From contig CM076140.1 in assembly GCA_038025085.1 (NCBI GenBank), positions 22,937,501 through 23,001,500 of the forward strand: a DNA stretch of 64,000 bases. Direction: 5' to 3'. The notes below the pieces were generated by a model. It was not told the DNA's origin, ran no database searches, and worked only from the letters and a program-made list of their open reading frames with translations. Below, piece by piece: positions 1 through 64,000 of this stretch; within the stretch, counting starts at the first letter, position 1, and every line of letters starts with the position of its first letter. This stretch comes from Tetragonia tetragonoides. Its lineage: Eukaryota; Streptophyta; Magnoliopsida; Caryophyllales; Aizoaceae. A program made the position numbers and the translations under genes.

Positions 1-455
1 AGGTTCTAGACTGCGAGGTCTAAAACATTTCAAAATTTCGTCTCCACACAATTTCTAGAATAGGAGATACCAATTTTGAGGGTTTTGTGAGACTTGCAAA
101 AGGAAAAAATATGAGTCACTTTTATGGAGTGAATAGGACATGAAGTTAGAGGGAATGAATTAGATTTAGGAGTGTCAAGCGGTATTTATAGAAATTAGAA
201 TCCTTGACATAGTTAGAAACCTAATCACAATAAAATACATCTCTATTAAGGAAAGTAGGTCAAGGAATATATCTTTTCCTTTTCAAACACTGAATAATAA
301 GAAAATAAAAGTTAATCAATATTATTTCCTCCTACAAAAATTCAAAATAATTAATCACATTACTGAAAACATTTAATACTATAAACATGCAAGGTATTAC
401 AGTTGTTAGATATCTACATGAGGCTAGGCTTCCAACATGTTTAGTTCTTCAAACA
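1..455. other. AT-rich flank, no gene seen
   Basis: AT-rich sequence with no convincing open frame, RNA gene or repeat. It ends at the target-site duplication of the MULE-like element that follows. Confidence 0.5.
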
Positions 456-464
456 AATAATAAA
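456..464. repeat. Left 9-bp target-site duplication of MULE-like element
   Basis: AATAATAAA, repeated exactly at 1682-1690 outside the other terminus. Confidence 0.8.
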
Positions 465-1681
465 CGAAAATTTGATGAAAATAATCTAAAGTTTGCCCAA
501 TCAAACAAAAATAATTCCAAAATGGAAAATCTATATCATTAATCCAAAGTTGACTTCGTTATTAATAGCATAGTTACAATTAAACATCAGATTAATATTG
601 TGTGGAGTGGTTTTTTAATGATAATTTAATTAAGAGAAAATAGTTTTGGGTCAAAACTTTTTTGGGGTCTTTTGGGTTTCTTTAATGGCTTTCAATATCA
701 ATTGATTTTCAATCGTTGCCGGCATGTGACGCATTTTGCCTAAAATTCTAATTCAAATCCTCAACATTTTCTAGATAATCAAAACCCCAAACAATGACTA
801 TTGGTTGAAGTCAAAGCTCAAGATATTTAGCCTCTGAAACTCTTAAAACTCAAATTAGTGATCAATAATGGAGCTAAGAATATAGATGTCACAAACAATC
901 TGTGTTCCAATCATCTGAAATTCGGATTTGAAGTTACGGTTTGTTAATTATGCAAGTTAATTGGAGGAGAGAGAAAGGGGTTAAATTTTACAAAGGGTGT
1001 GTTCACTCTGTTGCCCAGCCCCCCAATTTCTCTCTCTTGAGTCTCGGCAGAACCATGGTGGTAAAAAGGCCAAACGAGGTGTCGGGCAGTGGTTGTGCAA
1101 TTGTTGTCGCCTTGTCTTTCTGGGGTTTTCGTGGTGATGGAGAGATAGGGGCGGGGGCGGTAAGTTGTTGTATGTTTGGGTTTTCATGGTGGTGTGGTGG
1201 AGAGAGAGAGAGAGAGGGATGAAGGATACCATTGATGGGGAGGAGAGAGAGGGATGACGAAGCTTCAGATCTGACTTGTAGCAACACAATCTCATAATGA
1301 GCTTGTCTCCCTCATCAACACCACTGTAATTGGGGTGTGAACTGTTACGTTTTAGCAAATTTGGGGGAAATGAAAGAATTGGTGAGGATGACTAGGTGCA
1401 AATTGGGTAGGATTTTTGGTTAGTGATGGTTGAGGATTTCTGGGTTCCATAGACAAGGAGGCTGGAGGGGAGAGAGAAAGCTCCATTGATCTGGCTAATT
1501 AGGGGCTTAATCTTTTTTTATGGTTGCCACATCGGCAAAATTGTCACAGATGTTAACGGAGATATTATTTGGCCTAATATTATTGGACTGAAATCGACTT
1601 TGGATTAATGACATAGATATTTCATCCTGGGATTATTTTTGTTTGATTGGGCAAACTTCGGATTATTTCATCAAATTTTCC
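465..1681. mobile_element. Non-autonomous MULE-like element with long TIRs
   Basis: The two ends are inverted copies of each other. The left end starts CGAAAATTTGATGAAA and the right end, read on the minus strand, starts GGAAAATTTGATGAAA. The match continues with small differences for roughly 100 bp (both arms contain AGTTTGCCCAATCAAAC and CATTAATCCAAAGT). A perfect 9-bp direct repeat AATAATAAA flanks it at 456-464 and 1682-1690, the length made by Mutator-family transposases. No transposase frame is present. The middle (about 960-1500) is much richer in G+C than the arms and has GAGA runs; the open frames there overlap on both strands and look compositional. The GC-rich core could be captured host DNA (Pack-MULE style), but I cannot name a source gene. 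Confidence 0.85.
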
Positions 1682-1754
1682 AATAATAAAAATGAAAACC
1701 TTATCCTATAAAACCTCTTGAGAACTTACTTAGATTGGTGTGGAGGTTCACCTC

Positions 1755-2340
1755 TGTTACACTCGAAAATAAACTACCTGGATATTTCGAATAGACCGAT
1801 ACTCGAATAAATAATAGTTTATGAAAAATATAATATTGCTTATAAAATAAAGGTAGTGGTTGAATTTGATAACTTCCATTATCTCCTACACCTATCCACT
1901 AAAACACTACCCATGGTAGTTATTTCCTACGAAAACTACCTAATTAAATACTACCCATGGTAGTTATTTTCTACAAAAACTACCCAATTAAACACTACCC
2001 CATGAAGTGATAATGGCTGACTAATTTTCACCCATGATTAAATAATGCGTGGTTACCAGAGGCTACTAATGGACCAAGGACTCTTCTATTTTCCTATAAA
2101 TAGGATCGATGAAGCAAGGAAGAGAGACATATTGAATATCACCGCAAAGATGTGTTTCCTTAATTAGGAGTAGAGTAATGTCGTCTCTAGTGTAGTAGTG
2201 TTTTAGGAGTAGATTACACATAATTTAGTGTATCATACTTCATTAAATCCTTCCGTTTGTACTTTGTTTACCATCAATCGAATGAATGTCTTTTTCCGGA
2301 TTACTAGTGTTCAAATTCCCCTCGCACCCTCCTCGTTACA
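1755..2340 (+). mobile_element. Candidate solo or degraded LTR
   Basis: The segment starts TGTTACACTCG and ends CTCGTTACA, so it has the TG...CA ends of an LTR. At about 2094-2102 it contains a TATA box (CCTATAAATAGG) followed by a purine-rich leader of the kind seen in plant LTR promoters. Repeated ACTACCCATGGTAGTTAT blocks occur at about 1900-1970. No second copy and no target-site duplication is visible, so it could be a solo LTR with a decayed duplication or a fragment of a larger element continuing to about 2650. Confidence 0.4.
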
Positions 2341-2794
2341 GTAAAAGTATCCACGATCCCAACTCAACGCCAAACAACCTTGTCGAATAGCAAGGTTATC
2401 AACGTGATAGTCAACTTTAAACCACGGATCGAATAGCATAACCAACTCCCCGATAAGGTCGAACAGTTGGTCGAATTGTGCACAGTAGTGGAATTCTATT
2501 AAGCGACTAGCAACTGACTATCACTATTGACGTTGCCCATCGTCAACTCGAAGTTCGGGGTGGAGGAGCAGGTTCGAATAGGGAGCGACCTACTCCAAGA
2601 TAGTATTCAACTTTATTTAGGACTTTTTTAAGGGTCGTAGGACTGTCCATAGAAATTACTTGTGATCCCTAAGTACCAAGCACAATAACAACCTCCTTCA
2701 AAACACATTAGTTTGGTGCAAAGGAACCGTGCGAATCATTGAAGAAAAATTGTCTATTTATTTGCTCTTGAACGAGAGAGTGAGGGTGTCTTCT
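2341..2794. other. Unassigned region after candidate LTR
   Basis: Contains GTCGAA-rich text (several TCGAATAG and GTCGAAC motifs) but no frame that I can assign to gag or pol. It may be internal sequence of the element whose LTR precedes it. Confidence 0.3.
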
Positions 2795-3089
2795 TTTCCA
2801 CTGATTTTCACTGATTGAATAAGGTCTTGTCATTGATTTTCACTGATTGGGTAAGGTACTGCCACTGATTTTCACTGATTCGGTAAGGTGTTGCCACTGA
2901 TTTCCACTGAATCAGAAAGGTCTTGCCACTTTTTCTGTGAGAAATGATTTGTCTTTTTCCACTGATTCCCACTAATTAGGTAAGGTCTAGGTCATGCCAC
3001 TGATTTTCACTAATAGTGTTAGGCCATGTCACTGATTCCCACCGATTCAGTAAGATCCTACCACTTATTTCCACTGATTGGGTAAGGTC
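2795..3089. repeat. ~32-bp degenerate tandem repeat
   Basis: About nine imperfect units built on TGCCACTGATTTTCACTGAT followed by TSGGTAAGGT. The clearest adjacent units, around 2860-2925, are 32 bp apart. No coding frame runs through it. Confidence 0.8.
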
Positions 3090-3397
3090 AAATAAGTGGA
3101 AAAGACCATACTTTCAGTGATTACTTCCTTTTTTACTTTTTTTTTTTTTTTTTCGGAAGCACATCTAGGCGAGTGAGGCGGTGATAGGTACTGGTTAGAG
3201 TATGGAGGAATGTGGGTTTCCAGTTACCCAAGTTACCTTAGGTAAATCTTACCTTACATAACATTCCAAAATACCTCTCACAAAAAATACATTTATTTAA
3301 AAATAAGAAGATTTATTTTGATAAATCTTAATTCACGTGTATAAATATCCACCATTAAACCTTTATATTTTAATAAGTTTTAAATAAAAATAATTAA

Positions 3398-3437
<40 letters not shown>

Positions 3438-4748
3438 AATAAATAATTCTAATTAGAGTTATTATTCAAAAATGATTAATAATCCGAAGGTTACATCTTG
3501 TGCCAGTTAAGAATATGTTTCATCTACAAAATTAAATTTTAAAGTGACAATCAACAAATAACTTACCAACAATCCAAGAGCATAATGGAATTCTATGTGT
3601 TTTTCATTTAAACCCTCTTTTTTGTGTGGATGTTTGTATCTAGTGTTCCAAGTTGTAGTTTGTTTACAAGTGACCACGTTGATTTTCAGTATAGTTTAAG
3701 AATATAAGAGAGTGGCTGCTATATTTTTCTAATTTAATGCGGATTTACTAATTGCTCGTTCGGATAGCATAGAATTAATGAATTTAATACTAATTAAATA
3801 CCTCCATCAAATGAGTAAATCATAGGACTGGTGGGAAAATAAGTCTCAAAACAAACAAGAGCGCTTTCGAAACTTCCATGACCAAGGTTTTATCCAAGCC
3901 TTCGTCAACTTACTGATGATCGATGTGAGGTTGCTAACCTCTTATTTATTGGTTTAATTCTTCAATTTTCCAATTATTCTCTCTTCTTCTCTAACCATAG
4001 TTTGAATCTTTTTTTTTGTCGGAACTCACTATTAGGAAAATTTTCAAACAACAATATCTGTAATTTTAAATCCGAAAACTCATTAGGTTATCTTTGAGGC
4101 AAATCGAGGGAGCTACAAGATGAAAAAAGAGGCAAAGAAATCATTTTTTGAGGCCAAAAACATAGCTTAGAAATTGTACCAATAAGTGAAATCCAAGGAT
4201 GAAGGAAAATGCATCTTTTAAGTTTGCAAAACAAAGAAGCAAGATACGAGAGACCTAGATCAAGTTCGGTTTATGAAATAAGAAGTACAACGAGTTCTAA
4301 TTAATGCGGGCTGACATCAAGAGAAGTTGACAGATGTACTTTTACAAGCTATACCATGAAGTTTCAGCTAAGAAAATTACTTTAGGGTATCTTAGCACAT
4401 CAGAGAAATTTTATAGCTCCACCTCTTGTTGTCGTATTAGAAATGAAGAAACCATAGGAGCACTAAGGAAGATGAAGAAAAGGATAGGCAATAGGTAGAG
4501 GAATGAAAGAGCTTAGGAGAGGGAGACTTGACTAAACAAGCTTTTTAATGTGATCATCAAGTCAGCTAAGATGGCGAATGAGTCGACACTTAGCACAATG
4601 ATCACCTACGTATTTGTAATAATAGGTATAAAGGTAACTACTTAGCCACACCAGGATATTATGGCAGAGTGTGATTGAGACAAGAACAAGAAAGGGAACA
4701 TGTATGTTGGTAAACAAATTTAATTATTTGAATTCATGTCAGGAAGAT
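3090..4748. other. AT-rich intergenic stretch with TAA/AAAT microsatellite
   Basis: No gene seen. A (TAA)n tract at 3401-3430 runs into (AAAT)n to about 3446. A poly-T run is at 3136-3153. The rest shows no feature I can support. Confidence 0.5.
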
Positions 4749-4756
4749 CGACAATA

Positions 4757-5341
4757 CAGGGATAGCAACCCCACCCGCACCCGATGGATATCCATACATC
4801 CAATCCGCTATAAATGGATATGGATTGATATAAATGGATATGGATATGGATATGGATATGGATATGGATATGGATGACCTTTACTCCTCCATTTATCCAC
4901 CCGACGGATATCCATATCCATTTATTTCCTTAAATTCTACATTATTTTTACAAATATACTATATAATTCTTCGTTTTGTTCAACTTTTGATGCAAAAATT
5001 AAAACGTCCTCTATTTTAGGTGGTAAGAGACAGTACAGATGATAAAAGTTTAGTCGTTCAAACTTATTCTAATTAGAGAAATTCAAATAATTTTTGGTTA
5101 TAAATATTTTTCTTACTTGATTATTTAATTTAAATACTTACGCCACATGTTTCATAAAAAAAAAAGGCGAAAAAATTTATGCGCATGTGTGTTATTGAAA
5201 ATTTAGAGAGACTCATTTAATATCCAACGAACATCCAATATCCACTTCATCTACGGATATGGATATGGATGATTTGAACTTTAAATAAATAGATATGGAT
5301 ATAGCTCCACCCGATCCATATCCTATCCATTGCCATCCCTA
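4757..5341. mobile_element. Non-autonomous hAT-type element
   Basis: The termini are CAGGGATAGCAA on the left and, read on the minus strand, TAGGGATGGCAA on the right, matching the known (C/T)AGGGATGGCAA ends of plant hAT elements. An exact 8-bp target-site duplication CGACAATA lies at 4749-4756 and 5342-5349, the length made by hAT transposases. The 585-bp interior has no transposase. It is built largely of GGATAT and ATATCC words on both flanks, including an uninterrupted (GGATAT)n run at 4836-4875. Confidence 0.9.
4836..4875. repeat. (GGATAT)n hexanucleotide microsatellite inside hAT element
   Basis: About six and a half perfect GGATAT units. The same word recurs singly at both subtermini of the host element, so the run looks like an expansion of its subterminal motif. 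Confidence 0.9.
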
Positions 5342-5349
5342 CGACAATA

Positions 5350-5747
5350 GAAGCAATATGTCTTCTTGGATGTTTGACGAAGTATCACATAGAATGACAA
5401 AGAGCTGTGAGCTACAATTGCGAGCTGCAAGCTGTAGTTGTAAGTAGGTTTCAATGAAGCTGGACTATCTGGTTAAGTGATATCATTAAAGCAAAGACCC
5501 AATCAGATAAGGACACTTCTACCTCGGAATGTCAATGGCAGTAATCTTGGCACTCTTGTGGTGTAATGGTCAAGCTTCCTATAACCTGTTCAAGGATCTA
5601 ATCTAAGTGAATTACAACTGAAACTGAGCCTTTTCAGAGACCCCATTGTGGCATAAGATAGTCTCCGTGAAACTTAGCATCTAACGAATTCGTAAGCGCA
5701 ATACCAGCCAACTATTCGACTCCATAGGCTTTCTGTCATTTCAGAGC
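5350..5747. other. Intergenic, possible SINE-like head at ~5551
   Basis: No gene seen. At about 5560-5612 TGGTGTAATGGTCAAG is followed by GTTCAAGGATC with spacing like pol III A and B boxes. No 3' tail or target duplication was found, so this is not called as an element. Confidence 0.3.
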
Positions 5748-5909
5748 TTAACTGAGAACGACAAAAGAAAAGCAAGTAAAGTTCTGTTCCAGGGATCGTC
5801 CAAGACTAGCTTCAGCTGCTGTCCGGATCTTTGCAGCAGGTCCAGGTGATTGTGCAGACATCGAATACGAATTGATATTATCATATCCAACACCATTACC
5901 TTCCAACAC
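5748..5909 (-). CDS. Possible terminal exon of an unidentified host gene
   Basis: On the minus strand a good 3' splice site (pyrimidine-rich then TTTACAG, ending at about 5910) opens a frame of about 53 codons to a TAA near 5748. It contains the stretch GNGVGYDNINSYSMSAQSPG followed by an alanine-rich segment. The composition is like ordinary protein rather than repeat. I do not recognise the family and see no connected upstream exon with certainty. It may be a separate gene or an alternative 3' exon of the candidate gene at 8.5-12.8 kb. Confidence 0.3.
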   Translation of the reverse strand: MLEGNGVGYDNINSYSMSAQSPGPAAKIRTAAEASLGRSLEQNFTCFSFVVLS

Positions 5910-5959
5910 TGTAAACAATGGGGGAATAGTGTGTATCAATAAAGAATATTCACGAGGCA

Positions 5960-7691
5960 AAAGCTTATGTGAATCATACTAGTTACTCTAATGCAAAGGC
6001 ATCAACATTCAGAGTATTATTTCTGTCCCTAACAGCCTAACAAAGAAAGCCAACTCAACTGTGTGAAAATTACATAGCAGCATGAAATGCCATGGCAACT
6101 CTCAAACCCCTGAAAGGGCCAAGCACAAGCAAAAAGTTCCATACAAAGATTCTGACAAGGCCGACAACCTAACAGAAAGAGCGGGACACTGCAAAATGTA
6201 TCAAGGACAACAAGAAAATCAATTGTTGTAAACTCAAACAGGGGAATGAAGCAGACCGATCAGAGATCACGCAATGACATTAAACATCTACTTTCAAATT
6301 AGCTTTCGCGGAACAGGAACATGTAAACAGTGAAAACATCACTATTCAATGTGCTCCTATACAAGTAGTTGTCCTTAATTAGATATCATCATGATTAAGA
6401 ATAAATATTTAAAAGAAAACAACCAGATAGAATTTATTTATAACATTTAGGATGGTTTCTTCTCAACAACTGATACAACATCAACATGACAATTGATATT
6501 TTCTCCAATTCCTCCAAAGAAGCTCCTGCCCCAACAGGGTAAGCGACTAAGGCCTAAGGGTAATGGGGTGTCAGGTTTATGCAGTCTCAACCCCCGTGAA
6601 AATAGAGATAGTGTTTTCGATTTTACCATGATATTCTTCAGATAAGAAAACATTTGTATTAGGAACAGGAAACTATTACGACCTAAGAGGGCAAGGAGTC
6701 CTCAAAAAGAAGCTGCTAATTACGACACACCCATCCTAACATTGAATGTCCGTGAAGGAGACCCCTTACAAGTCGCAGACGTTGTGGCCCATAAAGGAGC
6801 CAAGTTCACTACATGGTCTAGCGAAAAGAAAAAAAAGCATACCAACACAATACACAACAATCTAATCCTTACCACCACCCCCACTTGACCCAACATGCTT
6901 AGTTTGCAAAACAAAACACTCCCCCACACCCCAAAAAAAGCCTCCACTAGCAAGTCCAAGCAAACACACAGTGAAACGACAAGTACAAATTGCTCAGTTA
7001 CACAGATGACGCACATTTGGAGACAATACCAAAACAGGTCTCCTTCGCAGCATCAGGTCATAAGTATTCAACTTACCTAAAACCAAAGTCCACACAAAAG
7101 CACACACACTGAGGGGAGCCTAAGACTTCCAGAGGCTGGGAAAGAGGAAACTGTGATGGGAGGCTAAGATGGTGAAGGAGGGATTTGCCGCATGAGACCC
7201 CAGAAGTATATCCAACCCAAGCTCAACATAGTGGGGACAACATGCATGGTGCCTAGAAACACTAAGCAAAGTGGTCAACTCCTCTGTTTCCCAATCATGA
7301 GAGGCTCTCTACATATGAAGATCCCAGAAACCACCACTATTGTCGCCTCATGAAGAGTAAACAAGTAATAGACCTAAGCGATGAATTCCCATTCCACACA
7401 TCTTCCCAACAACTATCCCAATGTCCATTGCCCATTCCATTTGACCCTTGATCCGAAGAGCGCGATCATCGAGCTTCACAATAAATAAGTACAACATCTG
7501 ATCAACCATTTTGATATAGTCAATTACAATCTAAAGCTGAAAAATGTTAATAATGACTCCAACTCCATTGGTAATGGACACTCATATTTTCCTCGCCTTT
7601 AGTTATGCAAGCTAGGTTGATGAAAGCTAGCGAGAAAAAAGTAGAGGTTAGTGTCCATGATCATCAAAACTTAATTAACCTTGTGCTTCTT
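5960..7691. other. Gene-free stretch
   Basis: Only short open frames on both strands without coding character. Around 6530-6600 there is text reminiscent of plant SINE bodies (minus strand), too decayed to delimit. Confidence 0.4.
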
Positions 7692-7842
7692 TTACTCCAA
7701 TAGATAACATTGGTACCTAGGCTTTTGCCTGACTAACCACATAGCCGCTAAAGTTAACAGGCCCTAAAGGAGCACTGAACTCGAACATGGACCTCTGGAA
7801 TAGATCGTGGAGGTCTTACGAATTAAGCTACCCACCTATGTT
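7692..7842 (-). mobile_element. Degenerate tRNA-derived SINE
   Basis: On the minus strand it begins GGGTAGCTTAATTCGTAAGA (A-box-like), then has GTTCGAG at the B-box position, then the body GGCCTGTTAACTTTAG and an end reading CCAATGTTATCT. The same ordered blocks occur in the SINE at 10.9-11.05 kb, including the shared block ATCTATTCCAGAGGTCC. Several indels separate the two. No clear poly(A) tail or target duplication remains. Confidence 0.6.
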
Positions 7843-8538
7843 ACATGGACTCTTCATTTCACCTAGAATACCCGTGCCAAACATTCGACACGTATGGACA
7901 CATGACACTTCTTTTGCAGCTGAAAACATGCTAAAATTTTGAAAATATTGCAGAGTGCGACACTTGGGACACGTATCACGTTGAACACGTCCTGCCGAGT
8001 CCATGCACATAGCTACCCTCTCATAGTTAGTTTGTTCTTTAAGTGGTAACTGGTACGTGTAGACACTTGGTCTCGACTCTCAAGTATGGGCCAAGTAGCC
8101 TATTTAAACGTCGCCAATATTTCAAACAACCATCCCTAACTTTTTTATCCTTTAAAGTCACTTTTAAATTTTATGAGACACCACTAAATTTGTTTTGCAG
8201 AAAATTACCATAATAATAAAGAAGTCACCAACTAAAAGTTCTACATTCCCATCTATATTTTGTCAGAAGTCAACTAAATTTCAAAGTCAACTCTAAATTT
8301 AAAAAAATAAAAATAAAAATAAAATTCCGGTAAGAACTTAAGAAGTTACCCATGAATATACAATACAAGTCACCCCTAATTCTAACATGAGTCCCTTGGT
8401 CCATAGACCAAGTTAATAAAAGCTTATAGGCATTTCAATCGGAAGGTACTCACAATCTCACATTGACACAAATTGCATCCTAATTAAGCAGGAAGAAAGA
8501 AATAGGAAATTGTATATAATTAAACAAAGTATATCAAC
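7843..8538. other. Gene-free stretch
   Basis: No supported feature. It would be 3'-flanking or UTR sequence of the candidate gene ending at 8539, if that gene is real. Confidence 0.35.
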
Positions 8539-11500
8539 TCAAATGGAAGATTGATCTGCAAACTGCTTGAACAGAGTGGCCATCCAGAACAGAACGCTTG
8601 CAACACTGAAATGCAACCCAATCAATGACCACGTAAAAGTTAAAACCTCCAAAAGCCTAAGATAATATACTGCAAGGCAAATGCCAATTCTGTGCAATAT
8701 GACATTTTATCAACTAAAGGTAGAGGTGGATTAGGAAAGAGAGGGGGAGGCATATGATGAGACTGTAATCAATTTATTGAGTTGATGTAATCATAATTAC
8801 TCAACTTTAACCAAGGTAAACATCACTACATCAAGTATTGATGTTTCAAGCCGTATGATTACTACAATTCCCACAACCAAAACTATAAAATTTTCATTAC
8901 ATCGCAAGCCTTGTTACCTCCAAGTAAATGCCACCTAGGTACAATTGAAAGCAACAGTGAAAACCCTAACATACAAATTCCAAGGATATGCACAGTATTT
9001 TCAGATGTGCCCTCTTAAACAGTTTTCCACCAGTAGTCTCAACCTTCCAAAGAAGGAAAACCAATCAACAGCCACCTGAGGATAAATTCATATTCATTCT
9101 GAAATACAAATGACTTAATACAACAGGAGATCACGGTTGGAGACTAATGAACAAGTCAGTTTACTCACACAAATCCTTTATGGTAAGAATTCGCAAAACC
9201 AAACCAAATCAGGTGCTGCAGGTTGCCGGCAAGAAGCAAACATTTAGTATAAAGGAAATCTAATAGTGCCGAATGATATGCCCTACCCTGAAATGGCATT
9301 ATCTGGCACTATTTGTAACCATGACGTCACACTCACATGAAAGTTTGGTTGAATTGCAACAGAATCATTTACGAGGTTTGACACTACGCATATTCACAAA
9401 GGAAATGGTTTTTCCGCTAATCGAACTCTGGCCTCCATCCCAAAAAAACTTTTAAGTTTGCTTTTCCACGAGCTCCAACACACTATTTTGACCGTAGATT
9501 AAGTGTGATTATACTAAGGAAAAAGTTGCAAAAACATGAATCTTCAAAAGTACTACTCTCTCCGTTTCACCAAGATGTTTACACTTCATTTTTCAAGGCC
9601 AGAGTTCACAAACTTTGACCATGAATTAGTGAAAAAATACAAAGATTTATAATGTAAAAATGCTATTGTTAGATTCATTTGAAAGAATACTTTTGAAAAA
9701 TTATAATTTTATAATTTATACATGCATATAATTATAATTATCTACGGTCAAAGTGATGCATTGGAGACCGTGAAAAAACAAATGTAAACATCTTCATAAA
9801 ACGGAGGGAGTAAAAAATTAATCTGCAAAACTTTATATAGTTTCACAAATAAATGGACAAAACTTGTGAACTTTTAATTGAAAAGGCAAACGTATAGGTT
9901 TTTTTGGGAGCGATATTAGTAGGCAAGTTCTTCCCTTTAAATCAACAACAGTAACAATGATAACCAAATATCAGAGTGCACCTTGGCTGTGAATAAGCCA
10001 TTGTACAACCTAGTCATATTTTGTAGATAAGAGAATAATAATATAAATAATAAATTGAAATGATGACAATAGGAGAACAAATAATGCTAGACTATAAGCA
10101 AAACAATCTTTCTGTATTTCTAAGTTCTAACAAAGATACTAGGAGAGAAACCCTACGAGTAAAACACCAAACCAATGCAATATCGCATACATCCCAAACA
10201 TCCTCCCCTCCTTCCCGCAACCTTGGTAGATAATCTAAAACATTAAAAAGAAGCTCAAAAGCAAGCGCACTCCCTGAAAACCCCAAGCTACCGCTCCCTG
10301 AAAACATCCTCCCCTCGATGAAGCTAGCTAGTGAAGAATCTTTTCCACCCTCTTATTTTGCTCATAAACAGACTGGAACAAACTTTGACATCCACGGACC
10401 TACCAGTGGGACTAACAAACTGCATCCAAAGATACTGGAATAAGGACTGTAGGTCTTGGAGGTCACTTTCAGTCCCTGGTGGTTGAAGGATTATAGCACT
10501 CCCCATTGGCCCAGACTATGTGGGCCTTGTATCACTAACCTTCCAAGTTCCAACTGAAGGGGTGCATATGCAGACTGCAGACCTATTCTCCATCTCTTGC
10601 AAAGAGAAGTCCTAGTCACTATAAATGATTTTTAGTATGCTCAGAAATTTCTCCCCATTGGTTGGCACATCAGACTTTACAATAATAGAAGCTATAAGAG
10701 AGGCAGGCAGACTGATAGCAGTAACAAAACTATTATGCCTAACCAACTTCAGGACCCATAGGATTATTCAAGCAATTTTTGGATACCCATGTTATCTTAA
10801 AAAAATAATAATAAATAATAAAACAAAAAAAAAAAAACTATTATGCTTAATCAATTAGGGCGTTTAGTTTGCAAGTTCGTCTTTTTCTTTTTTTAGATAA
10901 CATGGGTATTCAAGCTCTCTTTTTTTTGCCTTGACTAATCCCATGTGCCCTGAAGTTAACGACCAGGAAAACCTCCGAGACTCGAACTTGGGACCTCTGG
11001 AATAGATCTCAGAGGTTTTTACCAACTGAACTACCCCCTCAGGGTAAAAACATGGAGTTCGTACATGCCGAGCATGGAGTTCAATCACTTACCATCAACC
11101 TCCCTTCTTCAAACTCTAATCATCAAACCCTCTCTCGCTTCTCTAATCTGTCAGTGAGCAGCATTCATTCATTTGAACATTGCAGCTCCTTTCATTCATT
11201 ATAATTTATAAGCGTCCTTAAATCCCATTGAAAAAGTTCTTATTCTCTTTTGTGGCATAGCATGGTACAAGTACAACCCTTGCCTATATCTACCTTCTCC
11301 AACCAAAGGGATAACATTTCAGCTCCACCATCTGATCAATATCCCTTACACAGTTCTATTATAAAGGAGAAGCAGGAAACTAAGATCCCGTTCGGGATGG
11401 TTTTGGATTTTGAGTATTTTTGAAAACTAAAAACCAATTTTTGAAAACCACAACTTATGGTTTTCAGTTGTCAGTTTCGAAAATAAAGTAGACAACTATA

Positions 11501-12797
11501 TGGGGAAATTTTTTTGGCTCCAAATAAAATTTCGAGAAGGAGATAAAAAAAATTTGAAAACCAGAAACTTGCAACTCGCAGCCACCCCGAACGGCCCGTA
11601 AGAATTATGATTATGTTAGGAGCTCAAGATATTCCACACTTCATTCTCTTTCCATGTATTTTTAAGCTTCTGTTATCTTCTAGGATATTATTAATGGATT
11701 GTTTTATCTTTCGTCATTATTTTCTTGGAGATTCTACAGATCCTGTGTCCTTTTCTTTGACCTGGGTATCTTCTCTATTTAAGAATAAAGGTGTATTGAT
11801 AGAATTCAGGTGTACTGGAAATTATCAACAAAAACAATAAGAATTCAGGTGTACTGGGCTAGAATTCATGGTACATGTGAATATTGACATAGATTAATTC
11901 CAAAATATATCGAATGTTCTATTTTGATAATTTCCCCTTTTCCCCTGTTCCTTCCTTACGGTTCAACGTCAAGGGGAACTGCCACCATTGCCTCCTCACG
12001 TCCCCAGCTGCTAATTGTTACAATAGGGTACCAAGAGCAAATAGTTCCCAACAAAATTAATGACATCTGTAGTTGGACAAAGATAGAGAAACAAGCGATT
12101 ATACAAGTACTACATACTAACACTTTTAGCATTAAAACTCCAAATGCAGAGCATATCAACAAAAAGATATGGAAAACAAATTTCGAAGTAGAATCTTGTT
12201 GAGGGGCAGAGAGTAGTGCTCTTCTACAGCTAATATTATATGATATATAAAAATAAAATAAAATTCTTAGTTAAGTAATCATACAAAACATGGGCATAAG
12301 ATCAGACTCAAACACCAGATGCAAATTATCTAATTTACGGCAGCATACCAAAGCAACTACAGGTAAATTACCCCATGAATTGAATGTTTACCGGTTCTAT
12401 GCTGCCTAGCCATTTTTAACATTTCAGAAGCGATGAAGAATAAGATAAACAGATTCCTACCTGTAAAACCCTAGAATAGCCCACAAACCAAATGCTCCGT
12501 ACATAAATATACTAAGAAAAAAAAAATCACCATTTCAAGACAAGCTCAACAGTGTGCAACAAAGTTCAGGCAACATAAGAAAATTGCAAAGATAATAGAA
12601 ATGAAAAATGAACAAAGATATTTGGGAAAAAGAGAAGGGTGTGACATAAAATGAAACCATAGTTAGGCCAATCGAAAATTGAACCAAATGAAATATAGAG
12701 GGAAAATACTACAGGGGGAAAGGATGCTTTCTTGAAGAACTTACATCAGAGATTGCATTCTTGCACTCTGGCAACGATGACTTCCCTCCTGGAGCAT
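8539..12797 (-). CDS. Candidate 56-residue membrane protein gene, three exons
   Basis: Three minus-strand exons join in phase. Exon 1 is 12,797-12,745, starting at an ATG and ending before GTAAGT. Exon 2 is 12,511-12,461, after an excellent T-run-CTTAG acceptor and before GTAGGA. Exon 3 is 8,605-8,539, after TGCATTTCAG and ending TGA. The exons total 171 bases, exactly 57 codons. The product has a polar N-terminus and a hydrophobic C-terminal half containing MYGAFGLWAILG and LFWMATLFKQF, which would form one or two membrane segments. I do not recognise the family. Intron 2 (about 3.9 kb) would contain the Tourist, Stowaway and SINE insertions, and such small elements are common in plant introns. 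A second frame through exons 2 and 3 is also open, so the model rests on splice sites and phase only. Confidence 0.4.
9556..9810. mobile_element. Stowaway MITE, 255 bp
   Basis: It starts CTCTCTCCGTTTCACCAAGA and ends, on the minus strand, CTCCCTCCGTTTTATGAAGA; both arms then read TGTTTACA. It is flanked by TA at 9554-9555 and 9811-9812. These are the TIR (CTCCCTCCGT) and TA target preference of Stowaway (Tc1/mariner) MITEs. It is AT-rich inside and non-coding. Confidence 0.93.
9813..10729. other. Gene-free stretch
   Basis: Several short open frames on both strands, none with recognisable protein character. Would be intronic if the 8.5-12.8 kb gene model is correct. Confidence 0.35.
10747..10837 (+). 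mobile_element. 5'-truncated SINE copy with long target duplication
   Basis: This 91-bp segment matches the 3' part of the SINE at 10.9-11.05 kb (CTTCAGG..CCATAGGATTA..TCAAG..GGATACCCATGTTATCT) and ends in an A-rich tail. It is flanked by 17-bp direct repeats with two differences, CTATTATGCCTAACCAA at 10,730-10,746 and CTATTATGCTTAATCAA at 10,838-10,854, as expected for retrotransposition. Confidence 0.85.
10881..11055 (-). mobile_element. tRNA-derived SINE, near full length
   Basis: On the minus strand it starts with a tRNA-like head, GGGGGTAGTTCAGTTGGTAA (A box TAGTTCAGTTGG), followed by AAGTTCGAGTCTCGG (B box). A body follows, then ACCCATGTTATCTAAAAAAA as the tail. A 7-bp repeat AGTTCGT flanks it at 10,874-10,880 and 11,056-11,062, which is weak as a target duplication. 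It lies tail to tail with the truncated copy at 10,747-10,837. It is transcribed by pol III if active. Confidence 0.8.
11384..11598. mobile_element. Tourist-like MITE, 215 bp
   Basis: The ends are GATCCCGTTCGGGATGG and, on the minus strand, CGGGCCGTTCGGGGTGG. TAA flanks it at 11,381-11,383 and 11,599-11,601, the 3-bp target duplication of PIF/Harbinger (Tourist) MITEs. The interior is AT-rich and non-coding. Confidence 0.85.
11602..12460. other. Gene-free stretch
   Basis: No recognisable coding frame, RNA gene or element. Intronic in the candidate 8.5-12.8 kb gene model. Confidence 0.35.
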
Positions 12798-13054
12798 TCT
12801 CCTATCTTGGTCGCCACAAGCTCATCGGCCCTCCTCCACTGCTGCATCCTTTTTCTAGTGGCGAAACTGAGATTCTCGCCGTCACTCTACTTGGTCCAAG
12901 CCATAGCCAACGTACTCATGCTTCAAAGGTTTGGCTATGGTAAGTGAGGGGAGAGAGACAGTAGGGGATCAAAGGTTCTGCGATTTGTGTTGAATTCATT
13001 TTCAATTTTTTTTTTATTGTTGACATCATTTTTGTTCCTTGAATCTAGGTTTTG

Positions 13055-13195
<141 letters not shown>

Positions 13196-13304
13196 CAATG
13201 CTAGGGTTTTGTTGTTTAATTCGATTTAGTTATCATCCCATTCCCATTTTTCTTTTTGATTTCTTTCTCTTTTGTTCAATTTGTGTGTACTTTTCCAGTT
13301 GTTT

Positions 13305-14295
13305 TGATGGAGATCCTTTCTACAATCAGGAATAACGGTAAAACTAGGTATTTGGAGGTGCCGACTCTTTCGACCAATATAAATGTTGTTGAGACTTTGG
13401 ATTCCGAGGTTCCTATCAATACAATTTATGAATGAGAGTATTATTGAGGATTAAGAGCTTCTCTATTTATTTATAAAACAAATTGGTCGTGGTTTTTGTT
13501 AATAATGCAAGTGTTAAATTGAAAGGGATACTTTGTTGTAGAAAAAGTGGTTATATGAATTTTCATAAATGTAGTGAAGAGAAGTTATCAATTAAATATG
13601 ATACCTCTTAAGCTAAAAGTGATACTTGAAGTTTTATATTTTTTAAATTTATAAATGTAGCAAATTGTAGTTTTGCAGTGATAGCTCAGATGTGATACTT
13701 CAAGGGATAAATGACATTTTTGTTAGTTTATGGACTTCCTAAAATGTATCAATCTGTAGCTTATGTCAGTGGTAAATGAAATGTGATACATCATGTGATC
13801 GAAGTGCTACAAATGTACATAAAACGATAATAGTGTGAGAACCAACAATGTGGATTTTGATGCAAGTGGATCACTTGTTGGTAGTGTGAAAGAAACCATT
13901 GATGAGATCTATGACTTGTATTGTGGTCATGCTCGTGCATTTGGTTTTAGTGTTAGTAAACAATGTAATCTGTATGATATTAATATAAGGTGAAGTATTT
14001 AGTTAAATAAAAGTATCATTTATGTTCTAGTAAAGTTTTGAAGGGAAAATGTGTTGAAGATGCTCCCTGGGATGATATTGATGCGAAGGAGAGAAAGAGA
14101 AAATGTGTATCTATCACACCAACAAGTTGTAAAGCTGTATTAAAGGTTAAACATAACAATAATGTGTTAATGAAGTGGTCTCGAGTTCGACTCATGGGAA
14201 ACCCCCTTACTCCTATAGTAGAGTTTACTTCTGTAGTTGAGCCTTCTAGCACATGGTATGGTGAGCGTGTGCATAATCCACACTTTAAAGCGTAA
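13305..14295 (+). pseudogene. FAR1-like / MULE-type DNA-binding domain relic
   Basis: Two open segments with a family look can be picked out. At 13,852-13,993 the frame reads IDEIYDLYCGHARAFGFSVS, resembling the start of a FAR1 DNA-binding domain (fY..YA..GFsvr). At 14,038-14,295 a second frame contains RKRKCVSITPTSCKAVLKVK, resembling the following FAR1 block (R..tR.gCkA.l.vk), but a clear HNH end is missing. A short frame beginning MEILSTIRNNGKTRYLEV at 13,305 may be an N-terminal exon. FAR1 domains occur in MULE transposases and in their domesticated FHY3/FAR1 relatives. No MULE catalytic domain follows: the next sequence belongs to the Harbinger element. It is a broken fragment. Confidence 0.45.
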
Positions 14296-14400
14296 GGGAT
14301 TTCATGTGAGGGGACATATTAAGGGATATAACATGGTATGGTCTCGAGTTGTTGTTGTTGTTGTTGTCGCCATCGTTGTCGTTGTTATTTTAAATCGTAG

Positions 14401-14630
14401 GAGGATCCCATGTTAAGAAAAATTGGAAAAAGGGTACTGTAGAACCAGAGGTTGAGGATAAGTGGGATCAGCTTTTCGAAGATTCTTATGCCAAAGGAGA
14501 GAATGTTTATATTCCTTCAGAGGTTCCACCAATTGTCAATTTTGAGGATGCTCGAGAAAATGAAGGTGATAAAGATGATAATAATGGTGAGGATGAGAAT
14601 CTGGCACGTAATAATGACGTTGATGATCTT
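14401..14630 (+). pseudogene. Harbinger Myb/SANT-like ORF, N-terminal part
   Basis: The frame EDKWDQLFEDSYAKGENVYI and the acidic, Asn-rich stretch after it resemble the linker downstream of the Myb/SANT-like domain in the companion ORF of PIF/Harbinger elements (L10-interacting-MYB type proteins). It runs into the LINE target site at NDVDD and resumes at 18,362. The Myb domain itself is not clearly visible upstream. The companion protein is known to help transposase enter the nucleus and bind the element ends. Confidence 0.55.
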
Positions 14631-14825
14631 TTTTTGTCTTTTTTTTCTTTTGAAAATAGTAAGTATATTTCCATTCACCAAATGGATACCGAAATAGCAT
14701 CCTCGGGATAAGAATACAAGCACTATTGGGGATGGACTATGTGCATAAACTCACAGCAAACAACAGAGCAAAGTAACAGGCATACACCTAGGAAGCTAAG
14801 TTAGCAGCCACTCCATATCATTAGG

Positions 14826-17800
14826 ACTCTAAGAGACTTTGTAGACTCTAGTACAATCATCACTTTGAATTTTTCTAACAATCTGGTCAAAATATTGTTT
14901 CTTATAACAAAAAAGTCGTGCATTGCGTTCCCTCCAGATGTGATAAACAGACGCACCCAATGCAGCACGCATAGCTCTTTTACGGATGTGACACCCCCTA
15001 ACATGTGATTTAAACCATTGTAGTTCCCGTTTCAGGCCCGTAGATGTCCTACAAACTCCAAACCATTGTAAAATAGAGCTCCAGACTTTAGAAGAAAATT
15101 CACAGTGAAAGAAGAGATGCCCAACAGATTTCTGATTGTCTCTCACACAAGCAGCATCTATTGACGAGGTGTCATCCCCTACTAAAAAGATTGTCGACAA
15201 TAGCAAGTTTATTGCAGGCTGCCATATAAACACAAAACGATGCCTGGGCACTGTCATGTCTTCCCAAATAATCTTATAAACAGGGCAATTCCCTTTGTCA
15301 CGCAAAAGGTCATAGGCAGCTGCTACATTGAATTTTCTCCCCTCTCCCCACTCTTGAACCTGGAATTGAGCAGAAAAGTGTAGCAAATTTCATTTCTCCA
15401 TTAGTTCATTTCTAACCCCCAAAATCTTCTTCCAAATCCAGGAATCATTTTGCTTGACCTGCATATCCCAAATAGAAGTCCCCCGCAAGTAGTACTTCTT
15501 CACCCAACTAGTCCACATGGAATTTTTTCCACTGTCTAGATGAGCAATCCATTTAACAAACAAGGCCTTGTGCCACGAGAGAACCTCCTTAATATTGATG
15601 CCACCTTCACAAAGTGGTCGACATAAACCTTCCCACTTCATGAAGATCATTATGTCAGCCCCCAAAAAAAATCTTCTACAAAGCCTCTCAATATGGTCAA
15701 CAACAATTTTAGGCAGAATCAAGGAAGAGCTCCACAAAGCTTTAACCCCAAAAATAACAGAGTTCAGGAGTTGGGCTTTCCCATCATAGCTAAGGAACCG
15801 ATTCGCCCAATTATTAAGTCTAGAAGAGATCTTATCCACAAGCATCTGACACATGGATACAGAGAGTTGTTTGGTTGTCAGGGGAATACCTAAATAAGGG
15901 AAAGGAAAAGACCCTTGAGAGAAACAAGTTTTCAAGAGAATCTCTTGCTTATCAACTTCGGGAACAACCCCCAAAGTAAATTGTGGTAAAACCACAATTG
16001 GGCACAAGACCAGAAAACCTAGCAAACATATTAATGCAATCATTCATCATAGAGATAGAGGGAGAACGACCTCTACAAAAAATAAGGAGGTCGTCAGCAA
16101 AGATCATGTGTGATATTGCACCGAGCGTATGTAGGGTGAAATCTGAATCCAGGATTATTAGCCGTATATCTCAACTTCCTTGAGAAAATTCCCATACTAA
16201 GGACAAAGATGTAAAGGGACATTTTGCGACCAGAGAAAAAACCCACAGGAGACCCATGAAAATTAATGGAAAAACAGGGAGTCCTGACACAGATCATGAT
16301 CCCCTGTATGGACTTATCACTCGGGAACTGCAAATAATGTAAAGTACTCTCGAGGAAATCTCAGCTAAGAGAATCGTATGCCTTCTTAATGTCGACCTTA
16401 ATCATAGCTCTAAGAGAAATCCCTTTTCCTGTCATAATGCTTCACCAGCTCTTGGGCTTAGAAAATATTTTCACTAATATTTCTCCCTTTTATAAAGGCA
16501 TTTTGCTCATATCCCACCAAATGCTCAAGGACATCTTGCAGTCTGTTGGTAATAATCTTGGTAATCCCCTTATAAAGAACATTGCAACATGAGATTCGCC
16601 AAAAATCACTAACCGAATCAGGAACGTCAATTTTGGGAATAAGAGAGATAATAGTAGCATTGAGTTGTTTCAATAATTTCCCACTACTAAAGAAATCTCT
16701 GATTGCATCACTAATCTCTCTCCCAATAATACTCCAAGAGGATTTGAAGAAGCTGGCTGAGAAGCCATCCGGACCAGGTGCACTCTAATCAGCTATAGAG
16801 AAAAGAGTTAACTTAATCTCAACATCAGTAACAACAGGTTTGATTAGCTGAGACCTCATATCAACAGTAACCATAGGTCCCTCAGATAGTAAGCTGGGAT
16901 CAAGAGGGGAAACATGCACATCTTTGCTTAGAAGATCCTGATAGAACTCAATAAAGGTCTGGCTGATATTATTATCTCATGACTGTAGCACCCCCAACCT
17001 ATCTGAAATAGCACCAATTTTAGAGAAAGCTCTACGCTCCTTCATTTTAGCATGAAAATATCGCGAGCATTCATCATTCATCTTGATATCAGTAATCTTG
17101 GCCCTCTGGTAATGGGAAACAAGTTCAACATTCTTTAATCTATTACTCCTCCGTCCCGTGTTTACGTTTACAATCCCAAATGGCACGGGTTTTAATGAGA
17201 CTAAACTTTGGCATGATTTTTCCACATATACCCTCACTCCTTTGCCTTTGCCATTCTCTCTCCTCCCCACAAGTCCACAACAGACCATTCTCTCTCCTCC
17301 TTACCCACCAGCCACCACCACCACCACCACCATCAATATCACCACCACTCTCTATCTTCTCAAATCACCACCTACCAACCACCATAACCACCCCCTTTTC
17401 TCTCTCCTCAAATCACCACCCACCGTCACCTTAGCCTCCCCTGTCTCTTTTTCTCCCTCAGATTTTCCCCTGCTCCTCTTGTTTCTTTTTCTCTCTCCTC
17501 CACCACTCTTCCGTCCCTCACTCGACCATCTTCCATAAAAACCACCACCAGATCTACCCACTTCTAGCAGCCCACCACCACCAAGCACACCACCACCACG
17601 CACACCACCACCACCGCAGACCACCACCACGAAACCATCACTGCATTCCACCACAAAAGACCACGAATCTACCACCACTTCAAAACCACATATTTCGTTC
17701 TCCATCTCACCACCACAAAACTAGATCTACCCACCGAAGAAAACAAAACCAAAAAACAATCAGAAAAGCAAAATGAAAATCAAGAGAAACGACCAAGCTA

Positions 17801-18237
17801 AAAAATTCGAGAGTAAAAATTCCAACCACCGAAGAGAAAAAGTGCTGGCCACCAGCGACCCACCGGTGATGGCTGGGCAAGTAGGAGAGAGAAAGTGAGT
17901 GGGTTAGGAAAGAGGCTAACTCACCAAATAAGTGAAGGGTAATTGAGTACTTTAGCCAATAAAACTTTACCAAAAAAGGAATTGTAAACGTAAACGAGGG
18001 ACAAACTAAAACGGAAATTGTAAACGTAAACACGAGACGGAGGGAGTATAACGATGTAAGAGAGACCTCTCTTTATAGATCAGACTAGCATTAAGAGGGT
18101 CATTCTGGAGCTGATATTGACAGTCAAACAACTCTTTTTGGCTCTTACTGGTACGATCTTCAATGTTACTGTAGTTCTCTCTATGAAAAATCTTCAAAAA
18201 TGTTTTTTAGCAACTTCATTTTAGTCACCACTTTATA
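14826..18237 (-). pseudogene. LINE ORF2 relic: reverse transcriptase and zf-RVT
   Basis: In minus-strand order the blocks are: a pre-RT segment (18,197-18,050, resuming after the inserted element at 17,140-16,977); RT start motifs at 16,673-16,458 (SLIPKIDVPDSVSDFWRISC, then NAFIKGRNI); a degraded middle part of RT near 16.3-16.1 kb; the RT thumb and C-terminal region at 16,043-15,390 (FPYLGIPL); and a zf-RVT-like C-terminus at 15,386-14,829 (NQKSVGHLFFHC). At least five stops or frameshifts separate these. The catalytic (F/Y)ADD region near 16.1 kb is not intact. Such proteins nick target DNA and copy LINE RNA there; this copy is dead. Confidence 0.85.
17146..18046. mobile_element. Large Stowaway-like element, 901 bp, inside LINE
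   Basis: The ends are CTCCTCCGTCCCGTGTTTAC and, on the minus strand, CTCCCTCCGTCTCGTGTTTA, followed in both arms by CGTTTACAAT. TA flanks it at 17,144-17,145 and 18,047-18,048. The sub-terminal TTTACGTTTACAAT is repeated near the right end (about 17,984-18,030). The core has CCACCA runs. No transposase is seen. It is larger than typical Stowaway MITEs, so it may derive from a mariner-like element or carry captured DNA. Confidence 0.88.
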
Positions 18238-18361
18238 CATCAGACAGCCACTCACATGAGTACTCCAAGCAGATTGCACAAGTGACAAAAATCTGTCATC
18301 CAAAGTCCAAGCCTTCAAGAATTTGAAAGGCCTAGGCTTATAAGGCGAAGGCGTTAATTTG

Positions 18362-18843
18362 AATGATGTTGATGATCTTGAGTACTATCAGATTGCTTTA
18401 GGAGATCATGAAACTTTTTTAAGGGACTTTGTTGAACATGTAAACGATCCTGCAAACAACGACCAAGTCAAAAATTCGTCTGAAAAAAGTAACACCCAAC
18501 CATCTAAAAAGACCCAAAATGTTGTATCCAAGACGAATGCCATGCAAATGAAGCGTAAGAGAATGCAATCAGCAGGATCAGCAACATTCCAAACTACTAT
18601 TATTGAAATAATATCTTACCTCAAAAAGGTCAATGAGGGAGGTCCAAGTGGAAGCACGCAACCATCCAACTCTATGGTCACTTTGGCGATGGAAATTATC
18701 CACCGTATGGTAGAGAAGGGTGATTTAGTGAAAGGAAGTCATGTATGGTGTTATGCAATAAATGAGCTCTAAGATGCACTGAGAAGAGAGATTTTTATAA
18801 ATTGGGTAATGACGCTACTAGAAAGCAATGATAGAATAAAATA
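18362..18843 (+). pseudogene. Harbinger Myb/SANT-like ORF, C-terminal part
   Basis: The frame resumes at NDVDDLEYYQIALGDHETFL, continues through a Lys/Arg-rich nuclear-localisation-like stretch (KRKRMQ) and reaches GDLVKGSHVWCYAINEL. The last block matches the conserved C-terminus of PIF/Harbinger companion proteins (GdL.kgs..wCyA...l), which is normally followed by k...R..Fi. That continuation is present (RREIFINWVMTLLES) beyond an in-frame TAA at 18,770-18,772, so the stop is a nonsense change. The true end is TAA at about 18,841. The upstream part is across the LINE. Confidence 0.7.
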
Positions 18844-19052
18844 AGAATAAAGACAAGTAAACTTTTGTTTTTGGTGTTCTCTTACTTTGAACATGTTTTT
18901 TAGTTATTTAATTTTTGGAGAAGGGTTGTTTCTCTTCGTGTATTTTTTTTTTTTTGCCCATTGCATTTTTAATTTTTTAACTTCATTGTTGCTTTCTTAT
19001 TTTATTTCTTTGACAATAAAATCATGTTATTGTTTTAATTGATAGGTGCAAA

Positions 19053-19575
19053 ATGGACCCACATGAGGAATGGAAGCGTAAATGTTGAACATTGACTATA
19101 TGCACAATGACTTGGGTACTCATATAGATATATTTATAAGGAACTGTGCATGAATTCAATTTAAACATGGGAAGAGTGGATGAAGGAAATACGTACTGGT
19201 AACCCTATTCGATGTGTTAATGCTTTCAGAGTAGAGCCACAATTGTTTTTAAAATTGTGTAAGGAATTGTAGTCAAAGTATGGCTTGAAACAAAGTCGAA
19301 GAATGTCAATTATTGAAAAATTTGGCACATTCCTATATACCCTCGCTATAGGCGTATTACATAGAATTATTGGGGAGTGTTTGTAACGTTCAGGTGACAC
19401 TGTTAGTAGAGTGTTTCATGAAGTTTTGAGTACAATCTCTAATAGAAAATTAAAGGCCTTGCAAATAATATTATAAGACCGAAAGATCCTGAGTTTGGAA
19501 ATATACCACCTCAAATCCTCAAATAGCTAATGATGAGAGATATATGCAATATTTCAAGATAATTTATAATTTTTC
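19053..19575 (+). pseudogene. Harbinger transposase, N-terminal half (broken)
   Basis: Frames broken by stops can be followed from MDPHEEWKRKC. They include the blocks LKLCKEL, YGLKQSRRMSIIEK and RSGDTVSRVFHEVL, then NIIRPKDPEFGNIPPQIL and RYMQYFK. These match, in order, the N-terminal part of PIF/Harbinger (DDE_4) transposases up to the point just before the first catalytic Asp (usually in IGAIDGTH). An intron seems to start after FK, and a Stowaway-like element lies in it. The exon carrying the first Asp is missing or unrecognisable at the left edge of retroelement A. Confidence 0.75.
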
Positions 19576-19590
19576 ATGTCTTAATTGATA

Positions 19591-20376
19591 CTCTCTCCAT
19601 CCCTTGTTTACTTGGACACATTCTATTTTGGGATGTACCTTGTTTACTTGGGCATTTCCTCAAATAGCAAAAAAAACCGATGAAAATACTTATCTACCCT
19701 CCCTTTATACATCTTCATTAATTTCTTTACTCTTTATTTTTTTGTGAATAAGTCATCCCCCTTCCCCCTCACTTTCTCTCTCCTGAATGCTCAGCGGTAA
19801 AATATGCCGGAAAATGACGCTAGTGTCTGGAATTTATGCCAGTGGTTGAAAAATGTGTCTCTCTCTCTCCTCTCACTTGGTCACGATAATATGAGGCGGG
19901 TTTAACAAATCGTGGTGGGACGAGATGGTGGTAGATCGTGGGGCTGGGTGGTCGATTCGAGGGTTGGGTGGGGCTGATGGTGGTGGATTCGTGGACTAAT
20001 GGTGATGGATTCGTGGGGTTGGGGCTTAGTGGTGGATGGGGTTTTCATTGAATGGAAGTAAATCAAAATGATGGCAGTGGAAGCCATTAATGGCAGCTTC
20101 AATTGACAGAGAGAAAAAAAAGGGGGGAAAGGGTGATGGAGAGTGATGAATGACGATGAGATGGTGTGCTGGTGGGAGATGATGAGGTGGGGTGGTGGTG
20201 GTGGTGGTGGTGGGCTGGTGGAATTAGGGAGGAGAGAGAATATTTTTAATTAGGGTAGAGAGAGAATGTGAGGTGCAAAGGGGTAAGGGCAAAATTGGAA
20301 AATACATGATAAAGATGAACTCCCATTAAAACCCGTGCCATTTCAATGTGCACAAGTAAATGAGGGACGGAGGGAG
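19591..20376. mobile_element. Large Stowaway-like element, 786 bp, in Harbinger intron
   Basis: The ends are CTCTCTCCATCCCTTGTTTA and, on the minus strand, CTCCCTCCGTCCCTCATTTA. TA flanks it at 19,589-19,590 and 20,377-20,378. TTGTTTACTTGG is repeated twice near the left end. The interior has GGTGGT runs, resembling in composition the CCACCA core of the element at 17,146-18,046. No transposase frame. Confidence 0.88.
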
Positions 20377-20550
20377 TATAACGTTTATTGATTTACAATA
20401 TAAATTTCGATTTTATCTCTTATCGTCATCTCTTTTTGATATTAGGATTATTCTGAATTTTGGGTTGCATTGTTGAATGGGTACTTGTTTCTCGCGAATC
20501 TAAAACTTGAAATTTTCACTTGTAGAGAGAGAAAGCTTCATTCTTCTTCT

Positions 20551-23466
20551 ATGGCTCCCAAGGATAAAGGAAAACGTCCCATGGGTGAGGAGGAGGAGAA
20601 CCGGGACCTTTTTCGTACTGGGCTTCCTTCCTCTAGTATGCCCTTTGCTCGACATGCAGACGGGGCACGTTTATACCAGGATTCGTTTATGCGGATGGAC
20701 TGGCGCCCGACTGGGGTTTGGGACCGTAGTATTTTGCTACTGGACAGGCGGAGTCATCTGTCTAACCTTCAGTTGATATGTTTTCTGACTCTCTCCTTTT
20801 TGGGTTCTGTTCAGTATATATTTTTTTTGAACTGAAAATTCGAACTGTTAGTGCTTTGGCACACAAACAAATTGGGACTTGTACTGGATTGGTGGTCAGC
20901 TATATATAATTTGTGTGGAATTATTTTGGCTGTATATATAGCATATGGGGTGTTGAGAAAATTTTGTTTGTTGGCTAGGGTATTGGTGTTTTGTTGCAGG
21001 CTCATGGGTCTACTTCCCATTGGGCTATGATGTTGGAGACTTTTTCTGTGGGAGCTAGGGATATAGTGCAGGGTTCAGGTTTTGGGCACTTTTTGTCTGT
21101 TATCCTGGCTTGTCACTCTGGGGACACTAGGATCATCGCTCGGGGGTTATTGGAGAGGTTTTGGGATACCACGAACACCTTCCATACGCCTGTGGGGGAG
21201 ATGTTTCCTACCCCCTATTAGTTTGCTGTGCTGACGGGCTTGTCTTATAGAGGGTGTCATATACAATATGACGTGAGTTACCATCGGCGGAGTGACAGGT
21301 TGCTTGAGCTTTATGGGTCTGTGTCTGCCCATTTTAGAGATGACCGAGTTTCCTTGCCGAGGTTATGGGCGGCCTTGGCGGAGCAGGGGCTTACTGAGGA
21401 GCAGAGGGCCCGTATTTTCTTAGCTTGCTTGTTGGGATCGACTATTTTTGCTCAGAAGAAGAGCGTGTGTCAGGTTGGCTTCTTGACATGTTTGGACGAC
21501 CTGTCCAAAGTCCATGAGTATAACTTTGGTGCTCCTGCATATGCTACCTTGGTGAGATGGTGTCTCCAGGCTTGCAGGCCTAGGCCGACGAGTGAGAGGG
21601 TGTGTATCTCGGGCCCGTGGAAGATACTGGAGGTAAGCATATATACTTTCCTTTGCACATGCATGCTCATAGGAGAGCTGTATCTCATTATTCTTGCTTG
21701 TATGGCATCTATGGTTCTTTGAGCATTTTCCCGCTTTTGGTCCTCACCGTCCTGGTTTGAGGATGTTCCCACTAGGTTCACGGTGGATTGGTAGAGATAA
21801 CCACCCTTTTACCTCTTTGGAGCATTTTTGGGCTACCTTTGAGAGTCATGCTGCGTCTGAGGTATGTTGCCTTCGACTTGTTGGTGTATGTGTATTTTTT
21901 CTTTGGTCCATTTGGTGTGAATGAACTTTGATATGCAGGTGTCGTGGACTGTCTTTGACAGTATTCCCGGAGTTCCTCCCCATATTACCATCGAGTCTTT
22001 TAGGGTATCTTCCTTGCGGGTGGTCTTTGAGGGGCCATTTGGCTTTGTGTGGTACTTGGGGGACCACTTGACTCGGTTGGTCTATCCCGCCTTGGGTGGT
22101 CATTTGGTGCCGGAGGATCGTCCTATGACCATGTTCTACCTGCGCAGCCTGAGCGTGGAAGACATGGGGGTCGTGGCTTTGTGTGGTCATAGGGGGCCAC
22201 TTGACTCTGTTGGTCTATCCCGCCTTGGGTGGTCATTTGGTGCAGGAGGATCGTCCTATGACCATGTTCTACCTGCGCAGCCTGAGCGTGGAAGACATGG
22301 GGGTCGTGGCTCGTGTTATGGCGGCCACGGAGTTTATTGAGCCAGAGATTGCTGGCTTGGATCGTACGGCTGTGTACCTGGCTTATTGCTTGGGTCGTCT
22401 GATGCCGGATCTCACTCTGAGGTAAAACCTTTATTTGTGCCCTTTTCAGCTATATGCGTGATATACTGACTTTTGTGTCTTGTAAGCGGATTGTTTGGCT
22501 CCTCAGGGTCCCAGGAAGTCCCATTCCAGAGTTCCTCGGGGCCAGCCCCCAAGCGTGACCTTGCAGAGCAATGAGGTGAGGTATATTGGTGAGAGTGGGG
22601 GACGTATAGTAGAGGAGTTCCTTCTACATACTGCTGATGGAGAGACCGTGGAGGGTCTGCCCTTGCCTGATGGTTGTACGGGAGTAAGTTTTTTTTTACA
22701 TCCATTCTTGTGTTTTGTGTTTGCTTTTGAATGTTGACTCTATCTTTTGTTTCTTCTTGTAGCTGAACCGGGAGCAGACCTCTCAAGTCTTCAAGCTCAT
22801 CTACCTGTTGAAGAAAGGCTATAGTCGGGTGATGGGTAAAGGGAAGAGTTCTCAGTCCAGGACTGCTGATGTAAGTAGACTTTTATCATTTGTTTAGCTA
22901 AGTTAAGTACTTAACTTAACATTTTGGTCTTGATTGATTTGCAGATGTCGCAGTCTTCGTCTTTGGTGGGACCCCGACGTTCTTCTCCTGCGAGGGTTTC
23001 TTCGGTGAGTAGGCCGTCTATTGCTCGTTCACCTCCTGTAGCTGTGACTAGGCCTCCTGTTGACGAGTCGCCCGCACCTTCTGTGTCACACATTCCTGTG
23101 CCTGAGGTGTTTTCTCCGGTGGGTTTCAAACCTTCTTTCGATAGTAGGCCTACTGTGACCCTTGTAGCTGGTGGTTGGGCAAACGCCCTTGGATGGGACG
23201 TGCCTCAATCTAGACCTTCATATCAGGATATGGCTATGGACTTTGCTAGTCAGGCCATAGAGAGCTTCTTTGGAGCGGGGTTTCCGGTAGGTACCCCTAT
23301 GCATGTGCCAACATATGGTAGACGGGATATGAGGCCTAACAACAGCAGTCCTATTTATAGCTCGTTTAGTACTTAGGGCTCCTTCCACTATTCGGCTGGG
23401 AACTATGGCCAGAGACCGTCCGTTGAAGATGAGGCTGATAGCAATGTCGATGATGACTCCGGTTGA
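20551..23466 (+). pseudogene. Antisense PMD gene of element A
   Basis: This multi-exon gene encodes a plant mobile domain (aminotransferase-like) protein, opposite to gag-pol. It starts MAPKDKGKRPMGEEEENRD. Exon 2 (from 21,000 after TTGTTGCAG, to 21,632 before GTAAGC) carries the family signature GFGHFL, then LLERFWDTTNTFHTPVGEM. Later exons have GPFGFVWYLG and a Ser/Pro-rich tail ending EDEADSNVDDDSG. PMD proteins such as MAIL1/MAIN act in silencing and genome stability in plants, and PMDs also occur in transposons. Lesions: TAG at 21,219-21,221 where element B has a Glu codon, a 134-bp frameshifting duplication (22,041-22,308), a lost splice acceptor near 21,700 and TAG at about 23,374. Confidence 0.8.
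22041..22308. repeat. 134-bp tandem duplication in PMD gene A
   Basis: Two near-identical copies, starting GGCTTTGTGTGGT at 22,041 and again at 22,175. The unit length is not a multiple of three, so the second copy is out of frame with the first. Confidence 0.9.
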
Positions 23467-23857
23467 GCAAAGTAGGATAGCTTTGTAAACATTGGCCTTG
23501 AAACTTTGAACTCCTGTTTTTTATGCATTTTATATGATATATATGCTATGATGACTCGATTATGCCCGTCTGATCTCTAAGTATGCAATGTGTTATGCAG
23601 TAAAGAGTAGGCAACAATTTAGGGAATAAAATAAAGAAAAAGGGTAAAAATTGCAAGAAAAACCAAAAATTACACATATTATACCCCCTAAAAAAAAGAA
23701 TAATAAAAAAAAAAGAAAATGGAAAAAGGTAAAACTAAGAGAGTCTCGGGCTTTGTAATTCCGTTGTGCATCTGAAAAACCGGGCTTAAACAGAGCGGAA
23801 TAGACCAAGTGGGTGGGCTGGAGCAAAAGGAGAAAAATCGATTGGGCTGAGGTCAGG

Positions 23858-23943
23858 GCCGCTAGCGGTGCTGGGCTGGAGATGACGGCCGCTAGCGGCG
23901 CTAGTCATAGCCGCTATCGGCACTGGCCAGAGTCGCTGGCGGC
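23858..23943 (+). promoter_or_regulatory. Palindromic CCGCTAGCGG array upstream of DUF7745-like gene A
   Basis: There are four copies of a 12-bp palindrome: GCCGCTAGCGGT (23,858), GCCGCTAGCGGC (23,888), GCCGCTATCGGC (23,910) and GTCGCTGGCGGC (23,932), with starts 30, 22 and 22 bp apart. A TATA box lies about 57 bp downstream (24,000). The same palindrome with the same 30/22-bp spacing occurs in the LTR of this element. Confidence 0.85.
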
Positions 23944-23999
23944 TCTGGCTTTGGGCCTTTTTCGTGGATTTCTGACTTCTTTTGACCCGATTCTTTGCC

Positions 24000-24007
24000 T
24001 ATAAATA
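24000..24007 (+). promoter_or_regulatory. TATA box of DUF7745-like gene A
   Basis: CCTATAAATAGGA lies about 70 bp upstream of the start codon at 24,074 and just downstream of the palindrome array. Confidence 0.7.
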
Positions 24008-24073
24008 GGATTTACGGGATGTCCAATGCCGTATCTCCTTTTCAGCTCTCTCAAATTTCCCAAAGCTTCTACC

Positions 24074-25414
24074 ATGGTGAAATCCTTTGAAAACCTGCTC
24101 GATGCCTGGTGTAAAAATATGACCATAGAAGATAAACTTGACTTGGCTCCGTACCATATCTCTACGTTATTGGCTTAAAGACCAACCAAAATTTTGTGGC
24201 CCCTCCTTCGATCTGCTCTGAATTATTAGGACCCTAACTTGCATGTTTTTCGTTTTGGTAACTCTGAATTATGCCCTCTAGTTGAAGAATTTGCTGCAAT
24301 TACTAATATGTCTGATGTTCTTCTCCCAACTATGCGTTATTTGAGGGATGGTTTTAGCAATCAGTACAGGAAATCTCTAGGTTTGACATCTGCAGAAGCC
24401 AAAAGCATGATTCTCGGTGTCGATGTGGACTTAGTTCAAATTTGTGAAAAGTTTGCTATTTCTTCTGAACAGGATGTGATATTTAGGCGTTGCCGTCGAC
24501 ATGCTTTTGTACTTTGCCTATTAAATCGCCTATTGTTTGCTAATGCAGAGTCCTCCAACTTGGGTAGAGCCTCATTGTTGCGAGTGGTGAATCAAATGGC
24601 TGAAGGGCATTCTCCTTTGCATCTGGTTGTAGGGGAAACTATTCTAGGGCTTGACAGGTCAAAAATTTCGCCTCAAGAAGCTTTTTCTGGCAGCCCCCTG
24701 CTGCTTCAAATCTGGATATGTGAGCATCTAAGGTTGATAGAATCGCCAGAGAAAATGATAGCTCGTACCCCTCGAGCCTGGTCAAAGAAAACTTTTACCG
24801 CTGCTAGCTTCTTGGTTAGAAAAAGGCTATATGATGAAAAGACCCTTGCTAAATGGGATGCCTTTTTCCATGCAGGACCTGTTATCCGATGGCATGTGAC
24901 CTGGTCGAGCTGACCTCTTTGGTGGCTTGCTGCAAATTTATCCCTCATACTACCATAGTGGGGTTGTACAGGAGTACCTTCTTTTTTCCTTCTAAGGTCA
25001 TAAGGCAATATGGATTGAAGCAGGTTATCCCTCGTCAGGACTCTACGAGACCGCCTACCTTGGCTCTGACCACCGAGTTTGCTGAGGATTGGGGAAAATA
25101 TTGGCGTAGCCTGGATCGATGGACTGTACCTCGGGTGATTGCCCCGACTCAAGTTTCTGAGAACTACTTGAACTGGCTTTCCCGCAGTGATGGAGAAGCG
25201 AGACGAGCCCTTCGTCAGAGTGGGACCAACTAAAGCCTAAGTATGACTCAAGAACAGGAAGCAAGAAAAGAAAGGAAGGGCCTTATGAGGAAGGCTATCA
25301 CGTACTGAAAAGAGGCAAGCCACCAGCTCAAGAAAGTGATCATAAGTCGTCCTCAAGCCAGGGTCCTTCAAAGAAGAACTCTTCAACGAAGCCTTCTAAA
25401 GGGAAGAACGATTA
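24074..25414 (+). pseudogene. Antisense DUF7745-like gene of element A
   Basis: It starts MVKSFENLLDAWCKNMTIED. The core contains FGNSELCPLVEEFAAI, LHLVVGETILGLDR and GSPLLLQIW, matching its counterpart in element B and the plant protein family commonly labelled DUF7745. The biochemical role is unknown; distant kinship to PMD proteins is plausible. Lesions: TAA at about 24,176, TAG at about 24,229 replacing a Trp codon, and frameshifts near 24,890 and 25,225. The Lys/Ser-rich tail ends KPSKGKND. The intron present in the element B gene at LLLQ/IW is exactly absent here (junction 24,709/24,710). Confidence 0.75.
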
Positions 25415-25499
25415 AAGTAGTTTTCTTAGAAAGCAAGTCTAGTTTTAGAAAAAAGTAATAGGAATTTGTTTAGCTTAAATGTTGGGGCACGTGACTTGG

Positions 25500-26690
25500 T
25501 GATAATTGTTGGGGCACGCAATTATTTCCAAACTAAGTCCCCTTCTTGCAGATTTTGAGGTCGAACCTTTTTGTTTAATGGTCTTGCCAAGCGTTGCTGG
25601 TACATGTGGGAATGGTCTAGGGCCCGTAGGCATCTTTCATCTGTGAACATGAGTTCCTCGTAGCTGGCTTGCAACCATTGGGTTTCGGGAATTTCACCCT
25701 CTAAAGCTATGCGCATGGAGGGTAGCTGGACTTCTATGGGTAGCATTGCTTCCATTCCGTAGACCAGGGAATAAGGTGTCACTCCTGTGGAGGATCTTAT
25801 GGATGTCCTATATCCCCAAAGGGCAAATGAGAGTTTTTAGGGCCAATCTTTGTAGTTTTCTATCATCTTTTCGATGATAGTGTTGAGGTTTTTGTTAGCG
25901 GCTTCCACTGTGCCGTTGGTTTGGGGACGGTGAGGGGATGATTTGTGGTGCTGGATTTTGTAGTTCTTTAGGAGGGTGGTTGTTTCGGCTTTGAAATGGG
26001 ATCCATGGTCACTAATAATTTCATGCGGAACGCCATATCGGCAGATGGTGTTATTCTTTATGAATTTGGACACTTGTTTGGAGGTGAGGATGGCATAGGA
26101 TTGGGCTTCAACCCATTTGGTAAAATATTCTATTGCTAGTAGAATGTATTCATGTCCTCCATAGCCTCTCGGGGTGATCTTACCAATGATATCTATTCCC
26201 CATGCGGAAAATGGCCAAGGGGATGTGAAGTTGTAGAGCATTGAAGGTGGCATATGCTGCAGGTTGGCATATATCTGACACTTCTTGCATTTCTTGACAT
26301 AGTCGTAACAATCCCTTTCCATAGTGGTCCAGTAGTATCCCAGTCGTAGTACTTTTCTAGAGAGCATTCGACCATTCATGTGTGGTCCACACACACCATT
26401 GTGTACCTCATCCATGATCTTTGCTGCTTTTCCAGAGTTCACGCATCTGAGGTTGACTCCATTGTGGGATTTCTTGTATAGAACCCCCTTGGCCGTTGTG
26501 GGATTTCTTGTATAGAACCCCCTTGGCATTTGAGGTTGCCGCTAAGAGACGGATGACCCGTTGAGCTCTTATTGGCACATCTTGAGGGTATATTCCTTTT
26601 GTGATGTAGTTGAATACATCTTGGTACCAAGGATTTTCTTCGATCGGAGCCAGGATTAGGCCTGTATCGAGGTTGTTGCAGAAAGTTGGC
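25500..26690 (-). pseudogene. Integrase of element A
   Basis: Minus-strand integrase. The zinc-binding HHCC region includes HNGVCGPHMNG and CYDYVKKCKKCQ. The catalytic core has WGIDIIGKI (Asp), ISDHGSHF (Asp) and TNGTVEAANKNL (Glu), so the DDE residues remain. A C-terminal part follows with YGMEAMLP and LQEGDLVWK. A TAG near 25,838 and a 34-bp tandem duplication (26,461-26,528), which shifts frame just before the zinc finger, make it inactive. Integrases insert the cDNA into the chromosome. Confidence 0.88.
26461..26528. repeat. 34-bp tandem duplication in integrase A
   Basis: The block TTGTGGGATTTCTTGTATAG plus its continuation occurs at 26,462 and again at 26,496. The shift of 34 bases destroys the frame. 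Confidence 0.9.
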
Positions 26691-26699
26691 TTGCTTCTT

Positions 26700-27449
26700 C
26701 TCGTGGAGGGGCATCGTTGATAAAGTTCAGCTACTCAAATTCCTGTAAAAGAGATAATTTGCATTCTTGGTTTGCGAAGTTTACTTACATTGCTTAAATT
26801 GATTAGTTAATGATTTGTGCAACTTTGAGTTCATTGGATTTATCAATAGCCAAACAAAGAAAGAAATGAGCCAGAGGAAATTTTATTGATTTGCAACAAA
26901 AGATAAGAACACATGACTTTAGAGAAGAGGGTCTCTAATTCCCATCAAAAAGAAACTAGACTTGGAAAGAAAAGTAAAAAGGGGAACACCCCCTATTCCA
27001 GACTCAACCTAAAGATTTAGCTAAGGTCCTAACTCGAGAAAACTTTGGGACTCAGACTCGATTCCTCTAGCTCTTGCTGGTAGCCAACTAGTTCCAGGCT
27101 CCATAGGTATCATCTTCTTCTTTTATAGGTGGTGGAATCTCTCCGCTGTCTATGATTTCCAATATGTCATCCTTTAAGCGGACGCAGTCGTCCATGTAAT
27201 GGCCGAAGACTCGATGATAGCGGCAGTAGAAATCCTTATCCTTATTTATCTCTTGGAGGTTGTCAGTGGGAATCACAGGCTTAAGGTCTCCTCTCCACAT
27301 GAGGACATTCATAATGTTCCCAATGGGGGCGTTCAGTGGAGTGTACTGTTTTTGGTCGAAGCGACGCCACCCTTTTATAGCCCAAGTGCAGGTTGAAAGT
27401 GGCCGGAATATCCATGACATAAAACTGGACCATTTTCTCTATAGCTCAT
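26700..27449 (-). other. Chimeric segment replacing RT/RNase H in element A
   Basis: Directly after the protease the minus strand jumps, in another frame, into a gag-like nucleocapsid segment (27,420-27,088) with FDQKQYTPLNAPIGNIMN and a knuckle CRYHRVFGHYMDDC, then a stop. The next ~350 bases are non-coding and contain AATAAA (minus strand, near 26,899) and, at about 26,745, a TTTTACAG acceptor-like site before the pre-integrase sequence. The normal RT and RNase H domains are missing. The knuckle is of the same Cx2Hx4Hx4C type but clearly diverged from that of the gag of A. Confidence 0.65.
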
Positions 27450-27787
27450 GAGGTGACATTCATGGTTATGGTGTCGAGGACCTTTCGGCTGGAGTTGTCA
27501 TAAGCACATAAGCCTTATGCTGAGTGAGCCAAATTCTTGATATCGATGCCCAATTTTGCTGCGGTTCTTAACGGGCATACGTTCACGGCGGATCCATTGT
27601 CCACTAGGGTCATAGGCACATACTTGCCCATAGCGAATACAGTCAACTATAAGGCATTATTGTATGAGGATCCTTCGGCAGGTAGCTCACTGTCGGAGAA
27701 AGTAATTGTCGGTCGAGGTTTATCCCCTACTAAGAAGCTGACCAGCTCGTCAGGCCTCGTATCTTGTGACACTGAAACTTTTGACAA
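27450..27787 (-). pseudogene. Protease domain of element A
   Basis: This continues the reading interrupted by chromovirus C: DTRPDELVSFLV, ITFSDSELPAEG, then the aspartic protease active site VDNGSAVNVCPLRTAAKLGI and LDTITMNVTS. The Asp-Asn-Gly form in place of Asp-Ser/Thr-Gly is usual in this lineage. In-frame stops occur in the second half. The reading frame of gag on the other side of C (LLASSYEHRQAILEAL) joins it naturally, showing that both sides belong to one element. Confidence 0.8.
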
Positions 27788-30353
27788 TGTAACACCCCTG
27801 AATTCGCAACGATTTCCTGGGAGATATCGACGTCGCTGTGCACGATTCGACACCGCTGAACCGTCCCAAACCCGGGGAATGCTTCTGAGACATTTATCAC
27901 TAAGGAATGAATGCTAAGCAGAAAGAAAAGTTAGGTATCAAAGGAAGCATCTAAACAAACTAAACATTAATATCAGAGTTGTCTAATGAGTGAACTTAAG
28001 TCCATTAAAGAATTATTACAACTTTGCCTTGAAGGGCACAAACAAAAATCCCATAATCCAAAATAAATAATAAGTCTAGAGAACAAGCCTATAATCAAAC
28101 TCCAAAGCTATCCGTCCTCACTCAGCAACACCTGCACTTCGGTTTTCGTGACGAAAAAAAGGTACAGAAGAAATGAGAAGGAACAAAAGAAAACAAAAAT
28201 CAGATAAACCGAATAAACGTCGTCCATACCTAGTAAAAACACTTTCGTAAACCTTACCTGGGTTTTAGAAGAATCATCGAAATTCATTTGCTTACACAGG
28301 TAGTCATACAATCAAGCATACTCATACTCAACATTCAATTACATGCAATTCTTTCTATAGTGATCATTCGAATACAAACAGATAAACCATCTTGATTAGA
28401 GTAATAAGAGAGCGAATAAAACAACGATTATCCATACTGTTCATAGATAGATATAGACATGCCATGGACTTACTCTAGTGTATACTTACACTATCTCTAA
28501 CATAATAATCGATACGTAGAGAATTAAACAATGGGGAATGATCCGTCCCGAACACGCTACGAGGTATCCATAATAGTAACTTGGAAATCACGCATCCCTA
28601 GACTATATCAATTAGATAAGTCTTGATTGCTCGACTACTCCTAGGGATCCAATTAGGAGTCTTATTCTCATTTACAATTCAATTCACATACTTGCATTGA
28701 TTGACCTAGTGGTATAATGAGACCACGACATACTACTTCATTTCATGCTCATGATAATGAATAATAATAATAATAACGACGATAGCGACATAAATGCATG
28801 TTATCATAATCATGCTTCACATATGTCTAACGAAATTTCGGCAGCACTTCGGCAGTAAAACATGATATCCAAAAATTACACTTTCAACAAAAAATCCATC
28901 CACGTATAGATGCACATTAGCATTCAATAATAACCCATTCCAAATAGCACGTATATTATATCATAATAATACTAGGAATTCAACATCGCCATACATGCTC
29001 AATAATTAGCATATGAATTAATTAATTAACGAAACTTCATGAACTTGCCGTACTAAATATAATTCATAATTACATCGAAGAATATATTTCTAATTCTCAT
29101 AATTAACAACGATATAATTTAATCATGCTTCGCATATTAAATTCACAACAATATCTCAATTAGCACATAACACATCAAAATAGTTTTGATGGGGCTTTGG
29201 AAAGAGGTAGGCACAATCGCTTACCTAAAAAACGCTCACTACGCAGTAGGTAACCTTGCAAATCACAACCCGATCACGCTTGTCAGTTTTGTCCTAATTA
29301 AAAACAATTACCAAGACATAATCAGTAAATACGAAAATCTAAACAGTAATAAAAAATTAATCTAATATTTTATCTAAATTTCTTGATTTATTTCAATCAA
29401 TCCAGGCTTTCGAAAATTAGGATTCAGGCTCCAAACGAGTACAGCAAAATAAAAATAATTATAGAAAAATACTGAAAATCCTTAAAACGAAATTATTAAA
29501 CGAAACCCTAATCGCTTTTTCGAGTCTAGGCCGTGATACACCAAGCATGGGGACTCACGACCTAGCCCATCACCAAGACCACCACCCACTGACCACCATG
29601 GTCGGCGATGGCTCGCCGGAGCACCGGCGACGGAGGTGAGAGAAAGGACGAGAGATTGCGTGAGAGAGATAGCTCGCGAGGGAGAAAGAGAGTGACTGAG
29701 CGAGGGGGAAGGGGCGGGGCGGCCATGGCGATGTCGGCCACTCGCCGGCGACCACCCAGGCGCGGCCTGGTGGCGCGGTGGTGCTGCTCGCGAAAAAACA
29801 GAGAGGGAGAGAGAAACAGAGTACGAGGAGAGAGAAGAGGCTCAACGGTGGCTTCTCCGGCCACGGTCGGCGACAGTAGGGGAGGGAGAGAGAGAGTGTA
29901 TGTGCGGTTGAGAGAGAGAGAGAGAGAAGAGAGAGAGAGTGTCATGAGAGAGAGAAGAGAATTGTGAGGTTTTGGCTCAGTTTTTGTAAACTGATCAATT
30001 GGCCCATCTCTTAGCTTACATAGGTCCCCGCTCAATGAAAGTCCAAAACCTACTAGACTTGGGATTAATTTTCTGATTTAATTGCTAATTAAAAACAATT
30101 GAAACCAATTAAATGCTAATTAAAACTAATCAAAACAATATGAATAAGCCTTATTCATATACAATTTTTTTTTTATTAAATTTCTCAATTTGATAATTAT
30201 AAATAACGAAAATTTCATAATAATAATTAATATTATTATGCTTAATTTGAATAAATCAAATCGTTATATAAATATACAATTTAAATCTCCAAAACTATTT
30301 ATAAATGAATTATAAATCGATATTATAATTATAGAAAAAATTGGAGTATCACA
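27788..30353 (-). repeat. 3' LTR of chromovirus C
   Basis: 2,566 bp, matching the copy at 54,899-57,502 throughout with scattered substitutions and small indels. Its TATA region reads CTATGTAAGC on the minus strand where the other copy has CTATATAAGG, so its promoter is probably weakened. The GA/CT-rich segment 29,600-29,960 gives long spurious Ser/Leu-rich frames. Confidence 0.95.
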
Positions 30354-30370
30354 TTCTGCCCTCCTTAAAA
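30354..30370 (-). other. Polypurine tract candidate of chromovirus C
   Basis: On the minus strand TTAAGGAGGGCAGAA ends directly at the 3' LTR start, the expected position of the plus-strand primer. A similar AAGGAGGGTAGAAT occurs upstream at about 30,583-30,596. Confidence 0.6.
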
Positions 30371-30616
30371 GAAGTTTTGTCCCGAAACTTGAAATATGAA
30401 GTAATCACTTCCCAACAAAGAAACGAGTTTACCCATACGAAGGTATAAAACGATTTTAGGACTATGACAATGCAATGCGTGTACTACGGCCACGATCTAA
30501 GTCGATTAGCAATGCAGCATGCAATGCTAGAACATGCAACTCGTGCAAAGCGGTAAACAAAACACGAAATACTAGGTGTGACATTCTACCCTCCTTAAAA
30601 AGGGTTTCGTCTCGAA

Positions 30617-30981
30617 ACTCAAATGGAATTAGTACCTTCGATAAAGAGTTCTGGGTACTTCTCACGCATCATGGATTCAGCTTCCCATGGTTCCTCTTCT
30701 TGACCATGACGTGACCAAATATTTTTCACAATCGGAATGGTCTTTGTACGAGTTGAGCGCTCTTTGCGGTCAGTGATCTTGACTAGACGTTCTTTATACG
30801 TCAAACTTTCATCAAGTTCGATCGTTTCAGGTTGAACGACATGAGTTGGATCATGTACGTATCGCTTCAATGTAGAGACGTGAAACACATTGTGGACTTT
30901 TACAAGTTCCACATGCAAAGCTAAACGATAAGCAACATCACCAATCCTTTCTAGGATCTCGTAAGGTCCAATGTAACGAGG
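30617..30981 (-). pseudogene. C-terminal integrase and chromodomain-like tail of C
   Basis: This is the separated end of the integrase polyprotein. It picks up at RYIGPYEILERIGDVAYRL (the GPY/F module) and continues VHNVFHVSTLKRYVHD, SLTYKERLVKITDRKE and a chromodomain-like KNIWSRHGQEEEPWEAE, then KYPELF and a stop. The other part of the protein ends at SRKGKLSPR at 48,791. The 5-bp target duplication of B repeats at the break. Such tails direct integration to particular chromatin in chromoviruses. Confidence 0.88.
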
Positions 30982-32573
30982 TGTAGGTTGCCGTATTTTT
31001 CTCCCCTCTTTTCCGCGTGCCTCACCTTCGACCCTCCTTTCGGGGGGTCGGGTTTTCCGGACAGCCTGGGAGAGCGCATTGGGTGATCAATATTCGTGAA
31101 TCTTTTAGTGTATATGCACATAGAGATTTTTGTACCAAGGACATGATTAAGATTGTCGGAAGTCGCCACCAAATTTTGAGTTAATTTGGAAACCTTGGAG
31201 ATCAAGTCGATAGTCTAGAAAGACCTCAACTCAACTCCTGTGCACCCCAATCCCTATTGGGAAAATTGACTTCATAAATGAGTTCGGGGGCGTAGGTACG
31301 AGGTAGGAAGGTGTTAGGTATCCAACTCCCCCGTTAACAACAACAGCCTTTACTAATCGATTCAATATAATTATTAATGCTACGGTTCCAAATAGGGTTC
31401 AGTTTGTCCAAATTCGTAGTTTTAACTAATGGGTTTGAACAAGCATTATTAATGTGACCACTTTTAACAATTTATCAAGTTACATGCTTTTTATTACTAG
31501 ACAACGATAAATATGCTAAAAACCTGCGAGTTAGAAGACAAACAAGGTAATTCATCCACCAATTCACAAACAAAGCATAATTCAATATAAAGCAATAAAT
31601 AATAAATATGCATTCATTCATCCATTCATTAAGCTTAATACAAGCCCTATTGCCCAAAACGCGCCATGCATGTACATATCACATAAACCAAATTCATTAG
31701 TAATAATAAGCAATATAAAATTTACTGAAAACCCTCAGGCTGGATTACCTGGATGCTCACAATGAACTTATTGGGTTGTATTGCTTGAATTCATGCTCTT
31801 GATGAAGTATGAAGGTTTATTTTTGTGGTGCTAGGGCTAATCCTAAAGAAGGAGTAGAATCGGAATTTAGGGTTTATAATATGAGAGAGAATCTCCAACC
31901 TTGAGAGGAAAACTGCCAACCCCTTAGAGAGGAAAACTGCCAACCTCTTATAGAGAATCTCAAACCTCTTCAACTGAACCCTAAGGTTTGCTTATATAGC
32001 AGAGGGGGAGCTGCCATGGTTTGGCACGAAAATCCAATGGGCCTCGAATTTTGCCGTCCACGAGAAAGGGTCCAGGCGGCCAAACCGCTAGGCCGAGCAG
32101 CCAAACCGGCAGGCCAAGCGGTCAAGCCGCTTGGCAAGCGGCTTAGCCGCAAGGCAAGCGGTCAAATAGCTTGGCCTAGCGGCCACCGCTTGAGCCTAAG
32201 CGTGGCCGCTTGGACCTGGTGCGGTGTGCCTGCATAGGCGCCTGACATGATTATCGTGCGGGGGAGGCTCTTCCGAGGGGTTCCACGCGGGATTGACTGA
32301 GCTCCCTTGTTTGACCAAGGGTTGACTCATGGGTTTGGGTTCCCTTTCGGGCCCTTAGGTTCAAAGAGGCCTATCTCTCAGTTTTGGACTCCAATTGAAT
32401 TGAGTCCATCTGGTTTGGATCACCTGTACAAAAGGCTTCCACTGGTTAATTCAAATGAATTGGGCTAATCATCAGAGCAATTATTCTCGCAACCCAAGTT
32501 CGAGCAAAATCAAATCCTTTCATCATCAAGTTTTTACGGGGATTTATTATAGACACAATTTTTGGTGTCTACA
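30982..32573 (-). repeat. 3' LTR of element B
   Basis: 1,592 bp, TGTAGGTTGCCG...GGTGTCTACA. Nearly the same as the 5' copy, but the GC-rich array differs by two reciprocal ~21-bp unit changes. TATA (minus strand) at 31,993-31,998. Confidence 0.97.
32073..32212 (-). promoter_or_regulatory. AGCGG/CCGCT array in 3' LTR of B
   Basis: Repeated half-sites such as AAGCGGCTTAGCCGCAAGGC with about 20-21-bp periodicity, about 75 bp upstream of the LTR TATA box when read on the minus strand. It has a unit the 5' copy lacks and lacks one the 5' copy has. Confidence 0.8.
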
Positions 32574-32694
32574 GAAGCCCCTACTTTGGCCGAGCTCGAA
32601 TAGAACGAAGGTCAAAGTATTCCTGTGCCAATACCTGCAATAAAACAGGAAAACTGAGTGAGGTGACAATCAGTTAAAGATAAACAATCATTAA

Positions 32695-33420
32695 TTCCCC
32701 GGTTTATTCGACCGAGAGTTTGACCCTATGCTGTAGGTCAGACAATAAATATCTTCCGATTTTCAGTCGAAGGGGACCCTATGCTGTAGGTTACACAATA
32801 AACGTCCTCCAATTTTCAGTTGAATAGGACCTTATGCTGTAGGTTACACAATAAAACGCCCTCCGATTTTCAGTCGAAGGGGACCTTATGCTATAGGTTA
32901 AACAATAAAACGTCCTCCGATTTTCAGTCGAAGGGGACCTTATGCTGTAGGTTACACAATAAAATATTTTATTAGAGATAAGATAAGAGATAAAAATCCT
33001 CCGATTTTCAGTCGAAGGGTGACCCTATGTTGTAGGTCAAACAATAAACGTCCTTCAATTTTCAGTCGAAGGGGAACCCTATGCTGTAGGTTACACAATA
33101 AAAAATATTTCGTTAGAAATAATATATATAAGAGATAAGAAATCTTTCGATTTTTGGTCGAAAGGTAACCCCATGTTGTAGGTCAAACAATAAACGTCCT
33201 TCGATTTTCAGTCGAAGGGGAACCCTATGATGTAGGTTACACAATAAAAAATATTTCGTTAGAAATAATTTAAGAGATAAGAAAATTTTCGATTTTTGGT
33301 CGAGAGGTGACCCTATGCTGTAGGTCAAACAATAAACGTCCTTCGATTTTCAGTCGAAGGGCAACCCGGCCTAAGGTTACACAATAAAAATATTTCGTTA
33401 GAAATAATAAGTAGTAAAGG
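32695..33420. repeat. ~54-bp tandem array with CCTTCGA/TCGAAGG hairpins
   Basis: About a dozen units containing CCTTCGATTTTCAGTCGAAG, a 7-bp stem (CCTTCGA/TCGAAGG) around TTTTCAG, followed by CCCTATGCTGTAGGTTACAC and AATAAA. Units are 54 bp or longer where extra AAATATTTCGTTAGAAATAA blocks are added. It lies between the 3' LTR and the PMD gene of B, that is, in the 3' untranslated part of the gag-pol strand. Confidence 0.9.
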
Positions 33421-33454
33421 GAAGTAAAATGTTGCTCAGACCTTAGGCCGGGTT
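33363..33454. other. 15-bp perfect inverted repeat at array edge
   Basis: AACCCGGCCTAAGGT at 33,363-33,377 and its exact reverse complement at 33,440-33,454, separated by 62 bases. Confidence 0.8.
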
Positions 33455-33623
33455 TGAGCTCATGCCATTTGGCCAAGTATAAATGTGCAAACCTTTGGGT
33501 TTAAAGTAGTCCTGTTTTGCATAACGGACTTTGGCGCGCAAATAACTGCTATGGACCTCGTGTGGGGCCCGCTGATTTTGAACCAATGGCCCAAAGATAC
33601 GTCAGGGGTGAGAAAGTGGGCCA

Positions 33624-33762
33624 AGCGGTCAAACCGCCACGTCAAGCGGTCAAACCGCTACGTGGAGCGGTCTAGCCACTGGCTGGAGCGGCTACGCCGC
33701 TTGGCTTGCGGTCTGACTGCCAGCTGGGCGGTCTGACCGTCCACGTGGCGGTTTGATTGGCC
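33624..33762 (+). promoter_or_regulatory. AGCGG/CCGCT array upstream of PMD gene B
   Basis: Seven half-site units with GCGG starts at 33,625, 33,646, 33,667, 33,688, 33,708, 33,728 and 33,748, that is, every 20-21 bp or two helical turns. The best units read AAGCGGTCAAACCGCTACG and GAGCGGCTACGCCGCTTGG, inverted repeats of AGCGG around 5 bases. A TATA-like ATAAAAG follows at 33,788. Confidence 0.85.
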
Positions 33763-33787
33763 ACTAGGTCATTTGTGCGGTTCTGCC

Positions 33788-33794
33788 ATAAAAG
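33788..33794 (+). promoter_or_regulatory. TATA-like box of PMD gene B
   Basis: CCATAAAAGGAG, about 25 bp downstream of the array and 260 bp upstream of the start codon at 34,055. Confidence 0.55.
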
Positions 33795-34054
33795 GAGAAT
33801 GGGGTGGCCGAAATGGGTCATCTTCCCATTTCGAGCTCTCTCTTTCTCTTTCATCCATTTTTGCTCAAGTTTTTCAACCTCAATCAAAGCCCCTAGCTCC
33901 AAATCTTGAGGTTTTCTTGCTCAAATTCGTAGTAGGACTTGATTTTGCTAGTTGTTCTTGTGTTTTTGAGTGTCAAAACTCAAAATTGTGTGAATTTTTA
34001 AGTTTTGTGTGTTTCACTCAAATTTCAAAAGCTCCATTTTTTTGCTCTTCATCT

Positions 34055-37000
34055 ATGGCTCCTAAGCTTAGAGGAGGTAGGGAAAGGAAGGAGCAAGAGG
34101 TTGTTGTTCGTGAGGCCCCGAATGTTTTCACTCGGGTTTTTGTTTCCGGTATACCCCATCACCGGGTGGGTGAGAGCCGGTTAGTCTAGGATGATTTCAC
34201 TCGAAGTGATTTCCATCCTACCGATCGTTGGGAGCCCAACGATCTTGTTTTCAAGAGGAAGGATCACTTGGTTACCGTTGGTACCAAATGTCGGGTATGT
34301 CATCATTTCTTGTTCTCGCTCTTTTACACTTAGAAAATCATGTGTAGGCGAACATGGAATTTCTAGATTGAGAACTGTAGTGTAGTTAAATGTGGAAAAC
34401 CAATTTGCGTGAAATTGTTTTTCTGGTTAATTTGCGAATTCCCGTAGGATTCTTGTATTTATATGCATGTGAAGAATGAATTTGTGCGGAATTCATCTTT
34501 AATTTGTGGAAAATAAATTTGTATGAAATTTACTCTCGTTGCAATTATATATTTCTGTGATAATAAACTTGAATGAAGTTTACTTTTGCTGTGGAGGTAA
34601 ACGGTTTTTCGAGTTTATTTGTGGAAAATAAATTTCTGTGAAATTTATTCTCTTTAAAATTTACTCTCGTCATGTTGGCTTAGCTAAAATGCTAAATTTT
34701 ACGATTTGTAAAAATTTAGGACTAAACTGGAGACTGGTAGTTGTTACTAGGATCACCTAGCTAATTTTCTTTGCACTCTTTTTTTTTTGTGTGCTGTTTT
34801 AGGATGCCGACACGGCCATGCGGGGTTACGGTAGCCTCTCGAACATCGAGAAGGCCCGTAGGTACGTGACTCCTTCGGTGGACGCTATTGTGGCTCGTTG
34901 TGGCTTCAATCAGTTTTTAGCGGCCATGGCTTCTGCCGAGCGCTCCGATCGCCTATTAGTTAGAGGCCTTGCAGAGCGGTACTGGGATACTACCAGTACC
35001 TTTCATTTTCCTATGGGTGATATCATGATCACCCCTTTCGAGTTTGGTCTCATTTCTGGGCTTCCTTGCACCGGTACTCCTGTTACTTAGGGAGATGTGA
35101 GCCGGGAGGTTATGGTGGAGATGTTTGGTCTCTTTGGGACCAACTGGGATGGTAGGGAGTATGGTCGGACTGACGTCATGGTCCAGTTCTTGACCAACCC
35201 GAGGAAGCTAAAGAAGATCACAGCGGAGCAGCACGCCCGCCTTTTCTTGGCCCTTGTGCTAGCTTGTTCCGTCTTTTCGGATAAAGCTAGTAGGTATCAT
35301 GTTTGCTATTTCCCGTGCCTGCGGGATTTGGATAGAGTTGCGGAGTACAACTGGGGCCTTCCCGCATACTCTTGTCTTCTACGGTGTTTGAGGCAGTCCA
35401 GTCGCCTCAGTGGAGAGGAGGGCGCATCTCGCGTCTCCTTAGTCGGTTATTGGAAGGTTATGGAGGTAATTCCTTTTACCCTTTTTGTACTTTGTGTTTC
35501 GGCTCTTTATTAATAACTTGTGCCTAATCCATGTACTTTGCATGTCTTAGATTTGGTTTTATGAGCATTTCCCCGACCTTGCCCCTCTTCTCGAGACAGG
35601 GGATTTGTCCTTTCTAGCGATGCAGACCTGGAGGGGACGGGCTTCTTGCCCATTTACTACACTGCACGCCCTTAGGGAGGCGATATATCCCTTGACCGCT
35701 CAGGATGTAAGTAACATTGCTTTGTGCTTCTTTGGTCCTTTTATCCTTTTGTATGCTTATTCTTGCTTTTGCAGGTTGACTGGTTTCCCTGGACGGATTA
35801 CCTCCCGGGCCTATCGGATAGATTCTTGGGTGCTCGGGTGTACGACCAGAGGAGGATCCTTATTGAGGGTCCCTTTGGTTTTGAGTGGTTCTTGGGGAAG
35901 AGACTAATTTGGCAAACTTTCCCCGACCTTCCGGCTCCGAGGGTTCCTTTGGATCCTCCGATTCTATGCTTTATGTTCGTCACCTTGCCGTGGAGCAGGT
36001 GAGGGCGGCCACCATTGGGGCGAATGCCCTTGAGTATTTGCTTCCAGCTGATCCTGAGGTGGATCTCATGGTGGCTTATACTAATTTCGTTGAGGTGCGG
36101 TTATGCCCCAACTTCTCTACCGATCCGGTGAGTAATGTACTTTTGTTTCTTAACTTCGTTTGGAAATTTAGAAATGTCTCTGACATTCTAATCTTTGCAG
36201 AGTGCTTCGAGCTCTTCGGCTGTTTCTGCTTGGCTTCCTACTCCTCCTACTTTGTCGGTGAGCTATACAGGAGCGGACGGGTCTCCTCAGAATATACAAG
36301 TTCCTGAGTTTCGTGGTCCTGATGAGGAGGTTGAGGGATTGCCTCTATCTGCTGACTGCAGGGGGGTAAGTGAGAATTCATTGTTATTTGCAATGTTTCC
36401 TTTGTATTTATGCTGATTCTTTTTCTTATGTGCACAGTTCGATGCTGCTGAGACAAGGATGGGCTTTAGGGGTATGCATGCCCTTAAGACTTGGATATCC
36501 AGATTCGCGTCTCGGAGTGTATGCATGAGTCGTCGGTCCGAGGTTCGAGAGGTATGTTCATTTCAAGTAATAGTGCTTGATTTGAATTTTTGGTAGCTTT
36601 CTGACCTGGAGCTTATTTTCGCAGCCTGTTCCCGTGGTGAGGCCTCCTAGGCCTTCAGTTGTTCGTACTCCGGAGTTGGTGTCAACACCACAGCGTCCTC
36701 CTCTCAGACAGGAGAGTGTAGAGGTGGGTCAGGGGACGCCTCGGGCTAGAGTGGATACGAGGAGCTCGCCCCAAGTGCCTTCTCTTCCGCAATGGCCTGC
36801 ACCGCCTCCCTACATGGGGTATCTGGGCTATCATATGCCCATGTATCCTCCACTCCCTCCGAGGGGTTCTTGGAGTCAGGAGAGTACGGAGTATGGAGGT
36901 CATCCCGGCATGTCGGAGCCACCTCGTCATTCATTGGATCCCGCTTACTTAGCTGGTTCATTATTTGCTTTCGACCCTAGAGCTTGGGCGATGTCTCAGC

Positions 37001-37083
37001 CCGGTCCTTCAGGTGCTCCGCCATCGAGTGGACCCGGAGAGCCGTCTCAGGCGGGTCCGAGTACTGGCCAAGATGGCCAGTGA
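34055..37083 (+). pseudogene. Antisense PMD gene of element B, seven exons
   Basis: It starts MAPKLRGGRERKEQ. Exons as read: 34,055-34,287; 34,803-35,465; 35,551-35,706; 35,775-36,127; 36,201 to about 36,364; about 36,439-36,551; and 36,625-37,083, all with GT-AG junctions. Exon 2 holds the PMD core (RCGFNQFL, ERYWDTTSTFHFPMGDI, FEFGLISGLPCTG). The tail is Pro/Ser-rich and ends GPSTGQDGQ. Lesions: TAG at 34,187-34,189 and at 35,088-35,090, where the element A gene has CAG and CAA, plus a frameshift near 35,960. PMD proteins are nuclear in characterised cases. Their role inside retroelements is not established. Confidence 0.82.
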
Positions 37084-37579
37084 TATTTGCTGTAGTGCAT
37101 TTCGAACTTTTGGGCTTGTATTAAACCTGCTACAAATTATTGCATTTTATTTACGCACAAACATGTCATACAAATGCCCATATGTGAACTTTAATCAACT
37201 AATTTCCGAATGGGAAATCTCAAATCACGACATTCGGAATTTAGGATTCCCGACAATTTAGCACATTTGGGGTACCCCTTCCCCTAAAATAAAAAAAAAG
37301 TAAAGAAAAGTAAAATAGAAAAAGATAATTAAAGGGGAAATATTAATAAAGGAAATCAGAAAATAAAAGGAATAAAAGTGAACTTGATAATCAAGAAAGA
37401 AAATAAAAAGAGAATAAATAGAAAAGCGGCAAGAGCCAAAATTAAGTAAGAAAAATATAAGGGAAGGCTTCCAAAATCTGTCCAAGTGGCAATTAGGAAG
37501 GTAGAGCCCGGTCAGGCGTGGGGTCGGTTGAACCGAGGTCTCTCGCGAAAAGAGTACACCAAGCGCCTATACAGGATGA

Positions 37580-37730
37580 CCGCTAGAGCTCCTAGCGGCT
37601 GTGCTAGAGCTCTAACGGCTACCGCGTGGACAAGCGGCTATGCCGCTTGGGCTTGCAGTTTGGCCGCTTGTCCTAGCGGCTAAGCCGCTTGCTGGAGTGG
37701 TTTGGTCGCTTGTCCCAGCGGCTTAGCCGT
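37580..37730 (+). promoter_or_regulatory. AGCGG/CCGCT array upstream of DUF7745-like gene B
   Basis: It begins with a 19-bp perfect palindrome CCGCTAGAGCTCCTAGCGG (37,580-37,598). Units such as AGCGGCTATGCCGCT, AGCGGCTAAGCCGCT and AGTGGTTTGGTCGCT follow, at about 21-bp spacing (37,634, 37,655, 37,676, 37,697, 37,718). A TATA box is at 37,817. Confidence 0.85.
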
Positions 37731-37816
37731 CCAGGCTAGCTTCAAGGCTGCCTGACCTTTTTTCGTCGTTTGTCTGAATTTCCTTAAATCTTCAACGAGA
37801 ATCAAACCGTAGCCTC

Positions 37817-37822
37817 TATATA
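37817..37822 (+). promoter_or_regulatory. TATA box of DUF7745-like gene B
   Basis: CTCTATATAGTTGG, about 90 bp upstream of the start codon at 37,909 and 90 bp downstream of the array. Confidence 0.7.
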
Positions 37823-37908
37823 GTTGGGTCTCTTTCTCTTCTCTTCTTACCACTTTCTTTAATCCCTTAGAGAGAGAATTCCTTGAGGGAAAATCCTTAA
37901 TCTTAACA

Positions 37909-39461
37909 ATGGTGAACTTTGATGATGATTTTGATGCTTGGTTGGCTTCCATGACTGTAGAGGAGAGGTTAGAACTCACCCATTTTCATCTCAATGCCTT
38001 CTTTCACCTTAAACAAGTCAAGATTCTATGGGACTTTCTTATGCTTCAGCCGAGTTTTGGGACCCGAAATTCCATGTCTTCGTTTCGGTGCTCAGGAGAT
38101 GTGTCCCTTGGTGGAGGAATTCTCCGACATAATTGGCTTTCCAACCGAAAGTCCTCCTGTCGTTCCCTACTTGGGGAATGCCTTCATGGGTGATTTCCAA
38201 AGGTACCTTGGGTTGTCTTCCCGTCAAGCGGGTCAATTGCTTCATGGTGAGGACGTCGACCTTGCCAAGCTTCTGACTTTCTTCACTTCCAAGGCCCAAG
38301 GTGCGATGGACATGAGGTACAAGAAGCGTGCCTTTTTATTTTGCCTCCTCCATTGTTATTTGTTTGTTGGTGGTAATGAAGATGCTCTTATTCTCTCCGA
38401 AAAGAAGCTTACCATTAATAGGGGCAAAGCTTGCCTTCTTAGGGTGACCGAACAGATACAATGGGATAGCTCTCCTATGCACTTGGTTGTGGGAGATACA
38501 ATCCTCGCTTTAGATAGGCTTAAGAGCAATCCTCAAGAGTCCTTCAGTGGGAGCCCTTTACTCCTTCAAGTAAGTATTGTGATAAAGTCCTAATCTTTGT
38601 GGATTTAACTTTATTTGGTGAAATTCTTATCTTGTATTGACTTAAACTTTTCTTTTTGTTGTTTCTGTGTAGATATGGCTCCAAGAGAGGCTTCACTTGC
38701 TTGAGGCTCCAATAGATACTAGGAAGTTCCTCCCTAAACACTTTTCGGCGAGGCACCGAAAGTTCTCCGAGTCCTCTCGGGAAGAGTGGATAGCATATCT
38801 CTATTCCAATATCCAACCAGCTTGGTTCATCCCGTGGTGGCGTACCACCAAGATTGTGGGGTGTAGTGAGAACGTGCCCTTTACGGGGATTATTGGTTTG
38901 TATACTTTGACGTTCTTCTTGCCGAATCGCCTCCTCCGCCAATATGGCTTAAGGCAAAGGATCCCGAACGTGAGTTGTGAACCTCCTTGTCAAAGGCCCT
39001 TAACATCCTCCTTGGTGTCTAATTGGGAACGACACTAGAACCGTCGCCAAGTGTGGACTAAGCCGGACTACCCGCATTCAAATGGGTTGTCTAGCTTTTA
39101 CGAGGAGTGGATTTGGAGCGGTGACCATCAAGTCAACCAAAGGCTCCTAGAGGAAGAAAAGGAGTTGTTCAAGGCCCGCAAATATGATGAGCCAAACGGT
39201 ATAAGGATCACTCCAATGGATAGGCCCGCTAAACCTTCCAAGCCCCAAACTAAGGGTAAGGGAAAAGGTAAGGCAAAGGCCCAATCCAAGAAAATGAAGA
39301 ATCCGGCCCATTCGGCCAAGCAAGTAACTCCAAGTAGGCCCAATGATCACGAGGCTTCTTCTAGCTATGGTAGGGAAAGGTGGGCTCCAAGAGAACGAAT
39401 GGAACTTGATGAGCCTAGCGAACCCGTACAAGAGCCCGAAGTCAAAGACAAGGAGGAGTAG
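37909..39461 (+). pseudogene. Antisense DUF7745-like gene of element B, two exons
   Basis: It starts MVNFDDDFDAWLASMTVEER at 37,909. The core block GAQEMCPLVEEFSDIIGFPT is in another frame, so at least one frameshift lies at about 38,055-38,085. The central part has MHLVVGDTILALDR and SGSPLLLQ. A 103-bp intron (38,570 GTAAGT to 38,672 TGTAG) separates it from IWLQERLHLLEAPIDTRKFL. A TAG at 39,036-39,038 interrupts exon 2, which then ends with a Lys-rich, Glu-rich tail (TKGKGKGKAKAQSKKMK). The function of the family is unknown. It is convergent with integrase B, whose 3' end is 450 bp away. Confidence 0.75.
38570..38672 (+). other. Intron in DUF7745-like gene B
   Basis: CTTCAA/GTAAGT to TTTCTGTGTAG/ATATGG. 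The counterpart in element A reads CTTCAAATCTGG without interruption. Confidence 0.8.
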
Positions 39462-39906
39462 TCCACCTCTAATTGCCTAGCAAGTCTTGTCCTTTTTTGC
39501 TTAGTAGTATAATTCAAATAACGGGTTTGCATGCCCAAGTAGTGTAGCTTAGAATTGCCCTTTTATTTATTTATTATTATTGTTTTTTTTTATTCGCGCT
39601 TTATTGTTTTTTTTATTAGAGCATGTAATGGACTTTAGCCATATTAATGAAAGACTTGCTTATTTTTGCATTAATCAAATGGATCAAAACTCCCTTTAGA
39701 GATTTATTTTGCTAAAGTGGCCGGGCCCAAGTTATATGGGTTACCTACATATCCATGCGGAATCAGGCCAATGTAGTTCGTAAAACCAAATCTCTCTTTT
39801 TATTTTTTTTTATTTTTTTTATTTTTTCTGTCATGGGTCCCACGTGTACGAGTTGACCGATTTTGACTTGGACTTGGTGCCTTAGTGGGCTCTCTCAAAG
39901 ATTTAA
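39462..39906. other. Convergent 3' region of DUF7745-like gene B and pol B
   Basis: AT-rich, with poly-T runs. On the plus strand ATTAATGAAAG and ATTTATTTATT fit a 3' untranslated region. No gene seen. Confidence 0.4.
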
Positions 39907-42900
39907 CATTTATGCATAGAACCGCTTAAGTTGGTCCATATTTGTGAGTTGGGTGAACTTGTTGCCGTCTAAGTCCATTAGCTTTGCTGCTCCACCGGAT
40001 AATATTGTCTTAATAAGGTATGGGCCGGCCCAATTAGGCTTGATCTTTCCCCGAGGATCGGCCACAATTGTCTTCACCTCTTTTAGGACTAAGTCTCCTT
40101 CTTTTAGTCCTCTAGCCTTGAATCGTTGATCAAAATGCCTCGCCATCCTTGCTTGGTAGACATGACCATAATGTAGGGCATTTAGTCGTCTTTCATCTAG
40201 CAAGATTATTTGGTCATACCGGGCTTGAACCCACTCTACTTTGGGTAATTCACTTTCCAAAGCTATCCTCAAAGAGGGAAGTTCTACCTCGTCTGGGAGT
40301 ACCGCCTCCATTCCGTATACTAAAGAATAAGTTGTTGCTCCCGTTGAGGAACGAATGGTGGTTCTATATCCCCATTAGGCGAATTGTAGCTTCTCCGGCC
40401 AATCTTCGTAGTTTTCCGTCATCTTAGCTATCTTTTTTTTCACGTTTTTGTTTGTGGATTATACGGCTCCATTTGTTTGTGGCCTGTAAGGTGAAGACTG
40501 CCAATGTTGAATTTTAAACTTAGTGAAAAGCTCGGCAACATCCTTTTTGAATTGAAACCCGTGATCACTTATGACCTCGTGGGGCACCTCATATCTGGTG
40601 ATGATGTTGTCATGTATGAACTTTGCCACGTGTTTGGACGCTATCCTTGCGTACGAACGAGCTTCAACCCATTTGGTAAAGTAGTCTATGGCGACTAATA
40701 TGTATTCATGGCCTCCTTTTCCTGTGGGGGTGATTTTTCCAATGATGTCCTACCCCATGCAGAGAACGACCATGGTGAAGTGAATGTATGTAAAGGGGTA
40801 GGTGGTCTATGTTGTAAATTAGCGTGAAATTGGCAGCTGCACTTTCTCACATACTCGATGCAATCTTTTTCCATCGTATTCCAATAGTATCCTTGCCTTA
40901 GGATTTTCTTGACCAAGGTGAGTCCATTCACGTGGGGACCACATACGCTATTATGTATATCGCTCATGACTTTGATGACCTCGCGTTCTTTTAAGCACAG
41001 AAGACTTAACCCTTGTGGTGTCTTTTTATAAACTTTGCCTTGCACATGTATGTATTGTGCGGCTAGTCTTCTTAAGGCTCTTTGTGCCCTTGGTGTGGAC
41101 TGTGGAGGATAAACGCCTTTGGCGAGTAAATTGAGAATGTCGGTAAACCATTCTTCCTCTTCTTCCTCGTTGAGGCATACTTCAAGTGCATTACAAAAGG
41201 CGGGCTCGGTGCGCCTTCGAATGTGAATGGGCATGGAGATTACATCATCTGGAATATTTATCATAGAAGCCATCTTTGCTAAGGCATCTGCGAACTCGTT
41301 GTCATCTCTAGGAAGGTATGTGAAACGGACATAAGTGAAATATTTGGCTATCTTTTCAAGATATTCCTGGTAAGGTGGCAGGGATTCGCTTTTCACTTTC
41401 CATTTTTTCGAAACTTGGTTTATGATGAGAGTTGAATCTCCATATACCTTTAGATCCTTAATTTGCAGTTCTATTACCGCTTCTAGACCAATGACGCATG
41501 CTTCATATTCGGCGCCGTTGTTGGTTACCTCATGATCTAACTTGACGGCTATGGGAGTATGTGCGCCTTCGGGGCTAACTAATAATACTCCTACGCCATA
41601 ACCCTTTTGGTTTGATGCTCCGTCAAAGTATAATTGCCAAGTATTCTCCTCGACACTCATTATTGCTTCATCTGGAAAGTCATGTGTAGCATCTTCACTA
41701 GTAACTGGGTTTTCGACGAGATGTTCAGAAATGGCATGTCCTTTGATCGCCTTTTGGTGTTCAAAAGTTAGATCGAATTTTGAAAGCATGACTGTCCATC
41801 TTGCTATTCTTCCACTAAGGATGGATTTTTCGAACAAGTACTTTAACTGATTCATCCTTGACTTTATATGAACGGAATGTTGTAGCATGTCGTGTTGAAG
41901 CTTCTTGGTTGCAGTGACCAATGCGAAACACGTTTTCTCTAGGGTGGAGTATCGTGTTTCGTATTCTAGGAATTTCTTGCTAAAGTAGTATATTGCCTTT
42001 TCGTCATTCTCCACCTTTTGGGCCAACATAGCCCCCATAGCGGTTTCTGTGACTGTTAGGTATAGCATAAGTGGTTTTCCTGGAATGGGCGGAACCAGTA
42101 CGGGTGGTTCAGCTAAGTATTCCTTAATCTTGTCAAAGGCTTGCTGGCATTGATCATCTCAGGTACATTTAGTGTCCTTTTTGAGCTTCTTGAAGATGGG
42201 CTCACATGTAATAGTCAATTTGGATATGAATCGACTTATATATTGGACACGTCCTAGGAATCCTCTTGTCTCCTTTTCATTTTTGGGAGATGGCATATCC
42301 CTTATGGCTTTGATTTTGGTAGGATCGATTTCAATACCTCTTGTGCTTATGACGAATCCTAAGAGCTTGCCCGAAGTTACTCCAAACGCACACTTTTGAG
42401 GATTTAATCTCATGTTGTAGTTCTGAAGCCTGTCAAATAATTTCCTTAGAGAGGGTATATGCCCTTCTCTCTCCTTTGATTTAAAGAGCATATCGTCTAC
42501 GTACACCTCTGCTTCTTTGTGTATCATGTCATGTAGAAGGGAAGTTGCAGTTCTTTGGTATGTTGCTCCCGCGTTCTTCAACCCGAAAGGCATGACGGTG
42601 TAGCAATATGTCCCCCATTGGGTAATGAAAGTGGTTTTCTCCATATCTTCTTCAGCCATTTGTATTTGGTTATACCCTGCATAGCCGTCCATGAATGATA
42701 AGAGGGAATGTCCGGCGGTATTATCCACCAATACGTCTATATGTGGCAAAGGAAAGTCGTCCTTTGGACTTGCCTTGTTCAGATCCCTAAAGTCAACACA
42801 CATCCTTACTTTGTCATCCTTTTTTGGAACGGGACTATGTTAGCAACCCATTCTGGATATTGAGCAACCCTGATAAAACCCGCTGCGAGCTGTTTTTGCA

Positions 42901-43770
42901 CCTCCTCTTTGATTTTCAGTGCCCACTCAGGCTTCATTCTCCGAGGTTTCTGCTTTACTGGCTTTGAATCCGGATTGAGAGATATTGTATGCTGTTCTAT
43001 TTCGCGACTTATTCCCGGCATATCTTTGTAGGACCAAGCGAAAACGTCTATGTATTCTTTTAAGAGATTTATAAAGTTTTCTCGCTCTTTGGGAGTTAAC
43101 GATAAGCTTATGCGCACTTGGCGCGGCTCTTGATCCTTTGCAAGATTGATTAATTCTATTTCTTCCACAATTGAAGTCTTTTGTTCATGCTCTAACAGTG
43201 CTTTAGTTACTTCTTTGGGCAATTCTTGTTCATCTTTTGAATTATTAGCTACTAAGTAATCCAAGAAGTAAGCAGAATCAGTTATTATTTCATTGATAGG
43301 GGAAACTGAAACATCAACTAAGCCATTACTATTGGCTTTAACATCTTTCGACTTGCAAACAGAATTAAACATAGATTTGGGTGAACCACCCGACTCTACT
43401 ATATTAGACTCGTCTTCGGAATCGGACTCGGTCCGGTCGGAATCAGTGTCGGAGTCAGGCTTGGATTCTTCGGAGATTGTGATCTTGATCTTCTTTCCAT
43501 TGGCTCCTGTCCAGCTTATAGTACGTTTTCGCTTTGTGAGTTGACCCTCGTTTGGAGTGATCAACTTAGTTGGGTCAAAGTTTGCATCCTGAATTGAATT
43601 ATTGGCATTGTGGAGCTCTTCATCTTTTGGATGGCGATGCTCTTGTCCATATAGTAGACCCAAAGCATTGTTGGGTGTGTTCTCTACCCAATCAAAATTC
43701 AGCCTCCTTTCTACAGGCAAAGGAGGGATAAAGGTGATCCTTCCTTTGTTAAGAGTGTCGGATAAGGCCT
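39907..43770 (-). pseudogene. pol of element B: RT, dual RNase H, integrase
   Basis: In order on the minus strand: spacer from LPVERRLNFDWVE (43,720) to KEYIDVFAWSYKDMPG; RT with CVDFRDLNKASPKDDFPLP, FMDGYAGYNQI and the catalytic YVDDMLFKSK; a first, decayed RNase H with YFSKKFLEYETRYS; a second, archaeal-type RNase H with YFDGASNQKG, NNGAEYEACVIGLEA and VYGDSTLIINQ; and integrase with HNSVCGPHVNG, MEAVLPDEVELP and LKEGDLVLKEVKT. Dual RNase H is typical of the Tat lineage. Lesions: a single-base loss in a C run near 42,831-42,834, TGA for Trp near 42,160, frameshift near 40,750, and TAA at 40,459-40,461 in place of the catalytic Glu codon. No protease precedes RT. Confidence 0.92.
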
Positions 43771-43772
43771 TA

Positions 43773-46034
43773 TATCATGCGAACGACCCCCTCATTGACG
43801 AGGTCTTGTATCTTGCATTCCAGGTGCACACATTCGTCTGTATGGTGTCCCCTTCCTCGATGATAGATGCAAACAGCAGTATGATCCCAGTCCTTACTCT
43901 TATTTCCTGGATCTGGATCAGGTGTTGGCCCAATGGGCCCTAGAATACCTTTCCAAAACAGGTCCTGAAAGATTTGATTTGGGGTTGAAAGGATGGGAGT
44001 ATATACCCTCCTCGGCATTCGGTTATGGCACTCCTTCTCGAGATTGACGGTGTTTTTGTAGTTACATGGTTGAACTTCTATGAGATCTTGAATTCTGTGT
44101 TTCAACGCCCAACTCTCTTCAGTGTCGTGGCCTCTTCCCCTATAGTAATTGCAAGACTTACGTGGGTGCCAAGCGATCCCTGGAGAGACAGGATCGGGGG
44201 TTGGTCCCAGTGGTCGTATAATTCCAATGCTTATGAGTATCTCAAGAGTGTGAGTCAGATGGAGAGGTAGCGGGGAGAAGTTTCTTTTGGTCATATCCCT
44301 CATGGATGGGACGTGACTAAGTGGGAGACTCACGCTTGGGTGGAGGATAGAGACGGAATGCGCTTCTGCGTCCTCACTTTCTTTCCTCTTCATCTCGATG
44401 TTAGTTACTTCTTCGTCTATCTGTTCTAGACCAACAGTGATTTCCTTGACCAACTCCCCCAATGATTTCTTGGGGGTGCTGTTGGTTTTGTGAAAGTCAT
44501 CCTCCTCATCACTATCCCATATTCTGGCCACCTCTAGATGGAGGGAGTCAATCTTAAATGGTGGGACACGATGTCCAATTGGCACAATCAGGCGAGAGGG
44601 GTCTTCTCCCTCTTTTCCATTTGTAATGACGAAAACTGCGCCTAGAGGATTGGTGTTGTTATTTGGAGTGGGAACATTCTTTGGCTTGGGAATAGTCCCA
44701 TTGTCAAAAAGATCCTGGATTTTATTCTTGAGTGTCCAACACTTCTCGGTGTCATGTCCTTTTCCTCTATGGAATTTGCAATAAAGATTATGGTTCCATG
44801 ACGGGTTCCTCTTTTCGACGTCGGGATCCGGAGTGGGGCCCACGACATTGAGTTAGTCATTCTTGACAAGCTTTTCCAAAACTTTAGCATAGGTCATACC
44901 CAATGGGGTGTATTGCCTTTGCGATTTGTCGTAGACAACATTGATTTCATTAACCTTGTTCGAAGAGTTTCCCGAATTGGGGTTCTTCTTGTAGCTTGAG
45001 TTATAAGCACCTTTGTTGAAGAAGTCCTTGTTTTTCTCCTTTTTAAGTGTTTGATCATCCTCTATGAGCAATCCCACACTATTGAGTTGTGGATATGAAG
45101 TAATTGCTTTGTATTTGAGAGGATTCAAGTAAGGAGGTTGTAAGTTCTTGATGAGTTTTCGAATTTTCTCTTCCTTGGATGGACGGTCGAGCATTTCGGC
45201 CACTTTAGTTCTCCATTTCTTGACAAAATCAGTGAAGCTTTCATTTTCACCTTGCTTGATTGCTTCCAACTCTCTCATGGTGGTTGGTTGGATGACATTG
45301 TCGGCATACCTAGTGAGGAATAAAGTGGACACTTTGTTCCATTCTTGAACCTGATTGGGCTCGAGCTTGAAAAACCATGCCCAAACAGTGGGGTCCAAGG
45401 TTTGTGAGAAAAGGTGAATATAGAGGTCGGGATCTACTCCTCTTAGGCCCATTGCAGTGGTGAAAGCCCTTATGTGATCTTTTGGATCATCGGTCCCTTT
45501 GAAGATGGGGACTTCAAGCATAGAGAACTTTTGTGGGAGCTTCCCCTTGATGTGAGAGGAGTATCCTTCTGCATTGATTATGTAGTCACTTATGATCTTG
45601 TTTTGAGTTAGATCTAACTCAAGGTTCTTAATTTGAGCACTTAGCTCTTTGACCTTGTCATCTCGAGGTGGAGGATCATCCTGGTTAAGAGGGTCAGCTT
45701 CTTTGACCTTGCTCTCTATCCATGTCACACGGTTTCCCATAGTTTCCAGCATTTTCATCATTTCAGTCAACATCTCATCGGTGGTCTTAGGTGGAGGAGG
45801 GGGCATATCATCTTCGGCCATTTCAATTAAGTTAGAACAAGATGGTCGATACGGAGGGGGAGTAACAAATACTGCGTCAGGCCTAGCTTTGCTCGAAGGA
45901 GGAGATTCCAATACGAGCTTCCTAACCAGACGTTGATTACTATGATCGCGTTCCCAACTTTTCGGACCGACTGTTTTCTTCCCAATCTTGGACAGCGGAT
46001 AAGACTTAGAAAAGGAAAGACTAACAAGTTCCAC
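43773..46034 (-). pseudogene. gag of element B with three zinc knuckles
   Basis: The capsid region contains GKLPQKFSMLEVPIFKGTDD, QTLDPTVWAWFF and FTDFVKKWRTKVAEML, the retrotrans_gag type. A C-terminal part has three knuckles of the form Cx2Hx4Hx4C or its decayed version: CKFHRGKGHDTEKC, CNYYRGRGHDTEES (last Cys lost) and CIYHRGRGHHTDEC. Usual elements have one or two, so this region was repeated. An in-frame TAA at 44,849-44,851 splits the frame between capsid and first knuckle. The start could also be at MAEDDMPPPPPK (about 45,824), since the upstream codons look like leader sequence. Gag forms the particle that packages the RNA. Confidence 0.9.
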
Positions 46035-46129
46035 GAAAGAAAAGTTTTAAAACAAAGATGGGAAGTTTCTATCTAGGATGTTCTATCAACATAGTTACCC
46101 TTGGGGACTAAGTAATGGGTTTAGGTCAA

Positions 46130-46480
46130 AAGATCTCGACTCAATATAGGATAAACAAAAGATATTATACTCTTGACTAAAACGAGGGGGGAGAGATATT
46201 ATCTCGACTCAATATGGGATAAAGCAAAAGATATTATACTCTTGACTAAAAGGAGAGGGGAGAGATATTATCTCGACTCAATATGGGATAAAGCAAAAGA
46301 TATTATACTCTTAACTAAAGGAGATGGGAGAGATATTATCTCGACTCAATATGGGATAAAGAAAAAGATATTATACTCTTGACTAAAAGGAGAGGGGAGA
46401 GATATTATCTCGACTCAATATGGGATAAAGGAAAAGATATTATACTCTTGACTAACGGAGAGGGGAGAGATATTATCGAG
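46130..46480. repeat. 69-bp tandem repeat in leader of element B
   Basis: About five units of CTCGACTCAATATGGGATAA plus AGATATTATACTCTTGACTA plus a GAGAGGGGAGAGATATTAT block, with a period near 69 bp. It lies in the 5' leader between the primer-binding site and gag. Confidence 0.9.
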
Positions 46481-47164
46481 ATCTTTTGACCTAGACTCAC
46501 TACCTAAATAAAGGGAAAGAATATAGCAACCAAATCTTTCCTAAGGTAACGAGCATCATATAGAACATTCAGGGATATTATTTCCAAAAAATAAAGATTC
46601 TAGACTCGATCTTAAGACAAAATCTAGACTCAGAAAAAGAAAATATCCTAATTGGGGCCTAACCTAATATTCTATGACAACCAAAAAGACTGCGCAAAGA
46701 TTGCGTTGACATATAGGCAAACAGCAAACAACGCAATATGACATGATTATGCAAACCTAGCATGGATATGGGACTGAGTTTCAACCAAAAACATCGGTTC
46801 TAGTTCATGCAATGGGGTAGGCTTAAGGGTTTTGGTCAAAAGGTACTCATGATCAAAAATGTACAACAATCCGCGGGATGCGCGATAATCGTCGAGTCGA
46901 CGAATGCGTAGGAAGGTACATGAGGTGGGGGGATCCATGTTGCTTGGCAAAGAAGAATCGAGTGGATTCTCACCAAGGCACTTCACCACACTCCATTGGC
47001 TAAAACTGGTTTGAACTTGTAAAAACAAGTTCGGAAGTCGCGCAAGCGCAAACACATGAATGAATGCAAATTAATGATGAATGACAAGTCACAAAATAAT
47101 AAAAAGAACACTCAAGGCAGTGAACCAAGCAAAAATAATTATAATGAATCGATTTTCAAGTTAC

Positions 47165-47198
47165 ACCCTCTTAATCATCTCCCCAGTGAAGTCGGCAC
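47165..47198 (-). other. Primer-binding site of element B
   Basis: Right after the 5' LTR the minus strand reads TGCCGACTTCACTGGGGA. Element A has TGGCGACTTCACTGGGGA at the same place. This is the site where a host tRNA primes minus-strand DNA; Tat/Ogre elements typically use an Arg tRNA with a TGGCGAC-type site. B has a G-to-C change at position 3. Confidence 0.7.
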
Positions 47199-48209
47199 TG
47201 TAGGCTGCCGTAGTTTTCTCCCCTCTCTTCCGCGTGCCTCACCTTCGGCCCTCCTTTCGGGGGGTCGGGTTTTCCGGACATCTAGGGAGTGCGCGTTGGG
47301 TGATCGAATTTCATGAATCTTTTAGTGTATATGCACATAGAGATTTTTGTACCAAGCACATGATTACGTCTGTCGGAAGTCGCCACTAAATTTTGAGGTA
47401 ATTTGAAAACCTTGAAGATCAAGTCGATAGTCTAGAAAGACGTCAACTCAACTCGTGTGCACCCCAATCCCTATTGGGGAAATTGACTTCATAAATGAGT
47501 TTGGGGGCGTAGGTACGAGTTAGGGAGGTGTTAGGCACCCAACTCGTCCGTTAACAACAACGACCTTTACTAATCGATTCAATATATTTATTAATGCTAC
47601 GGTTCCAAACAGGGTTCAGTTTGTCCAAATTCGTAGTTTTGACTAATGGGTTTGAACAAGCATTATTAATGTGACCACTTTTAACAATTTATCAAGTTAC
47701 ATGCTTTTTATTGCTAGAAAACGATAAATATGCTAAAAACCTACGAGTTAGAAGACAAACAAGGTAATTCATCCACCAATTCACAAACAAAGCATAATTC
47801 AATATAAAGCAATAAATAATAAATATGCATTCATTCATCCATTCATTAGGCTTAATACAAGCCCTATGGCCCAAAACGCGCCATGCATGTACATATCACA
47901 TAAACAAAATTCGTTAGTAATAATAAGCAATATAAAATTTATTGAAAACCCTCAGATTGGATTACCTGGATGCTCACAATGAACTTATTGGGTTGTATTT
48001 CTTGAATTCATGCTCTTGATGAAGTATGACGGTTTATTTTTGTGGTGCTAGGGCTAATCCTAAAGAAGGAGTAGAATCAGAATTTAGGGTTTATAATATG
48101 AGAGAGAATCTCCAACCTTGAGAGGAAAACTGCCAACCCCTTAGAGACGAAAACTGCCAACCTCTTAGAGAGAATCTCTAACCTCTTCAACAGAACCCTA
48201 AGGTTTGCT

Positions 48210-48215
48210 TATATA
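48210..48215 (-). promoter_or_regulatory. TATA box in 5' LTR of B
   Basis: Minus strand CTATATAAGC about 75 bp downstream of the half-site array, directing transcription toward gag. Confidence 0.75.
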
Positions 48216-48290
48216 GAAGGGGGGGGGCTGCCAGGGTTTGGCACGGAAATCGAATGGGCCTCGAATTTTGCCGTCCATGAAAAAGGGTCC

Positions 48291-48429
48291 AGGCGGCCAA
48301 ACCGGCAGGCCAAGCGGTCAAGCGGCTTGGCAAGCGGCTTAGCCGCAAGGCAAGCGGTCAAACTGCTTGGCCTAGCGGCACAGCCGCTTGTCCTAGCGGC
48401 CACCGCTTGAGCCCAAGTGTGGCCGCTTG
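48291..48429 (-). promoter_or_regulatory. AGCGG/CCGCT array in 5' LTR of B
   Basis: GCGG starts at 48,293, 48,314, 48,334, 48,354, 48,375 and 48,396, that is, every 20-21 bp. Units include AAGCGGCTTAGCCGCAAGG and TAGCGGCACAGCCGCTTGT, inverted half-sites. Same design as the arrays before both antisense genes of B. Confidence 0.85.
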
Positions 48430-48790
48430 GACCTTGTGCGGTGTGCCTGCATAGGCGCCTGACATGATTTTCGTGCTGGGGAGGCTCTTTCGAGGGGGTC
48501 CACGCGGGATTGACTGAGCTCCCTTGTTTGATCAAGGGTTGACTCATGGGTTTGGGTTCCCTTTCGGGCCCATAGGTTTAAAGAGGTCTATCTCTCAGTT
48601 TTGGACTCCAATTGAATTGAGTCCAACTGGTTTGGATCACCTGTACAAAAGGCTTTCACTGGCTAATTCAAATGAACTGGGCTAATCATTAGAGCAATTA
48701 TTCTCGCAACCCAAGTTTGAGCAAAATCCAATCCTTTCATCATCGGGTTTTTACGGGGACTTATTATAGACACAATTTTTGGTGTCTACA

Positions 48791-49785
48791 CGAGGACTCA
48801 ATTTCCCCTTACGACTAAAACGCATAACGCCCTTGGTAGGAGATACTCGCAAAAGTATCTTGCTTCCCACCTCAAATTCTTCAGGTCTACAACTTCTATC
48901 TGCGTATGATTTCTGGCGATCTTGTGCACTTCGCATCTTCGTTTGAATCACCTTTACAATGTCGACAGTCTGATGGATCATGTCAGGACCCAAAACTGCA
49001 GTCTCGTTAATATCATTCCAACATACAGGCGATCTACACTTGCTACCATACAAGGCTTCGTATGGTGCTCGATCGATGCTCGAATGATAGCTGTTGTTGT
49101 AAGAAAATTCGATCAATGGAATGTGCTTGTCCCACGAACCTTGATATTCGAGGGCACACGCTCGAAGCATATCCTCCAGATTCTGAATCGTTCTTTCCAT
49201 CTGGCCATCTGTTGCAGGATGAAAAGCGGTACTAAACTTCAATTTGCTTCCGAAAGCTTCTTGTAATTTCTGCCAGAAGAGAGAGAGAAATCTCGAGTCT
49301 CTATCAGAAACATTATCTTCAGGTACACCATGAAGTCTCATGACTTCCTTGATGTACGCGTCAGCCAGCTTCTCCATTTCCGAAGTGTCATGCATAGGGA
49401 TAAATCTCGCGACCTTCGTCAAACGATCTACAACCACCCAAATGGCGTTGTTCTTCTTCTGTGTCAAAGGTAAACCCATGACAAAATCCATAGAAATCGA
49501 ATTCCATTTCCACGTTGGAACTTCCAGTGATTGTACCATTCCACCCGGTCTCTTGTGCTCGATCTTGACCTTCTGACATGGCAAACACTTCGCTACAAAC
49601 TCAGCGACTTCTTGTTTCATTCCCTTCCACCAGAACACTTGGAGAAGATCCTTGTAAAGCTTGTCTCCACCGGGATGTACAGAATACGGTGTATTGTGAG
49701 CTTCACCCAGAATCTGACTTTTGATAACTAGGTCATTGGGTACGCAAACACGTTCTCGAAACCTCAAAATTCCATCTTGGCCCAA
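48791..49785 (-). pseudogene. Integrase of chromovirus C, main part
   Basis: The open frame has the zinc-binding residues (EAHNTPYSVHPGGDKLY, CLPCQ) and a complete DDE triad: SMDFVMGLP, NVSDRDSRFLS and DGQMERTIQNLED. It continues PYEALYGSKCRSPVCW and EEFEVGSKILLRVSPTKG, and stops being its own sequence after SRKGKLSPR, where element B is inserted. The remainder lies at 30,617-30,981. Before that insertion the integrase itself had no visible lesion, although other parts of pol do. Confidence 0.9.
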
Positions 49786-50137
49786 AGTGAAGTCCTCGAA
49801 CCTATCCTTGTCTTTGTGGTTTGGAATCCGTTGAAGACCCTCATCACCACTCTGTCTATCTTTGATCTCTTTGAGTAAGTCGAACAGTCATATGTGCTAA
49901 GGTACATTGAACGTCACCTTGAAACACAATCTCCACCTCGAGAAGTACTAAAGCAGTGTACTCACAGTCATATGTGCAAGTCACGTATGATCTCCTTTGG
50001 AAGTACTAAAGCAGTGTTTAACATATGTCGAGTCTTCCTACTCAAAGCATCAACGACTACATTCGCTTTACCCTCATGGTACTGGATATCGATGTCGTAC
50101 TCCGTCACAAGTTCTAGCCATCTCTTTTGGCGCATCT
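49786..50137 (-). pseudogene. RNase H to integrase linker of C, rearranged
   Basis: This should encode the end of RNase H and the connection to integrase ([20 protein letters not shown] is readable in one frame near 50,060-50,125). A short duplication is present: GAAGTACTAAAGCAGTGT occurs at about 49,940 and 50,000, and CAGTCATATGTGC at about 49,885 and 49,967. Several frames are used. Confidence 0.6.
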
Positions 50138-50587
50138 TCAAATCTTTTGCGTAAAGATATACTTAAGAATTTTGTGATCAGTGAACATCTTGACTGCGGA
50201 ACCATACAAGTAGTGTCGCCAAATCTTCAATGCGAATACGACAGCGGCAAGTTCTAGATCGTGCGTAGGATAGTTATCCTCGTGTTTCTTCAATTGTCGT
50301 GAGGCGTAAGCCACAACCTTTCCATGTTGCATCAAAACACACCCTAAGCCATGCTTAGAAGCGTCACTGTAGACCTCATATCCTTCTATTCCCGACGGCA
50401 AGGTCAAAAAAGTTGCACTCGTAAGACGTTTCTTCAACTCTTGGAAAGCAGTCTCGCACTTGTCAAACCATACAAACTTCGTCGTTTTCTTTATCAAGTT
50501 CGTGATTGGCTGCGCAAGCTTTGAAAAACCTTCTACATATCGTCTATAGTAGACAACGAGTCCAAGAAAACTCAGAACTTCGGTCAT
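50138..50587 (-). pseudogene. RNase H of chromovirus C
   Basis: It begins in the RT connection ([20 protein letters not shown]) and contains the RNase H blocks [36 protein letters not shown] and [14 protein letters not shown], the last at the frame break: one A of a CAAAAAGAT run is missing, so the frame ends. This domain removes RNA from the RNA-DNA hybrid during replication. Confidence 0.88.
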
Positions 50588-50597
50588 GCTTGTCGGT

Positions 50598-51473
50598 CTA
50601 GGACAATCTGTAACAGCTCGAATATTTTTCTGGATCTACGGCCACTCCATCCTTAGACACCACGTGTCCTAAGAAAGATACCGTGTCTAACCAAAACTCA
50701 CACTTTGACAACTTGGCGTAAAGTTGATGTCTTCGTAGAATCTCCAAAACAGTACGTAAATGTTGTTCATGTGCTTTAGCGTTCTTTGAGTAAACCAGAA
50801 TATCATTGATAAAGACTACAACAAACTGGTCTAGATAAGGCTGGAAAGTACGGTTCATCAAGTCTATAAACTTCGCATGCGCATTCGTCAACCCAAAAGG
50901 CATCACAGTGAACTCGTAGTGCCCATACCTCGTCTTAAACACTGTCTTCGTAATATCAGGCTCGGAAATCCTCAACTGATGGTATCCTAATCGTAGGTCT
51001 ATCTTTGAGAAAATAGACGCTCCACGCAGTTGGTCAAACAGATCGTCAATTCTGGGAAGTGGGTATCTATTCTTGATCGTGATCTTGTTCAACTCGCGGT
51101 AGTCAATGCACAGTCTCATACTACCATCCTTCTTCCGTACAAACAGAACAGGAGCACCCAAAGGCGATACACTCGGACATATGTATCCCTTCTCCAACAA
51201 ATCCTCCAGTTGTGTTTTCAGTTCCTTCATCTCAGCATGTGCCATACGATACGGTGCCTTCGAAATTGGTGCAGAACCTGAAGCTAGGTCGATCGTAAAG
51301 TCGATAATGCGTTGTAGAGGCATTCCGGGAATCTCTTCGGGACATACATCGGCGTACTCGAAAACTACAGGAATAGGCTGCGGAGCTTCCGTCTTGCGAC
51401 TAGTATCCACACCCTTAGTCATGCATTCTTTGACCTTCATAGTCGCCATCACCTTTAGCTGAGGCATGACCAC
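50598..51473 (-). pseudogene. Reverse transcriptase of chromovirus C
   Basis: RT blocks in order: [68 protein letters not shown] and the catalytic box, which reads FINDILVYS instead of (F/Y)(I/V)DDILVYS: the first catalytic Asp is Asn (codon at 50,805-50,807). A one-base insertion in an AAAAAT run before 50,630 then shifts the frame to a stop. Either change abolishes activity. Confidence 0.92.
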
Positions 51474-51509
51474 AACCCCTCAATAAGTAATCCTCTTACC
51501 CTTAGGTCC

Positions 51510-52955
51510 TCACAAAGATACGCATTGTTCGAAGAACTCTATCTTAGCCCTAAACTTGTACAACCAATCCATTCCCAAAATAAAGTCAAAATCACCCAAT
51601 TCGAACTGAATCAAGTCTGCAGGTAGCTCGGAACCAGCGATCCTAATCGAACACTTCTCGTACAATAAATTACAATTAACATTCGCCCCATTAGGCATCG
51701 TAATATTCACCCTATGCACTGAACTAGGTTCTAGGCCTATCTTAGATGCAAAGCTCTTAGAAAGAAAAGAATGCGATGCACCACTATCAAACAAAACAAA
51801 AGCGGGAAAAGAATTAACAAGAAAACTACCAGCGATCACGTTCGGGTTTGCTTCTGCCTCATTGCGATTCATCACAAAAGTTCTGCCACTAACCCCTCTA
51901 TTGTTGTTGTTTTTGTTCGACGCGGGATTAGTAGTAGCAGGAGCTTGTGTCTGGTTGTTCACAGCAGGAGCAGCGTTGTTGCGGTTGTTGTTGTTATTGT
52001 AACCCCCGTTCCCACGGTAGTTACCACCATTACCACGATAGCCATTGTTATTCCCAGCACGATTGTAGTTGTTATCGTGGTTCTGTCCATTACCATTCCT
52101 TCCTCGGATCCAACATTCAGAAGCTTTGTGACCCGGCTTGTTGCATTCATAGCACTGCAGCACGTCACCACGACAGTTCTTACCAGCATCCGTCTTGTTA
52201 CAACGAGTACAAGGCGTATTCCGTCTAGCCATTATCGTAGCTCGATGACTATTCGAGTCACGATTCCTATTTGCATTGTGGTTCTGACCACCTTGATAAT
52301 TGTTGTTGCCATTAGGTCTTGGCCTCTTGTCGTCATTGTTCGACTGCGATGGATTACCTTCGTCGCGCTTGTTCTTACCCAAATGTGTATCACGACATCC
52401 TACAATACTCTCCTGATTCAGGGCCTTGTCATAAGATTCCTGAAAAGTGACGGATTATCCAGCGACAAAACGTTGAATGTCCCATTTCAGTCCATCCTCG
52501 AAAATTTCGATTCGTTCGGCTTCAGTTGTCAGCAGATTGAGAGCAAAAATAGCAAGTTCGTTTAACTTGGCAGCGTACTCGGCCACAGTCAGCTTGTCAT
52601 GGCTTAACCCTTCAAACTCACGCTGTTTAAGGCATCGTAGAGAACTAGGATAAAATCTAGCATGAATGAATTCCTTAAAACGATCCCAATTATAGTTCGG
52701 TATTGCAAGCAAGTCAGTTCGCACATCATTCCACCATTTGTAGGCCTCGCCCTTCAGATAATACGTCACAGAGCTTATCTTCATGTTGTTAGGCCGACTT
52801 GTAGCCAGGAACAACTTTTCAAACTCAATGATCCAAGTCTCCAGCTTAGTTGGATCAGCACCACCTTCAAACGTAGGAGGTTTAAGAGCATCAAAGTCTC
52901 GGAAACTATGCGCTCCAGAGGCTTGTGCGGTTTTCATCTCTTCTTGGCGTGCCAT
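51510..52955 (-). pseudogene. gag and protease of chromovirus C
   Basis: Gag begins MARQEEMKTAQASGAHSF. The capsid part has FRDFDALKPPTFEGGADPTK and SVTYYLKGEAYKWW. A TAA at about 52,457 interrupts it after WDIQRFVAG. Beyond that follow an Asn/Gly-rich linker, a CCHC knuckle CYECNKPGHKASEC (Cx2Cx4Hx4C, as in chromoviruses and unlike A and B), then the protease with VLFDSGASHSFLS and LGMDWL. It ends at about 51,510 before RT. Confidence 0.9.
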
Positions 52956-53717
52956 TGTCGCGCCATGATCTCGACCACGTCGGTCAGACCGTCTTTGAGT
53001 CGTGCAATTCTATCAGCGTTGGTTGTCATTTCGCGATCTGAGAATATAAAAGTAATGGTATGAACACCATTAACACAATTTGCACATCTCGACCCTTTAA
53101 GGTCTAATTGAGAGAAATAGGTTGTAATTGAAACCTTTCTCTTGACATTTAGCATATAGCATATAAGTTTTGAGGATCGACCTTACAATTGTAGGTCTAA
53201 GCAACATACTTGCTTTATTATTTTCAGTTCTCATGCATAATAGTTCGATACGCATACAATACACCTTAGACACATAGGTCTCACATGAATAGACAAAGAT
53301 GTTCATAATGCACATAATGAGGCTCCATACTATTTTAATAGGGCAATAGATAATCACACTTAATAATATTGATATCCTTTAGCACTTGGCTCTCCAAAGA
53401 GTTGATAATGCTCAACAAAAAATTTCCCATAAATTCAACATGGATTTCCCATCATGTCACGACGATAAGAGATAGAATTCATGCTTTTGGTCAACCATAC
53501 AAATATGTGACAACCACAACGATGTAAACAAATCAAAACAACATTCATATAATCAAATGAAATAGTTTTGCAATAAGATATTTTGCAAAATAAATAAGAG
53601 TCAAAAATATTTGTTGCTTAGGCATATACACACCACACCAATCTTAACCACGCAGGGTCATCACAGAAATGAAATAATATTTCCAAACAGAACAACTAAC
53701 TCTAGTCAGTAAAATAG
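52956..53717. other. Non-coding spacer between extra ORF and gag of C
   Basis: AT-rich, with no frame of note. It might act as an intron or leader between the 329-codon ORF and gag. Confidence 0.4.
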
Positions 53718-54707
53718 CTAAACAGCGACTGGGTTTTGCTTCGATCCAGGAGGCGTGTCATCGTCATCTTTCCTCCTTGGCTTCACTTCCCTACATGGCG
53801 TGTAAGGATGCTCGTCACCTTTGAACAATTGAGGCATGAAGCGCCTTCTAAAGTTGTCCACAAGCTTGCGCTTCTTTGACCAGCAACTCTCGCATATATT
53901 CTTCGGAGCAGGCACTAAGACGTGGTTAACCTTCCACTCGAACTCAGATAAGCATAGCTCATTGCCAACACCCTCAAAACTCAGCGCCCAACGATTGCCT
54001 TTGCCATACTTCTTGTCGTTGATGTATCCACTCTTCAGTACCACATCGTCATACTTCTCCTTGAAACCTCTCCAAGGATGCATGTTGGGTAAGCCAGCTA
54101 GTAAGAGTTCTACCCAAAAACCTTGGTGTATCCTCGTGCGGTTCTCGTATTCGTAACACTTGATCGTAGTGTATGCGCGATCGATGTAGACACGGATGTC
54201 CTCTAGCTCGGTATCAGTGACAAAGAAAGGCTCCACAGGAGGAGACACATCAGCAGGAGGCGAAGAAGGTACAGAGTTATTGCCACTTGCATCACCAATA
54301 TCCTCTAAGTTTGGCATGCTAGGTGAATCACGGACTCCAACTCCATATTCAAAACGCATCTCGAGATCCAAATAATTAGGCTCAACGCTTGGCTCGTCAG
54401 CAGGAGCATCGTCAACTTGAGGTTCGGACTCAGTAGGTTCCTCTTCAGACTCAGGATCCTCGTTAGCTTCCAAGTCATGGTTAGGTTCGATTGGTACATC
54501 ATCATCTCGATCATCATGCGCGGGTTGTTCCACCTCAAGCTCGTGCGCGCTAATGTCTTGCGCCATAAGCTCGTGTCCGTCCTCGTCGTGTGTTGGCTCG
54601 CTATCAGAGATATCTACGTTTTCCACCGCATTCTCAGGTGCAACGATCATCGCTCGCAGTTTTCTACCTCTGGTCGATTTCATCGCGGTCAAACGAGTAA
54701 TTGCCAT
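53718..54707 (-). CDS. Extra 329-codon ORF upstream of gag in chromovirus C
   Basis: An uninterrupted frame from MAITRLTAMKSTRGRKLRAM to a stop after GSKQNPVAV, on the gag-pol strand between the primer-binding site and gag. The N-terminus is basic, the next ~90 residues are very acidic (DDRDDDVPIEPNHD, PESEEEPTESEP), then comes a Pro/Ser segment. The C-terminal half looks folded: ELEDIRVYIDRAYTTIKCYE, GFWVELLLAGLPNMHPWRGF, RWALSFEG. A CxxC sits at NICESCWSKKRK and the tail is basic. I recognise no domain. Standard Tekay/Del elements go from leader directly to gag, so this is an additional gene. It is intact although RT, RNase H and gag of the same copy are broken. Confidence 0.75.
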   Translation of the reverse strand: MAITRLTAMKSTRGRKLRAMIVAPENAVENVDISDSEPTHDEDGHELMAQDISAHELEVEQPAHDDRDDDVPIEPNHDLEANEDPESEEEPTESEPQVDDAPADEPSVEPNYLDLEMRFEYGVGVRDSPSMPNLEDIGDASGNNSVPSSPPADVSPPVEPFFVTDTELEDIRVYIDRAYTTIKCYEYENRTRIHQGFWVELLLAGLPNMHPWRGFKEKYDDVVLKSGYINDKKYGKGNRWALSFEGVGNELCLSEFEWKVNHVLVPAPKNICESCWSKKRKLVDNFRRRFMPQLFKGDEHPYTPCREVKPRRKDDDDTPPGSKQNPVAV

Positions 54708-54885
54708 CTACAAAAGGGCAATCTAACAATAAGAACATTTAAATCACAATTAAGGTGATTTCAAGTAATTCCTAACTTCTAGAACTACTACGCTCAACGA
54801 CTTTATTTACATTTTATTTTCCCCAAAATGAAACTAATCTTTATTAATTCATTTATTAAACCTATGCAACCTTTAAAACCTAGGG

Positions 54886-54898
54886 CTCTGATACCATT
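54886..54898 (-). other. Primer-binding site of chromovirus C
   Basis: Directly inside the 5' LTR the minus strand reads TGGTATCAGAGCCCTAGG; TGGTATCAGAGC is the complement of the 3' end of plant initiator Met-tRNA, the usual chromovirus primer. Confidence 0.92.
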
Positions 54899-57502
54899 TG
54901 TAACAACCCCGAATTTGCAACGATTTTCTTGGAGCTATCGACGTCGCTGTGCACGACTCGACACCGCTGAATCGTCCCAAACCCGGGGAATGCTACTGCA
55001 ACATTTAGCACTAAGGAATAAATGCTAAGCAAAAAGAAAAGCTAGGTACCAAAGGAAGCATCTAAACAAACTAAACATTAATATAAGAGTTGTCTAATGA
55101 GTGAACTTAAGTCCATTAAAGTATTATTACAACTTTGCCTTCAAGGGCACAAACCAAAAATCCCATAATCCAAAATAAATAATAAGTCTAGAGAACAAGC
55201 CTATAATCTCCAAAGTTATCCGTCCTCACTCAGCAACACCTGTACTTTGGTTTCCGTGACGGAAATAAGGTACAGAAGAAAAGAGAATAAACAAAAGAAA
55301 TCAAAAATTGGATAAACTGAATAAACGTCGTCCATGCCCAGTAAAAAAAAACTTTCGCAAACCTTACCTCGGTTTTAGAAGAATCATTGAAATTCATTTG
55401 CAAGCACAGGTAGTCATACAATCAAGCATACACATACTCAACATTCAATTACATGTAATTCTTGCTTTAGTGATCATTCGAATACAAACAGATAAACCAT
55501 CTTGATTAGAGTAATAAGAGAGCGAATAGAACAGCGATTACCCATACTGTTCATAGATAGATATTGACATGCCATGGACTTACTCTAGTGTATACTCACA
55601 CTATCTCTAACATAATAATCGATACGTAGAGAATTAAACAATGGGGAATGATCCGTCCCGAACACGCTACGAGGTGTCCATAATAGTAATTTGGGAATCA
55701 CGCATTCCTAAACTATATCAATTAGATAAGTCTTGATTGCTCGACTACTCCTAGGGATCCATTAGGAGTCTTATTCTCATTTACAATTCAATTCACATAC
55801 TTGCATTGATTGACCTAGTGGTATAACGAGAACACGACATACTACTTCATTTCATGCTCATGATAATGAATAATAATAATAACGAGGATAACGACATAAA
55901 TGCATGTTATCATAATCATGCTTCACATATGTCTAACAAAATTTCGGCAGCACTTCGGCAATAAAACATGATATCCAAAAATTACAGTTTCAACAAATAA
56001 TTCGTCCAAGTATAATAGATGCTCATTAGCATTCAATAATAACCCATTCCAAATAGCACGTATATTATATTATAATAATACTAGAAATTCAACATCGTCA
56101 TACATGCTCAATAATTAGCATATGAACTAATTAATTAACGAAACTTCATAAACTTGCCATACTCAATATAATTCATAATTACAGCGAAGATTATATTTCT
56201 TATTCTCATAATTAACGGCGATATCATTTAATCATGCTTCGCATATTAAATTCACAACAATAGCTCAATTAGCACATAACACATCAAAATAGTTTTGATG
56301 GGGCTTTGGAAAGAGGTAGGCACAATCTCTTACCTAATAAACGCTCACTACGCAGTAGGTAACCTTGAAAATCACAACCCGATCACGCTTGTCCGTATTT
56401 GGTCCTAATTAAAAATAATTAGCGAGACATAATCAGTAAAAACGAAAATCTAAACAGTAATAAAATATTTATCTAATATTTTATTTAAATTTATTGATTT
56501 ATTTCAATCAATCTAGGATTTCAAAAATCCGGATTCGGGCTCCAAACGAGTACAGAAAAATAAAAACAGTAATTGAAAAATACTGAAATCCGAAATTAAT
56601 TAAAACGAAATTATTAAACGAAACCCTAAGCGGTTTTTCGAGTCTAGGCCGTGATACACAAAGCATGGGGACTCAAGACCTAGCCCATCACCAAGACCAC
56701 CCACCACCGACCACCATGGTCGGCGGTGGCTCGCCGGAGCACCGGCGACAGAGGAGAGAGAAAGGACGAGAGATTGCGAGAGAGAGAGAGCTTGCGAGGG
56801 AGAAAGAGATAGACTGAGCGAGGAGGAAGGGGCGAGGCGGCCATGGAAACGCTGGCCACTCGCCGGCAACCACCCAGGCGCGTCCTGGTGGCGCGGTAGT
56901 GGCACGGTGGCGCTGCTCGCGAAAAAACAGAGAGGGAGAGAGAAACATAGTACGGGGAGAGAGAAGAAGGGGAAAGAGAGAGAAAGGGAGAGGGAGGAGA
57001 GAGAGGCTCACCAGCGGGTTCTCCGGCCACTGGCGGCGGCAGCAGGGGAGGGAGAGAGTGTGTGTGTGTGTGGTTGAGAGAGAGAGAGAAGAGAGAGAGT
57101 GCCGTGAGAGAGAGAAGAGAATTGTGAGGTTTTGGCTCTTTTTTTGTAAATTGATCAATTGGCCCATCTCTTACCTTATATAGGTCCCCGGTCAATGAAA
57201 GTCAAAACCTACTAGACTTGGGATTAATTTTCTTATTTAATTGCTAATTAAAAATAATTAAAACCATCTAAATGCTAATTAAAATAATATGAATAAGCCT
57301 TATTCATATACAAAACAATTTAATTAAATTCCTCAATTTTATAATTATAGATCACAAAATTTCCATAATAATAATTAATATTATTATGGCTTAATTTGAA
57401 TAAATTGAATCGTTATATAAATATACGATTTAAATCTCCGAAACTATTTATAAATGAATTATAAATCGATATTATAATTATAGAAAATATTGGGGTATCA
57501 CA
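54899..57502 (-). repeat. 5' LTR of chromovirus C
   Basis: 2,604 bp, TGTAACAACCCCG...GGGGTATCACA. A TATA box lies at about 57,174-57,182 on the minus strand (CCTATATAAGG). The GA/CT-rich stretch 56,700-57,120 produces long spurious frames. Confidence 0.95.
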
Positions 57503-58967
57503 GACAAGGCCTCCAAAATGGCTTGTCGGTGTTCGTAGGACGAGGCTAAGAGTTGCCAAATGGCGATATCAGCTTTGATTCTTTTGAGCTGTCCTGTGAT
57601 GGGAGACTCTTTGTCTTTGGCAGGAATTTCTTCAGCTTCTTCTTCAGCTGGAGGCGGAACCCTGTCATTATAGATGTTTGGCGGCCTATAATGACGACCA
57701 GAACGTGTCAAATGAGCCACGCCTATAGGAGATCTGGTTTGGACTTCCCATACGTCTTCCTCGTCGTTGTCCCATATCCCGGCGATCTCAAGTCCGAAGG
57801 CGTCTTCAACACTAATATGCAGCATGGCGCCTGAAGGGTTGCTGGAGTTGCTGGGTGCTTGTCCAGGTTTTGGTAAAGGTATGGTGCCATTTTCGATTCT
57901 GTCTTGGATGGCGTGCTTCAGAGCCCAACAATTATCGGTGTCATGCCCTTTTCCTTGGTGGTACTTGCAGTATTCGCCCTTTTTCCAGTTACGGCCCTTA
58001 ACAGATGGTGCTGGAGTTGGATAGATAGGCTGCAACAGATTATTTTTTATCATTCTTTCGAGAGCATGTGACAAGGTCATCCCGAGAGGGGTGAATTCTC
58101 TTGGTGGCTTTCTTTCAGCAAACGTGTTCACAACAGCTACCTCGTTAACCTGAACTCCAGAAGAGGCTCCAACAGTCGTTCTCTTGTCTCTCCCATAAGT
58201 GAAGGGCTTAGGGGTGACCTGGTCTTTGTTTTGTTGAGATCATCTTCAATGAGGATGCCGACGTCATAAAGACGCTGGTATGAGTCAATGGCTTGATATT
58301 GAAGATGGTTCTTATAGGCTGGTTGTAGGTTCTTAATGAAATGACTAATTTGTTCAGTTTCAGAAGGCCTTTCCACCATTTCAGCTATTTTAGACTTCCA
58401 TCGACGGAGGAATTTAGTGAATCCCTCGTTCTTCTCTTGAGTGGTGATTTCAAGCTCTCTCAAAGCGATGGGGAGCGTAGCATTATCCTTGTACCCAGCC
58501 AAGAAGATTGTGGTGAAATCGGACCAGGTAGGGTAGTTTTCCAAATCCAAAGTGTAGAACCATCGCCGGGCATGAGTATCAAGGGTTTGAGGAAAATGGT
58601 GGGCATAAAGTTTCTTGTTGATCCCTCTTAGAGCCATATTAGTGGTAAAGGATTTCAGATGATCCCGTGGGCTGTCGACTCCGGTGAAAGTAGGCACTTC
58701 GGGCATAGAGAATTTTGCCGGAAGTTTGCCTTTGCTTTTAGTGTCGAACTTTCCCACATTGGCACGGTAGTTGGAGATCAGGCCGCTACTCTTGAGCACA
58801 GAGTTGATCTTAGCCAGCATGGCACTCAGCCCTTCTTCCTCAGAGTCGGAATCGGAGGGGATTCTTGCTTCATCTTCTCTTTTCCATTCTATGTCTTCGA
58901 CCTTGAGTCATACCCTTTCTAGCTCACTCATGAGCTCATCCAGTCTCTTGTCAGTAGTCTTGGGCAT
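57503..58967 (-). pseudogene. gag of element A
   Basis: It starts MPKTTDKRLDELMSELERV and is stopped by TGA soon after (about 58,908), then continues in frame: GKLPAKFSMPEVPTFTGVDS, HFPQTLDTHARRWFYTLDLE, GFTKFLRRWKSKIAEMVERP. A frameshift near 58,140 leads into the knuckle segment: PPREFTPLGMTLSHALERMI, CKYHQGKGHDTDNC (Cx2Hx4Hx4C), and the pre-protease block IWQLLASSYEHRQAILEAL. The frame stops being its own at 57,507/57,503, where chromovirus C is inserted, and resumes at 27,787. Confidence 0.88.
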
Positions 58968-60222
58968 TGTGAAGTTAGGAGGGGTGAGAGGTGTGGAGAA
59001 AAAGGTACGTAGTGATGGCGAATATATTGATGGTGAGGCTGTTTGTGGTGTAGCTAAACGGGAATTTGGCTGTGTAGACGGTTGCAGACGAACTAGCATT
59101 GCCGAAGGCCGAGCCCAGCTTTTCTCAAGGTTTCCTTTCTTCTTCGTACCCCCTATCCTGAATAGGAAGCACGAAGCGCTTATTAACAAGAAAAAGACAT
59201 GAGACTCTCACCTAAGAAAAAAGAAGACCCGCACACGGAAAACATATTATCCTAAAAAAATAGATCCTTAAGCCTAAAGGCCCAAATATTTCCCTAATAT
59301 CAAAGGAAAATAAAGTCAATGAACGAAAATAGAAAAAGACGGACTACCCTATTTTTTTTATTTTCTAGACTCAAAGAAAATGGAAATGGGATAAAAATAA
59401 AATAAATAAAAAAAGAATTTCGGTCCTCATTTTTTTTTTTTCGCAAATCGGTTTTTCATCAGTTTTTTTTCGCCAATTTCGTTTGTTTTTTTTTTTTTTT
59501 TTTGCTTTTGTTTTTTTTTTTTACCGAATCTAGAATACATCAAAAAAAAAGAAATAAATAAATAGAAAAGGGAGAGGGGAAATTGGAACGACTGACTTTT
59601 TTTTTTGTTAAAAAGATCCTAAGAAATTGCTCATGACTTTTATAAAATACATCATTAGGAAAAAGACGAGTGTTCATTGAATTGAATTCTCGCACCATTT
59701 TTGGGTATTAGGAACTAGTTAAAAATAAAAGAAAAGACTCCTAGCTCGTAAGCACATGTTAGCACATAGTCACGATACTCATGCATTCAGGCAAGCATTA
59801 CAACGACATAGTTACAGGCAAACATGTGATCAGATGGGCATTACAACGACAAATGCACAACAAGCAAGCGAATGCACGAATGTGGGGTAGAGGCTTTTGG
59901 CTCCTGTGAGGTCACCACGACAAATTACAATTTCCGTTCGGGCGGATGGTCGACACATCAATTGTAATTCTTTTTCACCAACAAGAGTCGATGAGTCATG
60001 GGTGAGGAAGCATCGATTTGCACGATAGGATAACTGTATATTCCTTTAGATATACAGGTTGTCTACGACTTGCGACACAAACTTACTCGATGGTCGATAA
60101 GGGTCAAAAGATTGTGCCAAAGCACATGCAAATGATGCAATATGGAACATATTATTAAACATTTAAGCAAACTTGACTTTCGAGTCTCACCCTCTTAAAT
60201 AAATCCCCAGTGAAGTCGCCAC
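58968..60222 (-). other. Leader of element A with primer-binding site
   Basis: Next to the LTR the minus strand reads TGGCGACTTCACTGGGGA (about 60,203-60,220), the primer-binding site. The rest has homopolymer A and T runs (59,340-59,610) and no gene. Confidence 0.75.
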
Positions 60223-61019
60223 TGTAAGGACCCGGGATTTCTACGGTCACGAAGTGCGTCCTTATAGAAAATTTGTAAGCTGGGGGTTTAAATAACTTCA
60301 AGGAACTGTCGAATTAGAAAAGCTTTTGTAAAGACTTGAATTGAATAAAAACCATGAAAGAGGTCACAAATCTGCTATCGGTGTTTTATCGAAGGGACAA
60401 AATGGAAGGACAATCCGAAGGGACAACCCAATAGCGCGATAAGTGAACTGATCATGTTTTTAGAAAGACTCTCGCTCATATAGAACATATGAGTACCCAA
60501 GAATAATAGGTTCGGGGGCGAAAGTACGAGGAGGGAAGGTGTTACGCACCCAACTCGCCTGTATTATGATGGCCTCTATAAACTCAAGTTTGCTTAATAA
60601 TTAAAAGACATGATTCCCACACAAACCGGATAAACAACATAGACTTAGACTATTAATTGGTTCATCACAAGCATCACAACATTTATTATTGACCATTGTT
60701 TAGACATGCATTTGATTGATAAATTGAGCATTACAACGACTAGACATGCTTGGAAGGACAATATTTAAGAAGCAATAAAAGACGTTTACTAGCATGATAT
60801 CTACATTATGACTACTAGAAAATAAACAATTAGGCAATTAATTTAATTTGAGCCCTCAGGAGTTAGTACCTGAACTGTAGGCTATGTTTGACAAGAATAG
60901 TAAAGACAAGATCTCAAGAATAAATTTGGAAGAAAGAGGGGCAAGCTCAATGTTAATACTCCTGAGAATAGAGGTTGTCAACTGTAGACTGTGTGTTTTG
61001 AACTGAGGGAGAAGGGTTG

Positions 61020-61028
61020 TATTTATAG
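61020..61028 (-). promoter_or_regulatory. TATA box in LTR of A
   Basis: Minus strand CCTATAAATACAACCC, about 88 bp downstream of the array. Confidence 0.75.
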
Positions 61029-61115
61029 GCGCGGGAAGTAGGGCTGGATGGCTGAAGAGGAGCCCAAAATCGAATTTGGGCTGAAAAAATAGCCTGGCCT
61101 AGAAGCTTATCCAGC

Positions 61116-61179
61116 GCCGCTAGCGGCTCAAGTCAGCGCCGCTAGCGGCTTTGGATTTTATTCCAGAGCCGCTGACGGC
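61116..61179 (-). promoter_or_regulatory. Palindromic CCGCTAGCGG array in LTR of A
   Basis: GCCGCTAGCGGC at 61,116 and 61,138 and GCCGCTGACGGC at 61,168. Read in the direction of transcription the spacings are 30 then 22 bp, the same order as at 23,858-23,943 upstream of the antisense gene. Confidence 0.85.
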
Positions 61180-62214
61180 TGTCATATGCCAGCTGGATGT
61201 CGTCATTCATAATGACGACATCCAGTCTATTTTAATTTTCCGGAGGAATTTAGTGTTCTGAAAAATATGAAAAGACCGTTTTACCCTTGGGCGGTAAAAG
61301 ACGGTTCTACCCCTGATTCGCAACTTGGCGACCGGGAGTCGGAAAAAGTCGTGAGAGGTGTCGTTGGAAAGCTCTTGAACGGGGCTTTTGAATGGGACTG
61401 GAATAAAGGAGTGATCGAGGAAGAACCTGAGACCTTATCTTTCCTATTAAAGCAAAAATAGCGTTCAAGTTTATAAATTACTCCTTTCGTCATTGGGCTT
61501 TTGCAGAAAAATCTGAAGACGCTTTTTTGGCATCTACAGACGAGTACAGACGTATTGTGGTACTCTATTGTCGTCCTTTTAAGCCGTGGAGGTTTTAGAA
61601 GGGGGTGTGCACACTTAGACTTTTGTTGATCAGTATTTATAGTATGGAAATGTTGAAATCCCTTCTCCATTGGTGGAATTTTGTCTTGTCGTTCTTCCCT
61701 CTATACAAGATTGATGTGCGTGTGCTTGGTTTTGTGCTATGTGCGTATAAAATGAATTTAAACAAAATGTTTTGGAAAATCCTGGTAAGGGTTTGCAAAT
61801 GAATTTTACGGGGTAAAGTACAGTTACCAGCTTTTGCTGATTTTCTTCTTTGTTTTCCCTTGTTTCTCTTCTTATATATTTTACAGGTGAGTTTGATGAA
61901 TAAGCGTTGGAGTGAGGATGTTAGAAGGAAGAACTGTTTTTTTTAATCGAGAATATTGTTTAAACTTTTATTAGTTGGATTAGGATTTGGGAGTTACTAT
62001 TGTTATTATCTATTAAGCTTTAAGTTGGACTTTGTTTAGTTTTAGTTGGAAATTAATTATTAAGTTCTTAATTTTGGTATTATTTATTTTAGTTGTGGTT
62101 GGGCCTTGCATTTAATTTATTAAATGCGGCTTAGCACCTTGGGATTTCCGTTTATTTTCCGCTGCAATGTATTTATGAAAAACAAAATTAGGTCGGAAAT
62201 TTCGAGGTGTTACA

Positions 62215-62936
62215 AAAATGATTCCCACGTTTAATGTCATGGTTGTGTGTGATTTCGTTATGTACTTTACTTTTGTGTCAGCGCGTTGGGAAGGTTCTGC
62301 ACATGACACTCGTGATTTTCTTCATGCACTTAAAACTCCAGCACTCAAATTTCCTAAGCCGCCACAAGATACAATTTATTACTTTTCAATATGCTGCTAT
62401 TATTTATTTGCTTTACCAAAAAAGACAAAAGTTATTGTGACTATTTATTTGTCATAAAAGTCATTGTTTTAGATTTCTTTTTTTTTACAATTATTTAGGT
62501 AGGTACTATTTGGTTGATAAAGGCGATTCATATAGAAATGGTTTTTTGGTACCATATCCAAAATTGAGATATCATCAATCACAATTTTCAACTAAGGCTC
62601 CCCAAAATGCTTGAAAAGCTTTCAATCGGGCGCATTCCTCCCTCCGCAATTGCATTGAGAGATTTTTTGGAGTGCTAAAGCAAATAAAGATGGAAGATAT
62701 TGAGAATCATGCCTCAATTCAATATTGACACACAAATAAGGATAATAGTAGCGACATTTGCACTTCATAACTTTATTTGAATCAATTCATCTAGTGATCC
62801 CGTGTTTGAAGTGGTAAATCAAAATCCTAATTTTTTACCCTTCAATAAGCTCTCTAAAGGTACTGGCGCAAGTGGAGAATACATAGGACCAAGATCCCGT
62901 GAAATTAGAAATCTTCGTAATCTTATTGCGACATAA
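62215..62936 (+). pseudogene. Harbinger transposase, C-terminal half
   Basis: It opens with PTFNVMVVCDFVMYFTFVSA and WEGSAHDTRDFLHAL, the region of the second catalytic Asp in DDE_4 transposases. An intron-like gap (about 62,359-62,499; its donor reads AT instead of GT) leads to YYLVDKGDSYRNGFLVPYP, then AFNRAHSSLRNCIERFFG with the catalytic Glu. A frameshift follows, and the end (FALHNFI, GPRSREIRNLRNLIAT, stop at 62,934) is in another frame. The first Asp lies in a part that is missing. This fragment completes the N-terminal half at 19.05-19.58 kb. Confidence 0.85.
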
Positions 62937-63088
62937 TTGTGGAACGCGAGACGACGCAACTAGTTTATTACTCCATGTTATATTTGTTTGATTTGTTTTT
63001 TTGCCTAAATGTTAGGCAATAACAATTTAATGTTTATTGACTCCATGTTATACTTTTAAATTTCGCTTCCAAATTGTCCAATTTTTTC

Positions 63089-63090
<2 letters not shown>

Positions 63091-63159
<69 letters not shown>

Positions 63160-63254
63160 AAGAAGAAGAAGAAGAAGAAGAAGAAATAACACCACCACAC
63201 AACAACAACAACAACAACATTAACAACTTCATGCCCTTTTATGTCATTTTACAC

Positions 63255-63290
<36 letters not shown>

Positions 63291-63292
63291 TT
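63091..63292. repeat. Compound microsatellite (AAT)n(AAG)n(ACA)n
   Basis: (AAT)n at 63,091-63,131, (AAG)n to about 63,185, then two (ACA)n tracts. The block CTTCATGCCCTTTTATGTCA follows each ACA tract (at about 63,227 and 63,298), so the second part is a tandem duplication. Confidence 0.93.
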
Positions 63293-63515
63293 AATAACTT
63301 CATGCCCTTTTATGTCATTTTACATTAGTTAGCTACCCCAACAACTAACTTTACCGAACATTCAACCCAATAAACGGCTAACAGCTACATACCACTCAAA
63401 CAGCTAATAGGTAGCTAGTTCAACGACTAACCACTAGTAAAACAATTAAGATTACAGTTACAACTAACTATTGCCGAACAGACCCTTAACCTTTTGGTTG
63501 AGTTGGTTCCAACGT
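63293..63515. other. Possible right end of Harbinger element
   Basis: Repeats of AGCTA/GCTAAC words lead to a terminus-like GGGTCTGTTCGGCAATAG on the minus strand ending at 63,485, followed by TTA. No gene seen. Confidence 0.4.
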
Positions 63516-64000
63516 CACTACAACAAAAACGGTCAAAGATATCATTCAATTTTTGTTGCCTATGACAAAAAAACTGTTGCCATGATTTAAAGACAACAGT
63601 TTTGTGGCGTTGCAAATACCTCTGTTGCCTTTTCATAAGGTAACAGTTTTTGCAGAAAAGGCAACGGTTTCATAAGATTGGTCTACGACACATCTAAGGC
63701 AACGATCTCCTTTTGGCAACAGTCAAGAACTGTTACAACCTTTTTGACAACACAAAAACATCGTTGCCTTATCCTATGTAGGACAACAGTTTACGAATCT
63801 GTTGGCTTTTCTGGCTTCAAGTTATATCTGTTGCCAATAATGATAAGGCAACGATTATATATTGTTGCTTATGGAGACAACGACAAATTGTTGTTACACA
63901 TCTTGAGAAGCAATTGTTACCTATAACCTTCTAAAGCAACAACTAAAACCTATTACATATCTTCACAGCAACTATCAGCCATTGCAAAGTTACCAATGAT
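63516..64000. mobile_element. Terminal part of a CACTA (En/Spm) transposon
   Basis: It starts CACTACAACAAAAACGGTCA, the CACTA-type inverted terminus. The rest is packed with the sub-terminal word GGCAAC(G/A) in both orientations (for example 63,556, 63,624, 63,659, 63,699, 63,715, 63,766, 63,831, 63,846). Such clusters bind the element-encoded TnpA-like protein. The element continues past the window edge. The expected 3-bp target duplication cannot be checked. Confidence 0.88.

What the first reader, a model, noticed from the sequence alone, without database searches (positions are those of the whole stretch)
23858..61179. A shared AGCGG/CCGCT promoter array links the LTR promoter and the antisense genes in two retrotransposon families
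Five GC-rich arrays lie about 25-90 bp upstream of a TATA box: LTR of A (61,116-61,179, minus), DUF7745-like gene A (23,858-23,943), LTRs of B (48,291-48,429 and 32,073-32,212, minus), PMD gene B (33,624-33,762) and DUF7745-like gene B (37,580-37,730). Units are palindromes of the half-site AGCGG (CCGCTAGCGG in A, AGCGG-N5-CCGCT in B). In B they repeat every 20-21 bp, two helical turns. In A the 30/22-bp spacing is the same in LTR and gene. The arrays stand out from AT-rich surroundings. PMD gene A has lost its upstream region, so its array cannot be tested. Inference: one DNA-binding factor acts on all promoters of the element, on both strands. It could be the PMD or DUF7745-like protein itself, in the manner of VANC proteins of Arabidopsis VANDAL elements, which bind short motif arrays and relieve silencing.
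Basis: partly seen in the sequence, partly recalled or inferred. Interest (0 to 1): 0.92.

Follow-up and report, generated by a model that had tools for sequence, protein, structure and literature searches.

The report
Shared promoter arrays in plant retrotransposons
Two related plant jumping genes carry the same repeated DNA tag in front of each of their promoters that could be examined, and a relative of one of their proteins is predicted to fold like VANC21, which another class of plant transposon uses against silencing, so a similar self-activation system may exist in retrotransposons.

The parts
61116..61179 (-). Array in LTR of element A: CCGCTAGCGG-type palindromes, spacing 30/22
61020..61027 (-). 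TATA box of LTR A (CTATAAATA)
23858..23943 (+). Array of the DUF7745-like gene of A, spacing 30/22/22
24000..24007 (+). TATA box of the DUF7745-like gene of A
24074..25412 (+). DUF7745-like (PMD-superfamily) gene of A, interrupted by at least one stop and a frame change; extent approximate
20551..23465 (+). PMD-type gene of A, broken; upstream region not preserved; extent approximate
   Evidence: sequence; matches PMD gene B
30982..48790 (-). Element B, target duplication CGAGG at 30977-30981 and 48791-48795
47199..48790 (-). 5' LTR of B
30982..32573 (-). 3' LTR of B
48291..48429 (-). Array in 5' LTR of B, 20-21-bp units
32073..32212 (-). Array in 3' LTR of B; differs from the 5' LTR copy by whole 21-bp units
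33624..33762 (+). Array of the PMD gene of B
34055..37080 (+). PMD gene of B, several exons, broken; extent approximate
37580..37730 (+). Array of the DUF7745-like gene of B
37909..39458 (+). DUF7745-like gene of B, with a frame change and a gap of about 100 bp absent from A; extent approximate
40695..46046 (-). gag-pol region of B: gag, RT, RNase H, additional RNase H-like domain, integrase zinc-binding domain

Best explanation
The arrays are clustered binding sites for a DNA-binding protein made by the element itself, most likely the DUF7745-like (PMD-superfamily) antisense gene product, possibly with the PMD gene product. The protein has a VANC-type fold. It would bind dyad half-sites AGCGG/CCGCT, about two helical turns apart, just upstream of the TATA boxes of the LTR and of the antisense genes, and so keep both strands of the element active or free of silencing, its own gene included. 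LTR and gene arrays of one family change together while families differ in dyad geometry, as expected if each family's protein and sites co-evolve. Shown: the arrays, their place, within-family similarity, unit gain and loss, genome-wide recurrence, predicted fold of a homologue. Inferred: binding, identity of the binder, activation or anti-silencing.
Confidence: 0.55

Rival explanations
1. A host transcription factor that reads a GCCGC-like site (AP2/ERF or LBD type; names recalled, no call) binds the arrays, and the element multiplied its sites at every promoter to be transcribed.
For: GCCGC is the second most shared 5-mer of the arrays; TATA-proximal clusters on both strands are typical of enhancer sites (inference).
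Against: Does not predict family-specific dyad geometry or a VANC-fold protein encoded beside the arrays. The element C LTRs hold only 2 and 3 scattered sites. No motif library was available, so this was not tested.
Confidence: 0.25
2. The arrays are alike within an element only because one promoter segment was copied from the LTR to the antisense genes or back (template switching or conversion), and any common ancestor's factor may since have changed.
For: LTR_B and the DUF7745-gene promoter of B align over the array and some 20 bp upstream of it.
Against: Outside the arrays the promoter flanks of that pair do not align better than shuffles (upstream 14 of 200, downstream 174 of 200 reach the score). 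The same half-site is kept in A and B although nothing else aligns. Copying and selection are not exclusive.
Confidence: 0.12
3. [quoted passage not shown]
For: Tandem repeats are frequent in Retand elements (PMC11963269, parts 1-3 of 5 read). Whole-unit gain and loss is seen.
Against: Arrays sit at TATA-proximal places of separate promoters on both strands. The other repeat blocks 32722-33408 and 46133-46477 contain no half-site (list). CCGCTAGCGG has no loop for a hairpin by itself.
Confidence: 0.05

Closest known systems
VANC proteins and motif arrays of VANDAL (MULE-type) DNA transposons, Arabidopsis (PMC5735166, PMC10398659: passages)
   Same: Element-encoded protein with matching predicted fold; short motif in tandem arrays in the element's own non-coding DNA; arrays gain and lose units and differ between families
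   Different: Here an LTR retrotransposon; arrays TATA-proximal at LTR and antisense promoters; GC-rich dyads instead of YAGTATTAY; no detectable sequence similarity, no DUF1985 hit; binding and hypomethylation unknown
Antisense ORFs of Retand/Grande/Ogre elements (PMC11963269 parts 1-3 of 5, PMC7264820 parts 1-2 of 3, PMC6317226 passages)
   Same: [quoted passage not shown] PMD in 57% of Ogre elements; Grande gene23 transcribed from its own promoter, nuclear product; a regulatory role already suggested
   Different: In the text seen no common array at LTR and antisense promoters and no VANC fold is reported; Retand ORFs carry TRP28 instead
PMD proteins MAIN and MAIL1 (PMC7156037, PMC5418596: passages)
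   Same: PMD superfamily; 25 of 26 commonly down-regulated genes carry a promoter motif (DOWN)
   Different: Host genes that act in silencing; letters of the motif not in the text seen; direct binding unknown

Membership tests
VANC anti-silencing system | Protein has the VANC fold | tested here: met
   [not shown]
VANC anti-silencing system | Sequence homology to VANC / DUF1985 domain | tested here: not met
   No DUF1985 hit; no VANC21 chain by phmmer or profile
VANC anti-silencing system | Short motif in tandem arrays in the element's own non-coding regions, with unit gain and loss | tested here: met
VANC anti-silencing system | Protein binds the motif and removes methylation | not testable with these tools
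   needs experiments
VANC anti-silencing system | Carried by a VANDAL/MULE DNA transposon | tested here: not met
   LTR retrotransposon with RT, RNase H, integrase and target duplication
Tat (Ogre/Retand) LTR retrotransposon | Additional RNase H between RNase H and integrase | tested here: met
   RVT_3 between RT_RNaseH and Integrase_H2C2 in 40695-42158 of B
Tat (Ogre/Retand) LTR retrotransposon | Lineage by RT phylogeny (Ogre or Retand) | not tested
   no tree was built
PMD/DUF7745 superfamily | Profile match above curated cut-off | tested here: met
   P0001: DUF7745 44.2 bits (cut-off 26), PMD 41.2 (34.9). Window pieces alone hit PMD at 21.4-34.2 bits, below the cut-off
Host AP2/ERF or LBD target promoter | Arrays match a known host factor's binding matrix | not tested

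The most novel reading that the evidence does not exclude
Gypsy retrotransposons of the Tat lineage carry their own VANC-type, family-specific activation or anti-silencing system: antisense PMD/DUF7745 proteins with a VANC fold bind dyad arrays at promoters of both strands. PMD, DUF7745 and VANC would be one DNA-binding superfamily, and the host silencing proteins MAIN and MAIL1 relatives of transposon anti-silencers.
Probability: 0.45. Interest if true: 0.95.

Novelty: new variant of a known kind. Interest (0 to 1): 0.86.

Why it matters
The role of antisense genes in plant LTR retrotransposons is open (PMC7264820 and PMC11963269 say so). Promoter arrays and predicted fold together point to one testable function: sequence-specific control of the element's own promoters. 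It would place the VANC strategy in a second, unrelated class of mobile element, give the plant mobile domain a candidate biochemical function (DNA binding), and bear on how MAIN/MAIL1 act. Two families with different site grammar in one genome offer a natural test of protein-site co-evolution.

Tried and rejected

Literature: searches were answered. In one search, 8 papers held at least 2 of VANC / plant mobile domain / VANDAL as whole words, none of them plant mobile domain. Searches timed out; 107 was repeated; 108, the one most directly on arrays at LTR and antisense promoters, was not, so absence from print is weakly tested. Of the VANC21 structure 9lnj only the entry title was seen. Sasaki et al. 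2022 (EMBO J) is not held; seen only in a reference list.

Full report
What was checked. The stated places were read and recounted. AGCGG/CCGCT occurs 86 times in 64 kb, and each of the six clusters of five or more sites is one of the stated arrays. Dinucleotide shuffles of the window (50) reach at most 4 sites per 140 bp against 9 observed; 2,000 shuffles of each array, which keep its GC-rich make-up, never reach the observed count. All five non-redundant arrays lie within 100 bp 5' of a TATA-like box on the right strand; random placement 0 of 20,000. Distances to TATA are 25-89 bp.

The elements. B is an LTR retrotransposon on the minus strand, 30982-48790, with LTRs 47199-48790 and 30982-32573, K2P 0.054 between them, and target duplication CGAGG on both sides. 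Its pol reads RT, RNase H, an RVT_3 domain and an integrase zinc-binding domain, the order given for Ogre and Retand (PMC6317226, passages). On the other strand lie a PMD gene and a DUF7745-like gene. The second belongs to the PMD superfamily as well: pieces of A and B hit PF10536 weakly, below its cut-off, and the homologue P0001, 46% identical to the A piece, passes both PF24924 and PF10536; 48 of 49 aligned proteins hit DUF7745 and 38 hit PMD at E<=1. A is split by element C and cut off on its left. Scored copies in the genome are 81-93% identical to A over the promoter of the DUF7745-like gene (39 copies besides the window's), 92-95% to B (39 copies); both lists are capped at 40. Matching blocks of the antisense proteins of A and B are 33-69% identical (33.0% over 100 aa, 33.7% over 89, 46% over 63, 65% over 54), the adjacent minus-strand block beside pol 62% over 225.

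Array grammar. In B half-sites alternate as AGCGG-N5-CCGCT-N6, a 21-bp unit, and are phased at 10.1-10.5 bp; in A the unit is CCGCTAGCGG, 22 or 30 bp apart, without helical phasing by the same test, which has only 5-6 sites there. LTR_A and the DUF7745-gene array of A agree in 49 of 74 positions without a gap; with palindromes fixed and spacers shuffled, 0 of 300 reach this. LTR_B and the DUF7745-gene array of B align at 76.7% over 133 bp in the same promoter orientation, beginning some 20 bp upstream of the array; the flanks outside the array do not align better than shuffles. Because the units are dyads, two pairs score higher in reverse orientation (LTR_A with the A gene 50 against 46; LTR_B with PMD_B 56 against 32). 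The six cross-family pairs stay below the maximum of their shuffles, though two reach a nominal 7 of 200; for the stretch downstream of the arrays one cross-family pair (A gene with PMD_B) reaches a nominal 1 of 200. The half-site is what the families share; its arrangement is family-specific.

Genome copies. The window lies in a 753-Mb genome of 27 contigs. I fetched about 9.9 kb around 20 of the 39 other scored copies of the B gene promoter, the best-scoring ones, so the sample leans to copies like the window's. Where both flanks were found, the array is present at 17 of 17 LTRs, 17 of 17 PMD promoters and 20 of 20 DUF7745-gene promoters, with 4-11, 2-7 and 7-11 exact half-sites; flanks were missing for 3 LTRs and 3 PMD promoters. 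Lengths step by 20-21 bp in LTR (99-161, one at 107 off the step) and PMD (101-182); the DUF7745-gene array is 156 bp in 19 and 157 in 1. Of 55 clusters of three or more sites in these stretches, 54 are the promoters (17 LTR, 17 PMD, 20 gene) and one, in L034, is not. These are copies of one family, so they show persistence, not independent origin. Column test on 30 copies: half-site CpG columns carry 19 singletons over 22 columns but no variant shared by three or more copies, against 22 shared variants over 66 other CpG columns, p 0.0011. Against this, non-CpG half-site columns are not conserved beyond spacers (1 shared variant over 33 against 0 over 88; mean divergence 0.034 against 0.017), and recurrent mutation was not modelled; I give the test little weight. 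The A-type double palindrome occurs at 743 places, its reversed control at none; the 37 spacers printed, all on contig C1, fall into 30 distinct ones. Of three scored gene copies of A on C1, two have such a place 4,945 and 4,974 bp upstream, one has none within 15 kb; whether that place is LTR or PMD promoter is not known.

Interpretation. VANC21 binds YAGTATTAY motifs in tandem arrays of its own element, and VANC induces loss of methylation (PMC5735166, passages). A retrotransposon-encoded relative with arrays at its promoters is the simplest joint account of fold, arrays, within-family concert and between-family difference. Which antisense protein binds, whether it activates or relieves silencing, and whether a host factor takes part are open. 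That transposons may use PMD proteins against silencing is already in print as speculation (PMC5418596 for MULE-captured PMD; PMC8616336; passages); the arrays and the fold link were not found in the searches listed under Tried and rejected, one of which failed.

Limits. One script step used majority letters of a proviral alignment in memory.

Noticed in passing
27788-57502: Element C, another LTR retrotransposon (direct repeats of about 2.6 kb, 90% identical; RVP_2, RT and integrase domains), lies between the halves of A and contains B; its LTRs have no AGCGG cluster.
   Followed up: partly
38573-38672: The DUF7745-like gene of B has a gap of about 100 bp (intron-like) at a point where the gene of A runs on without one.
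   Followed up: partly
37580-37730: Array length of the DUF7745-like gene is fixed (156-157 bp in 20 of 20 copies) while LTR and PMD arrays of the same copies vary by whole units; unexplained.
   Followed up: partly
32722-33408 and 46133-46477: Other tandem repeats in B, 54-bp and 69-bp units, without the half-site.
   Followed up: no
22040-22311: 133-bp tandem duplication (95% identical) inside the PMD-type gene of A.
   Followed up: no
19580-20380: MITE-like insertion (by reading; partial inverted match at 17144-17332, 73%) just upstream of PMD gene A.
   Followed up: partly
G000 contig C1 (outside the window): Neighbouring A-type double palindromes recur at about 17.6-18.2 kb (3 pairs) and 7.1-8.2 kb (3 pairs) among the 50 places listed, perhaps distances within whole elements.
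   Followed up: partly
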